55,486 bases of DNA from Rhodocyclaceae bacterium (GTDB lineage: Bacteria; Pseudomonadota; Gammaproteobacteria; Burkholderiales; Rhodocyclaceae): positions 1-55,486 of the forward strand of contig JAOAHQ010000047.1 in the NCBI GenBank assembly GCA_026415155.1, given 5' to 3'. Positions 1 to 55,486 of this stretch are shown in pieces. Both the position numbers and the translations under genes were made by a program. Positions within the stretch are counted from its first letter, which is position 1. The number at the start of each line of letters is the position of its first letter. Below the pieces are notes generated by a model, which saw only the letters and a list, made by a program, of their open reading frames with translations, ran no database searches and was not told where the DNA came from.

Positions 1-77
1 ACCTGGGACTGCCTCAGTCCGTCCGGTGGGAGCAATGCGCCCTGCTGCATGAATGAGAAGAGCGAAAGGGGGAAAGC

Positions 78-125
78 ATGTCCAAAATCGCCAATCCAAG
101 CATATGGAATATTAGAGATGTCTAA
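78..125 (+). other. Short leader ORF or displaced N-terminus of the first receptor
   Basis: A 15-codon ORF ([15 protein letters not shown]) preceded by a strong purine-rich ribosome site. Its stop overlaps the ATG at 118, which is in the +1 frame relative to it. Either it is a translationally coupled leader peptide or it is the true N-terminus of the receptor separated from the body by a one-base frameshift. The surrounding DNA is more AT-rich than the gene that follows. Confidence 0.3.
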
Positions 126-1500
126 TTGTGCACCAATGCCCGTCTTCAATGCCTCGCACGTAGCCAAGATGGCCGACAAGCTGATGCACGAGGCCGAAAA
201 TACGGCGCGGGGTTCCCAAGAGCAAAACGCGGCGGCCGAGGCGGCCGCCGAGGCGGTGGCTGAGATGGCAGGCGGCATGAGCGAAGTGGCGAGCAACGCC
301 GAAGAAACCGCCCAGATCGCCTTGCAAGCCAAAGAGCAGTCGGCGCGCGGGGCGCGCATCGTCGAGGAGGCTTCGGCCGAGATCGAGCGCATTGCGCGCT
401 CGGTCGAACAGTCGGCGCAGGTCGTCGCGGCCTTGGGCGAACGCTCGGCGGCGATTTCGGGCATTGCGCGCACCATTCGCGAGATCGCCGACCAGACCAA
501 CTTGTTGGCCTTGAATGCGGCGATCGAAGCGGCGCGGGCCGGCGAGCAGGGGCGCGGCTTCGCGGTCGTCGCGGATGAAGTAAGGAAGCTCGCCGAGCGC
601 ACCAGCGCCGCCACCGGCGAGATCAGCGCGATGATCAGCGCGATCCAGAGCGAGACCCAAAACGCCATCGCGGCGATCCGCGATGGTTCGGCCCAGGCCA
701 GAAATGGCGCCCAGCTTGCGCGGCAGGCGGCCGAGGCGCTCGAGCTCATCAACCGCGGCGCGGAGGAGACGACCGCCAAGGTCGAACTGATCGCGCGCGC
801 CGCCCAGAATCAAGCGCGGCATACGAGCGAGATCGCCGAGCTCGTCACCAACATCATGGCCCTGGCCGACCGCAACTGCGAGGGCGCGAATTTGACCCTC
901 GAGGAAGCGCGCCAGTTGGATTATCTCGCGATGAACCTTGAAGAGATTGGCACCATTTTCAACCTCGGCCAGCGCGGCGAGGAAGCGCTCGCGCTGCATG
1001 CGCGCATGCCCGAGATCGTACGCCAGGCCGCCCTGGAGGTCGGCCGCCTGCTCGAGGCGGCCGTCGATCGCGGCGAGATCAAGCTCGAAGATCTTTTCGA
1101 TCACGACTACATGCCGATTCCTGAGACGCGGCCGCAGAAATACCACACGCGCTTCGATGCGCTCACCGACCGGCTCTTGCCGGCCGTGCAAGAGCCGCTG
1201 CTCGACAAGGATCGCCACATCGCCTACGCGATCGCCTGCGATCTCAACGGCTACGTGCCGACCCACAATCAGCGCTATAGCCAGCCCCTGACGGGCGATG
1301 AGGCGAAAGACACGCTGGGCAACCGCACCAAGCGCATCTTCGACGATCCGGTCGGCAAGCGCTGCGGCGCGCACGAAACGCCCTTCCTCCTGCAGACTTA
1401 TCGCCGCGACACCGGCGAGATCATGCACGACATCTCCGCCCCGATCTACGTCAAGGGCCGCCATTGGGGCGGTTTCCGCATCGGCTATCGCACGGAGTAA
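118..1500 (+). CDS. Soluble methyl-accepting chemotaxis protein with C-terminal sensor-like domain
   Basis: Chemoreceptor that would control CheA activity. The conserved signalling hairpin tip (core [20 protein letters not shown]) lies near residues 122-161 and is flanked by Ala/Glu-rich coiled coil. There is no membrane segment, so the protein should be cytoplasmic. From about residue 328 to the end there is an extra domain containing [15 protein letters not shown] and [12 protein letters not shown], a C-terminal domain seen on several proteobacterial receptors and plausibly a small-molecule or redox sensor. The start is uncertain: ATG 118 overlaps a 15-codon ORF at 78-125 that has the better Shine-Dalgarno (gaaaggggg), and the frame also stays open from ATG 49. 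It is followed 10 bp later by a second receptor. Confidence 0.8.
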
Positions 1501-1510
1501 GGAGGGTGAC

Positions 1511-2731
1511 ATGACGCTGCGCCAACGCCTGTTCCTCGTGCTCGCCATCCTCGTCGCGGTGACCCTCATCGCCAACGGCTTTTCCTTCCTCATGTATCTG
1601 CGGCTCGCCGAAGAAGCAGGACGGCTCGATCCCAAGCTGCTGGCGCAGGCGACCCAGGCGCGCCAATGGATGCTCCTCGTCATCGGCCTGTCTTCGCTCA
1701 TCGGCCTGGCGGCCTTCGTGCAGCTTGCGCGGCTCTTGCTTGCGCTGCTCGGCGGCGAGCCGCAATACGCCGCCGATGTCGTCAAGCGCATCTCCAATGG
1801 CGAGCTCGGCGTGCCGATCGAACTGGCGCCGCATGACCGCACCAGCCTCTTGGCGGCGATCGCGGCGATGCGCGATTCCTTGCGCGAGATGGCCGGTGAG
1901 CTCTCCAGCGCTGCCACGCAGCTTCATAAGACGGCTAGCCAGTTCCAACGCATCACGGGCGCCATGGAGTCCGGCATGGCCGAGCAAAGCGCAGCCGCCC
2001 AGCAAGCCGTCGAGGCGGTGGAGCGCTTGAGCGCCGGCGTGAGCGACATCGCCGCGCAGACGGCCGAGGTCGATCGCCTGGCCGAAGAGAGCCTGGCGCG
2101 CACGCAGGAAGGCAATGTGAGCCTCTCCTCGATGATCGGCGAACTATCCCAGGCGGAGACCTCGATCCGCGAAATGACCGAGACGGCGCGGGAATTCGTC
2201 AATAGCGCCACGGCCATCACGCAGATGACGCGGGAGGTGCGCGACATCGCCGACCAGACGAATCTGTTGGCCTTGAACGCGGCGATCGAGGCGGCGCGCG
2301 CCGGCGAGCAAGGCCGCGGCTTCGCCGTCGTCGCGGACGAGGTGAGGAAGCTTGCCGAAAAATCGGCCAAGACGGCGAGCGACATCGACCGCGTGACGAA
2401 AAACCTGCAGGAGCAAGCCGCCCGTGTCGAGGCGGTGCTGGATCGGGGGCTTGCGGCGCTCGGCTCTTCCCAGGAATACCTCGAAACGGTGGCCGTGACG
2501 CTCGGCGAAACCAACCAGACGGTGACGCAGACGACCGAGGGCATGGCGCGCATCAATGCCGCCGTGGCGAGCCAAACCCAGGCCAATGCGGAAATTTCCC
2601 GCAATGTCGACCGTATTGTCGAGCTGGCTTCCCGTTGCGACGCGACGGTCGGCGAAGTCATCGCCGTCGCCAAAGCGCTCGAGACCCTGGCTGGAACGCT
2701 CGAGGCGGCCGTGCGGCGCTTCAGACTATGA
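1511..2731 (+). CDS. Membrane methyl-accepting chemotaxis protein with minimal periplasmic part
   Basis: Chemoreceptor of 406 residues. The N-terminus has two membrane segments (about 6-27 and 53-77) separated by only about 25 residues, so there is no real periplasmic ligand-binding domain. A short HAMP-like stretch follows, beginning around [16 protein letters not shown]. The signalling tip [20 protein letters not shown] sits near residue 246. The start is chosen by the AAGGAGGG Shine-Dalgarno five bases upstream. It follows the first receptor by 10 bp, so the two are probably cotranscribed. It may sense membrane or energy state, or the internal environment, rather than an external ligand; this is inference. 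Confidence 0.88.
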
Positions 2732-2760
2732 AGAATGGCGTAATATTGCCGCTTAAAGAC

Positions 2761-2787
2761 TCAGGATTTACGGCCTGTTGCCGATAC
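2761..2787 (+). promoter_or_regulatory. Possible sigma-28 (FliA) promoter for the cheV-cheA operon
   Basis: The -10-like GCCGATAC (2780-2787) matches seven of eight bases of the FliA consensus GCCGATAA. The -35 position, eleven bases upstream, reads TCAGGATT and matches only five of eight. It lies 35 bp before the first cheV, where a late flagellar promoter would be expected. Confidence 0.45.
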
Positions 2788-2821
2788 ACTCGGAGTCCAA
2801 CCCGCCTCGAAGGGGGCCCTC

Positions 2822-3799
2822 ATGTCTGAACTGCTCAAGAACATCGACGCGCGCACGCGGCTTGCCGGCACCAACAAGCTGGAGATCTTGCTCTTTTCGC
2901 TGGGCAAGGATTTGCGCACCGGGCGCGAAGAGACGTTTGGCATCAACGTCTTCAAGGTGCGCGAGGTGATGAGAACGCCCGTCATCACCGCCGCGCCCGA
3001 CATGCCGCCGGCCGTCAAGGGCATGGTGTCCTTGCGCGGCATCCTCGTGCCGGTCGTGGACCTCGCCGACTTCATCGGCATGCAGACCGAGTCGCCGCGC
3101 GAGATCATGATCGTCACCGAATACAACGGCCATACGCAAGGCTTCCTCGTCGAGTCGGTCGACACCATCCTGCGGCTCGACTGGTCGAAGATGCGCGTGC
3201 CGCCCGAGATGCTGACGGCCAACATGGGCGGGCTCGTCACCGCCGTGACCGAATTGCAGGATGGGCGGCTCGTCATGATGCTGGATGTCGAGCGCATCCT
3301 TGCCGAAACCGCCAAATACGACGACCAAATGGTCTATGAGGCCATCCAGCCACTCGGCAAGGAGGGCATCACCATCGTCTATGCGGATGATTCCTCGGTG
3401 GCGCGCAGCCAGATCGAACGGACTCTGCAGGCGCTCGGCATCCGGGGCTTGGCGGCGGTCAATGGCCGTCAGGCGTGGGAGGAGCTCCAGAAGATCGCCA
3501 ACTATGCCGACGCGACTGGCCGCAAGGTCAAGGATCTCGTCCAGCTCATCCTCACCGACGTCGAGATGCCCGAGATGGATGGCTACATCCTGACCAAGAA
3601 CGTCAAATCCGATCCGCGCTTCGCCGGCATTCCGGTGCTGATGCACTCTTCCTTGTCGTCGATGTCGAACCAGGCGCTCGGCAAATCGGTCGGCGTCGAT
3701 GAATATGTGCCGAAGTTCGAGGCGCAGCGCCTTGCGGAAACGCTGACGCGGCTGCTGCTCAAAGACGAGCAGACGGCGCAGACCGCGCAGGCCGCTTAA
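2822..3799 (+). CDS. cheV: Chemotaxis coupling protein CheV (copy 1)
   Basis: CheV joins a CheW-type coupling domain to a phosphorylatable receiver and links receptors to CheA. The CheW-like domain covers about residues 15-165 (ETFGINVFKVREV, VSLRGILVPVVDLADF). The receiver spans about 185-310, with the acidic pair in YADDSSVAR and the predicted phospho-acceptor Asp246 in LTDVEMPEMDG. Its length, 325 residues, is normal. A second CheV follows after 12 bp, and cheY, cheZ and cheA come after that. No cheW is visible in the window, so the two CheV proteins may supply the coupling function. Confidence 0.95.
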   Translation: MSELLKNIDARTRLAGTNKLEILLFSLGKDLRTGREETFGINVFKVREVMRTPVITAAPDMPPAVKGMVSLRGILVPVVDLADFIGMQTESPREIMIVTEYNGHTQGFLVESVDTILRLDWSKMRVPPEMLTANMGGLVTAVTELQDGRLVMMLDVERILAETAKYDDQMVYEAIQPLGKEGITIVYADDSSVARSQIERTLQALGIRGLAAVNGRQAWEELQKIANYADATGRKVKDLVQLILTDVEMPEMDGYILTKNVKSDPRFAGIPVLMHSSLSSMSNQALGKSVGVDEYVPKFEAQRLAETLTRLLLKDEQTAQTAQAA

Positions 3800-3811
3800 G
3801 GAGGAAGCGCC

Positions 3812-4789
3812 ATGAGCAATTTCGCAGCCTTGATGACAGGACAGTCCCAGGCGAGCGGTTCACTGATCGAGAGCGTCGATGCGCGCACCAAGCTTGCCGG
3901 TTCGAACCGCATGGAGATCCTGCTTTTTTCGCTCGGCACCAACGAGACCTTCGGTATCAACGTCTTCAAGGTGCGCGAGGTGTGCAAGACGCCGGCCATC
4001 ACCAGGTCACCGCACATGCCTGACGGCGTCGAGGGGCTCATCAGCCTGCGCGGCAACGTGATTCCCGTCGTTTCGCTCGCGCGCGTCATGCATCTAGCGG
4101 ATGCCCCGCCGGGCTTGGGCGGCTCGATGATGGTCACTGAATATTCGAAGCGCACGCTGGGCTTCCTCGTCCATGACGTCGATCGCATCATCCGCGTCGA
4201 ATGGGATCGCGTGCGCTCACCCGAGACCGTGACAGGCGGCGCGCAAGCCTTCATCACCGCGATCACTGAGCTTGACAATGGCAAGCTCGTCTCGATCGTC
4301 GATGTCGAGCAGATCATGGCCAATACCTTTGGCGAATCGGTGGTCGGCCAGATCGAGCACATCGGCCACGATGCCGAGTACAACGTCTTCTTCGTCGATG
4401 ACTCGGCCGTGGCGCGCAAGAAGATCATCGAAGTGCTCGACAAGATGGGGGTGAAGCACAAGCATGCGCAAAACGGCATGGAAGCCTGGACGCGCCTGTC
4501 CGGCATGGCGGCGCACGCCCAGCAGACCGGCCGCGATCTGCGCGACGAGATCAACGTCATCCTCGTCGATGCCGAGATGCCGGAAATGGATGGCTACGTG
4601 CTGACCAAGAACATCAAGTCCGACCGGCGCTTCGATGGTATCCCGGTCGTCATGCATTCCTCGCTGTCGTCGGAAGCCAACCGGGCGATGGGCAAGGCCG
4701 TGGGGGTCGATGCCTATGTCGCCAAGTTCGATGCCGAGGCGCTCGCCGAGACGCTGCGGCCATTGCTCCTCAAGACGCGGCGCGATTGA
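3812..4789 (+). CDS. cheV: Chemotaxis coupling protein CheV (copy 2)
   Basis: A tandem paralogue of the preceding gene with the same length (325 residues) and architecture. The CheW-like domain includes ETFGINVFKVREVCKTP and ISLRGNVIPVVSLARV. The receiver has the acidic pair in FFVDDSAVARKK and predicted phospho-Asp253 in LVDAEMPEMDG. The start has a good AAGGAGG site. The two copies differ most at the N-terminus and in the loop before the CheW domain, where copy 1 carries a short insert (KDLRTGREE). The paralogues probably arose by local duplication and may serve different receptors. Confidence 0.95.
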   Translation: MSNFAALMTGQSQASGSLIESVDARTKLAGSNRMEILLFSLGTNETFGINVFKVREVCKTPAITRSPHMPDGVEGLISLRGNVIPVVSLARVMHLADAPPGLGGSMMVTEYSKRTLGFLVHDVDRIIRVEWDRVRSPETVTGGAQAFITAITELDNGKLVSIVDVEQIMANTFGESVVGQIEHIGHDAEYNVFFVDDSAVARKKIIEVLDKMGVKHKHAQNGMEAWTRLSGMAAHAQQTGRDLRDEINVILVDAEMPEMDGYVLTKNIKSDRRFDGIPVVMHSSLSSEANRAMGKAVGVDAYVAKFDAEALAETLRPLLLKTRRD

Positions 4790-4821
4790 TCTATTAAGAG
4801 GTTTCACGCGGAGAACGTTTC

Positions 4822-5217
4822 ATGCCAGCAGATCCCAGCAAAATCAAGTTCCTCGTCGTCGATGACTTCTCGACGATGCGCCGCATCGTCCGTAATCTAC
4901 TGAAAGAGCTGGGGTTTACCAACGTGGAGGAAGCCGAGGACGGTGCCGTGGCCTGGCAGAAGCTGCAAAGCGGCGGCTATGATTTCGTCATCACCGACTG
5001 GAACATGCCGAACATGGATGGGCTCACCCTCTTGCAGACGATCCGCAGCAGCCCGACGCACAAGGCGCTGCCCGTGTTGATGATCACCGCCGAGGCGAAG
5101 AAGGAAAACATCATCGCCGCCGCCCAGGCCGGCGCTTCGGGCTACATCGTCAAACCCTTTACGGCGGCGACCTTGAACGAGAAGCTCAACAAGATCTTCG
5201 AAAAGCTCGGGTGGTGA
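4822..5217 (+). CDS. cheY: Chemotaxis response regulator CheY
   Basis: Single-domain receiver of 131 residues that carries phosphoryl groups from CheA to the motor switch protein FliM. The hallmarks are the acidic pair in [11 protein letters not shown], the phospho-acceptor Asp59 in [11 protein letters not shown], the Thr in MITAEAKKE and the Lys in YIVKPF. It lies 32 bp after cheV2 and 4 bp before cheZ. FliM in this window has the matching N-terminal CheY-binding peptide. Confidence 0.97.
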
Positions 5218-5221
5218 GGCG

Positions 5222-6052
5222 ATGGTGAAACCGGTCAACTTCGACGAGTCCGGCGATTCCGCCGATCTGCAAGCGCTCTTCGACTCGATCGCGGCGGCGA
5301 GCCAGCCGCCGGCGCCGATGCCTGCGGCCGACGCTTCGGGCGATTCGCCTGAGCTCCAGGCGCTTTTCGATAGCGTGGCGGCTCAGGCAGCCGAGCCCGA
5401 CATCGTCATCGAACCCGAGACGAGCGCGGCGAGCGAGAAGAATGCGACGCAGGAAGTGGTCTTCAACCGCCTCGGGCATCTGGCGCGCAAGCTGCATGAT
5501 GCCTTGCGCGAGCTGGGCTACGACAAGGCGCTCGAAGAAACCGCGCGGCAGATTCCCGATGCGCGCGAGCGCCTCAACTACATCGCGCGGATGACCGAGC
5601 AGGCCGCCTCACGGGTGCTCAATGCCTGCGACATCGCCAAGCCGGCGCAAGACGAGCTCAATGCGCGCATCAAGGCCCTTGGCGCGCGCTGGGAAAAGAT
5701 GTTCGCCAACCAGCTCTCGGTCGAAGAGTTCAAGCAGCTCGCGGCCGATACGCGCGCCTTCTTCGCCAGCGCGCCGAGCCAAATCGAAGCCGTCAATGCC
5801 CAGCTCAACGAGATCATGATGGCGCAGGACTTCCAGGACCTGACCGGCCAGGTGATCAAAAAGCTCGTCGAGACGGCGCAGAACATCGAGGCGCAGCTCC
5901 TTCAGGTGCTCATCGAAGTGATGCCCGAAGAGAAGAAGGCGGCGGCGCCGCAAAGTCTGATGAACGGCCCGGTCATCGATGCCGCCGGCCGCACCGATGT
6001 CGTGACGAGCCAGCAGCAGGTCGATGACCTGCTCGAAAGTTTGGGATTCTAG
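5222..6052 (+). CDS. cheZ: CheY-P phosphatase CheZ
   Basis: CheZ removes phosphate from CheY. The catalytic segment QDFQDLTGQ is near residue 203, and the C-terminal CheY-binding peptide ends in VDDLLESLGF. At 276 residues it is longer than the enterobacterial protein (about 214) because of an N-terminal extension. That extension contains two near-identical units, GDSADLQALFDSIAA and GDSPELQALFDSVAA. Their LQALFDS core resembles the C-terminal DDLLESLGF peptide, so they could be additional docking helices (inference). The gene follows cheY by 4 bp. Confidence 0.95.
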   Translation: MVKPVNFDESGDSADLQALFDSIAAASQPPAPMPAADASGDSPELQALFDSVAAQAAEPDIVIEPETSAASEKNATQEVVFNRLGHLARKLHDALRELGYDKALEETARQIPDARERLNYIARMTEQAASRVLNACDIAKPAQDELNARIKALGARWEKMFANQLSVEEFKQLAADTRAFFASAPSQIEAVNAQLNEIMMAQDFQDLTGQVIKKLVETAQNIEAQLLQVLIEVMPEEKKAAAPQSLMNGPVIDAAGRTDVVTSQQQVDDLLESLGF

Positions 6053-6062
6053 GAGAGAAGCC

Positions 6063-7973
6063 ATGAGCGACTTTGCCGGCATGGAAGACCTGCTGCAGGA
6101 CTTTCTCGTCGAAGCGACCGATCTGTTGTCGGGCGTCGACAACAAGCTCGTCGATCTCGAAAAGAATCCGCACGATCACGGCCTGCTCAACGACATCTTT
6201 CGCGGCTTTCATACCATCAAGGGCGGTGCCGGTTTCTTGAACGCCACCGAGCTCGTCACGCTCTGTCACCTGACCGAAAACCTCTTCGACAAGCTGCGCA
6301 ACAACGAGCTCGAGGTGACCAAGGAGATCATGGACGTCATCCTCGCCGCCACGGCCGCGGTGCGCGAGATGTTCCATCATCTCGAGGGCGGTGTTCAGCC
6401 GCCGCCAGCCGATGCCCAGCTGATCGCCAATCTCAAGGCCGCGCTCGCCGGCCAGCTCACTTCTGCAGCCTCGACCCAGAGCGCGCCGGCGCCTGCTGCG
6501 CCAGCCGCGGCCCCTGCGACGACGCCAGCGCCTGCGGCCGGCCCGGACTGGGACAAGCTCTACGGCGCCGTCACCGGCGCCGTGCCCACGCCTGCCGTCC
6601 CGCCAGCGCCGACTTCTGCCGAGCCGGTCATGCATACCCAAGTGGCCGGCCAGACGCCGGAAGCCGTCATCCAGCACGCGATCGGCCGGCGCGCCACTGA
6701 CAAGCCCGGCGCCATGTCGGCCCCCGTCGGCCGCCGCGCCGACGAGAAAACGCGCGACAACTCGATCCGCGTCGACACCGCGCGGCTCGACCAGGTGCTC
6801 AACCTCTCGGGCGAGATCGGTCTCACCAAGAACCGGCTCTCCTCCTTGCGTTCCGACATCATCAACGGCCGCATCGACACCGAGACCCTGCATGCGCTCG
6901 ACCAGACGGTGAGCCAGCTCGACCTCTTGGTCTCCGATCTGCAAAACGCGGTCATGAAGACGCGCATGCAGCCGATCGGTCGGCTGTTCCAGAAATATCC
7001 GCGCATCGCGCGTGACCTTGCGCGCAATCTCGGCAAGGACGTCGAGCTCGTGCTCGCCGGTGAGGAGACCGAGATCGACAAGACGATGATCGAGGATCTC
7101 TCCGACCCGATCATCCACCTGATCCGCAATGCCGTCGACCACGGCGTCGAAAGCCCTGAGGAACGCCTCGCCGCCGGCAAGCCGCCGAAATCTCAGGTGC
7201 GGCTGGAGGCGCGCCAGGAAGGCGATCACATCGTGCTGATCGTCGCCGACGACGGCAAGGGCATGAATGCCGAGAAGCTGCGCGCCAAGGCGCTCGAAAA
7301 AGGCCTCATCACTGATGAAGAGGCCAACACGATGGACGAGCGCCAGAGCCTGAACCTCATCTTCCTGCCGGGCTTCTCGACCAAGGACGTCGCCTCCGAT
7401 GTCTCCGGCCGCGGCGTCGGCATGGATGTGGTGAAGACCAACATCCAGAAGCTCAATGGCAGCATCGAGATCAAGTCGCAGGTCGGCAAGGGCACGACCT
7501 TCATCATCTCGCTGCCGCTCACGCTCGCGATCCTGCCGGTGCTCCTCGTGCAGCTCGGCGAGCAGCCCTTCGCTGTGCCGCTTTCGATGGTGCGCGAGAT
7601 CCTGCCGATCCAGATCGAGCAGGTGCAGGAAGTCGGCGGCCGCGCGACGATGGTCGTGCGCGGCGAGGTGCTGCCGATCTACCCGATCGCCCATCTCTTG
7701 GGCTGGGTGCCGGAAAAGGTGCCGCAGTATGGCGTGCTGATGCAGACCGCGGAGCACACCTTCATCCTCGCCATCGACGGCTTCATGGGACGCGAGGATG
7801 CGGTCATCAAGTCGCTCGAAGACTTCCGTCCCAAGGGTGTCGCGGGGGTCACCACGCTCTCCAATGGCCAGATCGTGCTGATCCTCGACATGAAGGAGCT
7901 TCTCGCCGACATGGGCGAGAACCGTGGCGTGCCGCGCTCGGCCTTCATTCCCCCGGAGCGGGCGGCGGCCTGA
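6063..7973 (+). CDS. cheA: Chemotaxis histidine kinase CheA
   Basis: CheA autophosphorylates and feeds CheY. The HPt domain carries His50 in FRGFHTIKGGAGF. A long Ala/Pro linker (about 140-225) takes the place where a P2 CheY-binding domain is often found, and no P2 is recognised. The dimerisation domain starts near DNSIRVDTARLDQVLNLSGEIG. The ATPase has the N box HLIRNAVDHGVE and the G boxes DDGKGM and GRGVGMDVV. The CheW-like regulatory domain ends the protein. The linker contains the peptide AVPPAPTS, encoded by an exact copy of the dispersed repeat (6594-6615). Start at ATG 6063 is set by the GAGAGAAG site. The protein is 636 residues long. Confidence 0.95.
   Translation: MSDFAGMEDLLQDFLVEATDLLSGVDNKLVDLEKNPHDHGLLNDIFRGFHTIKGGAGFLNATELVTLCHLTENLFDKLRNNELEVTKEIMDVILAATAAVREMFHHLEGGVQPPPADAQLIANLKAALAGQLTSAASTQSAPAPAAPAAAPATTPAPAAGPDWDKLYGAVTGAVPTPAVPPAPTSAEPVMHTQVAGQTPEAVIQHAIGRRATDKPGAMSAPVGRRADEKTRDNSIRVDTARLDQVLNLSGEIGLTKNRLSSLRSDIINGRIDTETLHALDQTVSQLDLLVSDLQNAVMKTRMQPIGRLFQKYPRIARDLARNLGKDVELVLAGEETEIDKTMIEDLSDPIIHLIRNAVDHGVESPEERLAAGKPPKSQVRLEARQEGDHIVLIVADDGKGMNAEKLRAKALEKGLITDEEANTMDERQSLNLIFLPGFSTKDVASDVSGRGVGMDVVKTNIQKLNGSIEIKSQVGKGTTFIISLPLTLAILPVLLVQLGEQPFAVPLSMVREILPIQIEQVQEVGGRATMVVRGEVLPIYPIAHLLGWVPEKVPQYGVLMQTAEHTFILAIDGFMGREDAVIKSLEDFRPKGVAGVTTLSNGQIVLILDMKELLADMGENRGVPRSAFIPPERAAA
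6594..6617 (+). repeat. Dispersed 24-bp repeat, copy in the cheA linker
   Basis: An exact match to the core GCCGTCCCGCCAGCGCCGAC followed by TTCT, in the forward orientation. It is translated as AVPPAPTS in the disordered CheA linker. Confidence 0.75.
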
Positions 7974-7994
7974 CCGGCCATGAACGGCAGCGGC

Positions 7995-8015
7995 GCCGTC
8001 TTGCCAGCGCCGGCC
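7995..8015 (+). repeat. Dispersed repeat copy between cheA and the Uma2 gene
   Basis: Forward copy with substitutions (GCCGTCTTGCCAGCGCCGGC). It lies about a dozen bases upstream of a -10-like CATAAT. The GGCGC/GCGCC ends could pair in a hairpin. Confidence 0.6.
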
Positions 8016-8057
8016 GGGATGGGGGCATAATTATCCATGCCCACAGGAGAGGGGGTC

Positions 8058-8657
8058 ATGGCCCAGACACAGCGCCGGAACGATCGCCGCTATACCTATG
8101 CCGACTATTGCCGCTGGCCGGAAGGCGAGCGGTGGGAGCTCATCGACGGCGTGGCCTATGCCATGGGCCCTGCTCCTGCGCGAATCCACCAAAAAGTGCT
8201 GGGCGAGCTTTTCCGGCAAGTCGCCAATGCCTTGCAGGGGCGCAACTGCGAAGCCTATCTTGCCCCCTTCGACGTGCGGCTGCCGGCAGGTCAGGAAAGC
8301 GACGAAGAGCTCACGACCATCGTCCAGCCGGATCTTGCGGTGATCTGCGACCCCAGCAAGCTCGATGAAAAAGGCTGCCGAGGTGCACCCGATTGGATCG
8401 TCGAGGTGCTCTCGCCGGCGAGCGCGAGCCGTGATCACCTCGTCAAGCGTGAGCTTTACGAGCGCGCTGGCGTTGCCGAATACTGGCTCGTGCATCCGAT
8501 CGATCGCATGGTGACGATCTACCGGCAAAGCGACGCAGGACGATTTAGGGCGGCGGAAATTCTCGCCTGTGTGGGGCAAACGGCCGTCGGTTGCTTGCCA
8601 GAGCTCGTCATCGACTGGTCGGTGGTTTTTCCCGAGAGTGAAGGCGAGGCAGCATGA
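8058..8657 (+). CDS. Uma2-family (PD-(D/E)XK nuclease-like) protein
   Basis: Member of the Uma2/DUF820 family, whose fold is that of restriction-type nucleases and whose biological role is unsettled. Landmarks are YADYCRWPEGERWELIDG near the N-terminus, QPDLAVICDPSKL (acidic residue), WIVEVLSPAS (Glu) and the Lys/Tyr-rich KRELYERAGVAEYWLVHP. ATG 8058 is preferred over ATG 8037 because AGGAGAGGGGG precedes it. The protein is 199 residues long. It is an orphan between cheA and the pilus genes; a distant paralogue lies at 49582-50151. Confidence 0.85.
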   Translation: MAQTQRRNDRRYTYADYCRWPEGERWELIDGVAYAMGPAPARIHQKVLGELFRQVANALQGRNCEAYLAPFDVRLPAGQESDEELTTIVQPDLAVICDPSKLDEKGCRGAPDWIVEVLSPASASRDHLVKRELYERAGVAEYWLVHPIDRMVTIYRQSDAGRFRAAEILACVGQTAVGCLPELVIDWSVVFPESEGEAA

Positions 8658-8700
8658 ACGGGACGCGCGATTTCACCGCCGAGGCTGGGGGGAGATGAAA

Positions 8701-11700
8701 ATGCGCACGCTGGGAAAAAAGCGTCCATGGTCAGCAGTATTTTCCAAAGGGTTGCTCGTCCTCATCGCTTTGGGGTTCGGGGCCCTGGATTCATGGGCGG
8801 CGATTAACTGGTCGGCGACTTATGGCCGGCGTGGATTCTCAAGCGCAGCTCAGGTCAGGCCGACCTCCGCTGCCGGTGTGGCGACAGGCAACCTCTATGT
8901 GGCGCAAATCACCGTCGCGTCGGGCAATTGTGCTTCGTTGGGAACACCTGCGGGATGGACCCGGCATGCTTGCGACAGTCATGCCGGACATATTCAGGCC
9001 GTCTTCACCCGGCCGGCGCAACCCGCCGACCTCAATGTGACATTCAGTTTTCCTCTTGGGGCGACGCGCAGTTGGGCGACCCTCTTGAGTTCTTATTCCG
9101 GCGTCGATCTTGCCAATCCCATCGATGCCGAGCCGGTCGTGACGACTTATTCAAACAGCAAAAACGCCACCTCGGCGGCACTGGTGACCCAGACGAACGG
9201 AGCGAGGGGGGTGCTGATGACGAGCGCCAACACGTCTGAAAAAAACTTTTTTTCGCCGCCATCCAACTGGACGGAGCGAAGCGAGCGAGCCTGTGATAAC
9301 AAGGCCTGCCGCATCACGATGTCGGATTCCATTCATGCGACGGCCGGCACGCAGGCGGCGGTGACGACGACGACCAAAAAAAATGCTTCCGGCCTCGTTC
9401 ATCGCCTGGCTTTGCGCCCTTATTCGCTCGTCGCCTATTGGCCGCTCGATGGCATCCCATGGACGGCTGATCTATCGGGCAACAATCATCATCTCACTGC
9501 CAACGGCGGCGCCCAGCCGCAAAGCGCCAAAGTTTGCACGGGCTTTGCTGGCACGGGCAGCGAGTATTTGTCGGCCTCCGATGCCAATGCGCTCGATCTG
9601 CCCGACCGGTACACCCTCATGGCCTGGGTCTATCCCACTGCTCATCCGCCGAGTGATCTTTACACCATCTTGTCGAAAGACGAGAACTATGAGCTCCATT
9701 TGAACAGCCAAGGCAAGCTCTATTGGTGGTGGTCGAGGGTGAGCGCCTCCGCCGTATATGTCTTGAGCAATGCCATTATTCCACTCGACCAATGGACGCA
9801 TGTTGCGGTGGTTTTTGAGCGGACGGCGGCGAGCCAGCGCCAGCGGATGTATATCAATGGCGTGCTCGATGCCACGGCCAACTATAGCGAAGCAGCTCTC
9901 ACCAACAGCGATCCAGTGCTGATTGGGGCCGATATCAACTATACGACGCGCCATTTCCGCGGCAAGATCGACGAAGTGCGCATCTACAACGGTGCGCTAT
10001 CGGCAGCCGAGATTGTGGCGGCGATGGAGCTGACTCATCCTTGTCACGTCGATCACTACCGCCTGAAAATCAACGATGGCCAGGCGCTTACCTGCGAGAG
10101 CGAACCAGTCAGCATCGAGGCGTGTGCCGATGCCAACTGTGCGACTTCCTATAGCGGCAATGCTTCCGTGACGCTCAATGCCACCAATGGCGCAAAGATC
10201 GACGATCAGAACCCGCCAGTAACGGTGTCGATCATCAACGGCGGCGGAAGCGCCTTGATCAGCAAGACGGCAGCGGGCAGCACGGTGCTCTCGATGTCGG
10301 CGGGCAATCCGGCGCCGACGGCTAGTCCTGGCTACCGCTGTTACGTGGCCGACAGCGAAGTCGCCTGGTCGGCTTGCCAGATCGGCTTCCAGGATGCCGT
10401 GCTGCGGATCGATGTGCCCGATTTCACAGCTTGTACCGGCACGGCAAATGCCACGATTACCGCCGAGGGTTGCGGTGCAACGATCAGCGGCAACCAGAAC
10501 CTCAAGGTATGGATGAACTACGTCGATCCTTCCAGCGCCAATGGAGAGTCGCTGCGGCTCGGCACGCTCGTTGTCCCGACGAGCAAACCGAGCAGCAATA
10601 ACCTCACGAACTTGAATTTCACCGACGGTGAGGCAACGTTGCCACTCGTCAATTACGACGATGCCGGCGAGCTAAGGCTGAATGCCGAGCTTGTCGCCAC
10701 CGGCGGTACGACGCTGACAGGCAGCGGGACTTTCGTCGTGGCGCCAGAGAAGCTCCAGCTTTCCTCGGCGGCCGGTGCCTGCGCCGCCCCTTATCCTTCA
10801 TGCAACAAATTCAAGAAGGCGGGCGAGTCTTTCGATTTGTCGCTCAAGGCGCTTTGCTCGAGCGGCAAGGTGACGAAAAACTTCCGCGGCGACAATATTG
10901 CATTGAAGCACAGCCGGCTCGCCCCCGATCCAGGAGCCGATGGCAGCTTCGCTCCTCCAACTGTATCGCTGGTGGCGACCGACAATGGCAGCAAGACGTT
11001 TCAGGCCGCCATTAGTGAGGTCGGTGTCTTTTCAGTCGCGCCAGACCTCTTCCAATACAAAGGCGTCGATGTGCCAGGTGAAGGGACGGGGCCTTTGGGA
11101 CGGTTTTATCCCGCCTATTTCGACACCGTAGTAGAGCCGGCTTGCGGCAGCTTTACCTACTCCGGCCAACCTTTCGGCTTGAGCGTGACGGCCAAGAATA
11201 GCAGCGGGGTCACAACACAAAATTATGCCGGCAGCTTTGCCAAGACGGTGACGCTCATCGATGGCAATGGAGCCTCTGGATCGTTTTCACCGCCTACCTT
11301 GTCCGCGACGAGTTTCTCAGATGGCGTTGCCGACTTGATGGATCCCCCGAGCGTCAGCTTCGCCTTTGCCAGCAAACTGACTGGGCCGGCGATACTCAAG
11401 CTGCGGACTAGGGATACCGACATGGCCTCCGACACGGTGGGTATGAATGAAGGCGAGATGCCGCTCCGCTCCGGCCGCCTATTGCTTTCGAACGCTCATG
11501 GTTCGGAATTGCTCGACCTCACGATGCCGATTCAGACCCAGTATTGGACCGGTAGCGCCTGGGCGACCAACAGTCTCGATTCCTGCACGGATGTTTCCTC
11601 TTCATTGGTGTTTGTGAAGACGCCACCGAGCCTGCCTTCGCCGACGGGCGGGACGATCACCAATGGGCAAGGGCAATTGAGCTTTCCAGCGCCCAACCAG

Positions 11701-11922
11701 AAAGGCAGCATCGAGGTTTGCGCCAATATCGGTGATGACAGTGACAACCCGCTGACGGGCTGTCGGGATGGCACCAGCCTACCTTGGTTGCAAGGTAGTT
11801 GGGATGTAGATAACTACTCCAAAGACGATCCCCGCCACTACAAAGACAACCCCTCGGCGCGCGCGACCTTTGGCATCTTCAAGGGACGGGCGCCGGTGAT
11901 CTACCGGCGCGAGCGCTACTAA
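8701..11922 (+). CDS. mshQ: MSHA biogenesis protein MshQ-like surface adhesin
   Basis: Large exported protein of 1073 residues. A basic N-terminus and hydrophobic stretch (about 17-35, ending near SWAA) form a signal peptide. A LamG/concanavalin-like fold spans roughly 245-445 (SLVAYWPLDG, NHHLTANGG, TLMAWVYPT, LDQWTHVAVVF, FRGKIDEVRIYNGALSAAEI). The rest resembles the DUF6701 region of MshQ, with paired cysteines and Ig-like repeats (YSGQPFGLSVTAKN, GSFSPPTLSATSF). It probably sits at the tip or base of an MSHA-type pilus. ATG 8701 fits the GGAG site six bases upstream better than ATG 8695. It is the first gene of the pilus block, unlike the usual order in which mshQ is last. Base composition looks lower in GC than its neighbours. 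Confidence 0.75.
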   Translation: MRTLGKKRPWSAVFSKGLLVLIALGFGALDSWAAINWSATYGRRGFSSAAQVRPTSAAGVATGNLYVAQITVASGNCASLGTPAGWTRHACDSHAGHIQAVFTRPAQPADLNVTFSFPLGATRSWATLLSSYSGVDLANPIDAEPVVTTYSNSKNATSAALVTQTNGARGVLMTSANTSEKNFFSPPSNWTERSERACDNKACRITMSDSIHATAGTQAAVTTTTKKNASGLVHRLALRPYSLVAYWPLDGIPWTADLSGNNHHLTANGGAQPQSAKVCTGFAGTGSEYLSASDANALDLPDRYTLMAWVYPTAHPPSDLYTILSKDENYELHLNSQGKLYWWWSRVSASAVYVLSNAIIPLDQWTHVAVVFERTAASQRQRMYINGVLDATANYSEAALTNSDPVLIGADINYTTRHFRGKIDEVRIYNGALSAAEIVAAMELTHPCHVDHYRLKINDGQALTCESEPVSIEACADANCATSYSGNASVTLNATNGAKIDDQNPPVTVSIINGGGSALISKTAAGSTVLSMSAGNPAPTASPGYRCYVADSEVAWSACQIGFQDAVLRIDVPDFTACTGTANATITAEGCGATISGNQNLKVWMNYVDPSSANGESLRLGTLVVPTSKPSSNNLTNLNFTDGEATLPLVNYDDAGELRLNAELVATGGTTLTGSGTFVVAPEKLQLSSAAGACAAPYPSCNKFKKAGESFDLSLKALCSSGKVTKNFRGDNIALKHSRLAPDPGADGSFAPPTVSLVATDNGSKTFQAAISEVGVFSVAPDLFQYKGVDVPGEGTGPLGRFYPAYFDTVVEPACGSFTYSGQPFGLSVTAKNSSGVTTQNYAGSFAKTVTLIDGNGASGSFSPPTLSATSFSDGVADLMDPPSVSFAFASKLTGPAILKLRTRDTDMASDTVGMNEGEMPLRSGRLLLSNAHGSELLDLTMPIQTQYWTGSAWATNSLDSCTDVSSSLVFVKTPPSLPSPTGGTITNGQGQLSFPAPNQKGSIEVCANIGDDSDNPLTGCRDGTSLPWLQGSWDVDNYSKDDPRHYKDNPSARATFGIFKGRAPVIYRRERY

Positions 11923-12461
11923 TGAAAGCGTCGTCGTCGGCACCCAACGAATCAGGCTGCGCGTGCCGTAGAGGTACCCCCCCTCGCAAGCTTGTCGAGG
12001 CTGGCAGGGTGGAACGACGGACTTCGGGATTCACCCTCGTCGAGCTAGTCGTCACGCTGATCATTCTCGGTATCCTTGCCGTCGTTGCAATCCCGCGCTT
12101 TTTCGATCGACGCGATTTCGATGCGCGCGCCTTCCTCGATGAGGTAGCCGCCGCGCTCCGCTATGCGCAAAAGGCGGCAATCGCCCAACGGCGCACGGTA
12201 TGTGTGGCCTTTGATGCCAATTCGGTGACGTTGAGGATTCGCTCGGCGCCAGGTAACGGTGCTTGCGACACGGATCTAACCGGCCCTGCGGGCAGCACGC
12301 CCTATACGGTCACAGCGCCAGGCAGCGTCACGTTCAGCCCGACCCCGGCCGGCTTCAGCTTCGATGCTGAGGGCCGACCGAGCACGGGTAGCACGATCGC
12401 CATCGGCGGCATCACGACGACGATCACCGTGGAGCCGGAGACGGGGTATGTCGTTTATTGA
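11922..12461 (+). CDS. GspH/FimT-type pseudopilin (MshC-like)
   Basis: Type IV pilin-like protein with the prepilin peptidase site SG/FTLVELVVTLIILGILAVVAIPRFF, shown here as GFTLVELVVTLI then a hydrophobic helix. A GspH-like globular domain with Cys pairs follows. From ATG 11922 (overlapping the mshQ stop) the leader would be 36 residues, unusually long. GTG 12009, preceded by GAGG, would give a conventional leader (MERRTSG) and may be the true start. It lies in the mshQ-C-D-O-P block and is probably a minor pilin of the MSHA-type pilus. Confidence 0.8.
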   Translation: MKASSSAPNESGCACRRGTPPRKLVEAGRVERRTSGFTLVELVVTLIILGILAVVAIPRFFDRRDFDARAFLDEVAAALRYAQKAAIAQRRTVCVAFDANSVTLRIRSAPGNGACDTDLTGPAGSTPYTVTAPGSVTFSPTPAGFSFDAEGRPSTGSTIAIGGITTTITVEPETGYVVY

Positions 12462-12906
12462 GCGCCAGCGGGGTCTCACGCTGACCGAGCTGATCCTGTT
12501 CATCGTCATCGTCGGCGCGGCGGTGGCGGGCGTCTTGTCCGTGTTTGTGGAGGCCACACGCCGTTCGGCTGATCCTCTGATCCGCAAGCAAGCGATGGCG
12601 GTGGCGGAATCGCTGCTGGAGGAAATCCTCGCCGTGCCCTACACCTGCCCGCCCGGAGCCACCTGCAATGCGGTGACCATCACCAACCGCACTGCAACCC
12701 ATGCGCTCGCCGACTACAACGGTTTCACGATGACGGGCATCTGCGCCTTGGACGGCACGGTGATTCCACAGTTATCCGGCTACACGGCCAAGGTTGAGGT
12801 GGCAGATGAAGGCACGTGGAACGGCGCGAATGGGCGGCTGATTACCGTGACGGTGTCGGCGGCTAGCGAATCGGTGAGCTTGACTGGCTGGCGTGGAGCC
12901 TACTGA
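12448..12906 (+). CDS. mshD: MSHA minor pilin MshD-like
   Basis: Prepilin-like protein of 152 residues. The leader MSFIERQRG is followed by the class III signal LTLTELILFIVIVGAAVAGVL and a small globular domain containing SLLEEILAVPYTCPP, typical of MshD. The ATG overlaps the previous gene by 14 bp and the stop overlaps mshO (TGATG), so translation is coupled. It is probably a minor subunit initiating pilus assembly. The major pilin MshA is not in this window. Confidence 0.82.
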   Translation: MSFIERQRGLTLTELILFIVIVGAAVAGVLSVFVEATRRSADPLIRKQAMAVAESLLEEILAVPYTCPPGATCNAVTITNRTATHALADYNGFTMTGICALDGTVIPQLSGYTAKVEVADEGTWNGANGRLITVTVSAASESVSLTGWRGAY

Positions 12907-13772
12907 TGCCTCAGTTGCGCGGTTTTACCCTCGTGGAGATGATCGTGGCCATCACGATCACGGGCATTGTGGCCGTGATGGTCGCCGTTTTTCTCAAGTC
13001 GCCGGTCGAAGGATATGTCGCCTCGGCGCGGCGCGCCTGGCTGACCGATGTCGCCGACACGGCGCTGCGCCGCATCGCGCGCGATGTGCAGGCGGCCTTG
13101 CCCAACAGTCTGCGGCCCAATAGCGCTTGTGAGGCCTCGGGAACGACAGTCTGCGGCCTGGAGCTGCTGCTCACCACGACCGGCGGGCGTTACAGCCAGG
13201 ATGCGGCCGAAGACTGCTTTTCCAGCGGCTGCACGAGTCTTTCCACGCTGGGTAGCGTGATCGCCGCCGATGACGAGCTTAAAGGCCAGCATCTAGTCAT
13301 TTACAACCTGCACAACAACGATGGCGGCAGCTGCTCGGCAAGCTATCCCTCCGCCTATTGCGGCGCTGGCAGCAACAACCGCGCTCAGATCAGCGGCTCG
13401 ACCGACGGCGGCAACAGCGATAGCTTCTCCTTCGACAGTACGGTTTTCCGTCCCGCTACTGGCTCACCCTCGCGCAGCTTTTTCATCGTCTCCGGCCCAG
13501 TGGCCTATGCCTGCTCTGGCGTGGGCGTCAGCGGGGGAAATGGCACGGGCGAGTTGCGCCGCTATCAAGGATATGCGATCGCTGCGACGCCGTCCTGGCC
13601 TCCCACGGGCGCTTCGGGGCGACTGCTGGCACACCGGGTCTCGGCCTGTCGCTTGAACTATGCGCCCGCTGCCGCTGGCACCAATGGATTGCTCGAGCTT
13701 TATCTCGAGATCATGGAGGGGGGCGAACGCGTCGGGCTCTACCACGAGGTGCATGTCGACAATGCGCCCTGA
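12906..13772 (+). CDS. mshO: MSHA minor pilin MshO-like
   Basis: Protein of 288 residues beginning MPQLRGFTLVEMIVAITITG, a short leader and class III pilin helix. Several cysteines follow (NSACEASGTTVCGLE, EDCFSSGCTS, VAYACSG), compatible with disulphide-stabilised loops. Size and position between mshD and mshP match MshO, a PilW/GspJ-like minor pilin. Both ends overlap the neighbouring genes, which indicates a tightly coupled operon. Confidence 0.82.
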   Translation: MPQLRGFTLVEMIVAITITGIVAVMVAVFLKSPVEGYVASARRAWLTDVADTALRRIARDVQAALPNSLRPNSACEASGTTVCGLELLLTTTGGRYSQDAAEDCFSSGCTSLSTLGSVIAADDELKGQHLVIYNLHNNDGGSCSASYPSAYCGAGSNNRAQISGSTDGGNSDSFSFDSTVFRPATGSPSRSFFIVSGPVAYACSGVGVSGGNGTGELRRYQGYAIAATPSWPPTGASGRLLAHRVSACRLNYAPAAAGTNGLLELYLEIMEGGERVGLYHEVHVDNAP

Positions 13773-14160
13773 TCAACCCGCCACCCGCGGTTTCGCCATC
13801 GTCTCGGCGCTGTTCCTAGTCGTGGCGCTTGCCGCACTCGGGGCGGCGATCATGCACTTTTCTTCGGTTCAGCACCTCACGGGGGCGCAGGACATCCAGG
13901 GCTCGCGCGCTTTGGCTGCCGCGCGCGCCGGTACCGAGTGGGCGGCAGCTTATGTGACTGCTCACAGCGCTTGCCCGGCTAGCCCAAGCACTCTTACCTT
14001 CGGCGATTTCTCCGTGAGCGTTGCGTGTTCCTCCAGCAGCCATAGCGATGAAGGTTCCTCATTGACGGTTTATGCCATTACCTCGACGGCGAGCACGGGG
14101 GGCAGCGTTGGCAGCTTAGGCTATGTCGAGCGGCAGGTGAGCGCAACGCTCGTCAAGTAA
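13753..14160 (+). CDS. mshP: MSHA biogenesis protein MshP-like
   Basis: Protein of 135 residues with a PilX/GspK-like N-terminus: RGFAIVSALFLVVALAALGAA followed by IMHFSSVQHLTGAQDIQGSRALAAARAGTEWA in two parts typical of MshP. The start at 13753 is supported by GAGG four bases upstream and overlaps mshO by 20 bp; ATG 13762 is an alternative. It is the last gene of the pilus block. A copy of the dispersed repeat begins at its stop codon. Confidence 0.8.
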   Translation: MSTMRPDQPATRGFAIVSALFLVVALAALGAAIMHFSSVQHLTGAQDIQGSRALAAARAGTEWAAAYVTAHSACPASPSTLTFGDFSVSVACSSSSHSDEGSSLTVYAITSTASTGGSVGSLGYVERQVSATLVK

Positions 14161-14180
14161 CTCGGCGCTGGCGGGACGGC
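14160..14180 (-). repeat. Dispersed repeat copy after mshP
   Basis: Reverse-orientation copy (CTCGGCGCTGGCGGGACGGC) beginning on the last base of the mshP stop codon. Its GGCGC and the GCGCC just beyond it could form a hairpin. Confidence 0.7.
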
Positions 14181-14183
14181 GCC

Positions 14184-14189
14184 TATAAT
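14184..14189 (+). promoter_or_regulatory. -10 element of a putative mntA promoter
   Basis: A perfect TATAAT eight bases before the mntA ATG, implying a transcript with almost no leader. No good -35 hexamer is visible; the -35 position is occupied by the dispersed repeat. Confidence 0.45.
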
Positions 14190-14196
14190 CCCCGCT

Positions 14197-14619
14197 ATGA
14201 GAGCGCCCCCCGATAAAGCATCTCTCCCGGATGCGGCGATCGTCGCCGTGCTGCGAGAATGCGTGCCGGATTTGCGCGCCGTCTATCGCTATGGCAGTGC
14301 GGGCAGTATCTGGGAACGTCCGGAGAGCGATCTCGATCTCGCGGTGCTGGCCGCGCGGCCGATCGCATACGATTGTCTGATGCAGTGTGCCGCGCGGCTA
14401 GCGCAACTGACGGGCAAGGAAATCGATCTCAACGACATGCATCGCTTACCGGTGACCCTGCGCGTGCAGATCGTCACTGAGGGAGTGCGCCTTTACGCCG
14501 CCGATCGGCGCGAGGCCGAGGAATACGATTCCCGCGTGCTCTCGGAATATGCTGCGCTCAACGAGGCGCGGCGCGGCATTCTCGCCGATGTGGCGGCGCG
14601 GGGCAGCATTCATGGATGA
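14197..14619 (+). CDS. mntA: MntA-type nucleotidyltransferase antitoxin
   Basis: Minimal nucleotidyltransferase of 140 residues. The active-site motif GS-x10-D-x-D is intact (Gly33, Ser34, Asp45, Asp47). In the HepT/MntA system this protein neutralises the toxin by adding AMP to its conserved tyrosine. The downstream hepT gene overlaps by 8 bp, as in known pairs. The TATAAT eight bases upstream and the lack of a Shine-Dalgarno suggest a nearly leaderless mRNA. The pair sits between the pilus genes and flhB, a typical accessory insertion. Confidence 0.88.
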   Translation: MRAPPDKASLPDAAIVAVLRECVPDLRAVYRYGSAGSIWERPESDLDLAVLAARPIAYDCLMQCAARLAQLTGKEIDLNDMHRLPVTLRVQIVTEGVRLYAADRREAEEYDSRVLSEYAALNEARRGILADVAARGSIHG

Positions 14620-15031
14620 GGTGCTGCTGGGCAAGGCGGCCATCATCGAGCGCTGCCTCAAGCGCATCGGAGAAGAATATGTGGGCCATGAGGCGGAGCT
14701 CGCGACGAATTTCACGCGCCAGGATGCGATCGTCCTCAATTTGCAGCGCGCCTGCGAGGCATGCATCGATGCGGCGATGCACCTCGTGCGAATCTACAAG
14801 CTGGGCATTCCGACCGAACGCCGCCAGGCTTTCGAGATGCTGGTGCAGGCGGGCATGCTGAACGCGGAATTGGGCCAGAAACTCTGTGCGATGGTCGGCT
14901 TCCGCAATGTGGCCGTGCATCACTATCAGGAGCTCGACATCGAAATCCTGCGCAGCATCCTGAACCATCGCCTGGTCGATCTGCGCGCATTTGCTGCATT
15001 GCTGCTGAAGGAAGCATTGCTTCGGCGCTGA
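14612..15031 (+). CDS. hepT: HepT-type HEPN ribonuclease toxin
   Basis: HEPN-domain protein of 139 residues with the catalytic RX4HXY motif RNVAVHHY (Arg98, His103, Tyr105). Tyr105 is the predicted AMP acceptor for MntA. Family members cleave RNA, and this copy shows every key residue, so it should be active when unmodified. The ATG overlaps the end of mntA. Another degenerate repeat copy follows its stop codon directly. Confidence 0.88.
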   Translation: MDEVLLGKAAIIERCLKRIGEEYVGHEAELATNFTRQDAIVLNLQRACEACIDAAMHLVRIYKLGIPTERRQAFEMLVQAGMLNAELGQKLCAMVGFRNVAVHHYQELDIEILRSILNHRLVDLRAFAALLLKEALLRR

Positions 15032-15050
15032 CTCGGCGCTGGCCAGACAC
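15030..15050 (-). repeat. Degenerate dispersed repeat copy after hepT
   Basis: Reverse-orientation GACTCGGCGCTGGCCAGACAC that starts at the hepT stop. The first 14 bases match the repeat and the remainder has diverged. Confidence 0.5.
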
Positions 15051-15108
15051 CCGCCGCAAAAGATTAACCGCCCAATCCCCGTCTATTCCCGGGTTCCTCG
15101 TCGACCCG

Positions 15109-15127
15109 GCCGGCAATAATTGCCGGC
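15109..15127. promoter_or_regulatory. Perfect palindrome upstream of flhB, candidate FlrC operator
   Basis: A 19-bp perfect palindrome GCCGGCAATAATTGCCGGC, 16 bp before the flhB start. Its core GGCAA-N3-TTGCC recurs at 24369 and 46785, also in flagellar intergenic regions. It could act as an operator, or as an RNA hairpin near the ribosome site. Confidence 0.6.
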
Positions 15128-15143
15128 ATGAGAGGAACCCTCC

Positions 15144-16295
15144 GTGGCTGAAGAAAGCGATCTCGAAAAGACCGAATCGCCTTCCTCGCGGCGCCTGGAA
15201 CAGGCGCGCGAGGAAGGCCAGGTGCCGCAATCGCGCGAGCTTGCGGCCTTTCTCGTCATGGCGGCGGGCGCGCTGGGCCTATGGGCGCTCTCCGGCTGGT
15301 TCGTGCAACGCGGGAAGGAGGTGATGCGGCTCGGGCTCACGCTCGACCGGCAGGATGCCTTCGATGCGAACGCGCTCGGCATGAATCTGCTCTCACTTGG
15401 CAACGAAGCCTTGACGACGCTCTTGCCTTTCTTCATCGCTACCGTCGTCGGCGCCTTGCTCGGGCCTGTGCTCTTAAACGGCGGCTTCGTGTTTTCGCCC
15501 AAGGTGCTCACACTCAATTTCGACCGCCTCGATCCCATCAAGGGCGTCAAACGCATGTTTTCCTGGCAGAGCATCGCCGAGATGGTCAAGGGGCTCTTGA
15601 AGACCTTGCTGCTCGTCGGCATCGTCTGGTGGGTGGTGGTGCATGAGCAAGACAAGCTCTTCGCGCTGCTCGCTCAGCCGATCGAAACGGCGCTGCCTGC
15701 CTTTGGCCGCTTGATCCTCTATTCCTTCATCGGCTTCGTCGCCGGTCTTGCCGTGATCGCGCTCATCGACGTGCCCTTCCAGCTGTGGCGCTACTACACG
15801 GGCCTTAAGATGACCAAGGAAGAGCTCAGACAAGAAATGAAGGAGCTCGAAGGCGATCCGCATCTCAAGGCCCGCATTCGCAGCCAGCAGCGCGAGATCG
15901 CGCGGCGGCGCATGATGTCTGAAGTGCCGAAGGCGGATGTGGTCGTGACCAACCCGACCCACTTTGCCGTGGCGCTCAAATACGATCCGGCCAAGATGAA
16001 TGCGCCGCAGGTGGTGGCCAAGGGCATGAACCTCGTCGCGCAGAAGATCCGCGATCTCGCGGCCGAACACCGCGTGCCGGTGCTCGAGCTGCCGCCCCTG
16101 GCGCGCGCGCTCTATCGCCATGTCGAGATCGGCGAAGCGGTGCCGACGGCGCTTTATACGGCGGTGGCCGAGGTGATGGCCTACATCTACCAGCTCAACG
16201 AATTCATGAAGGTCGGCCAGGCCGGCGGCCGCTTGCCGCCCTCGCCGCCCAGGGCGGTGACCGTGCCGGCCGGCCTCGATCCGGGTGAGCTCTGA
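15144..16295 (+). CDS. flhB: Flagellar type III export protein FlhB
   Basis: Export gate protein that switches specificity from rod/hook to filament substrates. The protein has 383 residues. The N-terminus MAEESDLEKTESPSSRRLEQ is typical, four membrane segments follow, and the autocleavage motif NPTH is at residues 270-273 (VVTNPTHFAVALKY). The GTG start is preceded by GAGAGGAACC. The stop overlaps the flhA ATG by one base. The C-terminal tail is extended and Pro-rich. Confidence 0.95.
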   Translation: MAEESDLEKTESPSSRRLEQAREEGQVPQSRELAAFLVMAAGALGLWALSGWFVQRGKEVMRLGLTLDRQDAFDANALGMNLLSLGNEALTTLLPFFIATVVGALLGPVLLNGGFVFSPKVLTLNFDRLDPIKGVKRMFSWQSIAEMVKGLLKTLLLVGIVWWVVVHEQDKLFALLAQPIETALPAFGRLILYSFIGFVAGLAVIALIDVPFQLWRYYTGLKMTKEELRQEMKELEGDPHLKARIRSQQREIARRRMMSEVPKADVVVTNPTHFAVALKYDPAKMNAPQVVAKGMNLVAQKIRDLAAEHRVPVLELPPLARALYRHVEIGEAVPTALYTAVAEVMAYIYQLNEFMKVGQAGGRLPPSPPRAVTVPAGLDPGEL

Positions 16296-18391
16296 TGGCC
16301 ACGCAAACGCTCGATCTGCGCAGCCTGGTGCGGCCCGAGAATCTGAAGGCGCTCGCCGCGCCGGCGCTCATCATCCTGATCCTTTCGATGATGGTGCTGC
16401 CGCTGCCGGCCTTCATGCTCGACCTCTTTTTCACCTTCAACATCGCGCTGTCGATCATGGTGATGCTGGTCGCGCTCTACACGATGAAGCCGCTCGACTT
16501 TTCGGTGTTTCCGACCGTGCTGCTCGTCACGACGCTGCTGCGTCTTTCCCTCAACGTCGCCTCGACGCGCGTGGTGCTGCTCGAAGGCCACACCGGCCCG
16601 GATGCGGCCGGCAAGGTCATCGAGGCCTTTGGCCACTTCCTGGTCGGCGGCAATTACGCGGTGGGCATCATCGTCTTCATCATCCTCACTGTCATCAACT
16701 TCGTCGTCATCACGAAGGGCGCCGGCCGCATCGCCGAGGTCTCGGCCCGCTTCACGCTCGATGCGATGCCGGGCAAGCAGATGGCGATCGACGCCGATTT
16801 GAACGCGGGACTCATCGGCGAAGAGGAGGCGCGCCGGCGCAGGAAGGAGATCGCGCAGGAGGCCGATTTCTACGGCTCGATGGACGGTGCCTCGAAGTTC
16901 GTACGCGGCGATGCGATCGCCGGCATCCTGATTTTGCTCATCAACATCATTGGCGGCCTCATCGTCGGCATGATCCAGCACGACATGGAAGCGGCGCAAG
17001 CCGCGCGCGTCTATACGCTCTTGACGATCGGCGATGGCCTCGTCGCGCAGATTCCGGCGCTCGTGATCTCGGTCGCGGCCGGCCTCGTCGTCTCGCGCGT
17101 CAATGACGAGAAGGACGTGACGAGCTCCTTCATCGCGCAGCTCTTCGGCAACCCGATGGTGATGGCGCTCGCGGCCGGCATCCTCGGCGTGCTCGGCATC
17201 ATCCCGGGCATGCCGCACTTCGTCTTCCTCTTCCTCGCCGCCGTCCTCGGCGGGCTGGCCTGGTGGCAGATGAAGCAGCGGGCGAAGGAATCCGCCGCCC
17301 AGGCCGAGAAGCCGGCTGCGCCGAGCGCCGCAGCCGAAGAGGCCGCCGAGGCGAGCTGGGCCGACGTCGCGCCCGTCGATGTGCTCGGCCTCGAGGTCGG
17401 CTACCGGCTCATCCCGCTCGTCGACCGCAATCAGGATGGCGAGCTTTTGAAACGCATCCGCGGCCTGCGCAAAAAATTTGCCCAGGAAGTGGGTTTCCTC
17501 GTCGCGCCCGTGCATATCCGCGACAACCTCGAGCTCAAGCCGAATGGCTATCGCATCACATTGAAGGGCGTCGAGGTCGGCGTCGGCGAGGCCTATCCCG
17601 GCATGTTCCTGGCGATCAACCCGGGGCGCGTCTCGGGGCCGCTGCCGGGCAATGCGACGAAGGATCCGGCCTTTGGCCTGCCGGCCGTCTGGATCGAGCC
17701 GCAATTGCGCGATCAGGCCCACATCATGGGCTACACGGTCGTCGATGCCGGCACGGTGATCGCCACGCACTTAAACCACGTGATCCTCTCCCATGCTGCG
17801 GAGCTCTTGGGCCGCCAGGAGACGCAGGCGCTGCTCGATCACATCGCCAAGGATACGCCCAAGCTCATCGAGGAGCTCGTGCCGAAGCTCCTGCCGCTTG
17901 CCACCGTGCAGCGCGTGCTGCAAAACCTGCTCGAAGAGGGCGTCAATATCCGCGACATGCGCACCATCATCGAGACGCTCGCCGAGCATGCGCCGCGCAG
18001 CCAGGATCCGCTCGAGCTCACGGCGCAGGTGCGCGTCGCCCTGGGCCGTGCGATCGTCCAGCAGTTGTTCCCGGGCAAAGAGGAAATCCAGGTCATGGCG
18101 CTCGAACCTGGCCTTGAACGCTTGCTGAGCCAAGCGCTCTCGGGCGCCGGCGCCGATGGTTCCGGTATCGAGCCGGGGCTCGCCGACACCTTGCTGCGCG
18201 AGACGGCGGTGGCGGCGAAGCGGCAGGAGGACATGGGCCTGCCGCCCGTGCTGCTCGTGCCGGGGCAGCTGCGCTGGCTGCTTTCGCGCTTCCTGCGGCG
18301 TGCCTGGGCGAATCTCAAGGTGCTCGCCAACAACGAGATTCCAGAGAATCGGACGATCAAGGTGACGACGATCATCGGCGCAAAGGCCTGA
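16295..18391 (+). CDS. flhA: Flagellar type III export protein FlhA
   Basis: Major export gate component of 698 residues, normal length. The N-terminal half has about eight membrane helices (ALIILILSMMVLPLPAFMLD, FSVFPTVLLVTTLLRLSLNVASTR). The conserved cytoplasmic loop with GKQMAIDADLNAGLIGEEEARRRR is split here across residues about 155-185. The large C-terminal chaperone/substrate-docking domain begins near DVLGLEVGYRLIPL and contains AGTVIATHLNHVI. It starts on the flhB stop (TGATG). Confidence 0.96.
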   Translation: MATQTLDLRSLVRPENLKALAAPALIILILSMMVLPLPAFMLDLFFTFNIALSIMVMLVALYTMKPLDFSVFPTVLLVTTLLRLSLNVASTRVVLLEGHTGPDAAGKVIEAFGHFLVGGNYAVGIIVFIILTVINFVVITKGAGRIAEVSARFTLDAMPGKQMAIDADLNAGLIGEEEARRRRKEIAQEADFYGSMDGASKFVRGDAIAGILILLINIIGGLIVGMIQHDMEAAQAARVYTLLTIGDGLVAQIPALVISVAAGLVVSRVNDEKDVTSSFIAQLFGNPMVMALAAGILGVLGIIPGMPHFVFLFLAAVLGGLAWWQMKQRAKESAAQAEKPAAPSAAAEEAAEASWADVAPVDVLGLEVGYRLIPLVDRNQDGELLKRIRGLRKKFAQEVGFLVAPVHIRDNLELKPNGYRITLKGVEVGVGEAYPGMFLAINPGRVSGPLPGNATKDPAFGLPAVWIEPQLRDQAHIMGYTVVDAGTVIATHLNHVILSHAAELLGRQETQALLDHIAKDTPKLIEELVPKLLPLATVQRVLQNLLEEGVNIRDMRTIIETLAEHAPRSQDPLELTAQVRVALGRAIVQQLFPGKEEIQVMALEPGLERLLSQALSGAGADGSGIEPGLADTLLRETAVAAKRQEDMGLPPVLLVPGQLRWLLSRFLRRAWANLKVLANNEIPENRTIKVTTIIGAKA

Positions 18392-18428
18392 TGCATGCAC
18401 TCGCTGCGTGGGGTGAAAAGGAAACGAC

Positions 18429-20027
18429 ATGACGGTGAAACGCTTTTTCGGTGAGAGCGCGCGCGAGGCGCTGCGCAAGGTCAAGGCGGAACTCGGCCCC
18501 GAGGCGATCGTGATCTCGAACAAGCCCGTCGCAGGCGGCGTCGAGATCATGGCGATGTCGGCCGACAGCCTCGATGCCCTCTCCAAGCAAGCCAGCGCTG
18601 CGCCACCTGCCGGGGCCGTCCCGCCACGGCCGACTATTCGAAGTGAGTCGGCGCCCGGCGGGACGTCTTCATTTCCGCCAGCGCAGACTATTCGAAGTGA
18701 GTCGGCGCCCGGCGGGACGTCTTCATTTCCGCCAGCGCCTCCAGGGGCGGGCGCGCCAGCGGCGCCGGCGAGCCCTCCGCCGGCTGCGCCGACGTATCAC
18801 ACGCATGAGGACGAGGATTATGCAGTGAGCCTCTCGGCCAAGGCGCGCGCGCCGCGGCCCTTCCAGCCGTGGCAGCCCTGGCATCCGCCGCGCGCCGAGC
18901 CGGTGAGTCCTGCACGAGCGGCGTCGGCGCCGCAAGAGCGCGTGCGGCCGCGGCCGCTGCCGCCCAAGCAGCAGGTGCCGAGCCACGAGCAGGTGGCCGC
19001 TACACTCGCCCAGGCGGCGCGGGAACTCGACTCGGCAAGCGCGGGCGGCTTCGAGGACACGCCGCAAATCCGTGAGCTTCTGAGCGAGATGCAATCGATC
19101 AAGGCCATGCTCGAACGTCAGCTCGCCGGTTTCGCCTGGGGTGAGATGACGCGCCAGGCGCCAATCAAGGCGCAACTGCTCGGCGAAATGCTCGAGGCGG
19201 GCTTCTCCGGGCTGCTGTCGCGCCGGCTCGTCGAAGAGATGCCGGAAAACCTGGAGCTCGCGGCGGCGAGAAAGTGGCTGATCGGCGCGGTCAATCGCCG
19301 CCTGCGGACGCTGTCGGCCGAGAACGATCTCATCGACCGCGGCGGCGTGTTCGCGCTCGTCGGCCCGACGGGTGTGGGCAAGACGACGACGACGGCGAAG
19401 CTTGCCGCGCGCTGCGTCGTGCGCTATGGCGCCGAAAAGCTCGCCCTCTTGACCACCGACGGCTACCGCATCGGGGCGCATGAGCAGCTGCGCATCTATG
19501 GCCGCATCCTCGGCGTGCCGGTGCATGTGGTGCGCGATGGTGAGGATCTGCGCCGCACGCTCGCCGATCTGTCCGGCAAGCACATGGTGCTCATCGACAC
19601 CGTCGGCATGAGCCAGCGCGACCGCATGGTCGCCGAGCAGGCAGCGATGCTGATGCGCGCCGGCGACGTGCGGCGCCTCTTGCTGCTCAATGCGACGAGC
19701 CGCGGCGACACGCTCGACGACGTGATCCGCAACTACGCGGGCGAAGACATCGCCGGCTGCATCCTGACCAAGGTCGATGAGACGGCATCGCTTGCGCCGG
19801 CGCTCGACGCCGTAGTGCGCCACGGCTTGTTGCTTGCCTATGTCGCCAACGGCCAGCGCGTGCCCGAGGATCTGCATCTGCCCAATCGCAACTGGCTCTT
19901 GCACCGCGCCTTCAAACAGCCGGCGCCCAATTCGGTGCATCGCCTCAAGAGCGAGGAAATCGGTCTCTTGATGCCGGCGCGCCTCGATGAGCCGCCGGCG
20001 GCTTCGCGCGGAGGCGCCTTTGTCTGA
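18429..20027 (+). CDS. flhF: Signal-recognition-type GTPase FlhF
   Basis: FlhF places the flagellum at the pole. The N-terminus MTVKRFFGESAREALRKVKAELGPEA is the B-domain start. A Pro/Ala-rich linker of about 110 residues follows. The NG domain has the P-loop GPTGVGKTTTTAK near residue 312, DTVGMSQRD (G3) and TKVDE (G4). At 532 residues it is longer than many homologues. The linker contains an exact 54-bp tandem duplication built from the dispersed repeat. The stop overlaps the next gene by 8 bp, coupling FlhF to the FlhG-like relic. Confidence 0.95.
   Translation: MTVKRFFGESAREALRKVKAELGPEAIVISNKPVAGGVEIMAMSADSLDALSKQASAAPPAGAVPPRPTIRSESAPGGTSSFPPAQTIRSESAPGGTSSFPPAPPGAGAPAAPASPPPAAPTYHTHEDEDYAVSLSAKARAPRPFQPWQPWHPPRAEPVSPARAASAPQERVRPRPLPPKQQVPSHEQVAATLAQAARELDSASAGGFEDTPQIRELLSEMQSIKAMLERQLAGFAWGEMTRQAPIKAQLLGEMLEAGFSGLLSRRLVEEMPENLELAAARKWLIGAVNRRLRTLSAENDLIDRGGVFALVGPTGVGKTTTTAKLAARCVVRYGAEKLALLTTDGYRIGAHEQLRIYGRILGVPVHVVRDGEDLRRTLADLSGKHMVLIDTVGMSQRDRMVAEQAAMLMRAGDVRRLLLLNATSRGDTLDDVIRNYAGEDIAGCILTKVDETASLAPALDAVVRHGLLLAYVANGQRVPEDLHLPNRNWLLHRAFKQPAPNSVHRLKSEEIGLLMPARLDEPPAASRGGAFV
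18614..18738 (+). repeat. Inverted repeat pair and 54-bp tandem duplication inside flhF
   Basis: A forward repeat copy (18614-18635) faces a reverse copy (18646-18667) across a 10-bp spacer. The segment 18632-18685 is then repeated exactly at 18686-18738, giving a second reverse copy at 18700-18721. The duplicated unit encodes TIRSESAPGGTSSFPPA twice. The layout resembles a paired (REPIN-like) element. Confidence 0.8.
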
Positions 20028-20343
20028 GGCCGATGTCTTGCACACCGGGCAGGAGTGGCTCTGCGATCAGGCCGATGGCCTGCGCCGGCTCTTCGGCGCG
20101 CCGGTGGCCACGCTGGCAGTGGCGGCGCGCGAGGACGCGGTGATCGAGGCTTATGCGCTGATCAAGCGCCTCGTGCGCGAGGAAGGCGGCAGCTGTTTTC
20201 GCATCGCGATCGCCGAGGCGAAAAGCGAGGCCGAGGCGCGCGCGCTGTTTGCCACGATGCAACGCGTGGCCCACGAATATCTCGGTGTGCGGCTCGAATA
20301 CGCGGGCCGCACCCGTCTGCCGCCGGGCGATTCGATGCTATAG
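20020..20343 (+). CDS. Truncated FlhG/FleN-like protein lacking the ATPase P-loop
   Basis: A 107-residue protein immediately after flhF. Residues about 11-21 read LCDQADGLRRLFG, the DQA-type N-terminal motif by which FlhG stimulates the FlhF GTPase. The next part, AREDAVIEAYALIKRLV, matches the late MinD-fold segment around TDAYALIK. AKSEAEARALFATMQRVAHEYLGVRLEYAG matches the following FlhG helices (in pieces). The Walker A (KGGVGKT), the switch regions and the C-terminal membrane helix are absent. The TTG start is supported by GGAGG five bases upstream and overlaps flhF by 8 bp. Sequence is intact, so it looks like a maintained mini-gene rather than random decay. Confidence 0.72.
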   Translation: MSEADVLHTGQEWLCDQADGLRRLFGAPVATLAVAAREDAVIEAYALIKRLVREEGGSCFRIAIAEAKSEAEARALFATMQRVAHEYLGVRLEYAGRTRLPPGDSML

Positions 20344-20400
20344 TCGGAAGCCTTGGGCGTCGTCAGCGCCCAGTTTTTTCCGAGTCCGACGCCACCGACG

Positions 20401-21177
20401 ATGTATACCGCCCAGGGCACGCTCGAGAAGGAGCGCCTCGTCCAACAGTATGCGCCACTCGTCAAGCGCATCGCCTATCACTTGATGGCGAAGCTGCCGG
20501 CCTCCGTGATGGTTGAGGATCTCGTGCAAAACGGCATGCTGGGGCTTCTTGATGCGCTCAACCGCTTCGAGGACGGCCAAGGCGCGCAGTTCGAAACCTA
20601 TGCGGTGCAGCGCATCCGCGGCGCGATGCTCGATGGCCTGCGCGAAAACGACTGGCTGCCGCGCGGCCTCAGAAAGGAAATGCGCCGCGTCGAAGCGGCG
20701 ATCGCCAAGCTCGAACACGAACAAGGCCGCCCGCCTTCCGAAGGGGAGCTCGCCGCCGCGCTCGGCATGACGCTCGCCGAATACCAGAAACTCTTGCAGG
20801 AGGCACGCGGGCACCAGCTCATCTATCTCGAAGACATCGCCGAAGAGGACGAGGACTATCTCGATCGCCACGCTGCCGGCGTCTCGCCCGATCCCCTCGA
20901 GCTGCTCGAAGAGGAGGACCTGCGCCAGGCCCTCGTTGCGGCGATCGCCCAGCTTCCCGAGCGCGAAAAGCTCATGATGGCGCTCTACTACGAAGAAGAC
21001 CTCAACCTGCGCGAGATTGGCGAGATCATGGGCGTGACCGAATCGCGCGTTTGTCAATTGCACAGCCAGGCGGTTGCGCGCTTGCGGGCCGCCGTGCTCG
21101 GCGGCGAGTCGCCACCCAAGCTTGCCAAGCGGCGCGGCCGCAAGCCGAAGTCTCAAGCCCAGCACGAGGCCGCCTAA
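20401..21177 (+). CDS. fliA: Flagellar sigma factor FliA (sigma-28)
   Basis: Sigma factor for late flagellar genes, 258 residues. The N-terminus MYTAQGTLEKERLVQQYAPL fits FliA. Region 2 contains LVKRIAYHLMAKLPASVMVEDLVQNGMLGLLDA (split), with region 3 around ENDWLPRGLRKEMRRVEAAI and region 4 with REIGEIMGVTESRVCQLHSQA. ATG 20401 is chosen over the upstream in-frame TTG because of this N-terminus. FlgM, its expected anti-sigma factor, is encoded 2 kb away on the other strand. Confidence 0.95.
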   Translation: MYTAQGTLEKERLVQQYAPLVKRIAYHLMAKLPASVMVEDLVQNGMLGLLDALNRFEDGQGAQFETYAVQRIRGAMLDGLRENDWLPRGLRKEMRRVEAAIAKLEHEQGRPPSEGELAAALGMTLAEYQKLLQEARGHQLIYLEDIAEEDEDYLDRHAAGVSPDPLELLEEEDLRQALVAAIAQLPEREKLMMALYYEEDLNLREIGEIMGVTESRVCQLHSQAVARLRAAVLGGESPPKLAKRRGRKPKSQAQHEAA

Positions 21178-21181
21178 AGCC

Positions 21182-21922
21182 ATGGACAAGATCAGCCTCA
21201 TTGGCCTGACCCTTGGCCTTTCGGCCATCCTGCTCGGCCAGGTGCTCGAAGGCGGCCACATCGGCTCGCTCCTGCAGCCCACCGCCTTTTTGATCGTCAT
21301 CGGCGGCACGGTGGGTGCCGTGATGCTGCAAAGCCCGCTCAATGTCTTTCTCACAGGCACGAAGCTCGTCAAGTGGGTGTTCTTGCCGCCGCTGATCCAG
21401 CCGCAGCGGCTCATCGAAAACATCGTGCGCTGGAGCCATATCGCGCGCAAGGAGGGCTTGCTGGCGCTCGAAGCGCAGATCGCCAGCGTGCCCGATCCCT
21501 TCATGCAAAAGGGGCTGCAACTCTTGGTCGATGGCGCCGAACCCGAGCGGCTCAAAGAGGTGCTCGAAGTCGAGATCAGCGCCTGGGAAGGGCAGATGAA
21601 GCTTGCCGCGCGCATCTGGGAATCGGCGGGCGGCTATGCGCCGACCATCGGCATCCTCGGCGCCGTCATGGGCTTGATCCACGTCATGGAAAACCTCTCC
21701 GACCCTTCGAAGCTCGGCGCCGGCATCGCGGTCGCCTTCGTCGCGACGATCTACGGCGTCGGCTCGGCGAACCTGATTTTCCTGCCGATCGCGAAGAAAC
21801 TCATCGCCCACATCAACCGCCTCGTCACGCTGCGCGAGATGTTCGTCGATGGCTTAGTCGGCATCGCCAATGGCGACAATCCGCGCATCATCGAGAGTCG
21901 GTTACAGGGGTACGTCGTCTAA
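21182..21922 (+). CDS. motC: Flagellar stator protein MotC (MotA/PomA family)
   Basis: Membrane stator subunit of 246 residues with four helices. MDKISLIGLTLGLSAILLGQ and FLIVIGGTVGAVMLQSP form the first two. AGGYAPTIGILGAVMGLIHVM and AVAFVATIYGVGSANLIFLP form the last pair with the typical channel-lining residues. Length and pairing with an OmpA-domain MotB-like gene three bases downstream match MotC of polar flagellates. It begins 4 bp after fliA. Confidence 0.92.
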   Translation: MDKISLIGLTLGLSAILLGQVLEGGHIGSLLQPTAFLIVIGGTVGAVMLQSPLNVFLTGTKLVKWVFLPPLIQPQRLIENIVRWSHIARKEGLLALEAQIASVPDPFMQKGLQLLVDGAEPERLKEVLEVEISAWEGQMKLAARIWESAGGYAPTIGILGAVMGLIHVMENLSDPSKLGAGIAVAFVATIYGVGSANLIFLPIAKKLIAHINRLVTLREMFVDGLVGIANGDNPRIIESRLQGYVV

Positions 21923-21924
21923 TC

Positions 21925-22707
21925 ATGGCGCGCAAGAAGCCGGAGGAGGAGCACGAGAACCACGAGCGCTGGCTCGTCTCCTACGCCGACTTCATCACGC
22001 TGCTCTTTGCCTTCTTCGTCGTCATGTATGCGCTCTCCTCGATCAACGAGGGCAAGTATCGCGTGCTCGCCGATTCGATCGCGGCGGCTTTCCGCAACAT
22101 CCCCGGCCAGAGCGTCGGCGCGATGCCGCAGATCAACCCGGCCGCGCCGCTACCGGCGACGATTCCCTTGAAAAAGCCGCAGGTGGCCAATCTCAAGGCC
22201 GATCTCGAGCGCGAGAAGATTCGGGAATTGCTGCGCCACAAGGCCAAGGAGATCACCGAGGCGCTCGCGCCGATGGTCGAGCAAGGCCAGGTGCGCGTCA
22301 CCGAAGGTGCCTTGGGCATCACGGTCGAGATCAACGCAAGCGTCCTCTTCGATTCGGGCGAGGCGCGTCTGCAGCCCCAGGCGCAGCGCGTGCTGACCGC
22401 CGTTGGCCGCATTCTCGCCAGCACCGATTTTCCGATCACCGTCGAGGGGCATACCGACAATGTGCCGATCAATTCGCCCGTGTTCCCGTCGAACTGGGAG
22501 CTTTCCGGCGCGCGGGCGGCGAGCGTGGTGCGGCTTTTCATCGAAAACGGCGTCGATCCGCGCCGGCTCACCGCGGTGGGCTATGCCGAGCATCGTCCCG
22601 TCGCCGACAACGCAACACCCGAGGGCCGGCAGCGCAACCGCCGCGTGGCGATCAACATGGAGTCGCGCACCCCTGACGAGGTGAGGGAATTGGCGCTGCC
22701 GGAATGA
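21925..22707 (+). CDS. motD: Flagellar stator protein MotD (MotB family)
   Basis: Peptidoglycan-anchored stator subunit of 260 residues. The plug/TM segment WLVSYADFITLLFAFFVVMYA carries the ion-binding Asp. The OmpA-like domain spans about 130-250, with VEGHTDNVPI and SGARAASVVRLFIENGVDPRRL. Ion specificity (proton or sodium) cannot be decided from sequence here. The gene converges on flgN, with 3 bp between the stop codons. Confidence 0.93.
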   Translation: MARKKPEEEHENHERWLVSYADFITLLFAFFVVMYALSSINEGKYRVLADSIAAAFRNIPGQSVGAMPQINPAAPLPATIPLKKPQVANLKADLEREKIRELLRHKAKEITEALAPMVEQGQVRVTEGALGITVEINASVLFDSGEARLQPQAQRVLTAVGRILASTDFPITVEGHTDNVPINSPVFPSNWELSGARAASVVRLFIENGVDPRRLTAVGYAEHRPVADNATPEGRQRNRRVAINMESRTPDEVRELALPE

Positions 22708-22710
22708 AGG

Positions 22711-23184
22711 TCACGCTTTGCCGAGGATCCGGCCGCCGAGCCCGCCTTGCTGTTGGCCATCCGGGCCGTAGGTCGTGATCTGGTTGGCCGCGTTCATGAG
22801 GGCGGCCAACGCCTGCTGATGATGGCTCAAATGGAGCTGAATCAACCGGCCGTTGGTCTCGTTGAGATCGCGGGCGCGCTGGGCGAGCTCAAGGAGTCTT
22901 TCCCACTGCGCCTGGTAGGGCGCGCCCTCCTGGGAGGCAAGCCAAGCCTCCATGCCGGCGCGGCCGGCCGGCAAGCCGAGCCGGGCGAGGGCATGCTCGC
23001 GGGATCGGTCGAATCCGGCGAGCGCGCCCGCCAAGGCGTTCTTTTGCTCGATCAAGGGGAGCAGGGCTTCCGTCTCGCCCTTTTCAAGCAAGGATTGTTC
23101 GCGCTGCAACAGCGCAATGAAGGCCTCGAGCCGGCCGATTTCGTCTTCGAGGGTTTGGGCGAGCGGCGGCAAGGGAGCCGGCAC
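22711..23184 (-). CDS. flgN: Flagellar chaperone FlgN
   Basis: Export chaperone for the hook-associated proteins FlgK and FlgL. It is a 157-residue helical protein, with LEDEIGRLEAFIALLQREQ and LLELAQRARDLNETNGRLIQ typical of the FlgN family. The GTG start is preceded by AAGGGA and lies 10 bp after the flgM stop. The longer frame that continues upstream overlaps flgM and is not used. Confidence 0.88.
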   Translation of the reverse strand: MPAPLPPLAQTLEDEIGRLEAFIALLQREQSLLEKGETEALLPLIEQKNALAGALAGFDRSREHALARLGLPAGRAGMEAWLASQEGAPYQAQWERLLELAQRARDLNETNGRLIQLHLSHHQQALAALMNAANQITTYGPDGQQQGGLGGRILGKA

Positions 23185-23194
23185 GCAATCTCCC

Positions 23195-23494
23195 TTACGC
23201 GGGCTTGCCGGCGCGGCCCAGCATCTCGCGCACGCTGGCGAGCAAGCCGTCGGCGATACGCTCCGGGTTGATCTGGAAGCGCCCCTCGCTGATCGCCTGC
23301 TTGATTTCGGCGACCTTCTGCGCATTGACGGGCGCTTCGCCGGCGCTTGCGCTGGCAAGGCGTGCCGAGAGCGCAGAGAGTTCGACCCGCTCGTCATTCG
23401 TGCTGCCTGCCGGCTGCGGCGAGGGCGCACCCGGTCGCGGGCGTGCGGCCTCGGGAAGGGTGCTTAAGGGTGGAATGGAACTGCCGATCTTCAC
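23195..23494 (-). CDS. flgM: Anti-sigma-28 factor FlgM
   Basis: Small secreted inhibitor of FliA, 99 residues. The N-terminus MKIGSSIPPLSTL is the disordered export part. The C-terminal half VELSALSARLASASAG and VNAQKVAEIKQAISEGRFQINPERIADGLL (in parts) is the FliA-binding region. A good sigma-28 promoter lies 42-68 bp upstream, consistent with the autoregulatory FlgM-FliA circuit. Confidence 0.93.
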   Translation of the reverse strand: MKIGSSIPPLSTLPEAARPRPGAPSPQPAGSTNDERVELSALSARLASASAGEAPVNAQKVAEIKQAISEGRFQINPERIADGLLASVREMLGRAGKPA

Positions 23495-23535
23495 GTTGAA
23501 TTCCTTTGCGCTAGGGTTGAGCTGCTTTGGGTGAT

Positions 23536-23562
23536 ATTACGGCGTTCCTGATGAAAACCTTA
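23536..23562 (-). promoter_or_regulatory. Sigma-28 promoter for flgM-flgN
   Basis: On the minus strand, TAAGGTTT (23562-23555) and GCCGTAAT (23543-23536) are separated by exactly eleven bases. The -35 matches seven of eight bases of the FliA consensus TAAAGTTT, and the -10 keeps GCCG. It is located 42 bp upstream of flgM. Confidence 0.7.
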
Positions 23563-23621
23563 GGCCGATGTCACAAGTGATTGGCTGGGCAAGCCGATTC
23601 GCATTGACTTGATTATAAACC

Positions 23622-24296
23622 TCAATAGCTGACTTCGACGATGCCGCCTGCCCGGGCGATGCCGCTCACAACCTGGCCGTTCGTGAGCCGCACCTGGACG
23701 GGCTGGCCCTCGGCTGCCTGGTTGAGCGCGCGGCCCTCATTGGTGACGGCAAAGCCCGGTCCGCGCGAGACGAGCTTGACGGTCTGGCCTGAGCGCACGA
23801 CGGTCGGCATCTTCAAGAGGTCGGCCCGCAAGGGGCGCCCGGCCGGGATCGGGCTTGCAGCCACCTTGCCGATGGCGAGCGAGGCATCGGTGAGGATGCT
23901 GGCCGGCAGCTCGGCGAGATCGCCTACTTGGGTTGCGAGGTCTGTGGCAGTGAGCTCCTGGCCTTGGGCGATCGGCCGCGCGCTGACGAGATAGGCGGCC
24001 TTGATGCGGATCTGGACGGGCACATAGACGCGCCAGCCGGCCTCATCGAGGCAGCGCACCAGGACGTTCGTGCGGCCCCAGGGCTTTGCGCCGGCGGGGC
24101 GGCTCACTTCGAAGTCGTGGCAGGGGGCAAGCCGATTGCCCGGATCGAGGCTGCCGACTTCGATGCTCACTTCACCTGGCAAGCCGCGCGTTTGAACCTT
24201 GAGCCACTCCAGGACGGCCTTTTTGACGGGCAGGGGGTCTTGCTGGGCCCAAGCGGCCTGGCCAAGCAGCGCAAAAAGCAAGAAGACGAGGCGCAT
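23622..24296 (-). CDS. flgA: P-ring assembly chaperone FlgA
   Basis: Periplasmic chaperone for assembly of FlgI, 224 residues. It has a signal peptide (MRLVFLLFALLGQAAWAQ) and a SAF-type domain with ARPIAQGQELTATDLATQVGD. The C-terminus GQTVKLVSRGPGFAVTNEG and VRLTNGQVVSGIARAGG is typical of FlgA. It is divergent from flgB, with a possible sigma-54 promoter and a shared palindrome in between. Confidence 0.93.
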   Translation of the reverse strand: MRLVFLLFALLGQAAWAQQDPLPVKKAVLEWLKVQTRGLPGEVSIEVGSLDPGNRLAPCHDFEVSRPAGAKPWGRTNVLVRCLDEAGWRVYVPVQIRIKAAYLVSARPIAQGQELTATDLATQVGDLAELPASILTDASLAIGKVAASPIPAGRPLRADLLKMPTVVRSGQTVKLVSRGPGFAVTNEGRALNQAAEGQPVQVRLTNGQVVSGIARAGGIVEVSY

Positions 24297-24338
24297 GGCC
24301 GGATTGCAGCACGAATCGGGCCACGGCTTCCCCTCAGG

Positions 24339-24354
24339 AGCAAAGGTTTTCCCG
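24339..24354 (-). promoter_or_regulatory. Candidate sigma-54 promoter for flgA
   Basis: Minus-strand CGGGAAAACCTTTGCT has GG and GC exactly ten bases apart and a perfect -12 TTGCT. The -24 box is weak. It would give a leader of about 32 bases. Confidence 0.5.
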
Positions 24355-24368
24355 CCCTATTCCGGCGA

Positions 24369-24381
24369 GGCAAGAATTGCC
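24369..24381. promoter_or_regulatory. GGCAA-N3-TTGCC palindrome between flgA and flgB
   Basis: GGCAAGAATTGCC lies between the divergent candidate sigma-54 promoters of flgA and flgB. It is centred about 108 bp upstream of the predicted flgB start of transcription, a normal enhancer distance. A second inverted pair, CGCTTGCCG at 24384-24392 and CGGCAAGCG at 24401-24409, follows. Confidence 0.6.
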
Positions 24382-24457
24382 GCCGCTTGCCGCGGCGAGC
24401 CGGCAAGCGGTGAGCCTCGCAAGCTGCTTACTCACGGTTTTCAAGGGCTTGGGCGCA

Positions 24458-24473
24458 TGGCACGTTTGCTGCA
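24458..24473 (+). promoter_or_regulatory. Sigma-54 promoter for the flgB-flgJ operon
   Basis: TGGCACGTTTGCTGCA has a perfect -24 box and GG/GC spacing of ten bases, with CTGCA in place of TTGCA at -12. The predicted start, near 24484, lies 24 bp before the flgB ATG. Confidence 0.8.
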
Positions 24474-24507
24474 TAACGACAGCGCCACAAAGAACTTGAG
24501 TCAAAAA

Positions 24508-24921
24508 ATGCTCGACCGCCTCGAACAAGACTTACGCTTCTTCCGCACTGCGCTCAGCCTGCGCGAGTATCGGCAGGAGCTCATCGCCTCCAACATCGCC
24601 AACGCCGATACGCCGCATTTCAAGGCGCGCGACATCGATTTCAAATCGGCGCTCAAGGCGGCGCTAGGTGGTGAGGCCGCAGTGGGCTCTCCTTTGGAGC
24701 TCAAGCGCACCCATGCGGCCCATCTGCGCGGCGAAGCAGGCGATCCTTATGCGGCGCTCGCCAAATATCGCGCCGAATACCAAGGGGCGGTCGATGGCAA
24801 CACGGTGAATATGGACGTCGAGCGCGCCGCCTTCGCCGAGAACGCCTTGCAGACCGATGCCTTGCTGACCTTCATCAACAAGCGTTTCGAAGGCCTGCAG
24901 CGCGCCATCAACGGCCAGTGA
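24508..24921 (+). CDS. flgB: Proximal rod protein FlgB
   Basis: Rod subunit of 137 residues. REYRQELIASNIANADTPHF is the standard rod-protein N-terminal motif. The C-terminus VDGNTVNMDVERAAFAENAL is also characteristic. ATG 24508 is used because the in-frame ATG 24457 lies within the sigma-54 promoter. It is the first gene of the rod/hook operon. Confidence 0.94.
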   Translation: MLDRLEQDLRFFRTALSLREYRQELIASNIANADTPHFKARDIDFKSALKAALGGEAAVGSPLELKRTHAAHLRGEAGDPYAALAKYRAEYQGAVDGNTVNMDVERAAFAENALQTDALLTFINKRFEGLQRAINGQ

Positions 24922-24929
24922 GGTGAATC

Positions 24930-25334
24930 ATGAGCGATTTCAGGATCTTCGCGATCGCCGCGTCAGCGCTCACGGCCCAGTCGGCGCGCTTGAACGCCGT
25001 GGCGAGCAATCTGGCCAATGCCGACAGCGTCGTCGGCGCCGATGGTCAGCCCTATCGCGCCAAGCAGGTCGTGTTCAAGGCCATGCCCGTCGAAGGCGGC
25101 GGCATCGGCGTGCGCGTGATGCAAGTGGTCGAGAGCGCCGCGCCGCCGCGGCTCGTCTATGAGCCGCACAACCCGGCGGCGAACGCCCAGGGTTATGTTG
25201 CGATGCCGAACGTCAATGTCGTCGAGGAGATGGTGAACATGATCTCGGCTTCGCGCGCCTACCAGACCAATGCGGAAGTGATGAATACCACCAAGGCGCT
25301 GCTTGCGAAGACCTTGGAGATCGGTGGTCGATGA
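24930..25334 (+). CDS. flgC: Proximal rod protein FlgC
   Basis: Rod protein of 134 residues. The N-terminus carries [21 protein letters not shown] and the C-terminus carries [26 protein letters not shown], the paired helices of axial proteins. It begins 8 bp after flgB. Confidence 0.95.
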
Positions 25335-25352
25335 AACGGATGAGGTGACGAG

Positions 25353-26030
25353 ATGGCAACTGCGAGTGTAAGGAATCCGGCCGCCGAGGCCATCTATGCC
25401 GCGCTCAATCCGCGGCGCGAGGAGAAGAGGCTCTCCGTCGTCGATGAGGCGCAAAACCGCTTTTTGCAACTCTTGACGACGCAGCTTAAGAATCAGGACC
25501 CCTTGAACCCGCTCGACAACGCGCAGATGACCTCGCAGCTCGCGCAGATCTCGACGGTCAATGGCATCGAGAAGCTCAACGCCACCTTGCAGACTTTGCT
25601 TGCCGGCATGAGCGATGCGCAGGCGATGCAGGCGGCCGCCCTCGTCAACCGCGGCGTCTTGGTGCCGGGCGCGAGCCTCACGCTCGGCGAAGCGGGCGCC
25701 TTGGGGGGCATCGAGCTTGCAGGCAGTGCCGACGAGGTGGTCGTGACGATCAAGGACATGAACGGCCTCGTGATGCGCAGCCTCAACCTTGGCGATCTTG
25801 ATGCCGGCGTGCATCCCTTCGTCTGGGATGGCAAGACCGATGCGGGGGTGCCGGCGGCGAGCGGCAAATACAGCTTCAGCGTCACAGCCAAGCGCGGCGC
25901 GGAAAAGGTGGATGCCACGGCGCTTGCCTATGGCCAGGTGCGCTCGGTCACGCGCGAAGGCAAGGATCTCTCGCTCGAGGTCGGCACGCTCGGTTCGTTT
26001 GCGCTGGCCGACATCAGGCAGATTTTCTGA
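25353..26030 (+). CDS. flgD: Hook cap/scaffold protein FlgD
   Basis: Hook assembly scaffold of 225 residues. The conserved N-terminal segment includes FLQLLTTQLKNQDPLNPLDN and QMTSQLAQISTVNGIEKLN. The C-terminal Fn3/tudor-like part contains VWDGKTDAGVPAASGKYSF. It lies between flgC and flgE in the usual order. Confidence 0.95.
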   Translation: MATASVRNPAAEAIYAALNPRREEKRLSVVDEAQNRFLQLLTTQLKNQDPLNPLDNAQMTSQLAQISTVNGIEKLNATLQTLLAGMSDAQAMQAAALVNRGVLVPGASLTLGEAGALGGIELAGSADEVVVTIKDMNGLVMRSLNLGDLDAGVHPFVWDGKTDAGVPAASGKYSFSVTAKRGAEKVDATALAYGQVRSVTREGKDLSLEVGTLGSFALADIRQIF

Positions 26031-26042
26031 CGGGAGCGGATC

Positions 26043-27344
26043 ATGAGCTTTCAACAGGGACTTTCTGGACTCAATTCATCGGCACGGGCGCTCGACGTCG
26101 TCGGCAACAACATCGCGAACGCGGGCACCGTGGGCTTCAAAGGCGCGCGCGGCGAGTTCGCTGACGTCTATGCGGCATCGCTCACAGGCGCGGGCGCTTC
26201 CCAGATCGGCGTCGGCGCAGTGCTGCCCAACATCGCCCAGCAATTCACGCAAGGAAATCTGACGACGACGAGCAATACGCTCGACGTGGCGATCAATGGC
26301 GGCGGCTTTTTCCGCATGTCGAACAACGGCGCGATTTCCTATACACGCAATGGCCAGTTCTCAATCGACAAGGAAGGCTACATCGTCAATGCGCAAGGCT
26401 ATCGCCTGACCGGCTATCCGGCCGATTACAGCGTCGACTCGGTCGGCATCATCGTGCCTTCGACGCCGACCGAGCTCTTCATCGATCCCGCCGATCTGCA
26501 ACCCAAGCAAACCGGCGAGATCAGCATCGGGCTTAACCTCGATTCGCGCAAGGACGTGCCGCCGCCCGGTCACACGACCTTCGATCCGGCCGACCCCTTG
26601 AGCTACACGGCCTCGACGGCGGTGACGATCTACGACAGCCTCGGCAACCCGCACGTGCTGACGATGTATTTCGTCAAGTTGGCGACGCCGGGGCAGTGGA
26701 ACATGTATACGTCGCTCGACAGCGTTTCGGATAATTCCGTGCCGCCGCCGAGTCCGTCGCCGATCTTCTCGGCCGGCAACCCGACGACGCTGATCTTCAA
26801 CACCGCCGGCGTGCTGACCTCGCCGCTGACGCCAACGACCTTTAACGTCAGCCTCAACAACGTCGCCACGAACCTCGGCAAGGTCAACAATGCCAATCCG
26901 ACGCAAAGCTTCACGATCGATCTATCCACCTGCACGCAATTCGGCAGCGTCTTTGGCGTCAACAAGATGGTGCAGGATGGTTTTTCATCCGGGCGGCTCG
27001 CCGGCCTGTCGATCAGCCCGGACGGGGTCATCCAGGGCCGCTACTCGAATGGCCAGAGCCGCAACATGGGGCAGATCGTGCTGGCCAAGTTCAACAACCC
27101 CAACGGCCTCATGAACCTGGGGGGCAACCAGTGGCAGGAGACCTCGGCCTCGGGCCAGCCCTTGATCGGCGCGCCCGGCACTGGCTCGAACGGCGTCGTG
27201 CAATCCGGCGCGATCGAGGAATCGAACGTCGATCTCACCGCCGAGCTCGTCAGCATGATCACGCTGCAGCGCATGTATCAGGCCAATGCGCAGACGATCA
27301 AGACGCAGGACGCGATCATGCAAACGCTCGTGAACCTGCGTTGA
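26043..27344 (+). CDS. flgE: Hook protein FlgE
   Basis: Hook subunit of 433 residues. The N-terminal helix is MSFQQGLSGLNSSARALDVV followed by GNNIANAGTVGFK. The C-terminal pair is SGAIEESNVDLTAELVSMIT and QRMYQANAQTIKTQDAI. The central variable domains contain the DFT-like hook segment YDSLGNPHVLTMYFVK. A dispersed repeat copy follows its stop. Confidence 0.95.
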   Translation: MSFQQGLSGLNSSARALDVVGNNIANAGTVGFKGARGEFADVYAASLTGAGASQIGVGAVLPNIAQQFTQGNLTTTSNTLDVAINGGGFFRMSNNGAISYTRNGQFSIDKEGYIVNAQGYRLTGYPADYSVDSVGIIVPSTPTELFIDPADLQPKQTGEISIGLNLDSRKDVPPPGHTTFDPADPLSYTASTAVTIYDSLGNPHVLTMYFVKLATPGQWNMYTSLDSVSDNSVPPPSPSPIFSAGNPTTLIFNTAGVLTSPLTPTTFNVSLNNVATNLGKVNNANPTQSFTIDLSTCTQFGSVFGVNKMVQDGFSSGRLAGLSISPDGVIQGRYSNGQSRNMGQIVLAKFNNPNGLMNLGGNQWQETSASGQPLIGAPGTGSNGVVQSGAIEESNVDLTAELVSMITLQRMYQANAQTIKTQDAIMQTLVNLR

Positions 27345-27348
27345 TGAA

Positions 27349-27370
27349 ACTCGGCGCTGACGGGACGGCA
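27349..27370 (-). repeat. Dispersed repeat copy between flgE and flgF
   Basis: Reverse-orientation ACTCGGCGCTGACGGGACGG with one substitution in the core, starting a few bases after the flgE stop. Confidence 0.65.
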
Positions 27371-27378
27371 AACGAAGC

Positions 27379-28134
27379 ATGGATCGGCTGATCTACACGG
27401 CGATGACGGGGGCGACGGCGACGCTGAACCGCCAGGCCTCGATCGCCCACAACCTCGCCAACGTGACAACCCAAGGCTACAAGGCCGAGGAGCACCGCCT
27501 GCGCGCCGTCCAGGTGCTCACGCACAACAATCCTCCCGCGGCGCTGCCGACGCGCGCCTTCGCCGTCGATGCGAGCGTCTATCACGATTTCAGCGAAGGG
27601 CCGATGAACTACACGGGCGGCGTCTATGACGTCGCCGTCAAGGGCCGCGGCTGGATTGCGCTCGCCATGCCCGACGGCACCGAAGCTTATACGCGCAACG
27701 GCAGCTTCGAGATTTCGGAAAACGGCATCCTGCAGACCAAAAGCGGCATTCCCGTGCAAGGCGATGGCGGGCCGATCACGATCCCGCCCGATTCGCGCGT
27801 GGCCATCGGCGTCGATGGCACGATCACGGTCGTCAATGAGACCGGCGCGCAGAACACCGCCAATGCCGTCGGCCGCATCAAGCTCGTCAATCCGCCCGCG
27901 GCCGAGCTCGTGCGCAGCCCCGATGGCCTGTTTCGCTTGGCCTCAGGCGAGGCCGCACCGCAGGACGATCTCGTGCGGCTCGCGCCAGGCTATGTCGAAA
28001 ACAGCAACGTCAATCCGGTCGAGGAGATGGTGGCGATGATTTCGCTTGCGCGCCAGTTCGAGATGCAGATGCGCATGATCACGACGGCCGAGGCCAATGA
28101 CCGCGCCGCCACCCAGGTACTCGCGGCGCGCTGA
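27379..28134 (+). CDS. flgF: Proximal rod protein FlgF
   Basis: Rod protein of 251 residues. It begins MDRLIYTAMTGATATLNRQA followed by SIAHNLANVTTQGYK, with the typical C-terminus GYVENSNVNPVEEMVAMISL. The ATG follows the repeat copy by 8 bp, and no strong Shine-Dalgarno is seen, since the repeat occupies most of the gap. Confidence 0.94.
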   Translation: MDRLIYTAMTGATATLNRQASIAHNLANVTTQGYKAEEHRLRAVQVLTHNNPPAALPTRAFAVDASVYHDFSEGPMNYTGGVYDVAVKGRGWIALAMPDGTEAYTRNGSFEISENGILQTKSGIPVQGDGGPITIPPDSRVAIGVDGTITVVNETGAQNTANAVGRIKLVNPPAAELVRSPDGLFRLASGEAAPQDDLVRLAPGYVENSNVNPVEEMVAMISLARQFEMQMRMITTAEANDRAATQVLAAR

Positions 28135-28149
28135 TGAAAGGATGAACGC

Positions 28150-28932
28150 ATGATTCGCTCGCTTTGGATCGCCAAGACCGGCCTGGATGCCCAGCAGACC
28201 AACCTCGACGTCATCTCGCACAACCTCGCCAACGTCAGCACCAACGGCTACAAGCGCCAGCGCGCCGTGTTCGAGGATCTGCTCTACCAGAATCTGCGCC
28301 AGCCCGGCGCGCAATCTTCGCAGCAGACGCAGATTCCTTCGGGGCTGATGCTCGGCGTCGGCGTGCGCACCATCGCCACCGAGCACATCCACATCCAGGG
28401 CAATTTGCAGCGCACCGAGAATGCGCTCGACATGGCGATCAATGGCCAAGGCTTCTTCCAGATCCAGATGCCCGATGGCACGATCGCCTATACGCGCGAT
28501 GGCGCCTTCCAGCGCGACAGCACGGGCCAGATCGTCACGGCGAGCGGCTATCCCCTCTCGCCGGCGATCACGATCCCGCCGGATGCCTTGAGCATTACGG
28601 TGAGCCGCGATGGCATCGTCTCGGTGCTGCAGGCCGGCCAGACGACGCCGACCCAGGTCGGCACGATTCAGCTTGCCACCTTCATCAATCCGGGCGGCTT
28701 GCAGAGCGTCGGCGAAAACCTCTACGTCGAGACGGTCTCCTCCGGCGCACCGACGCCCAATACGCCGGGCACCAATGGCGCCGGCCTCATCAACCAGGGC
28801 TTCGTCGAGACCTCGAACGTCAATGTCGCCGAGGAGCTCGTGACGATGATCCAAACCCAGCGCGCCTACGAGATGAACTCCAAGGTCGTGACGACCTCGG
28901 ATCAGATGCTCGGGCGCCTGACGCAGATGTGA
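28150..28932 (+). CDS. flgG: Distal rod protein FlgG
   Basis: Distal rod subunit of 260 residues, exactly the family length. [20 protein letters not shown] and [20 protein letters not shown] mark the N-terminus. [20 protein letters not shown] marks the C-terminus. It follows flgF by 15 bp and precedes flgH by 8 bp. Confidence 0.97.
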
Positions 28933-28940
28933 GGTTCGCC

Positions 28941-29633
28941 ATGAAAGAAGAACGCATCGTCTGGCCGCTCGATCTCATGCTCGTCGCGCTTTTTGCGGCC
29001 TTGCTGCTGTCCGGCTGTGTCGCGACGACGCCGCCCACCGCCGTGCATCAGCCGATGACGGTCCGGCCCGAGCCGCGGCCCGCCACCCTGCCCGCCAATG
29101 GCAGCATCTACAACGTCGCTACGGCGCGGCCCCTGTTCGAGGATCGGCGCGCGCGCTTCATCGGCGACACGCTGACGATCAACATCGTCGAGAAGACCCA
29201 GGCGGCGAAGAAGTCCGGCACCAAGGCCGACCGCAGCTATGGCGCCTCGATGGACGTGCCCGCGATTGCCGGCCTGCCGCTCAAGACCTTCCAGGGCGCG
29301 AGCTTCGAGGCCAACAGCGGCACCAAGTTCGAGGGCAAGGGCGAGAATGCCTCGGAAAACAACTTCACCGGCACGCTCACCGTCACGGTCATCGACGTCT
29401 ATCCGAACGGCAATCTGCTCGTCTCGGGCGAAAAGCAGATCGGCTTGAAGGAAGGCGAGGAATTCATCCGCTTCTCGGGGGTCGTCAATCCGAACACCAT
29501 CACGGCGGCGAACACCGTGCAATCGACCCAGGTCGCCGATGCGCGCATCGAATACAAGGCCAACGGCTTCCTCGACTCAGCCCAGGTGATGGGCTGGCTG
29601 GGCCGCTTCTTCCTCTCCTTCCTGCCTTTCTGA
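28941..29633 (+). CDS. flgH: L-ring lipoprotein FlgH
   Basis: Outer-membrane L-ring subunit of 230 residues. The signal peptide ends in a lipobox, LLLSGC, near residue 28. The conserved motifs are PLFEDRRARFIGDTLTINIVE, shown here in part, NNFTGTLTVTVIDVYPNGNL and GVVNPNTITAANTVQS. It follows the rod genes in standard order. Confidence 0.96.
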   Translation: MKEERIVWPLDLMLVALFAALLLSGCVATTPPTAVHQPMTVRPEPRPATLPANGSIYNVATARPLFEDRRARFIGDTLTINIVEKTQAAKKSGTKADRSYGASMDVPAIAGLPLKTFQGASFEANSGTKFEGKGENASENNFTGTLTVTVIDVYPNGNLLVSGEKQIGLKEGEEFIRFSGVVNPNTITAANTVQSTQVADARIEYKANGFLDSAQVMGWLGRFFLSFLPF

Positions 29634-29643
29634 GGGTCTCGTC

Positions 29644-30759
29644 ATGAGTGCCGTGCATAAATTCCTCCTGGGTCTCATGTGGCTCCTGGCCGCCTTGATG
29701 GTGTCCGATGCGGCGCGGGCCGAAAAGATCCGCGAGCTCGCCTCGATCGCCGGCGTGCGCACGAACCAGCTCGTCGGCTATGGCATCGTCGTCGGCCTGG
29801 ACGGCACCGGGGATCAGACGACCCAGACGCCTTTCACGGTGCAGAGCATGATCAACATGCTCTCGCGCATGGGCATCAATCTGCCGCCCGGGCAGAGCCT
29901 GCAGCTCAAGAATGTCGCGGCCGTCATGGTCACGGCCGACCTGCCGCCCTTCGCGCGCATCGGCCAGCCGCTCGACGTGACCGTCTCCTCGATCGGCAAC
30001 GCCAAATCCTTGCGCGGCGGCACGCTGGTGCTCACGCCTTTGAAGGGCGCCGACGGCAACGTCTATGCGATGGCGCAGGGCAACGTCGTCGTCGGCGGCG
30101 CGGGCGCGCAGGCAGGGGGATCGCGCGCACAGATCAACCATCTCTCGGTGGGCCGCATCGCCAAGGGCGCGACGGTCGAGCGCGAAGTGCCGCTCAATCT
30201 CGGCGAGGGCAACGTGGCCCACTTCGAATTGCATCGCACCGACTTCGGCACCGCCTGGCGCGTCGTCGAGGCGATCAACAAGGCAATGGGCCAGGGCACG
30301 GCGAGCGCCATCGATGGCCGGCAAGTCGAGGTGCGGCTGCCGGCCAATCCTTCCGAGCGGATCGCCTTCCTCGGCGCCATCGAGAATCTCGAAGTGACGC
30401 CGTTGCCGATGCCGGCCAAGGTGATCGTCAATGCGCGCACCGGCTCGGTGGTCATGAACCAGGCCGTGCGCATCGAGGAATGCGCGATCGCGCATGGCAA
30501 CCTGTCCGTCTCGGTGACGGCCGACAATCAGATCAGCCAGCCCAATCCGCTCGCGGGCGGCCAGACCGCCGGCGTGACGAATGCCAACATCGAGCTCAAG
30601 CAAGAAGGCGGCGCGCTCATGAGCGTCAAGGCCGGCGCGAATCTCGCCGACATCGTCAAGGCCTTGAATGCGATCGGCGCCAATCCGCAGGATCTGATCG
30701 CGATCCTGCAGGCGATGAAGATGGCCGGCGCCTTGCGCGCCGAACTCGAGATCATCTGA
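29644..30759 (+). CDS. flgI: P-ring protein FlgI
   Basis: Periplasmic P-ring subunit of 371 residues. The signal peptide ends near DAARAEKIRE. The mature protein begins with IRELASIAGVRTNQLVGYGI and VVGLDGTGDQTTQTPFT. The C-terminal motif is LADIVKALNAIGANPQDLIAI. FlgA in this window is its chaperone. Confidence 0.97.
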   Translation: MSAVHKFLLGLMWLLAALMVSDAARAEKIRELASIAGVRTNQLVGYGIVVGLDGTGDQTTQTPFTVQSMINMLSRMGINLPPGQSLQLKNVAAVMVTADLPPFARIGQPLDVTVSSIGNAKSLRGGTLVLTPLKGADGNVYAMAQGNVVVGGAGAQAGGSRAQINHLSVGRIAKGATVEREVPLNLGEGNVAHFELHRTDFGTAWRVVEAINKAMGQGTASAIDGRQVEVRLPANPSERIAFLGAIENLEVTPLPMPAKVIVNARTGSVVMNQAVRIEECAIAHGNLSVSVTADNQISQPNPLAGGQTAGVTNANIELKQEGGALMSVKAGANLADIVKALNAIGANPQDLIAILQAMKMAGALRAELEII

Positions 30760-30763
30760 TCAC

Positions 30764-30776
30764 GGCAGCTTTTGCC
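30764..30776. promoter_or_regulatory. Weak GGCAA-N3-TTGCC-like palindrome between flgI and flgJ
   Basis: GGCAGCTTTTGCC matches nine of the ten arm bases of the operator-like motif. It lies four bases after the flgI stop. No convincing sigma-54 promoter accompanies it. Confidence 0.3.
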
Positions 30777-30827
30777 GCCTTGTTCCGCCTCACCGGCAAG
30801 CGCGCCTCAAGGCATGCTTCGAGCGAT

Positions 30828-31739
30828 ATGAATCCCGCCAGCGCGATTCCCTCGATCTTCGATACCCAGTCGCTCGCGGCGCTCAAGCAGCGCGCCGGCG
30901 GCAGCGATCCCCAGGCGCTCAAGGCCGCCGCCCAGCAGTTCGAGGCGCTCTTTTTGCAGATGGTGCTCAAATCGATGCGCGCGGCCACGCCGCAGAGCGG
31001 CCCGTTCGAGAGCGAGCAGACGCGCTTTTATCAGGAATTGCTCGATGCGCAGCTCGCGCAAGTCCTGGCCACGCGCGGCGGCACGGGGCTTGCCGCGCTG
31101 ATCGAGCGGCAATTGACGCGCACGGCCAATGACGCCCAAGGCGATGAAGCCGCAGCGCTGCCCCTGCTGCCGCCGCCGCGCCGCTTTCCGCTCGAAGGGG
31201 GCGCGCGCGCCTTGCCGCTGCCCAAAGCGGAAGGCCAGCCGGCCTTGCCGGTCGAGCGCGTGCCGCAGCGGCCCGCGGCGGGCGCTGAGGGGACGCTGCC
31301 TGCCTTCGTCGCCAGCGTCTGGCCCTATGCCATAGAGGCGAGCCGCGAGACGGGCATCCCGGCGCGCTTCCTCGTCGCCCATGCCGCGCTCGAATCCGGC
31401 TGGGGGAGATTCGAGCCGCGCCATGCCGACGGCCGCCCAAGCCACAACCTGTTCGGCATCAAGGCCGGCGCCGGCTGGTCCGGCGCCGTGGTCGAGGCGG
31501 CGACCACCGAGTATGTCAATGGCGTGGCCGAGAAGCGCATCGAGCGCTTCCGCGCCTACGGCTCCTATGCCGAGGCCTTCCGCGATTACGCGCGGCTCCT
31601 TGCGCAGTCGCCGCGCTATGCGGGGCTCATCGGCGTGCAAGAGGCGCGCGATTTCGCGCAAGGGCTCGCGCGCGCCGGCTATGCGACCGATCCCGATTAC
31701 GCCGCCAAGCTCGAGCGCATCATCGCCCGGCTCGCCTGA
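30828..31739 (+). CDS. flgJ: Rod-cap and peptidoglycan hydrolase FlgJ
   Basis: Two-domain protein of 303 residues. The N-terminal rod-scaffold domain contains LKAAAQQFEALFLQMVLKSM and SEQTRFYQELLDAQLAQ. The C-terminal glucosaminidase domain begins near residue 155, with the catalytic Glu near residue 188 in AALESGWGRFE. A Pro-rich linker joins them. The second domain is missing in some lineages, so its presence is informative. The start has only a modest ribosome site. Confidence 0.95.
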   Translation: MNPASAIPSIFDTQSLAALKQRAGGSDPQALKAAAQQFEALFLQMVLKSMRAATPQSGPFESEQTRFYQELLDAQLAQVLATRGGTGLAALIERQLTRTANDAQGDEAAALPLLPPPRRFPLEGGARALPLPKAEGQPALPVERVPQRPAAGAEGTLPAFVASVWPYAIEASRETGIPARFLVAHAALESGWGRFEPRHADGRPSHNLFGIKAGAGWSGAVVEAATTEYVNGVAEKRIERFRAYGSYAEAFRDYARLLAQSPRYAGLIGVQEARDFAQGLARAGYATDPDYAAKLERIIARLA

Positions 31740-31744
31740 CCGAG

Positions 31745-31767
31745 GCCGTCCCGCGAGCGCCGACTTT
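31745..31767 (+). repeat. Dispersed repeat copy upstream of flgK
   Basis: Forward GCCGTCCCGCGAGCGCCGAC plus TTT, with one change from the core. It ends two bases before the -24 box of the flgK sigma-54 promoter. Confidence 0.7.
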
Positions 31768-31768
31768 C

Positions 31769-31784
31769 TGGCATCGGCCTTGCT
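31769..31784 (+). promoter_or_regulatory. Sigma-54 promoter for flgK-flgL
   Basis: TGGCATCGGCCTTGCT matches TGGCAC-N5-TTGCW at all but one position, with correct GG/GC spacing. The predicted start is about 58 bp before flgK. Confidence 0.82.
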
Positions 31785-31793
31785 AAACCTCTG

Positions 31794-31823
31794 GGCAAGG
31801 CTCAATCCGCGGCATTCCTTGCC
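31794..31823 (+). promoter_or_regulatory. Inverted repeat in the flgK leader
   Basis: GGCAAGG (31794-31800) pairs with CCTTGCC (31817-31823). The right half also forms GGCATTCCTTGCC (31811-31823), nine of ten arm bases of the recurring palindrome. A downstream enhancer for FlrC is plausible; such sites are known for Vibrio flaA. Confidence 0.45.
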
Positions 31824-31851
31824 GTAAGCCTCAAAGCAGAGGAGCGTTAGG

Positions 31852-34089
31852 ATGACCATCTTCAACGTCGGCGTGAGCGGTCTTAATGCAGCCCAGATGG
31901 GCATGCTGACGACCGGCCACAACGTTTCGAACGCCTCGACGGTTGGCTATTCGCGCCAGCAGATCGTGCAGAGCACGAATACGCCGATGTTCACCGGCGC
32001 GGGTTATCTGGGCCAGGGCACGAACGTCAAGACCGTCATGCGCGTCTATAACCAGTTTCTCACCGGCCAGGTGCTCTCGGCCGAGACGGGCGTGGCCGAG
32101 ATGGACAGCTACCTCGCGCAGATCAAGCAGATCGACAACCTGCTCGCCGATGCCGAGGCGGGCCTGACACCGGCGCTCGCGGAATTCTTCAAGGCGGTGC
32201 AGGAGACGGCGGCCAATCCGGCCTCGATTCCGGCGCGCCAGACGCTGCTTTCCCAAGCTCAGGCACTCGTGGCGCGCTTTCAGGCCATCGACGCGCGTCT
32301 TACCGAGATTCGCGACGGCACCAACCAACAGATTTCGAGCACCGTCGTCGAGATCAATGAACTGGCGCGCCAGCTCGGCGAGATCAACCAGCGCATCCTC
32401 GATGCCGAGGCCTCGAGCATGAACCAGCCGCCCAACGATCTTCTCGATCAGCGCGATCAGCTGGTGGCCGAATTGAACAAGCTGATCCGCGTGCAGGTGG
32501 CGCGCCAGGACAACGGCGTTTATAACGTCTTCATCGGCAATGGCCAGGCGCTCGTCGTCGGCAGCCAGTCCTATAGCCTTGCCCCCGTGCAATCGCCTTA
32601 CGACCCGGAAAGGATCGGTGTCGCGATGACCACGCCCTTGGGCGTGAAGGTCAATCTGCTCGATTCGCTGCTCACCGGCGGCAAGCTGGGCGGCCTCATC
32701 GCCTTCCGCAATGGCTTGCTCGACGAAGCGCAGAATGCGCTCGGGCGCGTGGCCGTGGGGCTTGCCCAGCAGTTCAACGATCTGCACCGCCTCGGGCAGG
32801 ATCTCGATGGCGCCTTGGGCGGCGCTTTCTTCAGCTTCAGCGGCCCGACCGTCAAGGGCAGCAATCTCAATGCCTCTGCCGCCACGGTGGTGACGGCGAG
32901 CTTCGTCTTCAGCGACTACCGCGTCGAATTCGATGGCACGAACTACCAGATCACGCGGCTTACCGATGGCGTGACGACGACCACGGCCACACTGCCCGCC
33001 GTCGTCGATGGCGTGCGCATCGTGCTTGCGAGCGGCACGCCGGCGGCCGGGGACGTCTTCCTCGTTCGCCCCAACGAACTGGCCGGCAAGCGCGTCGTCG
33101 CCGAGTCCGACAACACGGGCACGGCCGTGCTCGATTCGACCGCGGCGAACGTGCAGGCGCTCGGCACTTCGGACTACCGGCTCGACTACATCGCCGCGAA
33201 CCAGTTCCGCCTCACGCGGCTTTCTGACAACGCGACCTGGACCGGCACGGGCGCGACCCCGCAAGGCGCGCTCGATGATCTGGCGACCCAGATCCAGACG
33301 GGCTTTTCGCTCGCCATCTCCGGCACGCCGCCGACGGTGGGCGACAGCTTCCTCATCGAGCCGACGCGAAGCGGGGCGAAGAACATCGCCGTCGTGGCCA
33401 CCCTGCCGCAGACCATCGCGGCGGCCGCGCCGATCCGCACCGCGGCGGCCCTTTCCAATTCGGGCACGGCGAAGATTTCGGCCGGCGAAGTGCTCGATCG
33501 CAGCTATCTGCCACTGACGAGCACGATCACGCTGACCTTCAATGCCGCGCTCAACCAGTTCACCGTCGCCGGCGCCGTGCCGGCCGTCGGCCCCATCGCC
33601 TACAACCCGGCGGTCGACACGGAAAAGACGATCAGCTTCAACGGTCTTTCGTTCACGATCGCCGGCCGGCCGGCCGACGGTGATTCCTTCACGATCGAGC
33701 GCAACCTCAACGGCGTGGCGGATAACCGCAATATGCAGCGGCTCGGCGCCTTGCAGACGAAAAACACGCTCGCCGCCACCGCCTATGACGTCAATTCGCC
33801 AAGCGCGATGACGGCCGCCTTCACGCGCAGCGCCACGGCGGGCTATCAGGCCGCCTATGCCCAGATCGTCAGCCGCGTCGGCGCCAAGACGCGCGAGATC
33901 GAAGTGGCCGGCAAGACGCAGCAAACGCTCTATGAACAGGCCGAGGCGGCGCGCCAGAAGATTTCCGGCGTCAATCTCGACGAAGAGGCGGCCAATCTGT
34001 TGCGCTACCAGCAGGCCTATCAGGCAGCGGCGAAGATGCTCGATGTCGCCACGCGCCTTTTCGACGAGATCCTCGCGCTCGGCCGCTAA
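31852..34089 (+). CDS. flgK: Hook-filament junction protein FlgK
   Basis: Hook-associated protein 1, 745 residues, longer than the enterobacterial form (about 550). The N-terminus MTIFNVGVSGLNAAQMGMLT and the C-terminus VNLDEEAANLLRYQQAYQAA are conserved. The extra length is in the middle, where three related units occur: SDYRVEFDGTNYQITRLTDG, SDYRLDYIAANQFRLTRLSD and a third around FTIAGRPADGDSFTIERN. These form surface-exposed variable domains. Confidence 0.95.
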   Translation: MTIFNVGVSGLNAAQMGMLTTGHNVSNASTVGYSRQQIVQSTNTPMFTGAGYLGQGTNVKTVMRVYNQFLTGQVLSAETGVAEMDSYLAQIKQIDNLLADAEAGLTPALAEFFKAVQETAANPASIPARQTLLSQAQALVARFQAIDARLTEIRDGTNQQISSTVVEINELARQLGEINQRILDAEASSMNQPPNDLLDQRDQLVAELNKLIRVQVARQDNGVYNVFIGNGQALVVGSQSYSLAPVQSPYDPERIGVAMTTPLGVKVNLLDSLLTGGKLGGLIAFRNGLLDEAQNALGRVAVGLAQQFNDLHRLGQDLDGALGGAFFSFSGPTVKGSNLNASAATVVTASFVFSDYRVEFDGTNYQITRLTDGVTTTTATLPAVVDGVRIVLASGTPAAGDVFLVRPNELAGKRVVAESDNTGTAVLDSTAANVQALGTSDYRLDYIAANQFRLTRLSDNATWTGTGATPQGALDDLATQIQTGFSLAISGTPPTVGDSFLIEPTRSGAKNIAVVATLPQTIAAAAPIRTAAALSNSGTAKISAGEVLDRSYLPLTSTITLTFNAALNQFTVAGAVPAVGPIAYNPAVDTEKTISFNGLSFTIAGRPADGDSFTIERNLNGVADNRNMQRLGALQTKNTLAATAYDVNSPSAMTAAFTRSATAGYQAAYAQIVSRVGAKTREIEVAGKTQQTLYEQAEAARQKISGVNLDEEAANLLRYQQAYQAAAKMLDVATRLFDEILALGR

Positions 34090-34104
34090 ACGGGAGAGAG
34101 GACG

Positions 34105-35472
34105 ATGATCCGCATCAGCACCTCGATGATCTATGACGCCGGCGTCGGCGCGATCAACCGCCAGACGGCCACGCTCTTGCATCTGCAGCAGCAGGTGGCG
34201 ACCGGCCGGCGCATCGTCACGCCGGCCGACGATCCGGTCAATGCCGCGCGGGCGCTCACCGTGCAGCAATCCGAATCGGTCGTCGCGCAGTTTTCCACGA
34301 CGATCGACAATGCCCGCTCTGCCTTGGGCCTCGAAGAGGCGCAACTGACGAGCGTCAATGAGCTCTTCGCGCGCATCAAGGAGCTGACCGTGCAAGCGGG
34401 CAATGCCTCCTTGACCGCCGGCGACCGGGCCTCGATCGCCATCGAATTGAGAGGCCGCTTCGACGAGCTCTTGGGGCTCGCCAACGCCGCCGATGGCCAG
34501 GGGCTCTATCTCTTTGCCGGCTACAAGGGCGATACCAAGCCCTTCGGCGGCACCGTCGATGTCCTCAATGCCGCGCCCGGCAACGAGATCGCCTACTATG
34601 GCGACGATGGTCAGCGCCTCTTGCAGGTGGCCGCGACGCGTTTCCTGCCGGTCTCCGATTCAGGCCGCGAGACCTTCGTGGCGATCCGCAATGGCAATGG
34701 CAGCTTCGTCACCGATTATGCAAAGAACGCCAGCGGCCAGTCGCTCAACACCGGCACCGGCATCATCGACGGCGGCCGCGTCTATGATCCGGTCGCCTGG
34801 GCGAGTGTGGCCGACAAGAATCTCGAGATCCGCTTCTACGTCGACACCACGGTGACGCCGCCGATCCGCTATTACGATCTCGTTGCCACCAACGGCACGC
34901 CGGCGCCCGGTGACGATGTCTCTTTGCTTACTGGCGTGGCCCCAGTGGTGCCGACCTTCCCCGGCGTGCCGCCGGGGCTGCGCGTCTATCAGGACAACCA
35001 GCCGATCGATTTTTCGGGGCTGGCCGTTTCGCCGGCCGATTATGGCATCGGTGTGACGATCTCTGGGCAGCCCGCCACGAATGATGTGTTCACGATCCGG
35101 CCGAGCACGACGCAAAGCGTCTTCAAGACGCTTGCCAAGCTCATCGCAACCTTGGAGAGCACGACGGCCACCGATGCCGACCGCGCGCGCTACGCCAACG
35201 ACATCGGCTTTGCGCTGCGCGACTTCGACCAGGCGCAGGAAAACGTGCTGCGCGTGCGCGCGGCGATCGGCAGCCGGCTCGCCGAGCTCGATTCGCTCGC
35301 CGCGACGAATGCCGACCTCAAGCTGCAATACCAGCAGACGCTCTCGGCGCTCGTCGATCTCGACTACGCGAAGGCGATCTCGGATCTGACGAGAAAGCAA
35401 GTCGATCTGCAAGCCGCGCAGCAATCCTTCGCGCAGATTTCGCGCCTTACCCTCTTCGATTACCTGCGGTGA
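34105..35472 (+). CDS. flgL: Hook-filament junction protein FlgL
   Basis: Hook-associated protein 3, 455 residues, with a flagellin-like N-terminus (MIRISTSMIYDAGVGAINRQ) and C-terminus (KQVDLQAAQQSFAQISRLTL). The insert between them contains a unit similar to those of FlgK (YGIGVTISGQPATNDVFTIR). It begins 15 bp after flgK, and its stop overlaps the start of the next gene. Confidence 0.94.
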   Translation: MIRISTSMIYDAGVGAINRQTATLLHLQQQVATGRRIVTPADDPVNAARALTVQQSESVVAQFSTTIDNARSALGLEEAQLTSVNELFARIKELTVQAGNASLTAGDRASIAIELRGRFDELLGLANAADGQGLYLFAGYKGDTKPFGGTVDVLNAAPGNEIAYYGDDGQRLLQVAATRFLPVSDSGRETFVAIRNGNGSFVTDYAKNASGQSLNTGTGIIDGGRVYDPVAWASVADKNLEIRFYVDTTVTPPIRYYDLVATNGTPAPGDDVSLLTGVAPVVPTFPGVPPGLRVYQDNQPIDFSGLAVSPADYGIGVTISGQPATNDVFTIRPSTTQSVFKTLAKLIATLESTTATDADRARYANDIGFALRDFDQAQENVLRVRAAIGSRLAELDSLAATNADLKLQYQQTLSALVDLDYAKAISDLTRKQVDLQAAQQSFAQISRLTLFDYLR

Positions 35473-36005
35473 TGCCGTCTGCCCAGCGCCGACTTTTGAG
35501 CCTTCTGCTCGCCGCCGCCTTCGCCGCAGGCTGTTCGAATGTGCCGACCCAATCGAATGCCACGGGCGCGGGCGGCAAGGCAAGCCAAGCCATCGCCAAG
35601 ACGGCCGCTTCGGTGATCGGCGGGCCGCTGATTCCGGATGTTTCACTCGCGCTCTCACCTTCCGTCGTCTATCCGCTCGAAGACCTCGTCTTCTGGGGCG
35701 GGCTCGCAGCGGCGGCCTGGCTCATCCTCGACCCTCTGGCACCCAACTGGGAAATCCGCGCGGCGCGTTTTCCGGGCGATCACTACCACCTGCAGCTTGC
35801 GATGAAGCGTTACTACGCCGGCGGGGCGGGCGAAGCGCGATTGCTCTTCCATCGCCGCGCCAAGGAGCTGATGCACGCAGGCGGCTACTCGTCCTATGAG
35901 GTTGTCGAATACAGCGAGGGGCTCGACTCTTCAGTGATCGGCTCGCAGCGCACCGCCTATGGCGTGATCCGCCTCAAGAGGCCGGCGGCTTCGCCTGGCG
36001 CATGA
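35472..36005 (+). CDS. Putative lipoprotein, function unknown
   Basis: Protein of 177 residues that I do not recognise as a named family. The N-terminus is a lipoprotein signal peptide: MPSAQRRLLSLLLAAAFAAG followed by Cys. The body contains VYPLEDLVFWGGLAAAAWLI (possible membrane-associated helix) and HYHLQLAMKRYYAGGAGEAR. The first codons (PSAQRRLLS) lie inside a copy of the dispersed repeat, read in a different frame from the other coding copies. ATG 35472 overlaps the flgL stop, so it is cotranscribed with flgKL. Its 3' end overlaps the convergent fliR by 32 bp. Confidence 0.7.
   Translation: MPSAQRRLLSLLLAAAFAAGCSNVPTQSNATGAGGKASQAIAKTAASVIGGPLIPDVSLALSPSVVYPLEDLVFWGGLAAAAWLILDPLAPNWEIRAARFPGDHYHLQLAMKRYYAGGAGEARLLFHRRAKELMHAGGYSSYEVVEYSEGLDSSVIGSQRTAYGVIRLKRPAASPGA
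35474..35497 (+). repeat. Dispersed repeat copy in the lipoprotein signal peptide
   Basis: Forward GCCGTCTGCCCAGCGCCGAC plus TTTT, with two substitutions relative to the core. It begins on the third base of the ATG. Confidence 0.7.
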
Positions 36006-36768
36006 CCTCCGCCATGGCGCGGAAGGCCTGATCGAAGAGCGTCTCGAGCGCCACGCCGAAATAGGGCAGCGCGAACATCAGCACGGCCAAACCGGCCATA
36101 AGTGTCACCGGAAAGCCGACCGCGAAGATGTTGAGCTGGGGCGCGACGCGCGCGAGTACCCCCATCGCGAGGTTGGCGATCAAGAGCGCAGTGATCAGCG
36201 GCAGGGCGAGGAGGAGCCCGGCTGAGAAGAGCGTGGCGGACCAGGCCAGCAGGCTCGCAAGGCCTGCGCCGGCAAAGGGCGCGAGGGAGACCGGCAAGAG
36301 GTGAAAGCTCTCCGCGAGCACCGAGAGCGAGAGCAGGTGGCCATTCATCGCGAGGTAGAAGAGCAGCACGATGAGGCCTAGGAATTCGGAGAGCACGGGC
36401 GTTTGCCCGGCGTTTTGCGGGTCGTAGAAGACGGCGAAGGAAAGGCTCATCTGCATGCCGATCAACTCCCCCGCGACGTCGATCGCCGCGAAGGCGATGC
36501 GCAGCGCAAAGCCCAAGATGAGGCCGATCAGCAGTTCGCGCGCGAGGATGACGAAGCCGAGCCAGGAGCCGGCGGGTATGGCCGGCATGGGCGGGAGCGC
36601 CGGCGCGAGGGCGAGCGCGATGGCAAGGCTCGCGACGAGCCGGATGCGCCGCGGCTGCGCGGCATTGTTGAAGACGGGCGCGGCGGCCAAGAGCCCCCAG
36701 ATGCGGGCGAGGGGGAACAGGAAGGCGGCAAGCCAGGCATCGAGCTCGCCGCTCGTGATGCTGATCAT
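35974..36768 (-). CDS. fliR: Flagellar export protein FliR
   Basis: Export-gate membrane protein of 264 residues with about six hydrophobic helices. Typical segments are AWLAAFLFPLARIWGLLAAA, GFALRIAFAAIDVAGELIGM and SFAVFYDPQNAGQTPVLSEF. The start MISITSGELD overlaps the fliQ stop (ATGA). It ends the fliK-fliR operon. Confidence 0.95.
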   Translation of the reverse strand: MISITSGELDAWLAAFLFPLARIWGLLAAAPVFNNAAQPRRIRLVASLAIALALAPALPPMPAIPAGSWLGFVILARELLIGLILGFALRIAFAAIDVAGELIGMQMSLSFAVFYDPQNAGQTPVLSEFLGLIVLLFYLAMNGHLLSLSVLAESFHLLPVSLAPFAGAGLASLLAWSATLFSAGLLLALPLITALLIANLAMGVLARVAPQLNIFAVGFPVTLMAGLAVLMFALPYFGVALETLFDQAFRAMAEVMRQAKPPAS

Positions 36769-37034
36769 CCGATCAGGTTGGGAATCGCGCCGTAGAGCCG
36801 CTGGATGTAGTCGGTCATCAGCGTGATCATCCACGGGCCGGCGATGATCAGCGTGATGAAGACCACCACCAGTTTCGGCACGAAGGAGAGGGTCGCCTCG
36901 TTGATTTGCGTCGCCGCCTGGAAGATCGAGACGATGAGGCCGGTGGCGAGCGCGGCGATGAACAGCGGCGCCGAGATGAGCAGCGTGATTTCGACGGCCT
37001 GGCGGCCGATATCGACGACGGTCGTTGGGGTCAT
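36765..37034 (-). CDS. fliQ: Flagellar export protein FliQ
   Basis: Small gate protein of 89 residues with two membrane helices (EITLLISAPLFIAALATGLI and LVVVFITLIIAGPWMITLMT). Family length is exact. Overlaps fliR by 4 bp and follows fliP by 10 bp. Confidence 0.96.
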   Translation of the reverse strand: MTPTTVVDIGRQAVEITLLISAPLFIAALATGLIVSIFQAATQINEATLSFVPKLVVVFITLIIAGPWMITLMTDYIQRLYGAIPNLIG

Positions 37035-37044
37035 GGCAAGGTCC

Positions 37045-37824
37045 TCATCCGAAACTGGTCACGAGCGAGCCGATGACGAGCTGCCAGCCATCGACGAGCA
37101 CGAACAGCATGATCTTGAAGGGCAAGGCGACGATGACCGGCGACATCATCATCATGCCCATCGACATCAAGACCGAGGCAACCACCATGTCGATGATGAG
37201 AAAAGGAATGAAGATGATGAAGCCGATCTGGAAGGCGGTTTTGAGTTCCGAGGTGACGAAGGCGGGGATCAGGACGCGCATTGGCACATCCTCGGCCTTC
37301 TCAGGCGGCGGGGTGCGGGAGATCTTCGTGAAGAGCGCGAGGTCCGCTTCGCGCGTTTGCTTGAGCATGAAGGCCTTGAGCGGCACGGCGCCGCGCTCGA
37401 GCGCCTCGGTAAAGCCAATGCGGTTTTCGGCAAGCGGCAGATAGGCATCGGTATAGATCTTCTCGCCGACCGGGCTCATGATGAAGAAAGTCAGGAACAG
37501 GGCGAGCCCGACGAGCACCTGGTTGGGCGGCGAAGTCTGCGTGCCGAGCGCATGCCGCAAGAGCGAAAAGACGATGATGATGCGCGTGAAGCTCGTCATC
37601 ATCAAGAGCATCGCCGGCAGGAAGGTGAGGCCGGTGATGAGGAGCAGCGTCTGGATCGACAGCGACCATTGCGTGCCGCCGCCCGGGGCGGGGGTGCTCG
37701 TGATCGCCGGCAGGGCCTGGGCAAGCGCAAGGCCCGGGGCGAGGGCGAGGCATGCGGCGATGAGGTGCCGACTACGGCTTGCCACGGCGTGCGACGATTT
37801 GCTGAAGCCAGGCCGGAAAATCAT
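37045..37824 (-). CDS. fliP: Flagellar export protein FliP
   Basis: Gate protein of 259 residues with an N-terminal signal sequence ending near LALAQA. Conserved parts are [40 protein letters not shown] and [20 protein letters not shown]. The predicted start overlaps fliO by 53 bp, so an internal start could be real, but the signal peptide supports the longer form. Confidence 0.95.
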
Positions 37825-38194
37825 GGGCGGTCGCGTTTTCGGGCAAAGCGGGCACTTCCTGGCGCGGGATTTCCGCCAGCGTCGTGACCTGCCCCGGCGC
37901 GACCCCCAAGACGAGCCAGCTGTTGCCGAGTTCGAGGATCACGACGCGCTCGCGTGCGCCGACGGCGACGGCGGCGACGATGCGCATCAGGCCGGCCACC
38001 GGGCCGCGCGGCTGGCCAAGCCGCTTGATGAGCCAGAGCGTGCCCAAGAGGAGGGCGAGCACGACGAGGAGGCCGAAGACCATCTGCACGGCGCTTGTAC
38101 CGAGCTCGGGGGCCGTGCCGCCAGCGCCGACTTCCGCGGCCAGCGCGGGCAAGGGGATGAGGCTGACGGGCATAACGAGGCTTCGCGGCGACAT
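37772..38194 (-). CDS. fliO: Flagellar protein FliO
   Basis: Assembly factor for FliP, 140 residues. A signal peptide ends near ALAAEVG, one membrane helix is at [20 protein letters not shown], and a basic cytoplasmic tail follows. The periplasmic linker contains [10 protein letters not shown], encoded by the dispersed repeat read in antisense. Confidence 0.88.
38112..38134 (+). repeat. Dispersed repeat copy inside fliO
   Basis: Forward on the + strand, GCCGTGCCGCCAGCGCCGAC plus TTC, one change from the core. FliO, on the minus strand, reads it as EVGAGGTA. Confidence 0.72.
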
Positions 38195-38254
38195 GCCGCG
38201 AAGCTTAAAACCGCGCCTGCGAAGCGAAGAGCGGAGGAAAGGGGGAAAGCCGGC

Positions 38255-38725
38255 CTACTTGCTGAGCTTTCTCATGCGCTCCTGCGGCGTGATGATGTCG
38301 GTGAGGCGGATGCCGAACTTGTCGTTGACGACGACGACTTCGCCCTGGGCAATCAGCGTGCCGTTGACCAGCACGTCCATTGGCTCGCCGGCGAGCCCGT
38401 CGAGTTCGACGACCGAGCCGTGGGCAAGCTGCAAGAGGTTGCGGATCGAGATCTTCGTGCGGCCGAGCTCGACGGTGAGCTGCACCGGGATGTCGAGGAT
38501 CAGCTCGAAGCCTTGGCTCGCATTGGGCGCGCTCGCGGGCCCGGAAAACTGCTCGAAGATCTGCGCGGGCTGGGCCGCCGGCTTGGCCCGCTCATGAGCC
38601 GCCTGTTCATTCATCGCCGCCGCCCAGTCGTCGGCCGTCGCGCCGCCGCCGGCCTCGGCAGCGGCCTGTTCATTCATTGCGGCGGCCCAATCGTCGGCGC
38701 TGACTTGGTCTTCGGTTTCGCTCAT
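38255..38725 (-). CDS. fliN: Flagellar motor switch protein FliN
   Basis: C-ring protein of 156 residues. The SpoA domain at the C-terminus contains LILDIPVQLTVELGRTKISI and NGTLIAQGEVVVVNDKFGIR. The N-terminal extension has two exact copies of ADDWAAAMNEQAA separated by AEAGGGAT, a local duplication not seen in short FliN proteins. It follows fliM with 1 bp between them. Confidence 0.95.
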   Translation of the reverse strand: MSETEDQVSADDWAAAMNEQAAAEAGGGATADDWAAAMNEQAAHERAKPAAQPAQIFEQFSGPASAPNASQGFELILDIPVQLTVELGRTKISIRNLLQLAHGSVVELDGLAGEPMDVLVNGTLIAQGEVVVVNDKFGIRLTDIITPQERMRKLSK

Positions 38726-38726
38726 A

Positions 38727-39716
38727 TCACACTCCGTGTTCTGCGGCTTCTTCCTGCGCCACGAATTTTTCGACCTTCAAGGCGTATTGGCCATGACTGA
38801 GGCCATAGCGGCATTCCATGAGCGGAATGCCATCGACGCGCACCGTGATGAGCTCGGGGATCTCGATCGGCACGATGTCGCCGACCTTGAGCCTCGCCAC
38901 CTCGCCGAGCGTGATCTCTGCATGGCCAAGCGGCGCGACGAGCTCGACTTCGGCCGTCATGAGCTGCTTTCTGAGCAGCGTTGCCCAGCGCTGATCGAGG
39001 CCCGCTTGCTCGCTGTGCATCGTGCTGTAGAGCAGGTCGCGGATCGGCTCGATCATCGAATAGGGCAGGCAGACGTGCATCTCCGCCGAATTGCCCGAGA
39101 ACTCGACCGTGAAGGTGAAGGCGACGACGATCTCCGAAGGTGTCGCGATGTTGGCGAACTGCGTGTTCATCTCCGAGCGCACGTATTCGAACTCGACCTC
39201 GAAGACCGGCTTCCAGACCTTTTGATACTCGGTGAACACGACGTTGATCATGCCCATGATGATGCGCTGCTCGGTGGCCGTGAAGTCGCGGCCCTCGACG
39301 CGCGTGTGAAAGCGCCCGTCGCTGCCGAACATGTTGTCGACGACGAGGAAGACGAGGTTCGGATCGAAGACCAAGAGCCCCGTGCCGCGGAGCGGCTTCA
39401 TCTGGATCAGGTTGAGGTTGGTCGGCACCACCAGGTTGCGGATGAAGTCGCTGTATTTCTGCACGCGCACGGGGCCTACCGAGATCTCGGTGCTCCTATG
39501 CATGTAGTTGAAGAGGCCGATGCGCAGGTAGCGGGCGAAGCGCTCGTTGATGAGCTCCATCGTCGGCATGCGGCCGCGTACGATGCGCTCTTGCCGGCCG
39601 AGGTCATAGCTTTTGATGCCGCCGGTCTCTTCCTCTTGCGGCTCTTCGTCGACTTCTCCCGTCACCCCCTTCAGGAGGGCATCGACTTCTTCCTGGGAGA
39701 GAAAGTCCTGGCTCAT
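38727..39716 (-). CDS. fliM: Flagellar motor switch protein FliM
   Basis: C-ring switch protein of 329 residues. The N-terminal CheY-P binding peptide is DFLSQEEVDALLKG. The middle CheC-like domain has ERFARYLRIGLFNYMHRSTE, and the SpoA domain ends the protein. CheY, its partner, is encoded at 4822-5217. Confidence 0.96.
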   Translation of the reverse strand: MSQDFLSQEEVDALLKGVTGEVDEEPQEEETGGIKSYDLGRQERIVRGRMPTMELINERFARYLRIGLFNYMHRSTEISVGPVRVQKYSDFIRNLVVPTNLNLIQMKPLRGTGLLVFDPNLVFLVVDNMFGSDGRFHTRVEGRDFTATEQRIIMGMINVVFTEYQKVWKPVFEVEFEYVRSEMNTQFANIATPSEIVVAFTFTVEFSGNSAEMHVCLPYSMIEPIRDLLYSTMHSEQAGLDQRWATLLRKQLMTAEVELVAPLGHAEITLGEVARLKVGDIVPIEIPELITVRVDGIPLMECRYGLSHGQYALKVEKFVAQEEAAEHGV

Positions 39717-39723
39717 CTTCGCC

Positions 39724-40308
39724 TTACTGGACGATGAGTGAAGAGAAGAACACTGAGATCACCGGCCCGTCCTCATTGACGTCGAGCTTTTCCTTGGCCG
39801 GATCGGGCTTGCCGCCTTCCAAGGTGGCATTGATCGACTCGCGGATCTGGTTGGCAAGCTGTTGCATGCCTTCTGGCGTCGACAGTTCCGCGGCCTTCTT
39901 GCCGGCGAGGATCAGGAGCGTCTTGTGGCGGATCTCGGGCGCGAACTGCTTGATCTGCTCGGCAACCATCGCATCGGCGAGCTTGAGTTCCGGCACGGCC
40001 TGGACATAGTTCTCTGCCCCCTCATCCGAGCGCAGCTTGACGACGAAGGGATCGAGCTTGACGAAGGTCGGCGGCGCGGCGTGGGCGTCCTTCTTCTTTT
40101 TCTTCGCCTTGGCCGTCTTCGCCGGCGGCGCCTCTTCGTCTTCGGCCGCCTCTTCGTCCTCGGCCGATTTCTTCTTCATCATGAAGAGCGCGCCCGCGCC
40201 GCCCAATACGACGACGAGCACGCCGATGATGATGAAGAGCAAGAGCTTCTTCTTCGGCTTCGGGGCCTCGCCCTCCGCCGGGGCTTCGTTCTTCTTGGCA
40301 TCCGCCAT
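39724..40308 (-). CDS. fliL: Flagellar basal-body-associated protein FliL
   Basis: Inner-membrane protein of 194 residues that supports stator function. One membrane helix (KLLLFIIIGVLVVVLGGAGA) is followed by acidic and Lys-rich linker (DEEAAEDEEAPP, AKAKKKKKDAHA). The periplasmic domain includes PTFVKLDPFVVKLRSDEGAE. It precedes fliM by 7 bp. Confidence 0.93.
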   Translation of the reverse strand: MADAKKNEAPAEGEAPKPKKKLLLFIIIGVLVVVLGGAGALFMMKKKSAEDEEAAEDEEAPPAKTAKAKKKKKDAHAAPPTFVKLDPFVVKLRSDEGAENYVQAVPELKLADAMVAEQIKQFAPEIRHKTLLILAGKKAAELSTPEGMQQLANQIRESINATLEGGKPDPAKEKLDVNEDGPVISVFFSSLIVQ

Positions 40309-40345
40309 GGATCACTCCCTTCACGGGGTCCGAAAAGCCGGACCT

Positions 40346-41428
40346 TCAGGCAAATATATCGATCAGACCCCGGCCCATCTTGAGCCCGATGCCGACGGAC
40401 ACCGGGGCTATCCCCTGTCCGCGCGATTCGCCGGCCTGGGCCAGGCCGCGGTCGAAGCGGGAATTATCGCCATTTTCATCCCCGCGCGAGGAGGGGTGGG
40501 CGTCATGCGTGCCGACCTGCGCCTGGCCAAGCTCGAGGCCGGCTTGCGCGAAGATTTCCTTTAAGCGCGGCAGCGCCGCCTCGAGGGCCTCGCGCACCTG
40601 GGGATTGGCCGAGGCGAAGCTTGCCGTCGCGACATCGCCCGCGACCGAAAGCTTCACCTCGACGCGCCCCAGCTCGGGCGGGGTGAGCACGAGCTCTGCA
40701 CGACCCTCGTGGCGATTGGCCATCCAGACGACGCGGTTGCCGACCTCTTCCTGCCACTGAGCCGTGCCGACCGGCGCGTTCAAGACCGGCGCGGTGTTTG
40801 ATGCTTCGCGAGACGTGGCGGCAGCAAGTGCTGGCGGCAGCGTCGCGGCGGGGGCGGCGCGGCCATCGTCGCGGCCCGCCTCGAGCGCGCCGACGAGTTC
40901 CTCGGCAAAGGCGCGTCCGGCCGCCTCAGGCGCGAGGCGTGCTTCGCTCGCCGCGGCCTGTTTCTCGGCCAGCCCCGCGAGTGGGCCGAGGGCGGCGGTG
41001 CCGCTGCGGGGTGATAAAGCGGCAGCCATTGCCGGCTCCGCCATCACGGCCGGTGTCACGGGGGCGGCAAGAATGTCCAGCGCCTTGCCGTCTGGCGCTT
41101 CGTCGCGGCGCTGGCGGCGCGCTTCATCGGGCTTGGCGAGCCCCATCGCTTCGAGGAAGGGCAGCATCGCAGCAAGCGACGCCTCGGTGGCCGCATCCTC
41201 CGGCCCTCTCTGATGAGGGTCGCCGAGCGCGGTCATGAGCGCCGGATCGGCCGGCGCATCAGAGGCTTGGCCGAGCAGCGTGGCAAAGAGCGCGCCAAAG
41301 TCGCCCGCCTCGTCTTGGCCGGCGGCGTGATTGGCGCGGGCATCAGCGGCGGCATCGCTCGCCGGCGCGGTGATTTTCGTCATCCCCGCAGCGGGGAGAG
41401 AGAGGGCTTGCGGCAAGGGGCTGGACAT
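40346..41428 (-). CDS. fliK: Flagellar hook-length control protein FliK
   Basis: Secreted ruler protein of 360 residues. The C-terminal domain contains ELVLTPPELGRVEVKLSVAG and VREALEAALPRLKEIFAQAG, characteristic of FliK. The rest is Ala/Pro-rich and disordered, as expected. ATG 41428 (MSSPLPQALS) is chosen; a sigma-54 promoter lies about 40 bp upstream. It heads the fliKLMNOPQR operon. Confidence 0.9.
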   Translation of the reverse strand: MSSPLPQALSLPAAGMTKITAPASDAAADARANHAAGQDEAGDFGALFATLLGQASDAPADPALMTALGDPHQRGPEDAATEASLAAMLPFLEAMGLAKPDEARRQRRDEAPDGKALDILAAPVTPAVMAEPAMAAALSPRSGTAALGPLAGLAEKQAAASEARLAPEAAGRAFAEELVGALEAGRDDGRAAPAATLPPALAAATSREASNTAPVLNAPVGTAQWQEEVGNRVVWMANRHEGRAELVLTPPELGRVEVKLSVAGDVATASFASANPQVREALEAALPRLKEIFAQAGLELGQAQVGTHDAHPSSRGDENGDNSRFDRGLAQAGESRGQGIAPVSVGIGLKMGRGLIDIFA

Positions 41429-41467
41429 GGGATGTGAATCCTTTTTCCACACGATTGCCGCCTATTA

Positions 41468-41483
41468 CGCAAGCCCCATGCCA
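41468..41483 (-). promoter_or_regulatory. Sigma-54 promoter for the fliK-fliR operon
   Basis: Minus-strand TGGCATGGGGCTTGCG matches TGGCAC-N5-TTGCW with two changes and exact GG/GC spacing. The predicted start is about 29 bp before the fliK ATG. It is embedded in the hairpin at 41471-41490. Confidence 0.7.
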
Positions 41484-41490
41484 GGGGCTT
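41471..41490 (-). terminator. Hairpin at the fliJ stop, possible terminator
   Basis: Arms AAGCCCC and GGGGCTT with a six-base loop overlap the fliJ stop codon. There is no U-tract on the minus strand, so termination would be weak; the fliK promoter uses the same bases. Confidence 0.4.
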
Positions 41491-41941
41491 ATTTCTTATC
41501 CCCCTCGTGCGGAAGAAAGCGCCGCGCCGCGTGCTCGTCGAGCTCTTTTTGGATCTGACGGGCTTGCGCAGTGGCGAGGCGCTCGCGATGGCGCTGCGCG
41601 AGGGTGTCGAAGGCCTTTGCCTTGCGGCGCTTGTCGAGCCAGTTCTTCTGGCCCGCCAAGGTGCGTTCCTTCGAGGCCTCGACGAGTGCGCGCGCCTGCT
41701 CGATCGCCTCGTCGAGCCGCGCGAGGAAGCTCTGGTAGTTACGCAAGGCCGTGGGGCCGAGGCCCATTTGGGCCGCCTCGAGAAAGCGCTGCTGGTATTC
41801 CTCGCGATACTGGACGAGGAGAGCGAGCCGCTGGCTCGCCTCCTGTTCGCTGCTGATGAGCTGCCCCAGCTGGCGCGTGGCTTCCTCGAGGCGCAGGTTG
41901 GAGAGATCGAGGAGCGGCTGCAAGTGAAACGGCTTGGGCAT
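41489..41941 (-). CDS. fliJ: Flagellar export chaperone FliJ
   Basis: Coiled-coil protein of 150 residues. MPKPFHLQPLLDLSNLRLEE and a long charged helix (VEASKERTLAGQKNWLDKRR) are typical of FliJ, which connects the FliI ATPase to FlhA. It is the last gene of the fliFGHIJ operon. Confidence 0.92.
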   Translation of the reverse strand: MPKPFHLQPLLDLSNLRLEEATRQLGQLISSEQEASQRLALLVQYREEYQQRFLEAAQMGLGPTALRNYQSFLARLDEAIEQARALVEASKERTLAGQKNWLDKRRKAKAFDTLAQRHRERLATAQARQIQKELDEHAARRFLPHEGDKK

Positions 41942-41969
41942 GGCCCGAGTATACGCCTCGCCGAGTCAC

Positions 41970-43367
41970 TCACTTTGCCTCGGGAAAGATCGCCTCGAGC
42001 GCCGCCTGGCTGTGCGCGAGATCGGCGCGCTCTTCGATCGCCTGCTGCAAGAAGCGCTCAAGCTGCGGGTAAAGCGCGATGGCGCGGTCGAGCAGCGGAT
42101 CGGAGCCCGGCGCATAGGCGCCCACCGCAAGGAGATCGCGGGCGCGCTGGTAGCGCGAGTAAAGCTGCTTGAAGCGCCGCACGCGCTCGAACTGCTCGGG
42201 CGTGATCAGATTCGTCATCGCGCGCGAGATCGATTGCTCGATGTCGATGGCCGGGTAGTGGCCGGCATCGGCGAGCAGCCGCGAGAGCACGATGTGGCCA
42301 TCGAGGATCGCGCGTGCGGCATCGGCGATCGGGTCCTGCTGGTCGTCGCCCTCGGCGAGCACGGTGTAGAAGGCGGTGATCGAGCCGCCGCCGGCCGGGC
42401 CGTTGCCGGCGCGCTCGACGAGCTGCGGCAGGCGCGCGAAGACGCTCGGCGGATAGCCGCGCGTCACCGGCGGCTCGCCGACCGCCAGCGCGATCTCGCG
42501 CTGCGCCATCGCGTAGCGCGTCAGCGAATCCATGATGAGCAGCACATGGCGGCCTTCCTCGCGAAAGGCCTCGGCGATCGTCGTCGCATAAGCCGCCCCT
42601 TGCAGGCGCATCAAGGGGCTCACGTCGGCCGGCGCGGCGACGACCACCGAGCGCTGCAAGCCCTCTTCGCCGAGGTTTTGCTCGATGAACTCCTTGACCT
42701 CGCGGCCGCGCTCGCCGATCAAGCCCACCACGATCACGTCGGCGGCGGTGTAACGCGCCATCATGCCCAAGAGCACGCTTTTCCCCACCCCAGAGCCGGC
42801 GAAGAGGCCAAGCCGCTGGCCGCGGCCAACGGTGAGCAGCGCATTGATGGCGCGGATGCCGACGTCGAGCGTCGTATTGATCGGCTCGCGCGCGAGCGGA
42901 TTGAGCGGCCGGCCGACGATCGAACGGCTCGTCTTGTCATCGAGCGGCCCCAGCCCATCGAGCGGCCGGCCATTGCCATCGACGACACGGCCCAAGAGCT
43001 GCGGCCCCACCGGCAAGTGCTTGGCGCGATCGAGCAGCCGCCGGCGCGGCGTGAAGGGCTGGCCCAGGCGCGGGGGCGGCGACGGGGCTTCGAGCGGTAG
43101 CACGTGGGCGCCGGGCGCCAGGCCATAGACGTCCTCGGTCGGCATCATATAGAGCTTTTCGCCCGCGAAGCCGACCACTTCGGCCTCGACGCTGCCGCCG
43201 CCGGGCGCCTCGATGCGGCAGCCCGAGCCCAAGGGGAGCTTCAAGCCCGCCGCCTCCATGACGAGGCCGTTGATGCGCGTAAGCCGCCCGGCGATGCGAA
43301 AGGGTTGGGCGCTCTTCGCCTGCTTTTGGCAGTCGGCGAGAAAGGCGCGGATGCGCTCAAGCTCCAT
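41970..43367 (-). CDS. fliI: Flagellum-specific ATPase FliI
   Basis: Export ATPase of 465 residues. The Walker A loop AGSGVGKS is near residue 190 and Walker B is [23 protein letters not shown] and [12 protein letters not shown] are typical of the F1-like family. Its start overlaps the fliH end by 11 bp. Confidence 0.97.
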
Positions 43368-44070
43368 CGCGAGCGGTTTTCGTCAAAGTCGGCGCGGGCG
43401 GCACGGCCGCCTCGGGCTGCCAGGCCGAAGCAAGCCCCAAGTGTTCGAGCACGCGCTGCCAGCGCATCGCCACCGTGGCGTCGATCTGCGTGCCGCCGGC
43501 TTCGAGCACACAGTCGCCGCGCTCGAGCTTCATGTCTTCGTGGATGCGATGGCCGGCATGAGAAAGCGCCTCGCCGAGATACGAGCGCAACAGCGAAGCA
43601 TCTTCGGGATGGAGATAAATCGCAACGTGCTGGTGAGGCAGCTGCGCGAGCGCCTCGCGCACCACGGCAAGAAGCGTCTGCGGCCGCGCCGTGATCTCCT
43701 GGCGGACGACCTGGCGCGCAAGTTCCACGGCCAGCGCGAGCACGTCGTCGGCAAGCGAAATTTCGAGCCCGGCCAGCGCTTGCTCGAGCTTGCCGGCAAG
43801 TGAAGCGAAGCGCTCGGCTTCGGCTTGTGCCTGCTGCCGGCCGGCATCAAAGCCGGCCTCGAAGCCGGCGCGATACCCTTCCTCCTGGCCCTTGCGGTAG
43901 CCTTCGTCGTGCGCCTGCTGGTGGATCTGTTCGAGCTCCTCCGCCGTCGGCAGATGCACGGCGGGGGTAGCGGGCGCTTCGGCAGGAGGCGGTTCGGGCG
44001 GAGGCGGCGGGGCATCGAAGCTTGCAAGCTCCCAGCGTTCCCAGGCGGTGAGTTTGGCGGGATCGGGCAT
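43357..44070 (-). CDS. fliH: Flagellar ATPase regulator FliH
   Basis: Stator-like partner of FliI, 237 residues. The N-terminus ([20 protein letters not shown]) is Pro-rich. The middle has Gly-spaced repeats ([20 protein letters not shown]) of the FliH type. The C-terminal tail [17 protein letters not shown] is encoded by a dispersed repeat copy, which may have extended the protein past its normal end. Confidence 0.93.
43386..43407 (-). repeat. Dispersed repeat copy at the 3' end of fliH
   Basis: On the minus strand it reads GCCGTGCCGCCCGCGCCGAC plus TT, two changes from the core, giving AVPPAPTL in FliH. Confidence 0.68.
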
Positions 44071-44083
44071 GGCGAATCGAACG

Positions 44084-45091
44084 TCAGATCAAGACGTCTT
44101 CGCCGCCCTTGCCGCCTAGCTGGATCTGGCCCTCGTCAGCGAGGCGGCGCGCGATCTTGAGGATTTCCTTCTGTTCGGCCTCGACTTCAGACAGGCGCAC
44201 CGGCCCTTTCGATTCGAGGTCTTCCTTGAGCATCTCGGCGGCGCGCTGCGACATGTTCTTGAAGATCTTCTCGCGCAGTTCGGGCGAGGCGCCTTTCAGG
44301 GCGAGGATCAGCGAATCGGACTGCACCTCGCGCAAGAGGAGCTGGATGCCGCGGTCGTCGACGTCGAGCAGGTTTTCGAAGACGAACATCTCGTCGAGGA
44401 TCTTCTGCGCGAGATCGGGATCGTATTCGCGCACGTTGTCGATGATCGCCGTCTCGGCCGCCTGGCCCACGTAGTTGAGGATTTCCGCCGCGTGGCGGAT
44501 GCCGCCCATCGCCGCCTTCTTGACGTTACCCGAGGCGCCGGCGAGCAGGCGCGTGAGCGCCTCGTTGAGCTCGCGCAAGGCGACGGGCTGCACGCCGTCG
44601 AGCGTGGCGATCCGCAGCAGCACGTCGTTTCTCAAGCGTTCGGGAAAGAGCTTGAGGATCTCGCCGGCGTGGTCGTATTCGAGATGGACGAGGATCGTCG
44701 CGATGATCTGCGGGTGCTCGTTCTTGATGAGATCGGCCACCGTCGCCGCATCCATCCATTTCAGGCTCTCGATGCCGGCGGTATCGCCGCCTTGCAGGAT
44801 GCGGCCGATCAGGTTCGCCGCCTTGTCATCGCCGAGCGCCTTGGTGAGCATGGCGCGGATCATGTTCTCGTCGGCGGCGAGCGGCGAACCTTTCGCCGTG
44901 TGCGCTTCGAGTTCGTCCAAAAGCGCCTCGACCTTCTCGCGCGGCACCGATTTGATGCTCGCCATCGCATGACCGAGCTTTTGCACCTCGCGGGGCCCGA
45001 GATTCTTGAGCACCTCGGCGGCGGCATCGGGGCCGAGCGAGAGGAGCAGCATCGCGCTCTTTTCGAGACCTTCGTCAGGGGTTGTTGCCAC
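44084..45091 (-). CDS. fliG: Flagellar motor switch protein FliG
   Basis: Rotor protein of 335 residues. Domains N, M and C are complete. The M domain contains NEHPQIIATILVHLEYDHAG (EHPQ motif), and the C domain contains DDRGIQLLLREVQSDSLILA, which provides the torque helix. It overlaps fliF by 17 bp. Confidence 0.96.
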   Translation of the reverse strand: MATTPDEGLEKSAMLLLSLGPDAAAEVLKNLGPREVQKLGHAMASIKSVPREKVEALLDELEAHTAKGSPLAADENMIRAMLTKALGDDKAANLIGRILQGGDTAGIESLKWMDAATVADLIKNEHPQIIATILVHLEYDHAGEILKLFPERLRNDVLLRIATLDGVQPVALRELNEALTRLLAGASGNVKKAAMGGIRHAAEILNYVGQAAETAIIDNVREYDPDLAQKILDEMFVFENLLDVDDRGIQLLLREVQSDSLILALKGASPELREKIFKNMSQRAAEMLKEDLESKGPVRLSEVEAEQKEILKIARRLADEGQIQLGGKGGEDVLI

Positions 45092-46712
45092 CCATCCACT
45101 CCTTGATCAGTTCGGCGACGAGCTTCGGTTCCTTGTGCGCGACTTCGCGCGCCTGGGCGAGCCGCTCCTCGAAGGTCGGCGGCCGCGGCCCTTGCTCTTC
45201 TTCGACCGCCGCTTCGATGGCCTCTTCGGCCGCCTTTTCCTCGATCTCGACGCGATGCGCGGTAGCGGCGAGCATGTCGAACACCGGCTTGAGCAGCTTC
45301 GTCCAGATGAGGAAGACGATCAGCGCGAAGACCAGATACTGCCCCATTTCCCGCGCGAAGGCGAGCGCCGCCGGGTCTTTCCAGAGGGGCAGCTCGGGCA
45401 CCGCTTCGGGCTCGGGCGGCACGAAGTTCGCCGCTGCGACGTTGATCGAATCGCCGCGTGCCTCGTTGAAGCCCACCGCCTCGCGCACGAGGGCCTGGAT
45501 GCGCTGCAATTCCTCGGCCGTAGGCGGCACCGGACGAGGCTTGCCATCCTTGCCGACTTCCTTCTTGTGGTTGATCGCCACGGCCACCGACAGGCGGCGA
45601 ATCTCGCCGGGGCCGCCGCGCGTGTGGCGGATCGTCTTGTCGAGCTCGTAGTTGATCGTCGCGCTGCGCGAGTAGTTGGCGTTCTGGCCGGCGGCCGCGC
45701 CCGTGCCGCCCACCTGCGGGTTGGTGATCGGCGCCGTGGCCGGCACCGGCGGCTGGTTGGTGAGCGCTCCGGGCACCCCCATCGCCGGCGGATTGCCCGA
45801 GCCCGTCTCCGAGGTCTGCTGGCTGCGGATCGCAGTCTCCGGCGCCGGGTTGGGTTTGTAGGTCTCGGCGACCTGATCGACGTGGCTGAAATCGATTTCG
45901 GCCGCCACTTGGGCGCGGAAGTTGCCCTTGCCGACCAAGGGCTCGAGGATGGCCTCGACGCGCTTGAGATACCGGTTTTCGACCTCCTTGACGTATTTCA
46001 ACTGGTCGGCATTGAGCTCGAGGCTCTTCAAGGGGTCTTTTTGCTGCGAGAGCAGGTTGCCGTCCTGGTCGATGACGCTCACGTTGGCCGGATTGAGCTG
46101 CGGCACCGAGGAGGAGACCAGATGCACGATGCCGGCGATCTGCGTCGCCTCGAGCGAGCGGCCCGGCTGCAGGCTCACGAGCACCGAGGCCGAGGGCTTC
46201 GCTTCGTCGCGCAAGAAGGCGGTCTGCTTGGGGATGGCCAGATGCACGCGCGCGGCGCGCACCGCGGCGAGCGTCTGGATCGAGCGCGCCAGTTCCCCTT
46301 CGAGGCCGCGCTGGTAGTTGATCTGCTCGGCAAATTGGCTTAGCCCAAGTTTCTGGTTTTCCATCAATTCGAAGCCGACCAGGCCGCCCTTGGGCAGCCC
46401 CTGCGAGGCGAGCTTCAAGCGCACGTCATGCACCTGGCTCATCGGCACGAGGATCGCGCCACCGCCTTCGGAATATTTGTACGGGATGTTTTGCTGCTGG
46501 AGGACAGTGACGATTTGCCCGGCGTCCTGGTCGGTGAGATTGGCGAACAGCACGCCATAGGGCGGCTCGCGCGTCCATAGCCAGGCCGCGACGATGAGCG
46601 CGATGGCGAGCGCCACGGCCGCCAGCGCGCCAAGCTTCTGGCGCTGCGTCAGGCGCGAGAAAATCTCCGTGTTGAAGGGGAGATTGAGGGCGCTCGTTGC
46701 TTCTTCAGCCAT
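45075..46712 (-). CDS. fliF: MS-ring protein FliF
   Basis: Basal-body MS ring, 545 residues. Two membrane segments are visible: LGALAAVALAIALIVAAWLW near residue 30 and YLVFALIVFLIWTKLLKPVF near residue 455. The secretin-like ring domains lie between them. The FliG-binding C-terminus ends LVAELIKEWMGGNNP. It heads fliFGHIJ, divergent from flrB. Confidence 0.96.
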   Translation of the reverse strand: MAEEATSALNLPFNTEIFSRLTQRQKLGALAAVALAIALIVAAWLWTREPPYGVLFANLTDQDAGQIVTVLQQQNIPYKYSEGGGAILVPMSQVHDVRLKLASQGLPKGGLVGFELMENQKLGLSQFAEQINYQRGLEGELARSIQTLAAVRAARVHLAIPKQTAFLRDEAKPSASVLVSLQPGRSLEATQIAGIVHLVSSSVPQLNPANVSVIDQDGNLLSQQKDPLKSLELNADQLKYVKEVENRYLKRVEAILEPLVGKGNFRAQVAAEIDFSHVDQVAETYKPNPAPETAIRSQQTSETGSGNPPAMGVPGALTNQPPVPATAPITNPQVGGTGAAAGQNANYSRSATINYELDKTIRHTRGGPGEIRRLSVAVAINHKKEVGKDGKPRPVPPTAEELQRIQALVREAVGFNEARGDSINVAAANFVPPEPEAVPELPLWKDPAALAFAREMGQYLVFALIVFLIWTKLLKPVFDMLAATAHRVEIEEKAAEEAIEAAVEEEQGPRPPTFEERLAQAREVAHKEPKLVAELIKEWMGGNNP

Positions 46713-46758
46713 CCGATCAAGGCAGGTCTTTTATCAGTCGGGGGATTGTGGCCTGCCG

Positions 46759-46775
46759 AAGCAAGCGGGGTTCCC
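46759..46775 (-). promoter_or_regulatory. Candidate sigma-54 promoter for fliF-fliJ
   Basis: Minus-strand GGGAACCCCGCTTGCTT has a perfect -12 TTGCT and correct spacing, with a weak -24 box. The predicted start is about 36 bp before fliF. Confidence 0.55.
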
Positions 46776-46782
46776 GCAATGA

Positions 46783-46799
46783 GCGGCAATTATTGCCGC
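46783..46799. promoter_or_regulatory. Perfect palindrome between fliF and flrB, candidate FlrC operator
   Basis: GCGGCAATTATTGCCGC is a perfect 17-bp palindrome sharing GGCAA-N3-TTGCC with the flhB and flgA/flgB sites. It lies next to the candidate fliF sigma-54 promoter. Confidence 0.62.
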
Positions 46800-46827
46800 C
46801 ATTTCGGGTATTGTTTCGGCCTTGATC

Positions 46828-46851
46828 GCCGTATCGCCTGCGCCGAGTTTT
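46828..46851 (+). repeat. Diverged dispersed repeat copy upstream of flrB
   Basis: Forward GCCGTATCGCCTGCGCCGAG plus TTTT, four changes from the consensus, in the leader of flrB. Confidence 0.5.
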
Positions 46852-46867
46852 GCGAACATTGCCGCCC

Positions 46868-47755
46868 ATGAGCCCCGCCGAACACGCCGATGCTCCCGCC
46901 GCCGCGCCGCCGGCCGATCCGGCGCGGCTTGCCGAAGCGTTCCGGCTCTTCAACCAGGTCTCGGAAGAGCTCGCCTCGGCCTATGGCGCGCTCGAACGCC
47001 AGGTCGAGCGGCTCACGGCCGAGCTTGCCGCTGCCAATGCCGAAACGGCGCGCCTGCGCGAGGAGGCCGAGCGCAACCGGCGACTCACGGCGATGGGCGA
47101 GATGGCGGCGCAACTCGCGCACCAACTGCGCACGCCGCTGGCGGCCGCGCTCCTGTATGCCGGCAACCTGGAAAAACCCAACCTGCCGGAGGATACCCGC
47201 CTCAGCCTCGCGCACAAGACCGTCGAGCGCTTGAAACATCTCGAGCGGCTCATCCAAGACATGCTGCTCTTTGCGCGCGGCGAGGTGCTCGGCCGTGAAA
47301 CCTTTGCGGTGAGCGACTTGCTCGCGGAACTGGCGCAAACCTTCGAGCCGCTCGCGCGCGCGCGCGGCGTCGATTTCGCCGTCGGCACGGCTCCGCCTGG
47401 GCTCGAGATGACCGGCAACCGCAAGGCGCTCGCCGGCGCGATCACCAATCTGCTCGAAAACTCGCTCGAGGCCGTGCCGGTGGGCGGCCATATCGCGCTC
47501 GGGGTGACGGCGGCCGAGGATCGCATCGCCTTCACGGTCAAGGACGATGGCCGCGGCATGGCGCCCGAGGTGGTGGCGCGCCTCTTCGAGCCATTCTTCA
47601 CGACGCGCGCCGAAGGCACGGGGCTCGGGCTTGCCATCGCGCGCGGTGTCGCGCGCGCCCACGGCGGCGGCATCGACGTCGAATCGGCACCGGGCCTAGG
47701 CACCGAGTTCGTGCTGACGGTGAGCCGCGGCAGCCCCGTCGAACCCATGGAGTGA
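46868..47755 (+). CDS. flrB: Flagellar sensor histidine kinase FlrB/FleS
   Basis: Soluble histidine kinase of 295 residues that phosphorylates FlrC. The H box is LAHQLRTPLAAALLYAGNLE, the N box NLLENSLEAVP, and the G boxes DDGRGM and GTGLGLAIARG. There are no membrane segments; an N-terminal coiled coil precedes the kinase core. ATG 46868 is used. It overlaps no gene and is 5 bp from flrC. Confidence 0.93.
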   Translation: MSPAEHADAPAAAPPADPARLAEAFRLFNQVSEELASAYGALERQVERLTAELAAANAETARLREEAERNRRLTAMGEMAAQLAHQLRTPLAAALLYAGNLEKPNLPEDTRLSLAHKTVERLKHLERLIQDMLLFARGEVLGRETFAVSDLLAELAQTFEPLARARGVDFAVGTAPPGLEMTGNRKALAGAITNLLENSLEAVPVGGHIALGVTAAEDRIAFTVKDDGRGMAPEVVARLFEPFFTTRAEGTGLGLAIARGVARAHGGGIDVESAPGLGTEFVLTVSRGSPVEPME

Positions 47756-47760
47756 CAGCG

Positions 47761-49212
47761 ATGGCCAAGACCACCATGAACATTCTGGTCGTCGAGGACG
47801 ACGACGCTTTGCGCGATGCGCTCATCATCACGCTCGAAGCAGCCGGCATGCGCGCCCAGGGCGCCGCAAGCGGCCCGCAAGCGCTCGAGCTCGTCGAGCG
47901 CGAGACCTTCCAGATGGTCGTCTCTGACCTGCGCATGAGCCCGATGGACGGCCTTGAGTTGCTTGCCGAGCTCCGCGCGCGGCGCCCCGGCCTGCCGGTG
48001 CTCCTCATGACGGCTTTCGGCGACGTCGACAAGGCCGTGGCCGCGATGAAGGGCGGCGCCTGCGACTTCATGCTGAAGCCTTTCGAGCCGCAGGTGCTCA
48101 TCGACCAGATCGAGCGCTACGCGACCCCGCCAGCGGCCGAAGGGGTGATCGCTGCCGATCCCAAGACGCGCGAGGTGCTCCTGCTCGCCGCGCGCGTGGC
48201 CAAGACCGATGCGACCGTCTTGCTCACCGGTGAGTCGGGCACCGGCAAGGAGGTCTTCGCGCGCTATCTTCATGACCAGTCGCCGCGCGCCAAGGGGCCG
48301 TTCGTGGCGATCAACTGCGCGGCGATTCCCGACAACCTGCTCGAGGCGACCCTCTTCGGTCACGAGAAAGGGGCTTTTACCGGTGCGCAAAGCGCCCAGC
48401 CGGGCAAGTTCGAGCAGGCCGATCATGGCACCTTGCTGCTCGACGAAATCTCCGAGATGCCGCTTTTACTCCAGGCCAAGCTTCTGCGCGTGCTGCAAGA
48501 GCGCGAAGTCGAGCGCGTCGGCGGCAAGAAGCCGATTCCCGTCGATATCCGTGTCTTGGCCACCTCGAACCGCGATATGGCGGCGGAAGTGGCCGCCGGC
48601 CGCTTCCGCGAAGACCTCTACTACCGTTTGAACGTCTTTCCGCTCGCCATCCCGCCCCTGCGCGAACGGCCGGGCGACATCGTGCCGCTCGCGAAGCATT
48701 TCCTCGCCCTGCATGGCGCGCGGCTCAATCGCACGGCGCGCCTTGCCGAGGCGGCGACGGCAAAACTTGCCGCCTACCCTTGGCCGGGCAATGTGCGCGA
48801 GCTCGAAAACGTCATCCAGCGCGCGCTGATCCTCGCCCCCGGCGAGACGATCGAGGCCGAGCATCTGCTCTTGCCCGAAATGAAAAGCAGCGCTATGCCC
48901 CCCGCGGCTACGGCGAAGGCGGCAGGTGGGCCAGAAGAGGCCGTCTTGCCAGCGCCGACTTTTGCTGCTGCGCCGGCGCCGGGGGGAGGCGCCTCCCTTT
49001 CGCCGCCTTCACCGCCGCCGCCCTCTGCCGCAACGCCGGCCATGCCGGCCAACATGAAGGAGCTCGAGCGCCAGCACATCCTCGAAACCCTCGCCAAGGT
49101 CGGGGGCTCGCGCAAGAAGGCCGTCGAACTCTTGGGCATCTCCGAGCGCACGCTGCGCTACAAGCTCAAGCAGTATCGCGAGGAGGGGTATTTTCATGAT
49201 GACCGGGAGTAG
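47761..49212 (+). CDS. flrC: Sigma-54-dependent flagellar response regulator FlrC/FleR
   Basis: NtrC-family activator of 483 residues. The receiver has Asp near residue 56 (VSDLRMSPMDG). The AAA+ domain has Walker A GESGTGKE and the sigma-54 contact motif GAFTGA near residue 204. The C-terminal Fis-type helix-turn-helix is KKAVELLGISERTLRYKLKQ. The linker before the HTH is Ala/Pro-rich and contains AVLPAPTF from a dispersed repeat copy. It should drive the sigma-54 promoters found at flgB, flgK, fliK, fliE and fliD. Confidence 0.95.
   Translation: MAKTTMNILVVEDDDALRDALIITLEAAGMRAQGAASGPQALELVERETFQMVVSDLRMSPMDGLELLAELRARRPGLPVLLMTAFGDVDKAVAAMKGGACDFMLKPFEPQVLIDQIERYATPPAAEGVIAADPKTREVLLLAARVAKTDATVLLTGESGTGKEVFARYLHDQSPRAKGPFVAINCAAIPDNLLEATLFGHEKGAFTGAQSAQPGKFEQADHGTLLLDEISEMPLLLQAKLLRVLQEREVERVGGKKPIPVDIRVLATSNRDMAAEVAAGRFREDLYYRLNVFPLAIPPLRERPGDIVPLAKHFLALHGARLNRTARLAEAATAKLAAYPWPGNVRELENVIQRALILAPGETIEAEHLLLPEMKSSAMPPAATAKAAGGPEEAVLPAPTFAAAPAPGGGASLSPPSPPPPSAATPAMPANMKELERQHILETLAKVGGSRKKAVELLGISERTLRYKLKQYREEGYFHDDRE
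48940..48963 (+). repeat. Dispersed repeat copy in the flrC linker
   Basis: Forward GCCGTCTTGCCAGCGCCGAC plus TTTT, two changes from the core, translated as AVLPAPTF. Confidence 0.75.
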
Positions 49213-49217
49213 CATTC

Positions 49218-49233
49218 CGGCACACGCTTTGCT
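49218..49233 (+). promoter_or_regulatory. Sigma-54 promoter for fliE
   Basis: CGGCACACGCTTTGCT differs from TGGCAC-N5-TTGCW at one position and has exact spacing. The predicted transcription start, about 49244, is one base before the fliE ATG. Confidence 0.72.
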
Positions 49234-49244
49234 ATAAAGCGGGC

Positions 49245-49571
49245 ATGGCGATCGATACCCGCAACCTCGAACAGATGCTCTCCGAACTGCGTGCGGCGAG
49301 CGCGCTGGCGCAAGGCAAGCCGGCCGCGGCGGCGCCCGCTGCCGAAGGCGCCGATTTCGCCCAGGCCCTCAAGGCGGCGATCGAGGAGGTCAATGCCGCG
49401 CAGCAGCAGGCGCAGCAGATGGCGCGCGATTTCGCGAGCGGCAAGGAAAACGTCGATCTGCAAGAGGTCATGATCAATCTGCAGAAGGCTTCCCTGTCCT
49501 TCCAGCAGATGGTGCAGGTGAGGAACAAGCTCGTCACGGCCTATCAGGACGTGATGAACATGCCAGTCTGA
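49245..49571 (+). CDS. fliE: Flagellar MS-ring/rod junction protein FliE
   Basis: Protein of 108 residues joining the MS ring and rod. The C-terminal helix (NLQKASLSFQQMVQVRNKLV then TAYQDVMNMPV) is highly conserved. No Shine-Dalgarno precedes the ATG, and the sigma-54 promoter lies so close that the mRNA would be leaderless. It lies downstream of flrC and divergent from the rest of the fliF operon. Confidence 0.94.
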   Translation: MAIDTRNLEQMLSELRAASALAQGKPAAAAPAAEGADFAQALKAAIEEVNAAQQQAQQMARDFASGKENVDLQEVMINLQKASLSFQQMVQVRNKLVTAYQDVMNMPV

Positions 49572-49581
49572 CCTGGCGGCC

Positions 49582-50151
49582 ATGGTCGACCTGCTCGACG
49601 CCCCCGTTCTCCGCCGTTTCTGTCTCGACCGCGCCCGCTACGAGCGCATGGTCGAGCAAGGCATTTTCGGCCCCGAGGACCATCTCGAGCTCTTGAATGG
49701 GGAACTCATCATGATGGCGCCGCAAAAAAGCCGCCATGCTACGGCCGTCACCTTGCTTGCCCAGGCTTTGCAAGCCGCATTCGCGGGGAGGGCGACATGT
49801 CGCGTACAACTACCCTTCAACCTCGACGCGACTTCAGTGCCCGAGCCAGACATCGCCGTCGTGCCCGGCAGCCCGCGCGATTATCGCGATGCGCATCCCG
49901 AGCGGGCGCTGTTGATCGTCGAAGTCGCCGATGCGACGCGCGCCTATGATCGCGGCCCCAAGCTCGAAGCCTATGCGCGCGCCGGCGTGCCCGAATACTG
50001 GATCCTCGACCTTGCCACCGAAACGCTCGAGGTCTGCCGCGAGCCTTTTGGCGATGGTTTCCGCCGCCGGCAGATCCTCAGCGCCGCCGAACGCGTCGCG
50101 CCGCTCGCGGCGCCCGGGCGCGAGATTGCCGTCGCCGATCTCTTGCCCTGA
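49582..50151 (+). CDS. Uma2-family (PD-(D/E)XK nuclease-like) protein
   Basis: Second Uma2/DUF820 protein, 189 residues. It shows the family pattern: YERMVEQGIFGPEDHLELLN with GELIMMAP, VPEPDIAVVPGSPRDY, ALLIVEVADATRAYDRGPKL and EAYARAGVPEYWILDL. It begins 10 bp after fliE and is probably cotranscribed with it. It is not closely similar to the copy at 8058-8657. Function is unknown. Confidence 0.85.
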   Translation: MVDLLDAPVLRRFCLDRARYERMVEQGIFGPEDHLELLNGELIMMAPQKSRHATAVTLLAQALQAAFAGRATCRVQLPFNLDATSVPEPDIAVVPGSPRDYRDAHPERALLIVEVADATRAYDRGPKLEAYARAGVPEYWILDLATETLEVCREPFGDGFRRRQILSAAERVAPLAAPGREIAVADLLP

Positions 50152-50152
50152 A

Positions 50153-50911
50153 TCAGGCCAGCCCCGCTGCGCGCGCCTTGCGCTCCCGCTCCACCTTGAT
50201 GATGTAGCGCTGGATCAGCGTCATCTGCGGCCCGGGCAAGTCGATGAAGGCGCCGCCGGCGCGCTTTATGCGCGTGCCGTTGCGCAAGCTTACCTCGAAG
50301 AGATGGCGCAGCTCGACAGTAGCCGTGATGAAGCCGACCTCGGGCAGCTCGAGGCGGCAGGGGGAAAAGCGCATGCCCGCCGCAAACGGCAGTGGCTCGC
50401 GGGGCGCGGACAATCCCAGCCCGCCGCAGCTTAGATCGAGCACCTGCGCCTCATGAAGCGCCAGTTTCCCCTCGGGCAAGGGGATCGGCATCTGGCAGTA
50501 AAGCGGCCGCATCACGGGCAATTCGAGCCGGTAGAACTCGCGGCGCTGCAATCGCAGCACTTCCTCGGGCAAGGCGGCGCGAAAGGCCGGCCGGCCGCCG
50601 AATTCCGTTGCGGCCAGGCCCCGCAGGATGAACTGCACGCGCACCTTGTCGAGGCTCGTGACGCAAAAGAGTTTGGGCGCGGCGAGCGCCTTGCGGTTCG
50701 ATTCGGCCGAGGGGCTCGCATCGAGGATCAGATGATCCTCTGCTACTGCAGCGATCGCCGTCAGCAGCATCTCCTTTCCTTCATCGAAGAAAACCGTGAT
50801 CTGCGCGAGGCGGTTCATGAGGCTCTTCAAGACGAAGAGGATCTCGGCGCGCTCGCGCAGCAGGAACTGCGGGTACTCGGCGGGTTCGAGCAGGGGAGCG
50901 GGCGTCGTCAT
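50153..50911 (-). CDS. ycgR: Flagellar brake protein YcgR (PilZ domain)
   Basis: C-di-GMP receptor of 252 residues. The N-terminal YcgR domain covers about 20-120. The PilZ domain has the binding motif RREFYR and the downstream DLSCGGLG (D/NxSxxG). It should couple c-di-GMP to motor slowing. Its ATG overlaps the stop of the FlhB-like gene, tying it to the fliD operon. It converges on the Uma2 gene with 1 bp between them. Confidence 0.88.
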   Translation of the reverse strand: MTTPAPLLEPAEYPQFLLRERAEILFVLKSLMNRLAQITVFFDEGKEMLLTAIAAVAEDHLILDASPSAESNRKALAAPKLFCVTSLDKVRVQFILRGLAATEFGGRPAFRAALPEEVLRLQRREFYRLELPVMRPLYCQMPIPLPEGKLALHEAQVLDLSCGGLGLSAPREPLPFAAGMRFSPCRLELPEVGFITATVELRHLFEVSLRNGTRIKRAGGAFIDLPGPQMTLIQRYIIKVERERKARAAGLA

Positions 50912-51240
50912 GGCCGCGCGCTGCCGGGCGGGGGAGGCGCGAGGGGCGAGAGCGGGCTGATTCCTTTTTGCTCGACCTGGTAGAGCCAGGCGAGCAGCTC
51001 GGCGACGGCGACATAGAGCGCCGGCGGAATGTGCGCGTCGAGATCGACCTGCGAGAGGAGTGTCACGAGCTCGGGCGATTCGTGCACATAGACGCCGTGC
51101 TCCTTGGCGCGCGCGATGATCTCCTCGGCGATCAAACCGCGCCCCTTGGCGATGACCCTGGGGGCGAGATCGCCCGGCGCGTATTTCAAGGCGACGGCGA
51201 GCGTGCTCTTATCAGCCGGTTGCCCCGGCAAGGCGCTCAT
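50908..51240 (-). CDS. Orphan FlhB C-terminal domain protein
   Basis: Protein of 110 residues matching only the cytoplasmic C-terminal part of FlhB: LAVALKYAPGDLAPRVIAKG, followed by RGLIAEEIIARAKEHGVYVHE and LDAHIPPALYVAVAELLAWL (in parts). The NPTH cleavage motif of full FlhB is absent; the sequence begins just after it (the equivalent Ser-Thr-Leu-Ala). Such proteins (FhlB/FlhX type) can replace the cleaved FlhB tail in export. It is coupled by ATGA overlaps to both neighbours. Confidence 0.8.
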   Translation of the reverse strand: MSALPGQPADKSTLAVALKYAPGDLAPRVIAKGRGLIAEEIIARAKEHGVYVHESPELVTLLSQVDLDAHIPPALYVAVAELLAWLYQVEQKGISPLSPLAPPPPGSARP

Positions 51241-52412
51241 GCCGCCTCCCCGGCCGGGGGGAGCTCCTCGTGGCGCACTTGAAAGCCGGTCAGCGGCACG
51301 CCTGCCGCTTCGAGCGCCGCGGCGAGCTTGGGCGCCTCGTCGCGCAAGTCGGCTGCGCTCGCGCCATAGGGCGTGGCAAGCAAAATGCTGACGCCCTCCT
51401 TCGAGAGGCGCAGCCTCGCATCGATGCGGCCTAAGCGCGGCGTGGTGAGCGAAAGCGAAGTGCTCCATTGGAGCGCTTCCTCGCCGCCTTCGCCGCCTTC
51501 GCGCTCGCCTTCCCATTCGATTTCCCATTCGAGCATCTGGCGCGGCCAGATCTCGCCATGCCAGACGAGGCGCTGGGTGGCGATCGCTTCGAGCTGCTGC
51601 TGCACGAGCGGGCGCAGCTCCTCGGCGACGGCCTGCGCCGCCGCGCCGGCCTGCCCCGCGCGTGCGGCGGGCTCGCTGCCCGCGGGGGCCGTCCCGCCAG
51701 CGCCGACTTTTTCGGGGCCGCCGGGAAAGGCCGGCGATGCGCTCAAGGCGCCGGTTGCGGCTCCCTCAGCGCTGCGGGCGCGCGCCGCCTCGGCGGCGAG
51801 AAAGGCGGCGGGGGAAGAGTGCTGCCCTTGCGGTTCTTGCAGCAGCCGCTCGAGGGGAAGCTTGCCGGCCACCCATTGCGCTTGATGCGCCTCGTAAAAG
51901 AGCCCGCTTTGCTCGACGGCGCGCGCCAGGCGCGGGACGAGTTCCGCTGCCGCCGTTGGAGAGGCGGGCGGCTGCGGCAGGAGCGGCTCGCCGCGGTTGA
52001 GCAGGGCCGGCGCGGCGCGCTCGCCCTCGGCCGGCAAGAGTTGGCTGATGAGCCGCGCCGCGGGGCTGAATTGCATGAAAGGATAAGGCCCGGCGCTGCC
52101 GGTCGCTGGCGGCCCGCCTGATTCCACCTGGCGGGCGATGATCGCCTTGGCCGAGCGGTCGATGACGACGAGCTGAAGATCATCGCCGGCCTTGGCCCCC
52201 TCGGGCAGTTGCAAGGTGAGCTGCCGGCCGGCGACGAGCGCCTTGTAGGTGTTGTCGGGCAGCGCTTCCTGGATGCGCGCGCTGAAGGTCTGGCCCGGCA
52301 GGAGTTCCGGCAGGTCGGCGGGAATCTCGTGCGCCGGCCGCACCGGCTGCAGGGGATTCGCTTCGGTCTGCAGGCGCAGGCGCAGGCCGGCATCGGGCGG
52401 GATCAGCGCCAT
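51237..52412 (-). CDS. Second FliK-like hook-length control domain protein
   Basis: Protein of 391 residues. The C-terminal Flg_hook-like domain reads LSLTTPRLGRIDARLRLSKE and LAAALEAAGVPLTGFQVRHE, resembling FliK. The N-terminal part has a beta-rich segment (FSARIQEALPDNTYKALVAG) and a long low-complexity middle. That middle contains KVGAGGTAP from an antisense dispersed repeat copy. ATG 52412 has GAGG five bases upstream. It may regulate export together with the orphan FlhB domain encoded next to it. Confidence 0.78.
   Translation of the reverse strand: MALIPPDAGLRLRLQTEANPLQPVRPAHEIPADLPELLPGQTFSARIQEALPDNTYKALVAGRQLTLQLPEGAKAGDDLQLVVIDRSAKAIIARQVESGGPPATGSAGPYPFMQFSPAARLISQLLPAEGERAAPALLNRGEPLLPQPPASPTAAAELVPRLARAVEQSGLFYEAHQAQWVAGKLPLERLLQEPQGQHSSPAAFLAAEAARARSAEGAATGALSASPAFPGGPEKVGAGGTAPAGSEPAARAGQAGAAAQAVAEELRPLVQQQLEAIATQRLVWHGEIWPRQMLEWEIEWEGEREGGEGGEEALQWSTSLSLTTPRLGRIDARLRLSKEGVSILLATPYGASAADLRDEAPKLAAALEAAGVPLTGFQVRHEELPPAGEAA
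51688..51712 (+). repeat. Dispersed repeat copy inside the second fliK-like gene
   Basis: Forward on the + strand with an exact core, GCCGTCCCGCCAGCGCCGAC, followed by five T. The minus-strand gene reads KVGAGGTA. Confidence 0.78.
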
Positions 52413-52501
52413 CTCGTCCTCACACTTGGGACAACCGCTCAACCAGCCTCATGAAGCCGCTGCGGTAATTCATGGCTGGCGCAAGGGGGGTGCGGGGGCG
52501 C

Positions 52502-52825
52502 CTAGCCGCCGTAGGCGCGATCGATTTGGCGTTTTTTCGCCCCGCTGGAGAGAAAACGCCGCACCTGCTCCATCCACGGCTCGGTATGGCGGCGGATCTC
52601 GGCATCGTCTTGCAGGATGCGCTGGATCAGCTCGCGCTTGCGCTCGACAATGCGCGGATCGCTCTGTGCCTCGGATTCGCGCATCAACGTGTCGCGCAGG
52701 GCGGCCACCGCGCGTTCAAGATCGACGAGCCGTTCCCAGTCGTGGGCGCGCGCCGCCTCCACCATCTTGGCGGAGAGGGCGCACATCTGTTCGTAAAGCT
52801 CGATCTGGGCCGACATCAAGAGCAT
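52502..52825 (-). CDS. fliT: Flagellar chaperone FliT
   Basis: Helical export chaperone of 107 residues, usually for the cap protein FliD. MSAQIELYEQMCALSAKMVE and the WERLVDLERAVAALRD helix fit FliT. ATG 52825 has GAGGG six bases upstream; a GTG overlapping fliS is the alternative. The 89 bp between it and the FliK-like gene holds nothing recognisable. Confidence 0.78.
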   Translation of the reverse strand: MLLMSAQIELYEQMCALSAKMVEAARAHDWERLVDLERAVAALRDTLMRESEAQSDPRIVERKRELIQRILQDDAEIRRHTEPWMEQVRRFLSSGAKKRQIDRAYGG

Positions 52826-52833
52826 GGTAGCCC

Positions 52834-53265
52834 TCACGCCTGGCCTTGGCTGGCCGAAACAACGGCCGGATCGTTGGCTATTTCCTCCCAGGCGCCCTTG
52901 ATCTCCTTGAGCAGCCCCTGCACTTCGGCCAGCGCCGCCGCGTCGTTGTGGAGATTCGCGTAGAGCAGGCGGTCGGTCATGTAGTCATACAGCGCCGCGA
53001 GCCGCTCGGCGAGCTCGCCGCCCTGCTCGAAATCGAGGCTGGCCTTCAAACCGTTGGTGAGGATTTCGATGGCCTTGGAAATGGCCTTGCCCTTGGCAGC
53101 GACATCCTTTTGCGCCAGCGCTTCGCCGGCGACCGAGAGGGAGAGCAAGGCGCCCTCGAAGAGCATCAGGATCAGCTTGTGAGGGCTTGCGGCCATCACG
53201 CCGGTCTCGACGCCGACCTGTTTGTAGGAATCGCTGGGAGTCGTGGCGCTGGCGAACATGGTCAT
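52834..53265 (-). CDS. fliS: Flagellin chaperone FliS
   Basis: Flagellin export chaperone of 143 residues. YKQVGVETGVMAASPHKLIL and MLFEGALLSLSVAGEALAQK are highly characteristic. The ATG overlaps the fliD stop (ATGA). Confidence 0.95.
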   Translation of the reverse strand: MTMFASATTPSDSYKQVGVETGVMAASPHKLILMLFEGALLSLSVAGEALAQKDVAAKGKAISKAIEILTNGLKASLDFEQGGELAERLAALYDYMTDRLLYANLHNDAAALAEVQGLLKEIKGAWEEIANDPAVVSASQGQA

Positions 53266-54635
53266 CCTGTATTGATCTTGGGAAGGTTGGCAAGCTGCTG
53301 GGTGAGATACTGGCTCGTCTGGCTCATGCTGGCGATCGTCGAATCGAGCGCTGAAAACTGCGCGCGATAGCGCGCCTCGATGTCCTGCAAGCGGCGCTTC
53401 ATCGTCTCGGTCTGCTGCTGCAACAGCTTGATCGAGGCATTGATGCCCTCGGTGCGGCTGTCAATGACGCCTTTGGCCTCGAGCATCGACTGCAGCGCCG
53501 TCGCGAAGCGCACGGCGATGCCGGGGTTGCCGGCCGTCGTCTGCGTCATGAGTCCCTTCACATCCTTGTTCGGATCATTGAGGGCCTCGGTGAGCTTGGC
53601 GGTGTCGAGTTTCAGCGTGCCATCGCTTTGCAGGCGGATGCCAATGTCAGAAAGCGTGCCGATGTCGCCAAAACCGCTGACGCGCGAGAACACCAGCTGG
53701 TTGAGCTGGGACTGTACCGAGCGGATCGCCGCATCGCCGGTCAGCACGGCGGCCTTTTTCGTCTGCGGGTCGTATTTGGCCACCGCGTCGATCTGCTTCT
53801 TCGCCTCGTTGAAGGCCTTGACGAAGCCGTCGAAGGCGGCGACGACGGCGGCGGTGTTCTTGCCCACCGTCACGGTGGTCGAGCCGGTCGCGACGAGGTT
53901 CAGCGTCACGTTGTCGATCGCATCGGTGATCGTGTTCGAACTGCGCGTGATCGCCAAGCCGTTGATGGTGAGCTGCGCATCGTCGGCATTCTGGGTCGTC
54001 ACCAAACTTGGCGAGGCGAGATTGCCGAGGGCGAAGCTGCCGCCGCTGCCGGAATCCGTGACGGCAACCGTGATGGCCCCGCTGCTGCCGAGCGTCTGCG
54101 AATTGAGGATCAGCCGGTAGTTCGTGCCGTCATTGACGATGCTCGCCTTCACCCCCGCATTGGCGGCGTTGATTGCGTCGCGGATGCCGGCGAGCGTGTT
54201 GTTGCTGCCATCGATCGTGATATTGACCGGCGTGCCGCTGCCGATCTGGATCGACAGCGTGCCGTGCGTGAAGGTGTTCGAGGTCGCCGTGTAGGCGTCG
54301 CTCGAGCGCACCGTGTGGTATTTCGCAAGCTGCGTGACATTGATCGAGTAGGTGCCCGCCAAGGCGCCGCTCGCGGCAGTGGCCGTGGCGACATCCTTGT
54401 TCGAGCTCGTTGCCGACAAGCCCGTGTAGGTGCCTGCCGTCTTCAAGGTATTGACGGCGCCGAGCAGATTGTCGAGCGCGCTCTTCACACTCCCATAGGC
54501 GGAAATCTTGGCCTGAAAGCTCGCTTCCTTGGCGGCGAGCTGTGTGAGCGGCCGGCTTTCGACCAGCATCAGCTTGCTGACGATGCCATTGATGTCGAGT
54601 CCAGAACCGATACCGGGCGAGGATAGAGTGGCCAT
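53262..54635 (-). CDS. fliD: Filament cap protein FliD
   Basis: Cap protein (HAP2) of 457 residues. The N-terminus MATLSSPGIGSGLDINGIVS and KLMLVESRPLTQLAAKEASF, the central DAQLTINGLAITRSSNTITD and the C-terminal coiled coil (LLQQQTETMKRRLQDIEARY) are typical. The start is set by AGGAGG at eight bases. A sigma-54 promoter lies 66-82 bp upstream. Confidence 0.96.
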   Translation of the reverse strand: MATLSSPGIGSGLDINGIVSKLMLVESRPLTQLAAKEASFQAKISAYGSVKSALDNLLGAVNTLKTAGTYTGLSATSSNKDVATATAASGALAGTYSINVTQLAKYHTVRSSDAYTATSNTFTHGTLSIQIGSGTPVNITIDGSNNTLAGIRDAINAANAGVKASIVNDGTNYRLILNSQTLGSSGAITVAVTDSGSGGSFALGNLASPSLVTTQNADDAQLTINGLAITRSSNTITDAIDNVTLNLVATGSTTVTVGKNTAAVVAAFDGFVKAFNEAKKQIDAVAKYDPQTKKAAVLTGDAAIRSVQSQLNQLVFSRVSGFGDIGTLSDIGIRLQSDGTLKLDTAKLTEALNDPNKDVKGLMTQTTAGNPGIAVRFATALQSMLEAKGVIDSRTEGINASIKLLQQQTETMKRRLQDIEARYRAQFSALDSTIASMSQTSQYLTQQLANLPKINTG

Positions 54636-54700
54636 CGCGATTCCTCCTTCTCTTCCTGTGTATCTTAACGGCAAATGCCGCTGCCGATTGAGACCATGCC

Positions 54701-54717
54701 TTGCAGGAAGCGTTCCA
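54701..54717 (-). promoter_or_regulatory. Sigma-54 promoter for fliD-fliS-fliT
   Basis: Minus-strand TGGAACGCTTCCTGCAA has GG/GC ten bases apart and agrees with TGGCACG-N4-TTGCA except at two positions. An imperfect palindrome, CGGCAAATGCCG (54669-54680), lies downstream in the leader. Confidence 0.7.
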
Positions 54718-54753
54718 ACGCATCCCCTGCGCTTTCTACCGCTCTAAGGCAAA

Positions 54754-54776
54754 CGCCCGCCCTCTTCGGGCGGGCG
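54754..54776 (-). terminator. Terminator hairpin after flaG
   Basis: A nine-bp GC stem (CGCCCGCCC / GGGCGGGCG) with a five-base loop, followed on the minus strand by GTTTGCC. It separates flaG from the fliD promoter. Confidence 0.65.
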
Positions 54777-54789
54777 GAAATCACGTTGC

Positions 54790-55158
54790 TCACGCTTCCT
54801 GTTTGAGGAGCATGCCCTGCAGCTTGTCGAGCGAGCGGGCGATTCGCAGCAACTCTTCGGCCGGGATCTGGCGGATCGTCTCGCCGGTCACGGCATCGGT
54901 GATTTTCACGACCGTCTTGCCCGTTTCCTCATCGACCGAAAACTGCAGGCTATTGGGCGATTTGCTGTCGACGAGCCGCCGCACGCTCTCGATGGCCTGC
55001 TGCACTTTCTCGGGCGTCGGGCGCTCCGGCAGAGAGGCGCTGGCTTCGACTGCGTCGGGCGCCGGCGGCGGCCTGTCCACCGTCACCGGCTTGCCTTCGA
55101 CCCGCGGCTCGGGCCTGGGCGGCGGTGCGCCGGTATTGCCGATCATCGAAATTGCCAT
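54790..55158 (-). CDS. flaG: FlaG family protein
   Basis: Protein of 122 residues found next to flagellin in polar flagellates and linked to filament length. The conserved C-terminal core is LQFSVDEETGKTVVKITDAV and TGETIRQIPAEELLRIARSL. The N-terminal half is Pro-rich. It lies between flagellin and fliD in the usual order. Confidence 0.92.
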   Translation of the reverse strand: MAISMIGNTGAPPPRPEPRVEGKPVTVDRPPPAPDAVEASASLPERPTPEKVQQAIESVRRLVDSKSPNSLQFSVDEETGKTVVKITDAVTGETIRQIPAEELLRIARSLDKLQGMLLKQEA

Positions 55159-55177
55159 GATTGCTCTCCTGTTGGCC

Positions 55178-55210
55178 TAACGCGCGGACGGCCCGGAAGA
55201 GCCGCCCGCG
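55178..55210 (-). terminator. GC-rich hairpin after fliC
   Basis: Long imperfect GC-rich inverted repeat (CGCGCGG...CCGCGCG) between the flagellin stop and flaG. It lacks a T-run and probably attenuates read-through or stabilises the flagellin mRNA 3' end. Confidence 0.4.
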
Positions 55211-55236
55211 CGATGCGCTGTAAGGTCAGCCTACGC

Positions 55237-55486
55237 TTAACCGCGCAGCAAGGTCAGCGCCGCCTGCGGCAACGCATTCGCCTGGGCGAGCATCGCGATG
55301 CCGGCCTGCTGCAGGATTTGCACGCGGGTGAGGTTGGCGGTTTCTGCGGCGAAGTCGGCGTCGCGGATGCGGCTTCTGGCGGCCGAGAGGTTCTCGGAAG
55401 TCGTCTGCAGCTGCGAGATGGTCGCCTCGAAGCGCGATTGCAAGGCGCCGAACTTGGCACGCTGGCTGTTGATGGCGTCGATGGCT
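55237..55486 (-). CDS. fliC: Flagellin FliC, C-terminal part (cut by window end)
   Basis: The last 82 residues of flagellin, read in frame to the window edge. [20 protein letters not shown] begins the visible part. The D0 helix is conserved: [20 protein letters not shown], then [20 protein letters not shown] and LTLLRG. The promoter and N-terminus lie beyond the window. Confidence 0.97.

Follow-up and report, generated by a model that had tools for sequence, protein, structure and literature searches.

Why does one short sequence recur more than a dozen times among the chemotaxis and flagellar genes of a Rhodocyclaceae bacterium, in some places between genes and in others translated inside them? 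The window, i.e., the whole stretch of DNA analysed here (55,486 nucleotides of contig JAOAHQ010000047.1), had been described in an earlier note as carrying a dispersed repeat at fifteen places, and three guesses were offered as to its nature: a REP-type element, a palindromic protein-inserting element, or a DNA-uptake-like word. The recurrence itself is real, as 11 of the 15 places are among the window's matches to a 20-bp core, GCCGTCCCGCCAGCGCCGAC, at up to three mismatches. There are 11 such matches against 0.05 expected, a number equalled in none of 100 shuffles. As for the other four places, the one at 46828 was upheld at four mismatches, the one at 15030 (minus strand) is doubtful at five, and those at 18646 and 18700 (both minus strand) turned out to be inverted arms within a composite array. 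The copies in the window are the following:

6594..6616, plus strand: word in the CheA gene, in the linker between the Hpt and dimerisation domains (core search, Pfam)
7995..8014, plus strand: marginal copy, core at three mismatches, T tail missing
14158..14180, minus strand: word immediately 3' of the stop codon of ORF 13660-14160
18615..18738, plus strand: composite array in the FlhF linker, with word, inverted arms (18646-18665 and 18700-18719) and 54-bp tandem unit
27347..27369, minus strand: word at the flgE-flgF junction, at the same position in most aligned relatives
31745..31767, plus strand: word shortly past the stop codon of ORF 29679-31739, ahead of flgK
35474..35496, plus strand: word at the end of flgL, within the first codons of ORF 35469-36005
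38112..38134, plus strand: word past fliN, in the fliO/fliP region, host gene putative
43385..43407, minus strand: word within fliH, on the sense strand (core search, Pfam)
46828..46850, plus strand: divergent word, four mismatches, between fliF and an flrB-like gene
48940..48962, plus strand: word in the linker of an FlrC-type regulator (Pfam for the host), at the same position in many relatives
51688..51710, plus strand: word matching exactly over all 23 bp, in or close to ORF 51373-51885

The copy at 7995 is regarded as marginal because it lacks the T tail and is missing among the 23-bp words found at up to five mismatches. The coding hosts that had been named as CheA, FliH and an FlrC-type regulator were backed by Pfam, as was the FlhF host. 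The copies assigned to a FliK-like protein and to a lipoprotein were also found, but neither ORF (51373-51885 and 35469-36005, respectively) retrieved a Pfam match. One additional place, 22409 in MotB, passes the 23-bp cut at five mismatches, and there the alignments of the relatives resemble protein conservation.

The repeated unit proved to be a 23-bp non-palindromic word with sharp bounds, GCCGTCCCGCCAGCGCCGACTTT, which follows the plan GCCGT, loose spacer, GCGCCGA, one loose base, TTT. The unit ends in TTT, and the bases outside it are barely conserved in the flanks of 30 exact copies. When the source genome was searched (70 contigs totalling 2.38 Mb, completeness 83.5%), a check that the earlier note had itself proposed, the core at up to three mismatches was found 529 times (263 on the plus strand and 266 on the minus strand), far above the control of three for the reversed pattern. 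The 23-bp word at zero to five mismatches has 113 copies in 455 kb (19%) of this genome, and its frequency is about one per 4,000 letters; densities in well-sampled genomes are 0.15-0.30 words per kb. Among the 113 copies, bases 1-5 (GCCGT) and 13-19 (GCGCCGA) are almost invariant and bases 21-23 are mainly T, with variation distributed unevenly and clustered at bases 6-8, 12 and 20. The mismatch spectrum over the 455 kb is bimodal, and at six mismatches the count falls to that of the reversed control (10 copies vs. 11 for the reversed word), so the word has no tail of decaying copies.

A single word folds no better than its shuffles (z -0.05), and few copies have a neighbouring word within 300 nt, close pairs being rare. 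The REP-type guess was rejected on these grounds and on the search for a RAYT gene, in which PF01797 was matched in 7 of the 17 word-rich genomes and in none of the other 10, two of which are 100% complete (in one and three contigs).

Gene positions were taken from a home-made gene caller that called 88% of the DNA coding. By these calls, 75 of the 113 words in the source genome (66%) lie in genes, 33 are intergenic and 5 span gene ends, i.e., noncoding DNA is enriched in words. The 75 genic words occur in every frame, 36 of them sense and 39 antisense, and this distribution of coding copies over both strands and every frame excludes protein constraint alone as an explanation. The same figures bear on the idea that the word terminates transcription or signals RNA processing, which the T-rich 3' end would suit, as would the copies right after stop codons that had been pointed out earlier and were found at 14158 and 31745. 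Given that the single word has no hairpin, that close pairs are rare and that 75 of 113 copies sit in predicted genes, 39 of them antisense, we regard such a signal as highly improbable. An intrinsic terminator in particular, with a hairpin and a T run downstream of genes, is not borne out by the genic positions, the rarity of pairs or the fold. A polar motif of the Chi/KOPS type was also rejected, as the words of G017 (a member of the genus available as one contig) show no replication-strand bias (48 vs. 54, with the strand judged by GC skew).

Simulations that preserved the numbers of coding and noncoding words were used to assess spacing. The coefficient of variation of word spacing is 0.60 in G000 against 0.94±0.08 simulated, and 0.62 in G017 against 0.87±0.08, and 0 of 1000 simulations reached the observed value in either genome. 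Spacing was also even in G005 and G044 and borderline in G042; the test was not significant for G016 and G071. Even spacing and uneven constraint among the bases would suit a protein-binding site, and the main rival to an uptake word is that the word is bound by a nucleoid-associated protein or one that organises the chromosome, with architecture giving the spacing and the constraint, and changes in the protein giving the dialects described below. Karlin et al. once interpreted evenly spaced uptake sequences in this way, as recounted in the relevant part of PMC1939737. Against such a site stand the lack of a replication-strand bias, the antisense orientation of half of the coding copies, and the fact that one species of the genus, like most genera sampled in the family, lacks the word. 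To our knowledge there is also no architecture protein with a 23-bp asymmetric site every ~4 kb, which we count against this explanation, and on balance we consider it rather unlikely.

Consensus words were derived for each genome from stretches of 29 genomes; many of these stretches hold fewer than 10 words, and those of G006, G018 and G023 hold none. In G000 and G017, the best sampled members of the genus, base 1 is G, base 5 is T and base 20 is mostly C. Two other members of the genus are spelled differently: base 1 is A in 25 of 26 words of G005, and in G016 base 5 is C in 32 of 32 words and base 20 is G in 26 of 32. Base 15 is mixed in G042, which belongs to another genus (A in 13 of 21 words), and the spelling of G044 is GCCGTnCcGCgGgGACTGACTTT (28 words, 140 kb). 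Where orthologous words align without gaps, the word has been respelled in place at 7 of 7 G016 sites and 2 of 2 G005 sites, so that the evidence for in-place dialect change consists of nine sites, one of the G016 sites being uninformative because the orthologues displayed carry the same base. At the flgE-flgF junction, the change of spelling is visible base by base.

Constraint on the word is specific to position. Across 124 ungapped word pairs from standard-dialect species, bases 1-5 and 13-19 have an identity of 0.92-1.00 and bases 21-23 one of 0.91-0.96, compared with 0.775 for the flanks and 0.55-0.80 for bases 6-9 and base 20. All of these figures are inflated by the requirement of at least 17 consensus bases in each word, a filter that does not raise the contrast between positions. 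GCCGT, GCGCCGA and TTT are conserved above the flanks, and bases 6-9 and 20 drift. Among 605 same-genus ortholog pairs in the flagellar stretches, 330 share the word gap-free, 201 are gapped, and 74 are ungapped with no word, at least 14 of these last stemming from the questionable match in MotB (22409). Intergenic DNA of variable length, or a shift of one or two bases, is behind many of the gapped pairs; given that 201 of 605 pairs are gapped, some words may have been inserted or deleted.

Those gapped pairs are among the points in favour of a mobile repeat of the REP or MITE kind, or a similar one, which copied itself and was then retained by local selection, as are the PF01797 proteins in 7 of the 17 word-rich genomes and a composite array that is amplified in G017, G002, G004 and G000 and translated in FlhF. 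We nevertheless find a mobile repeat distinctly improbable in view of copy quality without a decay tail, a single word that is not palindromic, and the 10 of 17 word-rich genomes with no RAYT match. Moreover, fixed positions, in-place respelling and even spacing would be unexpected for such a repeat and point, by analogy, to an uptake word.

In the composite array at 18615-18738, the 54-bp tandem unit is composed of the word together with inverted arms and partial words. The folding energy of a single unit is -32.7 kcal/mol (z -3.68), i.e., the unit is palindromic, and the array is translated in frame within FlhF. The inverted arm was counted 63 times in G017, 53 times in G002, 18 times in G004 and 9 times in G000, and zero to two times in the remaining 15 genomes of the genus; no PF01797 match was found in the four arm-rich genomes. 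The array does resemble a palindromic repeat inserting into proteins and is separate from the single word, and the earlier suggestion of a palindromic protein-inserting element fits this FlhF array only and fails for the common word.

Within the genus, 18 of the 19 genomes contain 373-763 copies, and G006 contains two. The 36 kb of G006 that were examined yielded no further frequent 11-mer except a GC-rich pair. Over 6.2 kb, another member of the genus, G008, matches 'Rhodocyclaceae bacterium E6_metabat.bin.36' without a difference. In the family, more than 200 copies were found in every sampled genome of 6 of the 68 genera (represented by 6, 5, 1, 1, 4 and 4 genomes, or 21 of 199 family genomes), and the other 178 sampled genomes have 0 to 42 copies each. 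A looser pattern recovered altered spellings in genus g27 (64, 52, 32 and 1 copies in four genomes), genus g61 (80 copies in one genome) and genus g82 (17, 27, 13 and 0 copies in four genomes). Taken together, 33 genomes are rich in the word in its standard or a near spelling, and 7 carry it in altered form. Elsewhere in the order, all 386 genomes outside the family (of 399 searched) gave at most six matches. Carriers of the exact 23-bp word among the at least 80 loci listed are mostly labelled Rhodocyclaceae, and Sulfuritalea, Sulfurisoma, Propionivibrio, Azonexus, Thiobacillus and a few others are also among them. A plasmid search with one gene of the window gave no match.

A few disease bacteria use similar self-DNA tags during DNA uptake. 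By analogy with the DUS and USS, the word is probably a self-DNA uptake word with dialects, and of the three original guesses, a DNA-uptake-like word is the one that fits best. Uptake sequences are characterised in the pertinent part of PMC1939737 as non-palindromic, often located in ORFs yet in excess in noncoding DNA, evenly spaced and without chromosomal orientation bias, and the section of PMC3630211 on DUS dialects has them differing by lineage. The properties of the word match these traits, with lineage dialects as well, which is why we read it as a putative uptake word: its excess is genome-wide and on both strands, it is common to related species with dialects, and it is evenly spaced without orientation bias. 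A DNA receptor of natural transformation, possibly a type IV minor pilin, would favour word-bearing DNA, and recombination after such biased uptake would have distributed the word across the genome. Uptake would then be the driving force, and shifts of dialect would track shifts of the receptor.

ComEC is present in 32 of 32 genomes and prepilin motifs in 13 of 13, wordless genomes included in both cases; pilins from part of the prepilin-motif places were also compared. A FimT-like pilin model matched in 40 of 40 genomes, some of them weakly (8e-5 in G078, where other pilins are possibly meant), and the wordless G006 retains ComEC and pilins and gives a clear FimT-like match (4e-31), so the FimT-like pilin does not separate word-bearing from wordless genomes. 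Nor does ComEC distinguish them over its 32 genomes, and these comparisons yielded no receptor. The uptake machinery seems to be present, yet it does not account for which genomes bear words.

Literature searches on DUS in Rhodocyclaceae and for a 15-mer of the word found no report, and wider searches gave none among the matches listed. The passages on uptake words in the sources consulted (e.g., PMC7811141, 2020) name as holders only Pasteurellaceae and Neisseriaceae. If uptake is the job of the word, environmental bacteria would provide a third such system. A third lineage with species dialects (G005 and G016) and a mixed G042 would offer a comparative test of biased uptake alone against selection for self-recognition, and, if the reading is true, a test bed for receptor-word co-change and for dialects as species barriers. 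We advance tentatively, and with considerable doubt, the fuller picture of a third independent uptake-word system in environmental Rhodocyclaceae whose species dialects are exchange barriers and whose hairpin array, with its words in tandem, is a parasite; no RAYT was detected in the four species where the array has spread, and its spread would perhaps have been aided by preferential uptake of word-bearing DNA.

Among known systems, REP sequences are likewise dispersed short repeats, whereas the single word is non-palindromic. The array, like a REPIN, is a hairpin doublet, and like the Rickettsia palindromic elements it is palindromic and translated inside a protein, a likeness limited to the array, the common word being non-palindromic with fixed bases. 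The DUS of Neisseriaceae, in the portion of PMC3630211 devoted to it, likewise has hundreds of copies or more, is asymmetric, has lineage dialects and is missing from some relatives. GCCGTC is common to our word and the Neisseria word GCCGTCTGAA, as the latter appears in the relevant part of PMC1852404. We treat this sharing as a lead only, a chance match at such a length being "not unlikely" by rough estimate. The DUS is 10-12 bp long and the word 23 bp, and they belong to different families; the essential CTG of the DUS would coincide with the loosest bases of the word. In further contrast to the DUS, close inverted pairs are rare for the word, and its receptor and its role in transformation are putative. 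The USS consists of a core and then T-rich sequence, as does the word. Its sequence is unrelated, however, the density of the word is lower, and the uptake function of the word is putative. H. influenzae and N. gonorrhoeae have 1471 and 1965 copies per genome, respectively, by the figures quoted in PMC1939737, and the word is less dense than these numbers and longer. In that account of the Pasteurellaceae, the USS is, like the word, asymmetric, mostly located in ORFs, evenly spaced and free of orientation bias (PMC1939737).

Although the word, a 23-bp motif read as a putative DNA-uptake word, numbers hundreds of copies in 18 sister species of the genus of the window's own genome, a further genome of that genus (G006) holds only 2. 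The same was seen in another genus of the family (g27), where one genome (G186) has 1 copy while two others have >50 each. The word has apparently been lost from both G006 and G186, and in G006 ComEC and pilins are still present despite its near-absence.

Six word-poor genomes (G115, G160, G089, G035, G245, and G292) each contain a few near-exact copies grouped within tens of kb, which would be either DNA imported from word-bearing relatives or a binning error. The exact 22-mer of the word was also found in 52 viral-contig stretches (L153-L204), usually once per stretch, and could there reflect host flanks, prophage, or contamination.

Three further features lie in the window:

18615-18738: word-based hairpin array
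2822-3799 and 3812-4789: two neighbouring 325-aa ORFs, 74% identical across 217 bp
8569-14160: pilin-like operon adjoining the flagellar cluster, containing two prepilin N-terminal motifs as well as a 1117-aa ORF

The hairpin array is multiplied in the window's genome (G000) and three congeners (G002, G004, and G017), and no RAYT (REP-associated tyrosine transposase) was detected in these four array-rich genomes. The neighbouring ORFs represent a tandem duplication, perhaps, as a guess, of a CheV-type gene. In the pilin-like operon, a motif search placed the prepilin motifs at 12015 and 12918, and the last ORF is followed by one copy of the word. Comparable motifs occur immediately ahead of flhB in G002 and G017. 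The operon is reminiscent of MSHA pilus genes.
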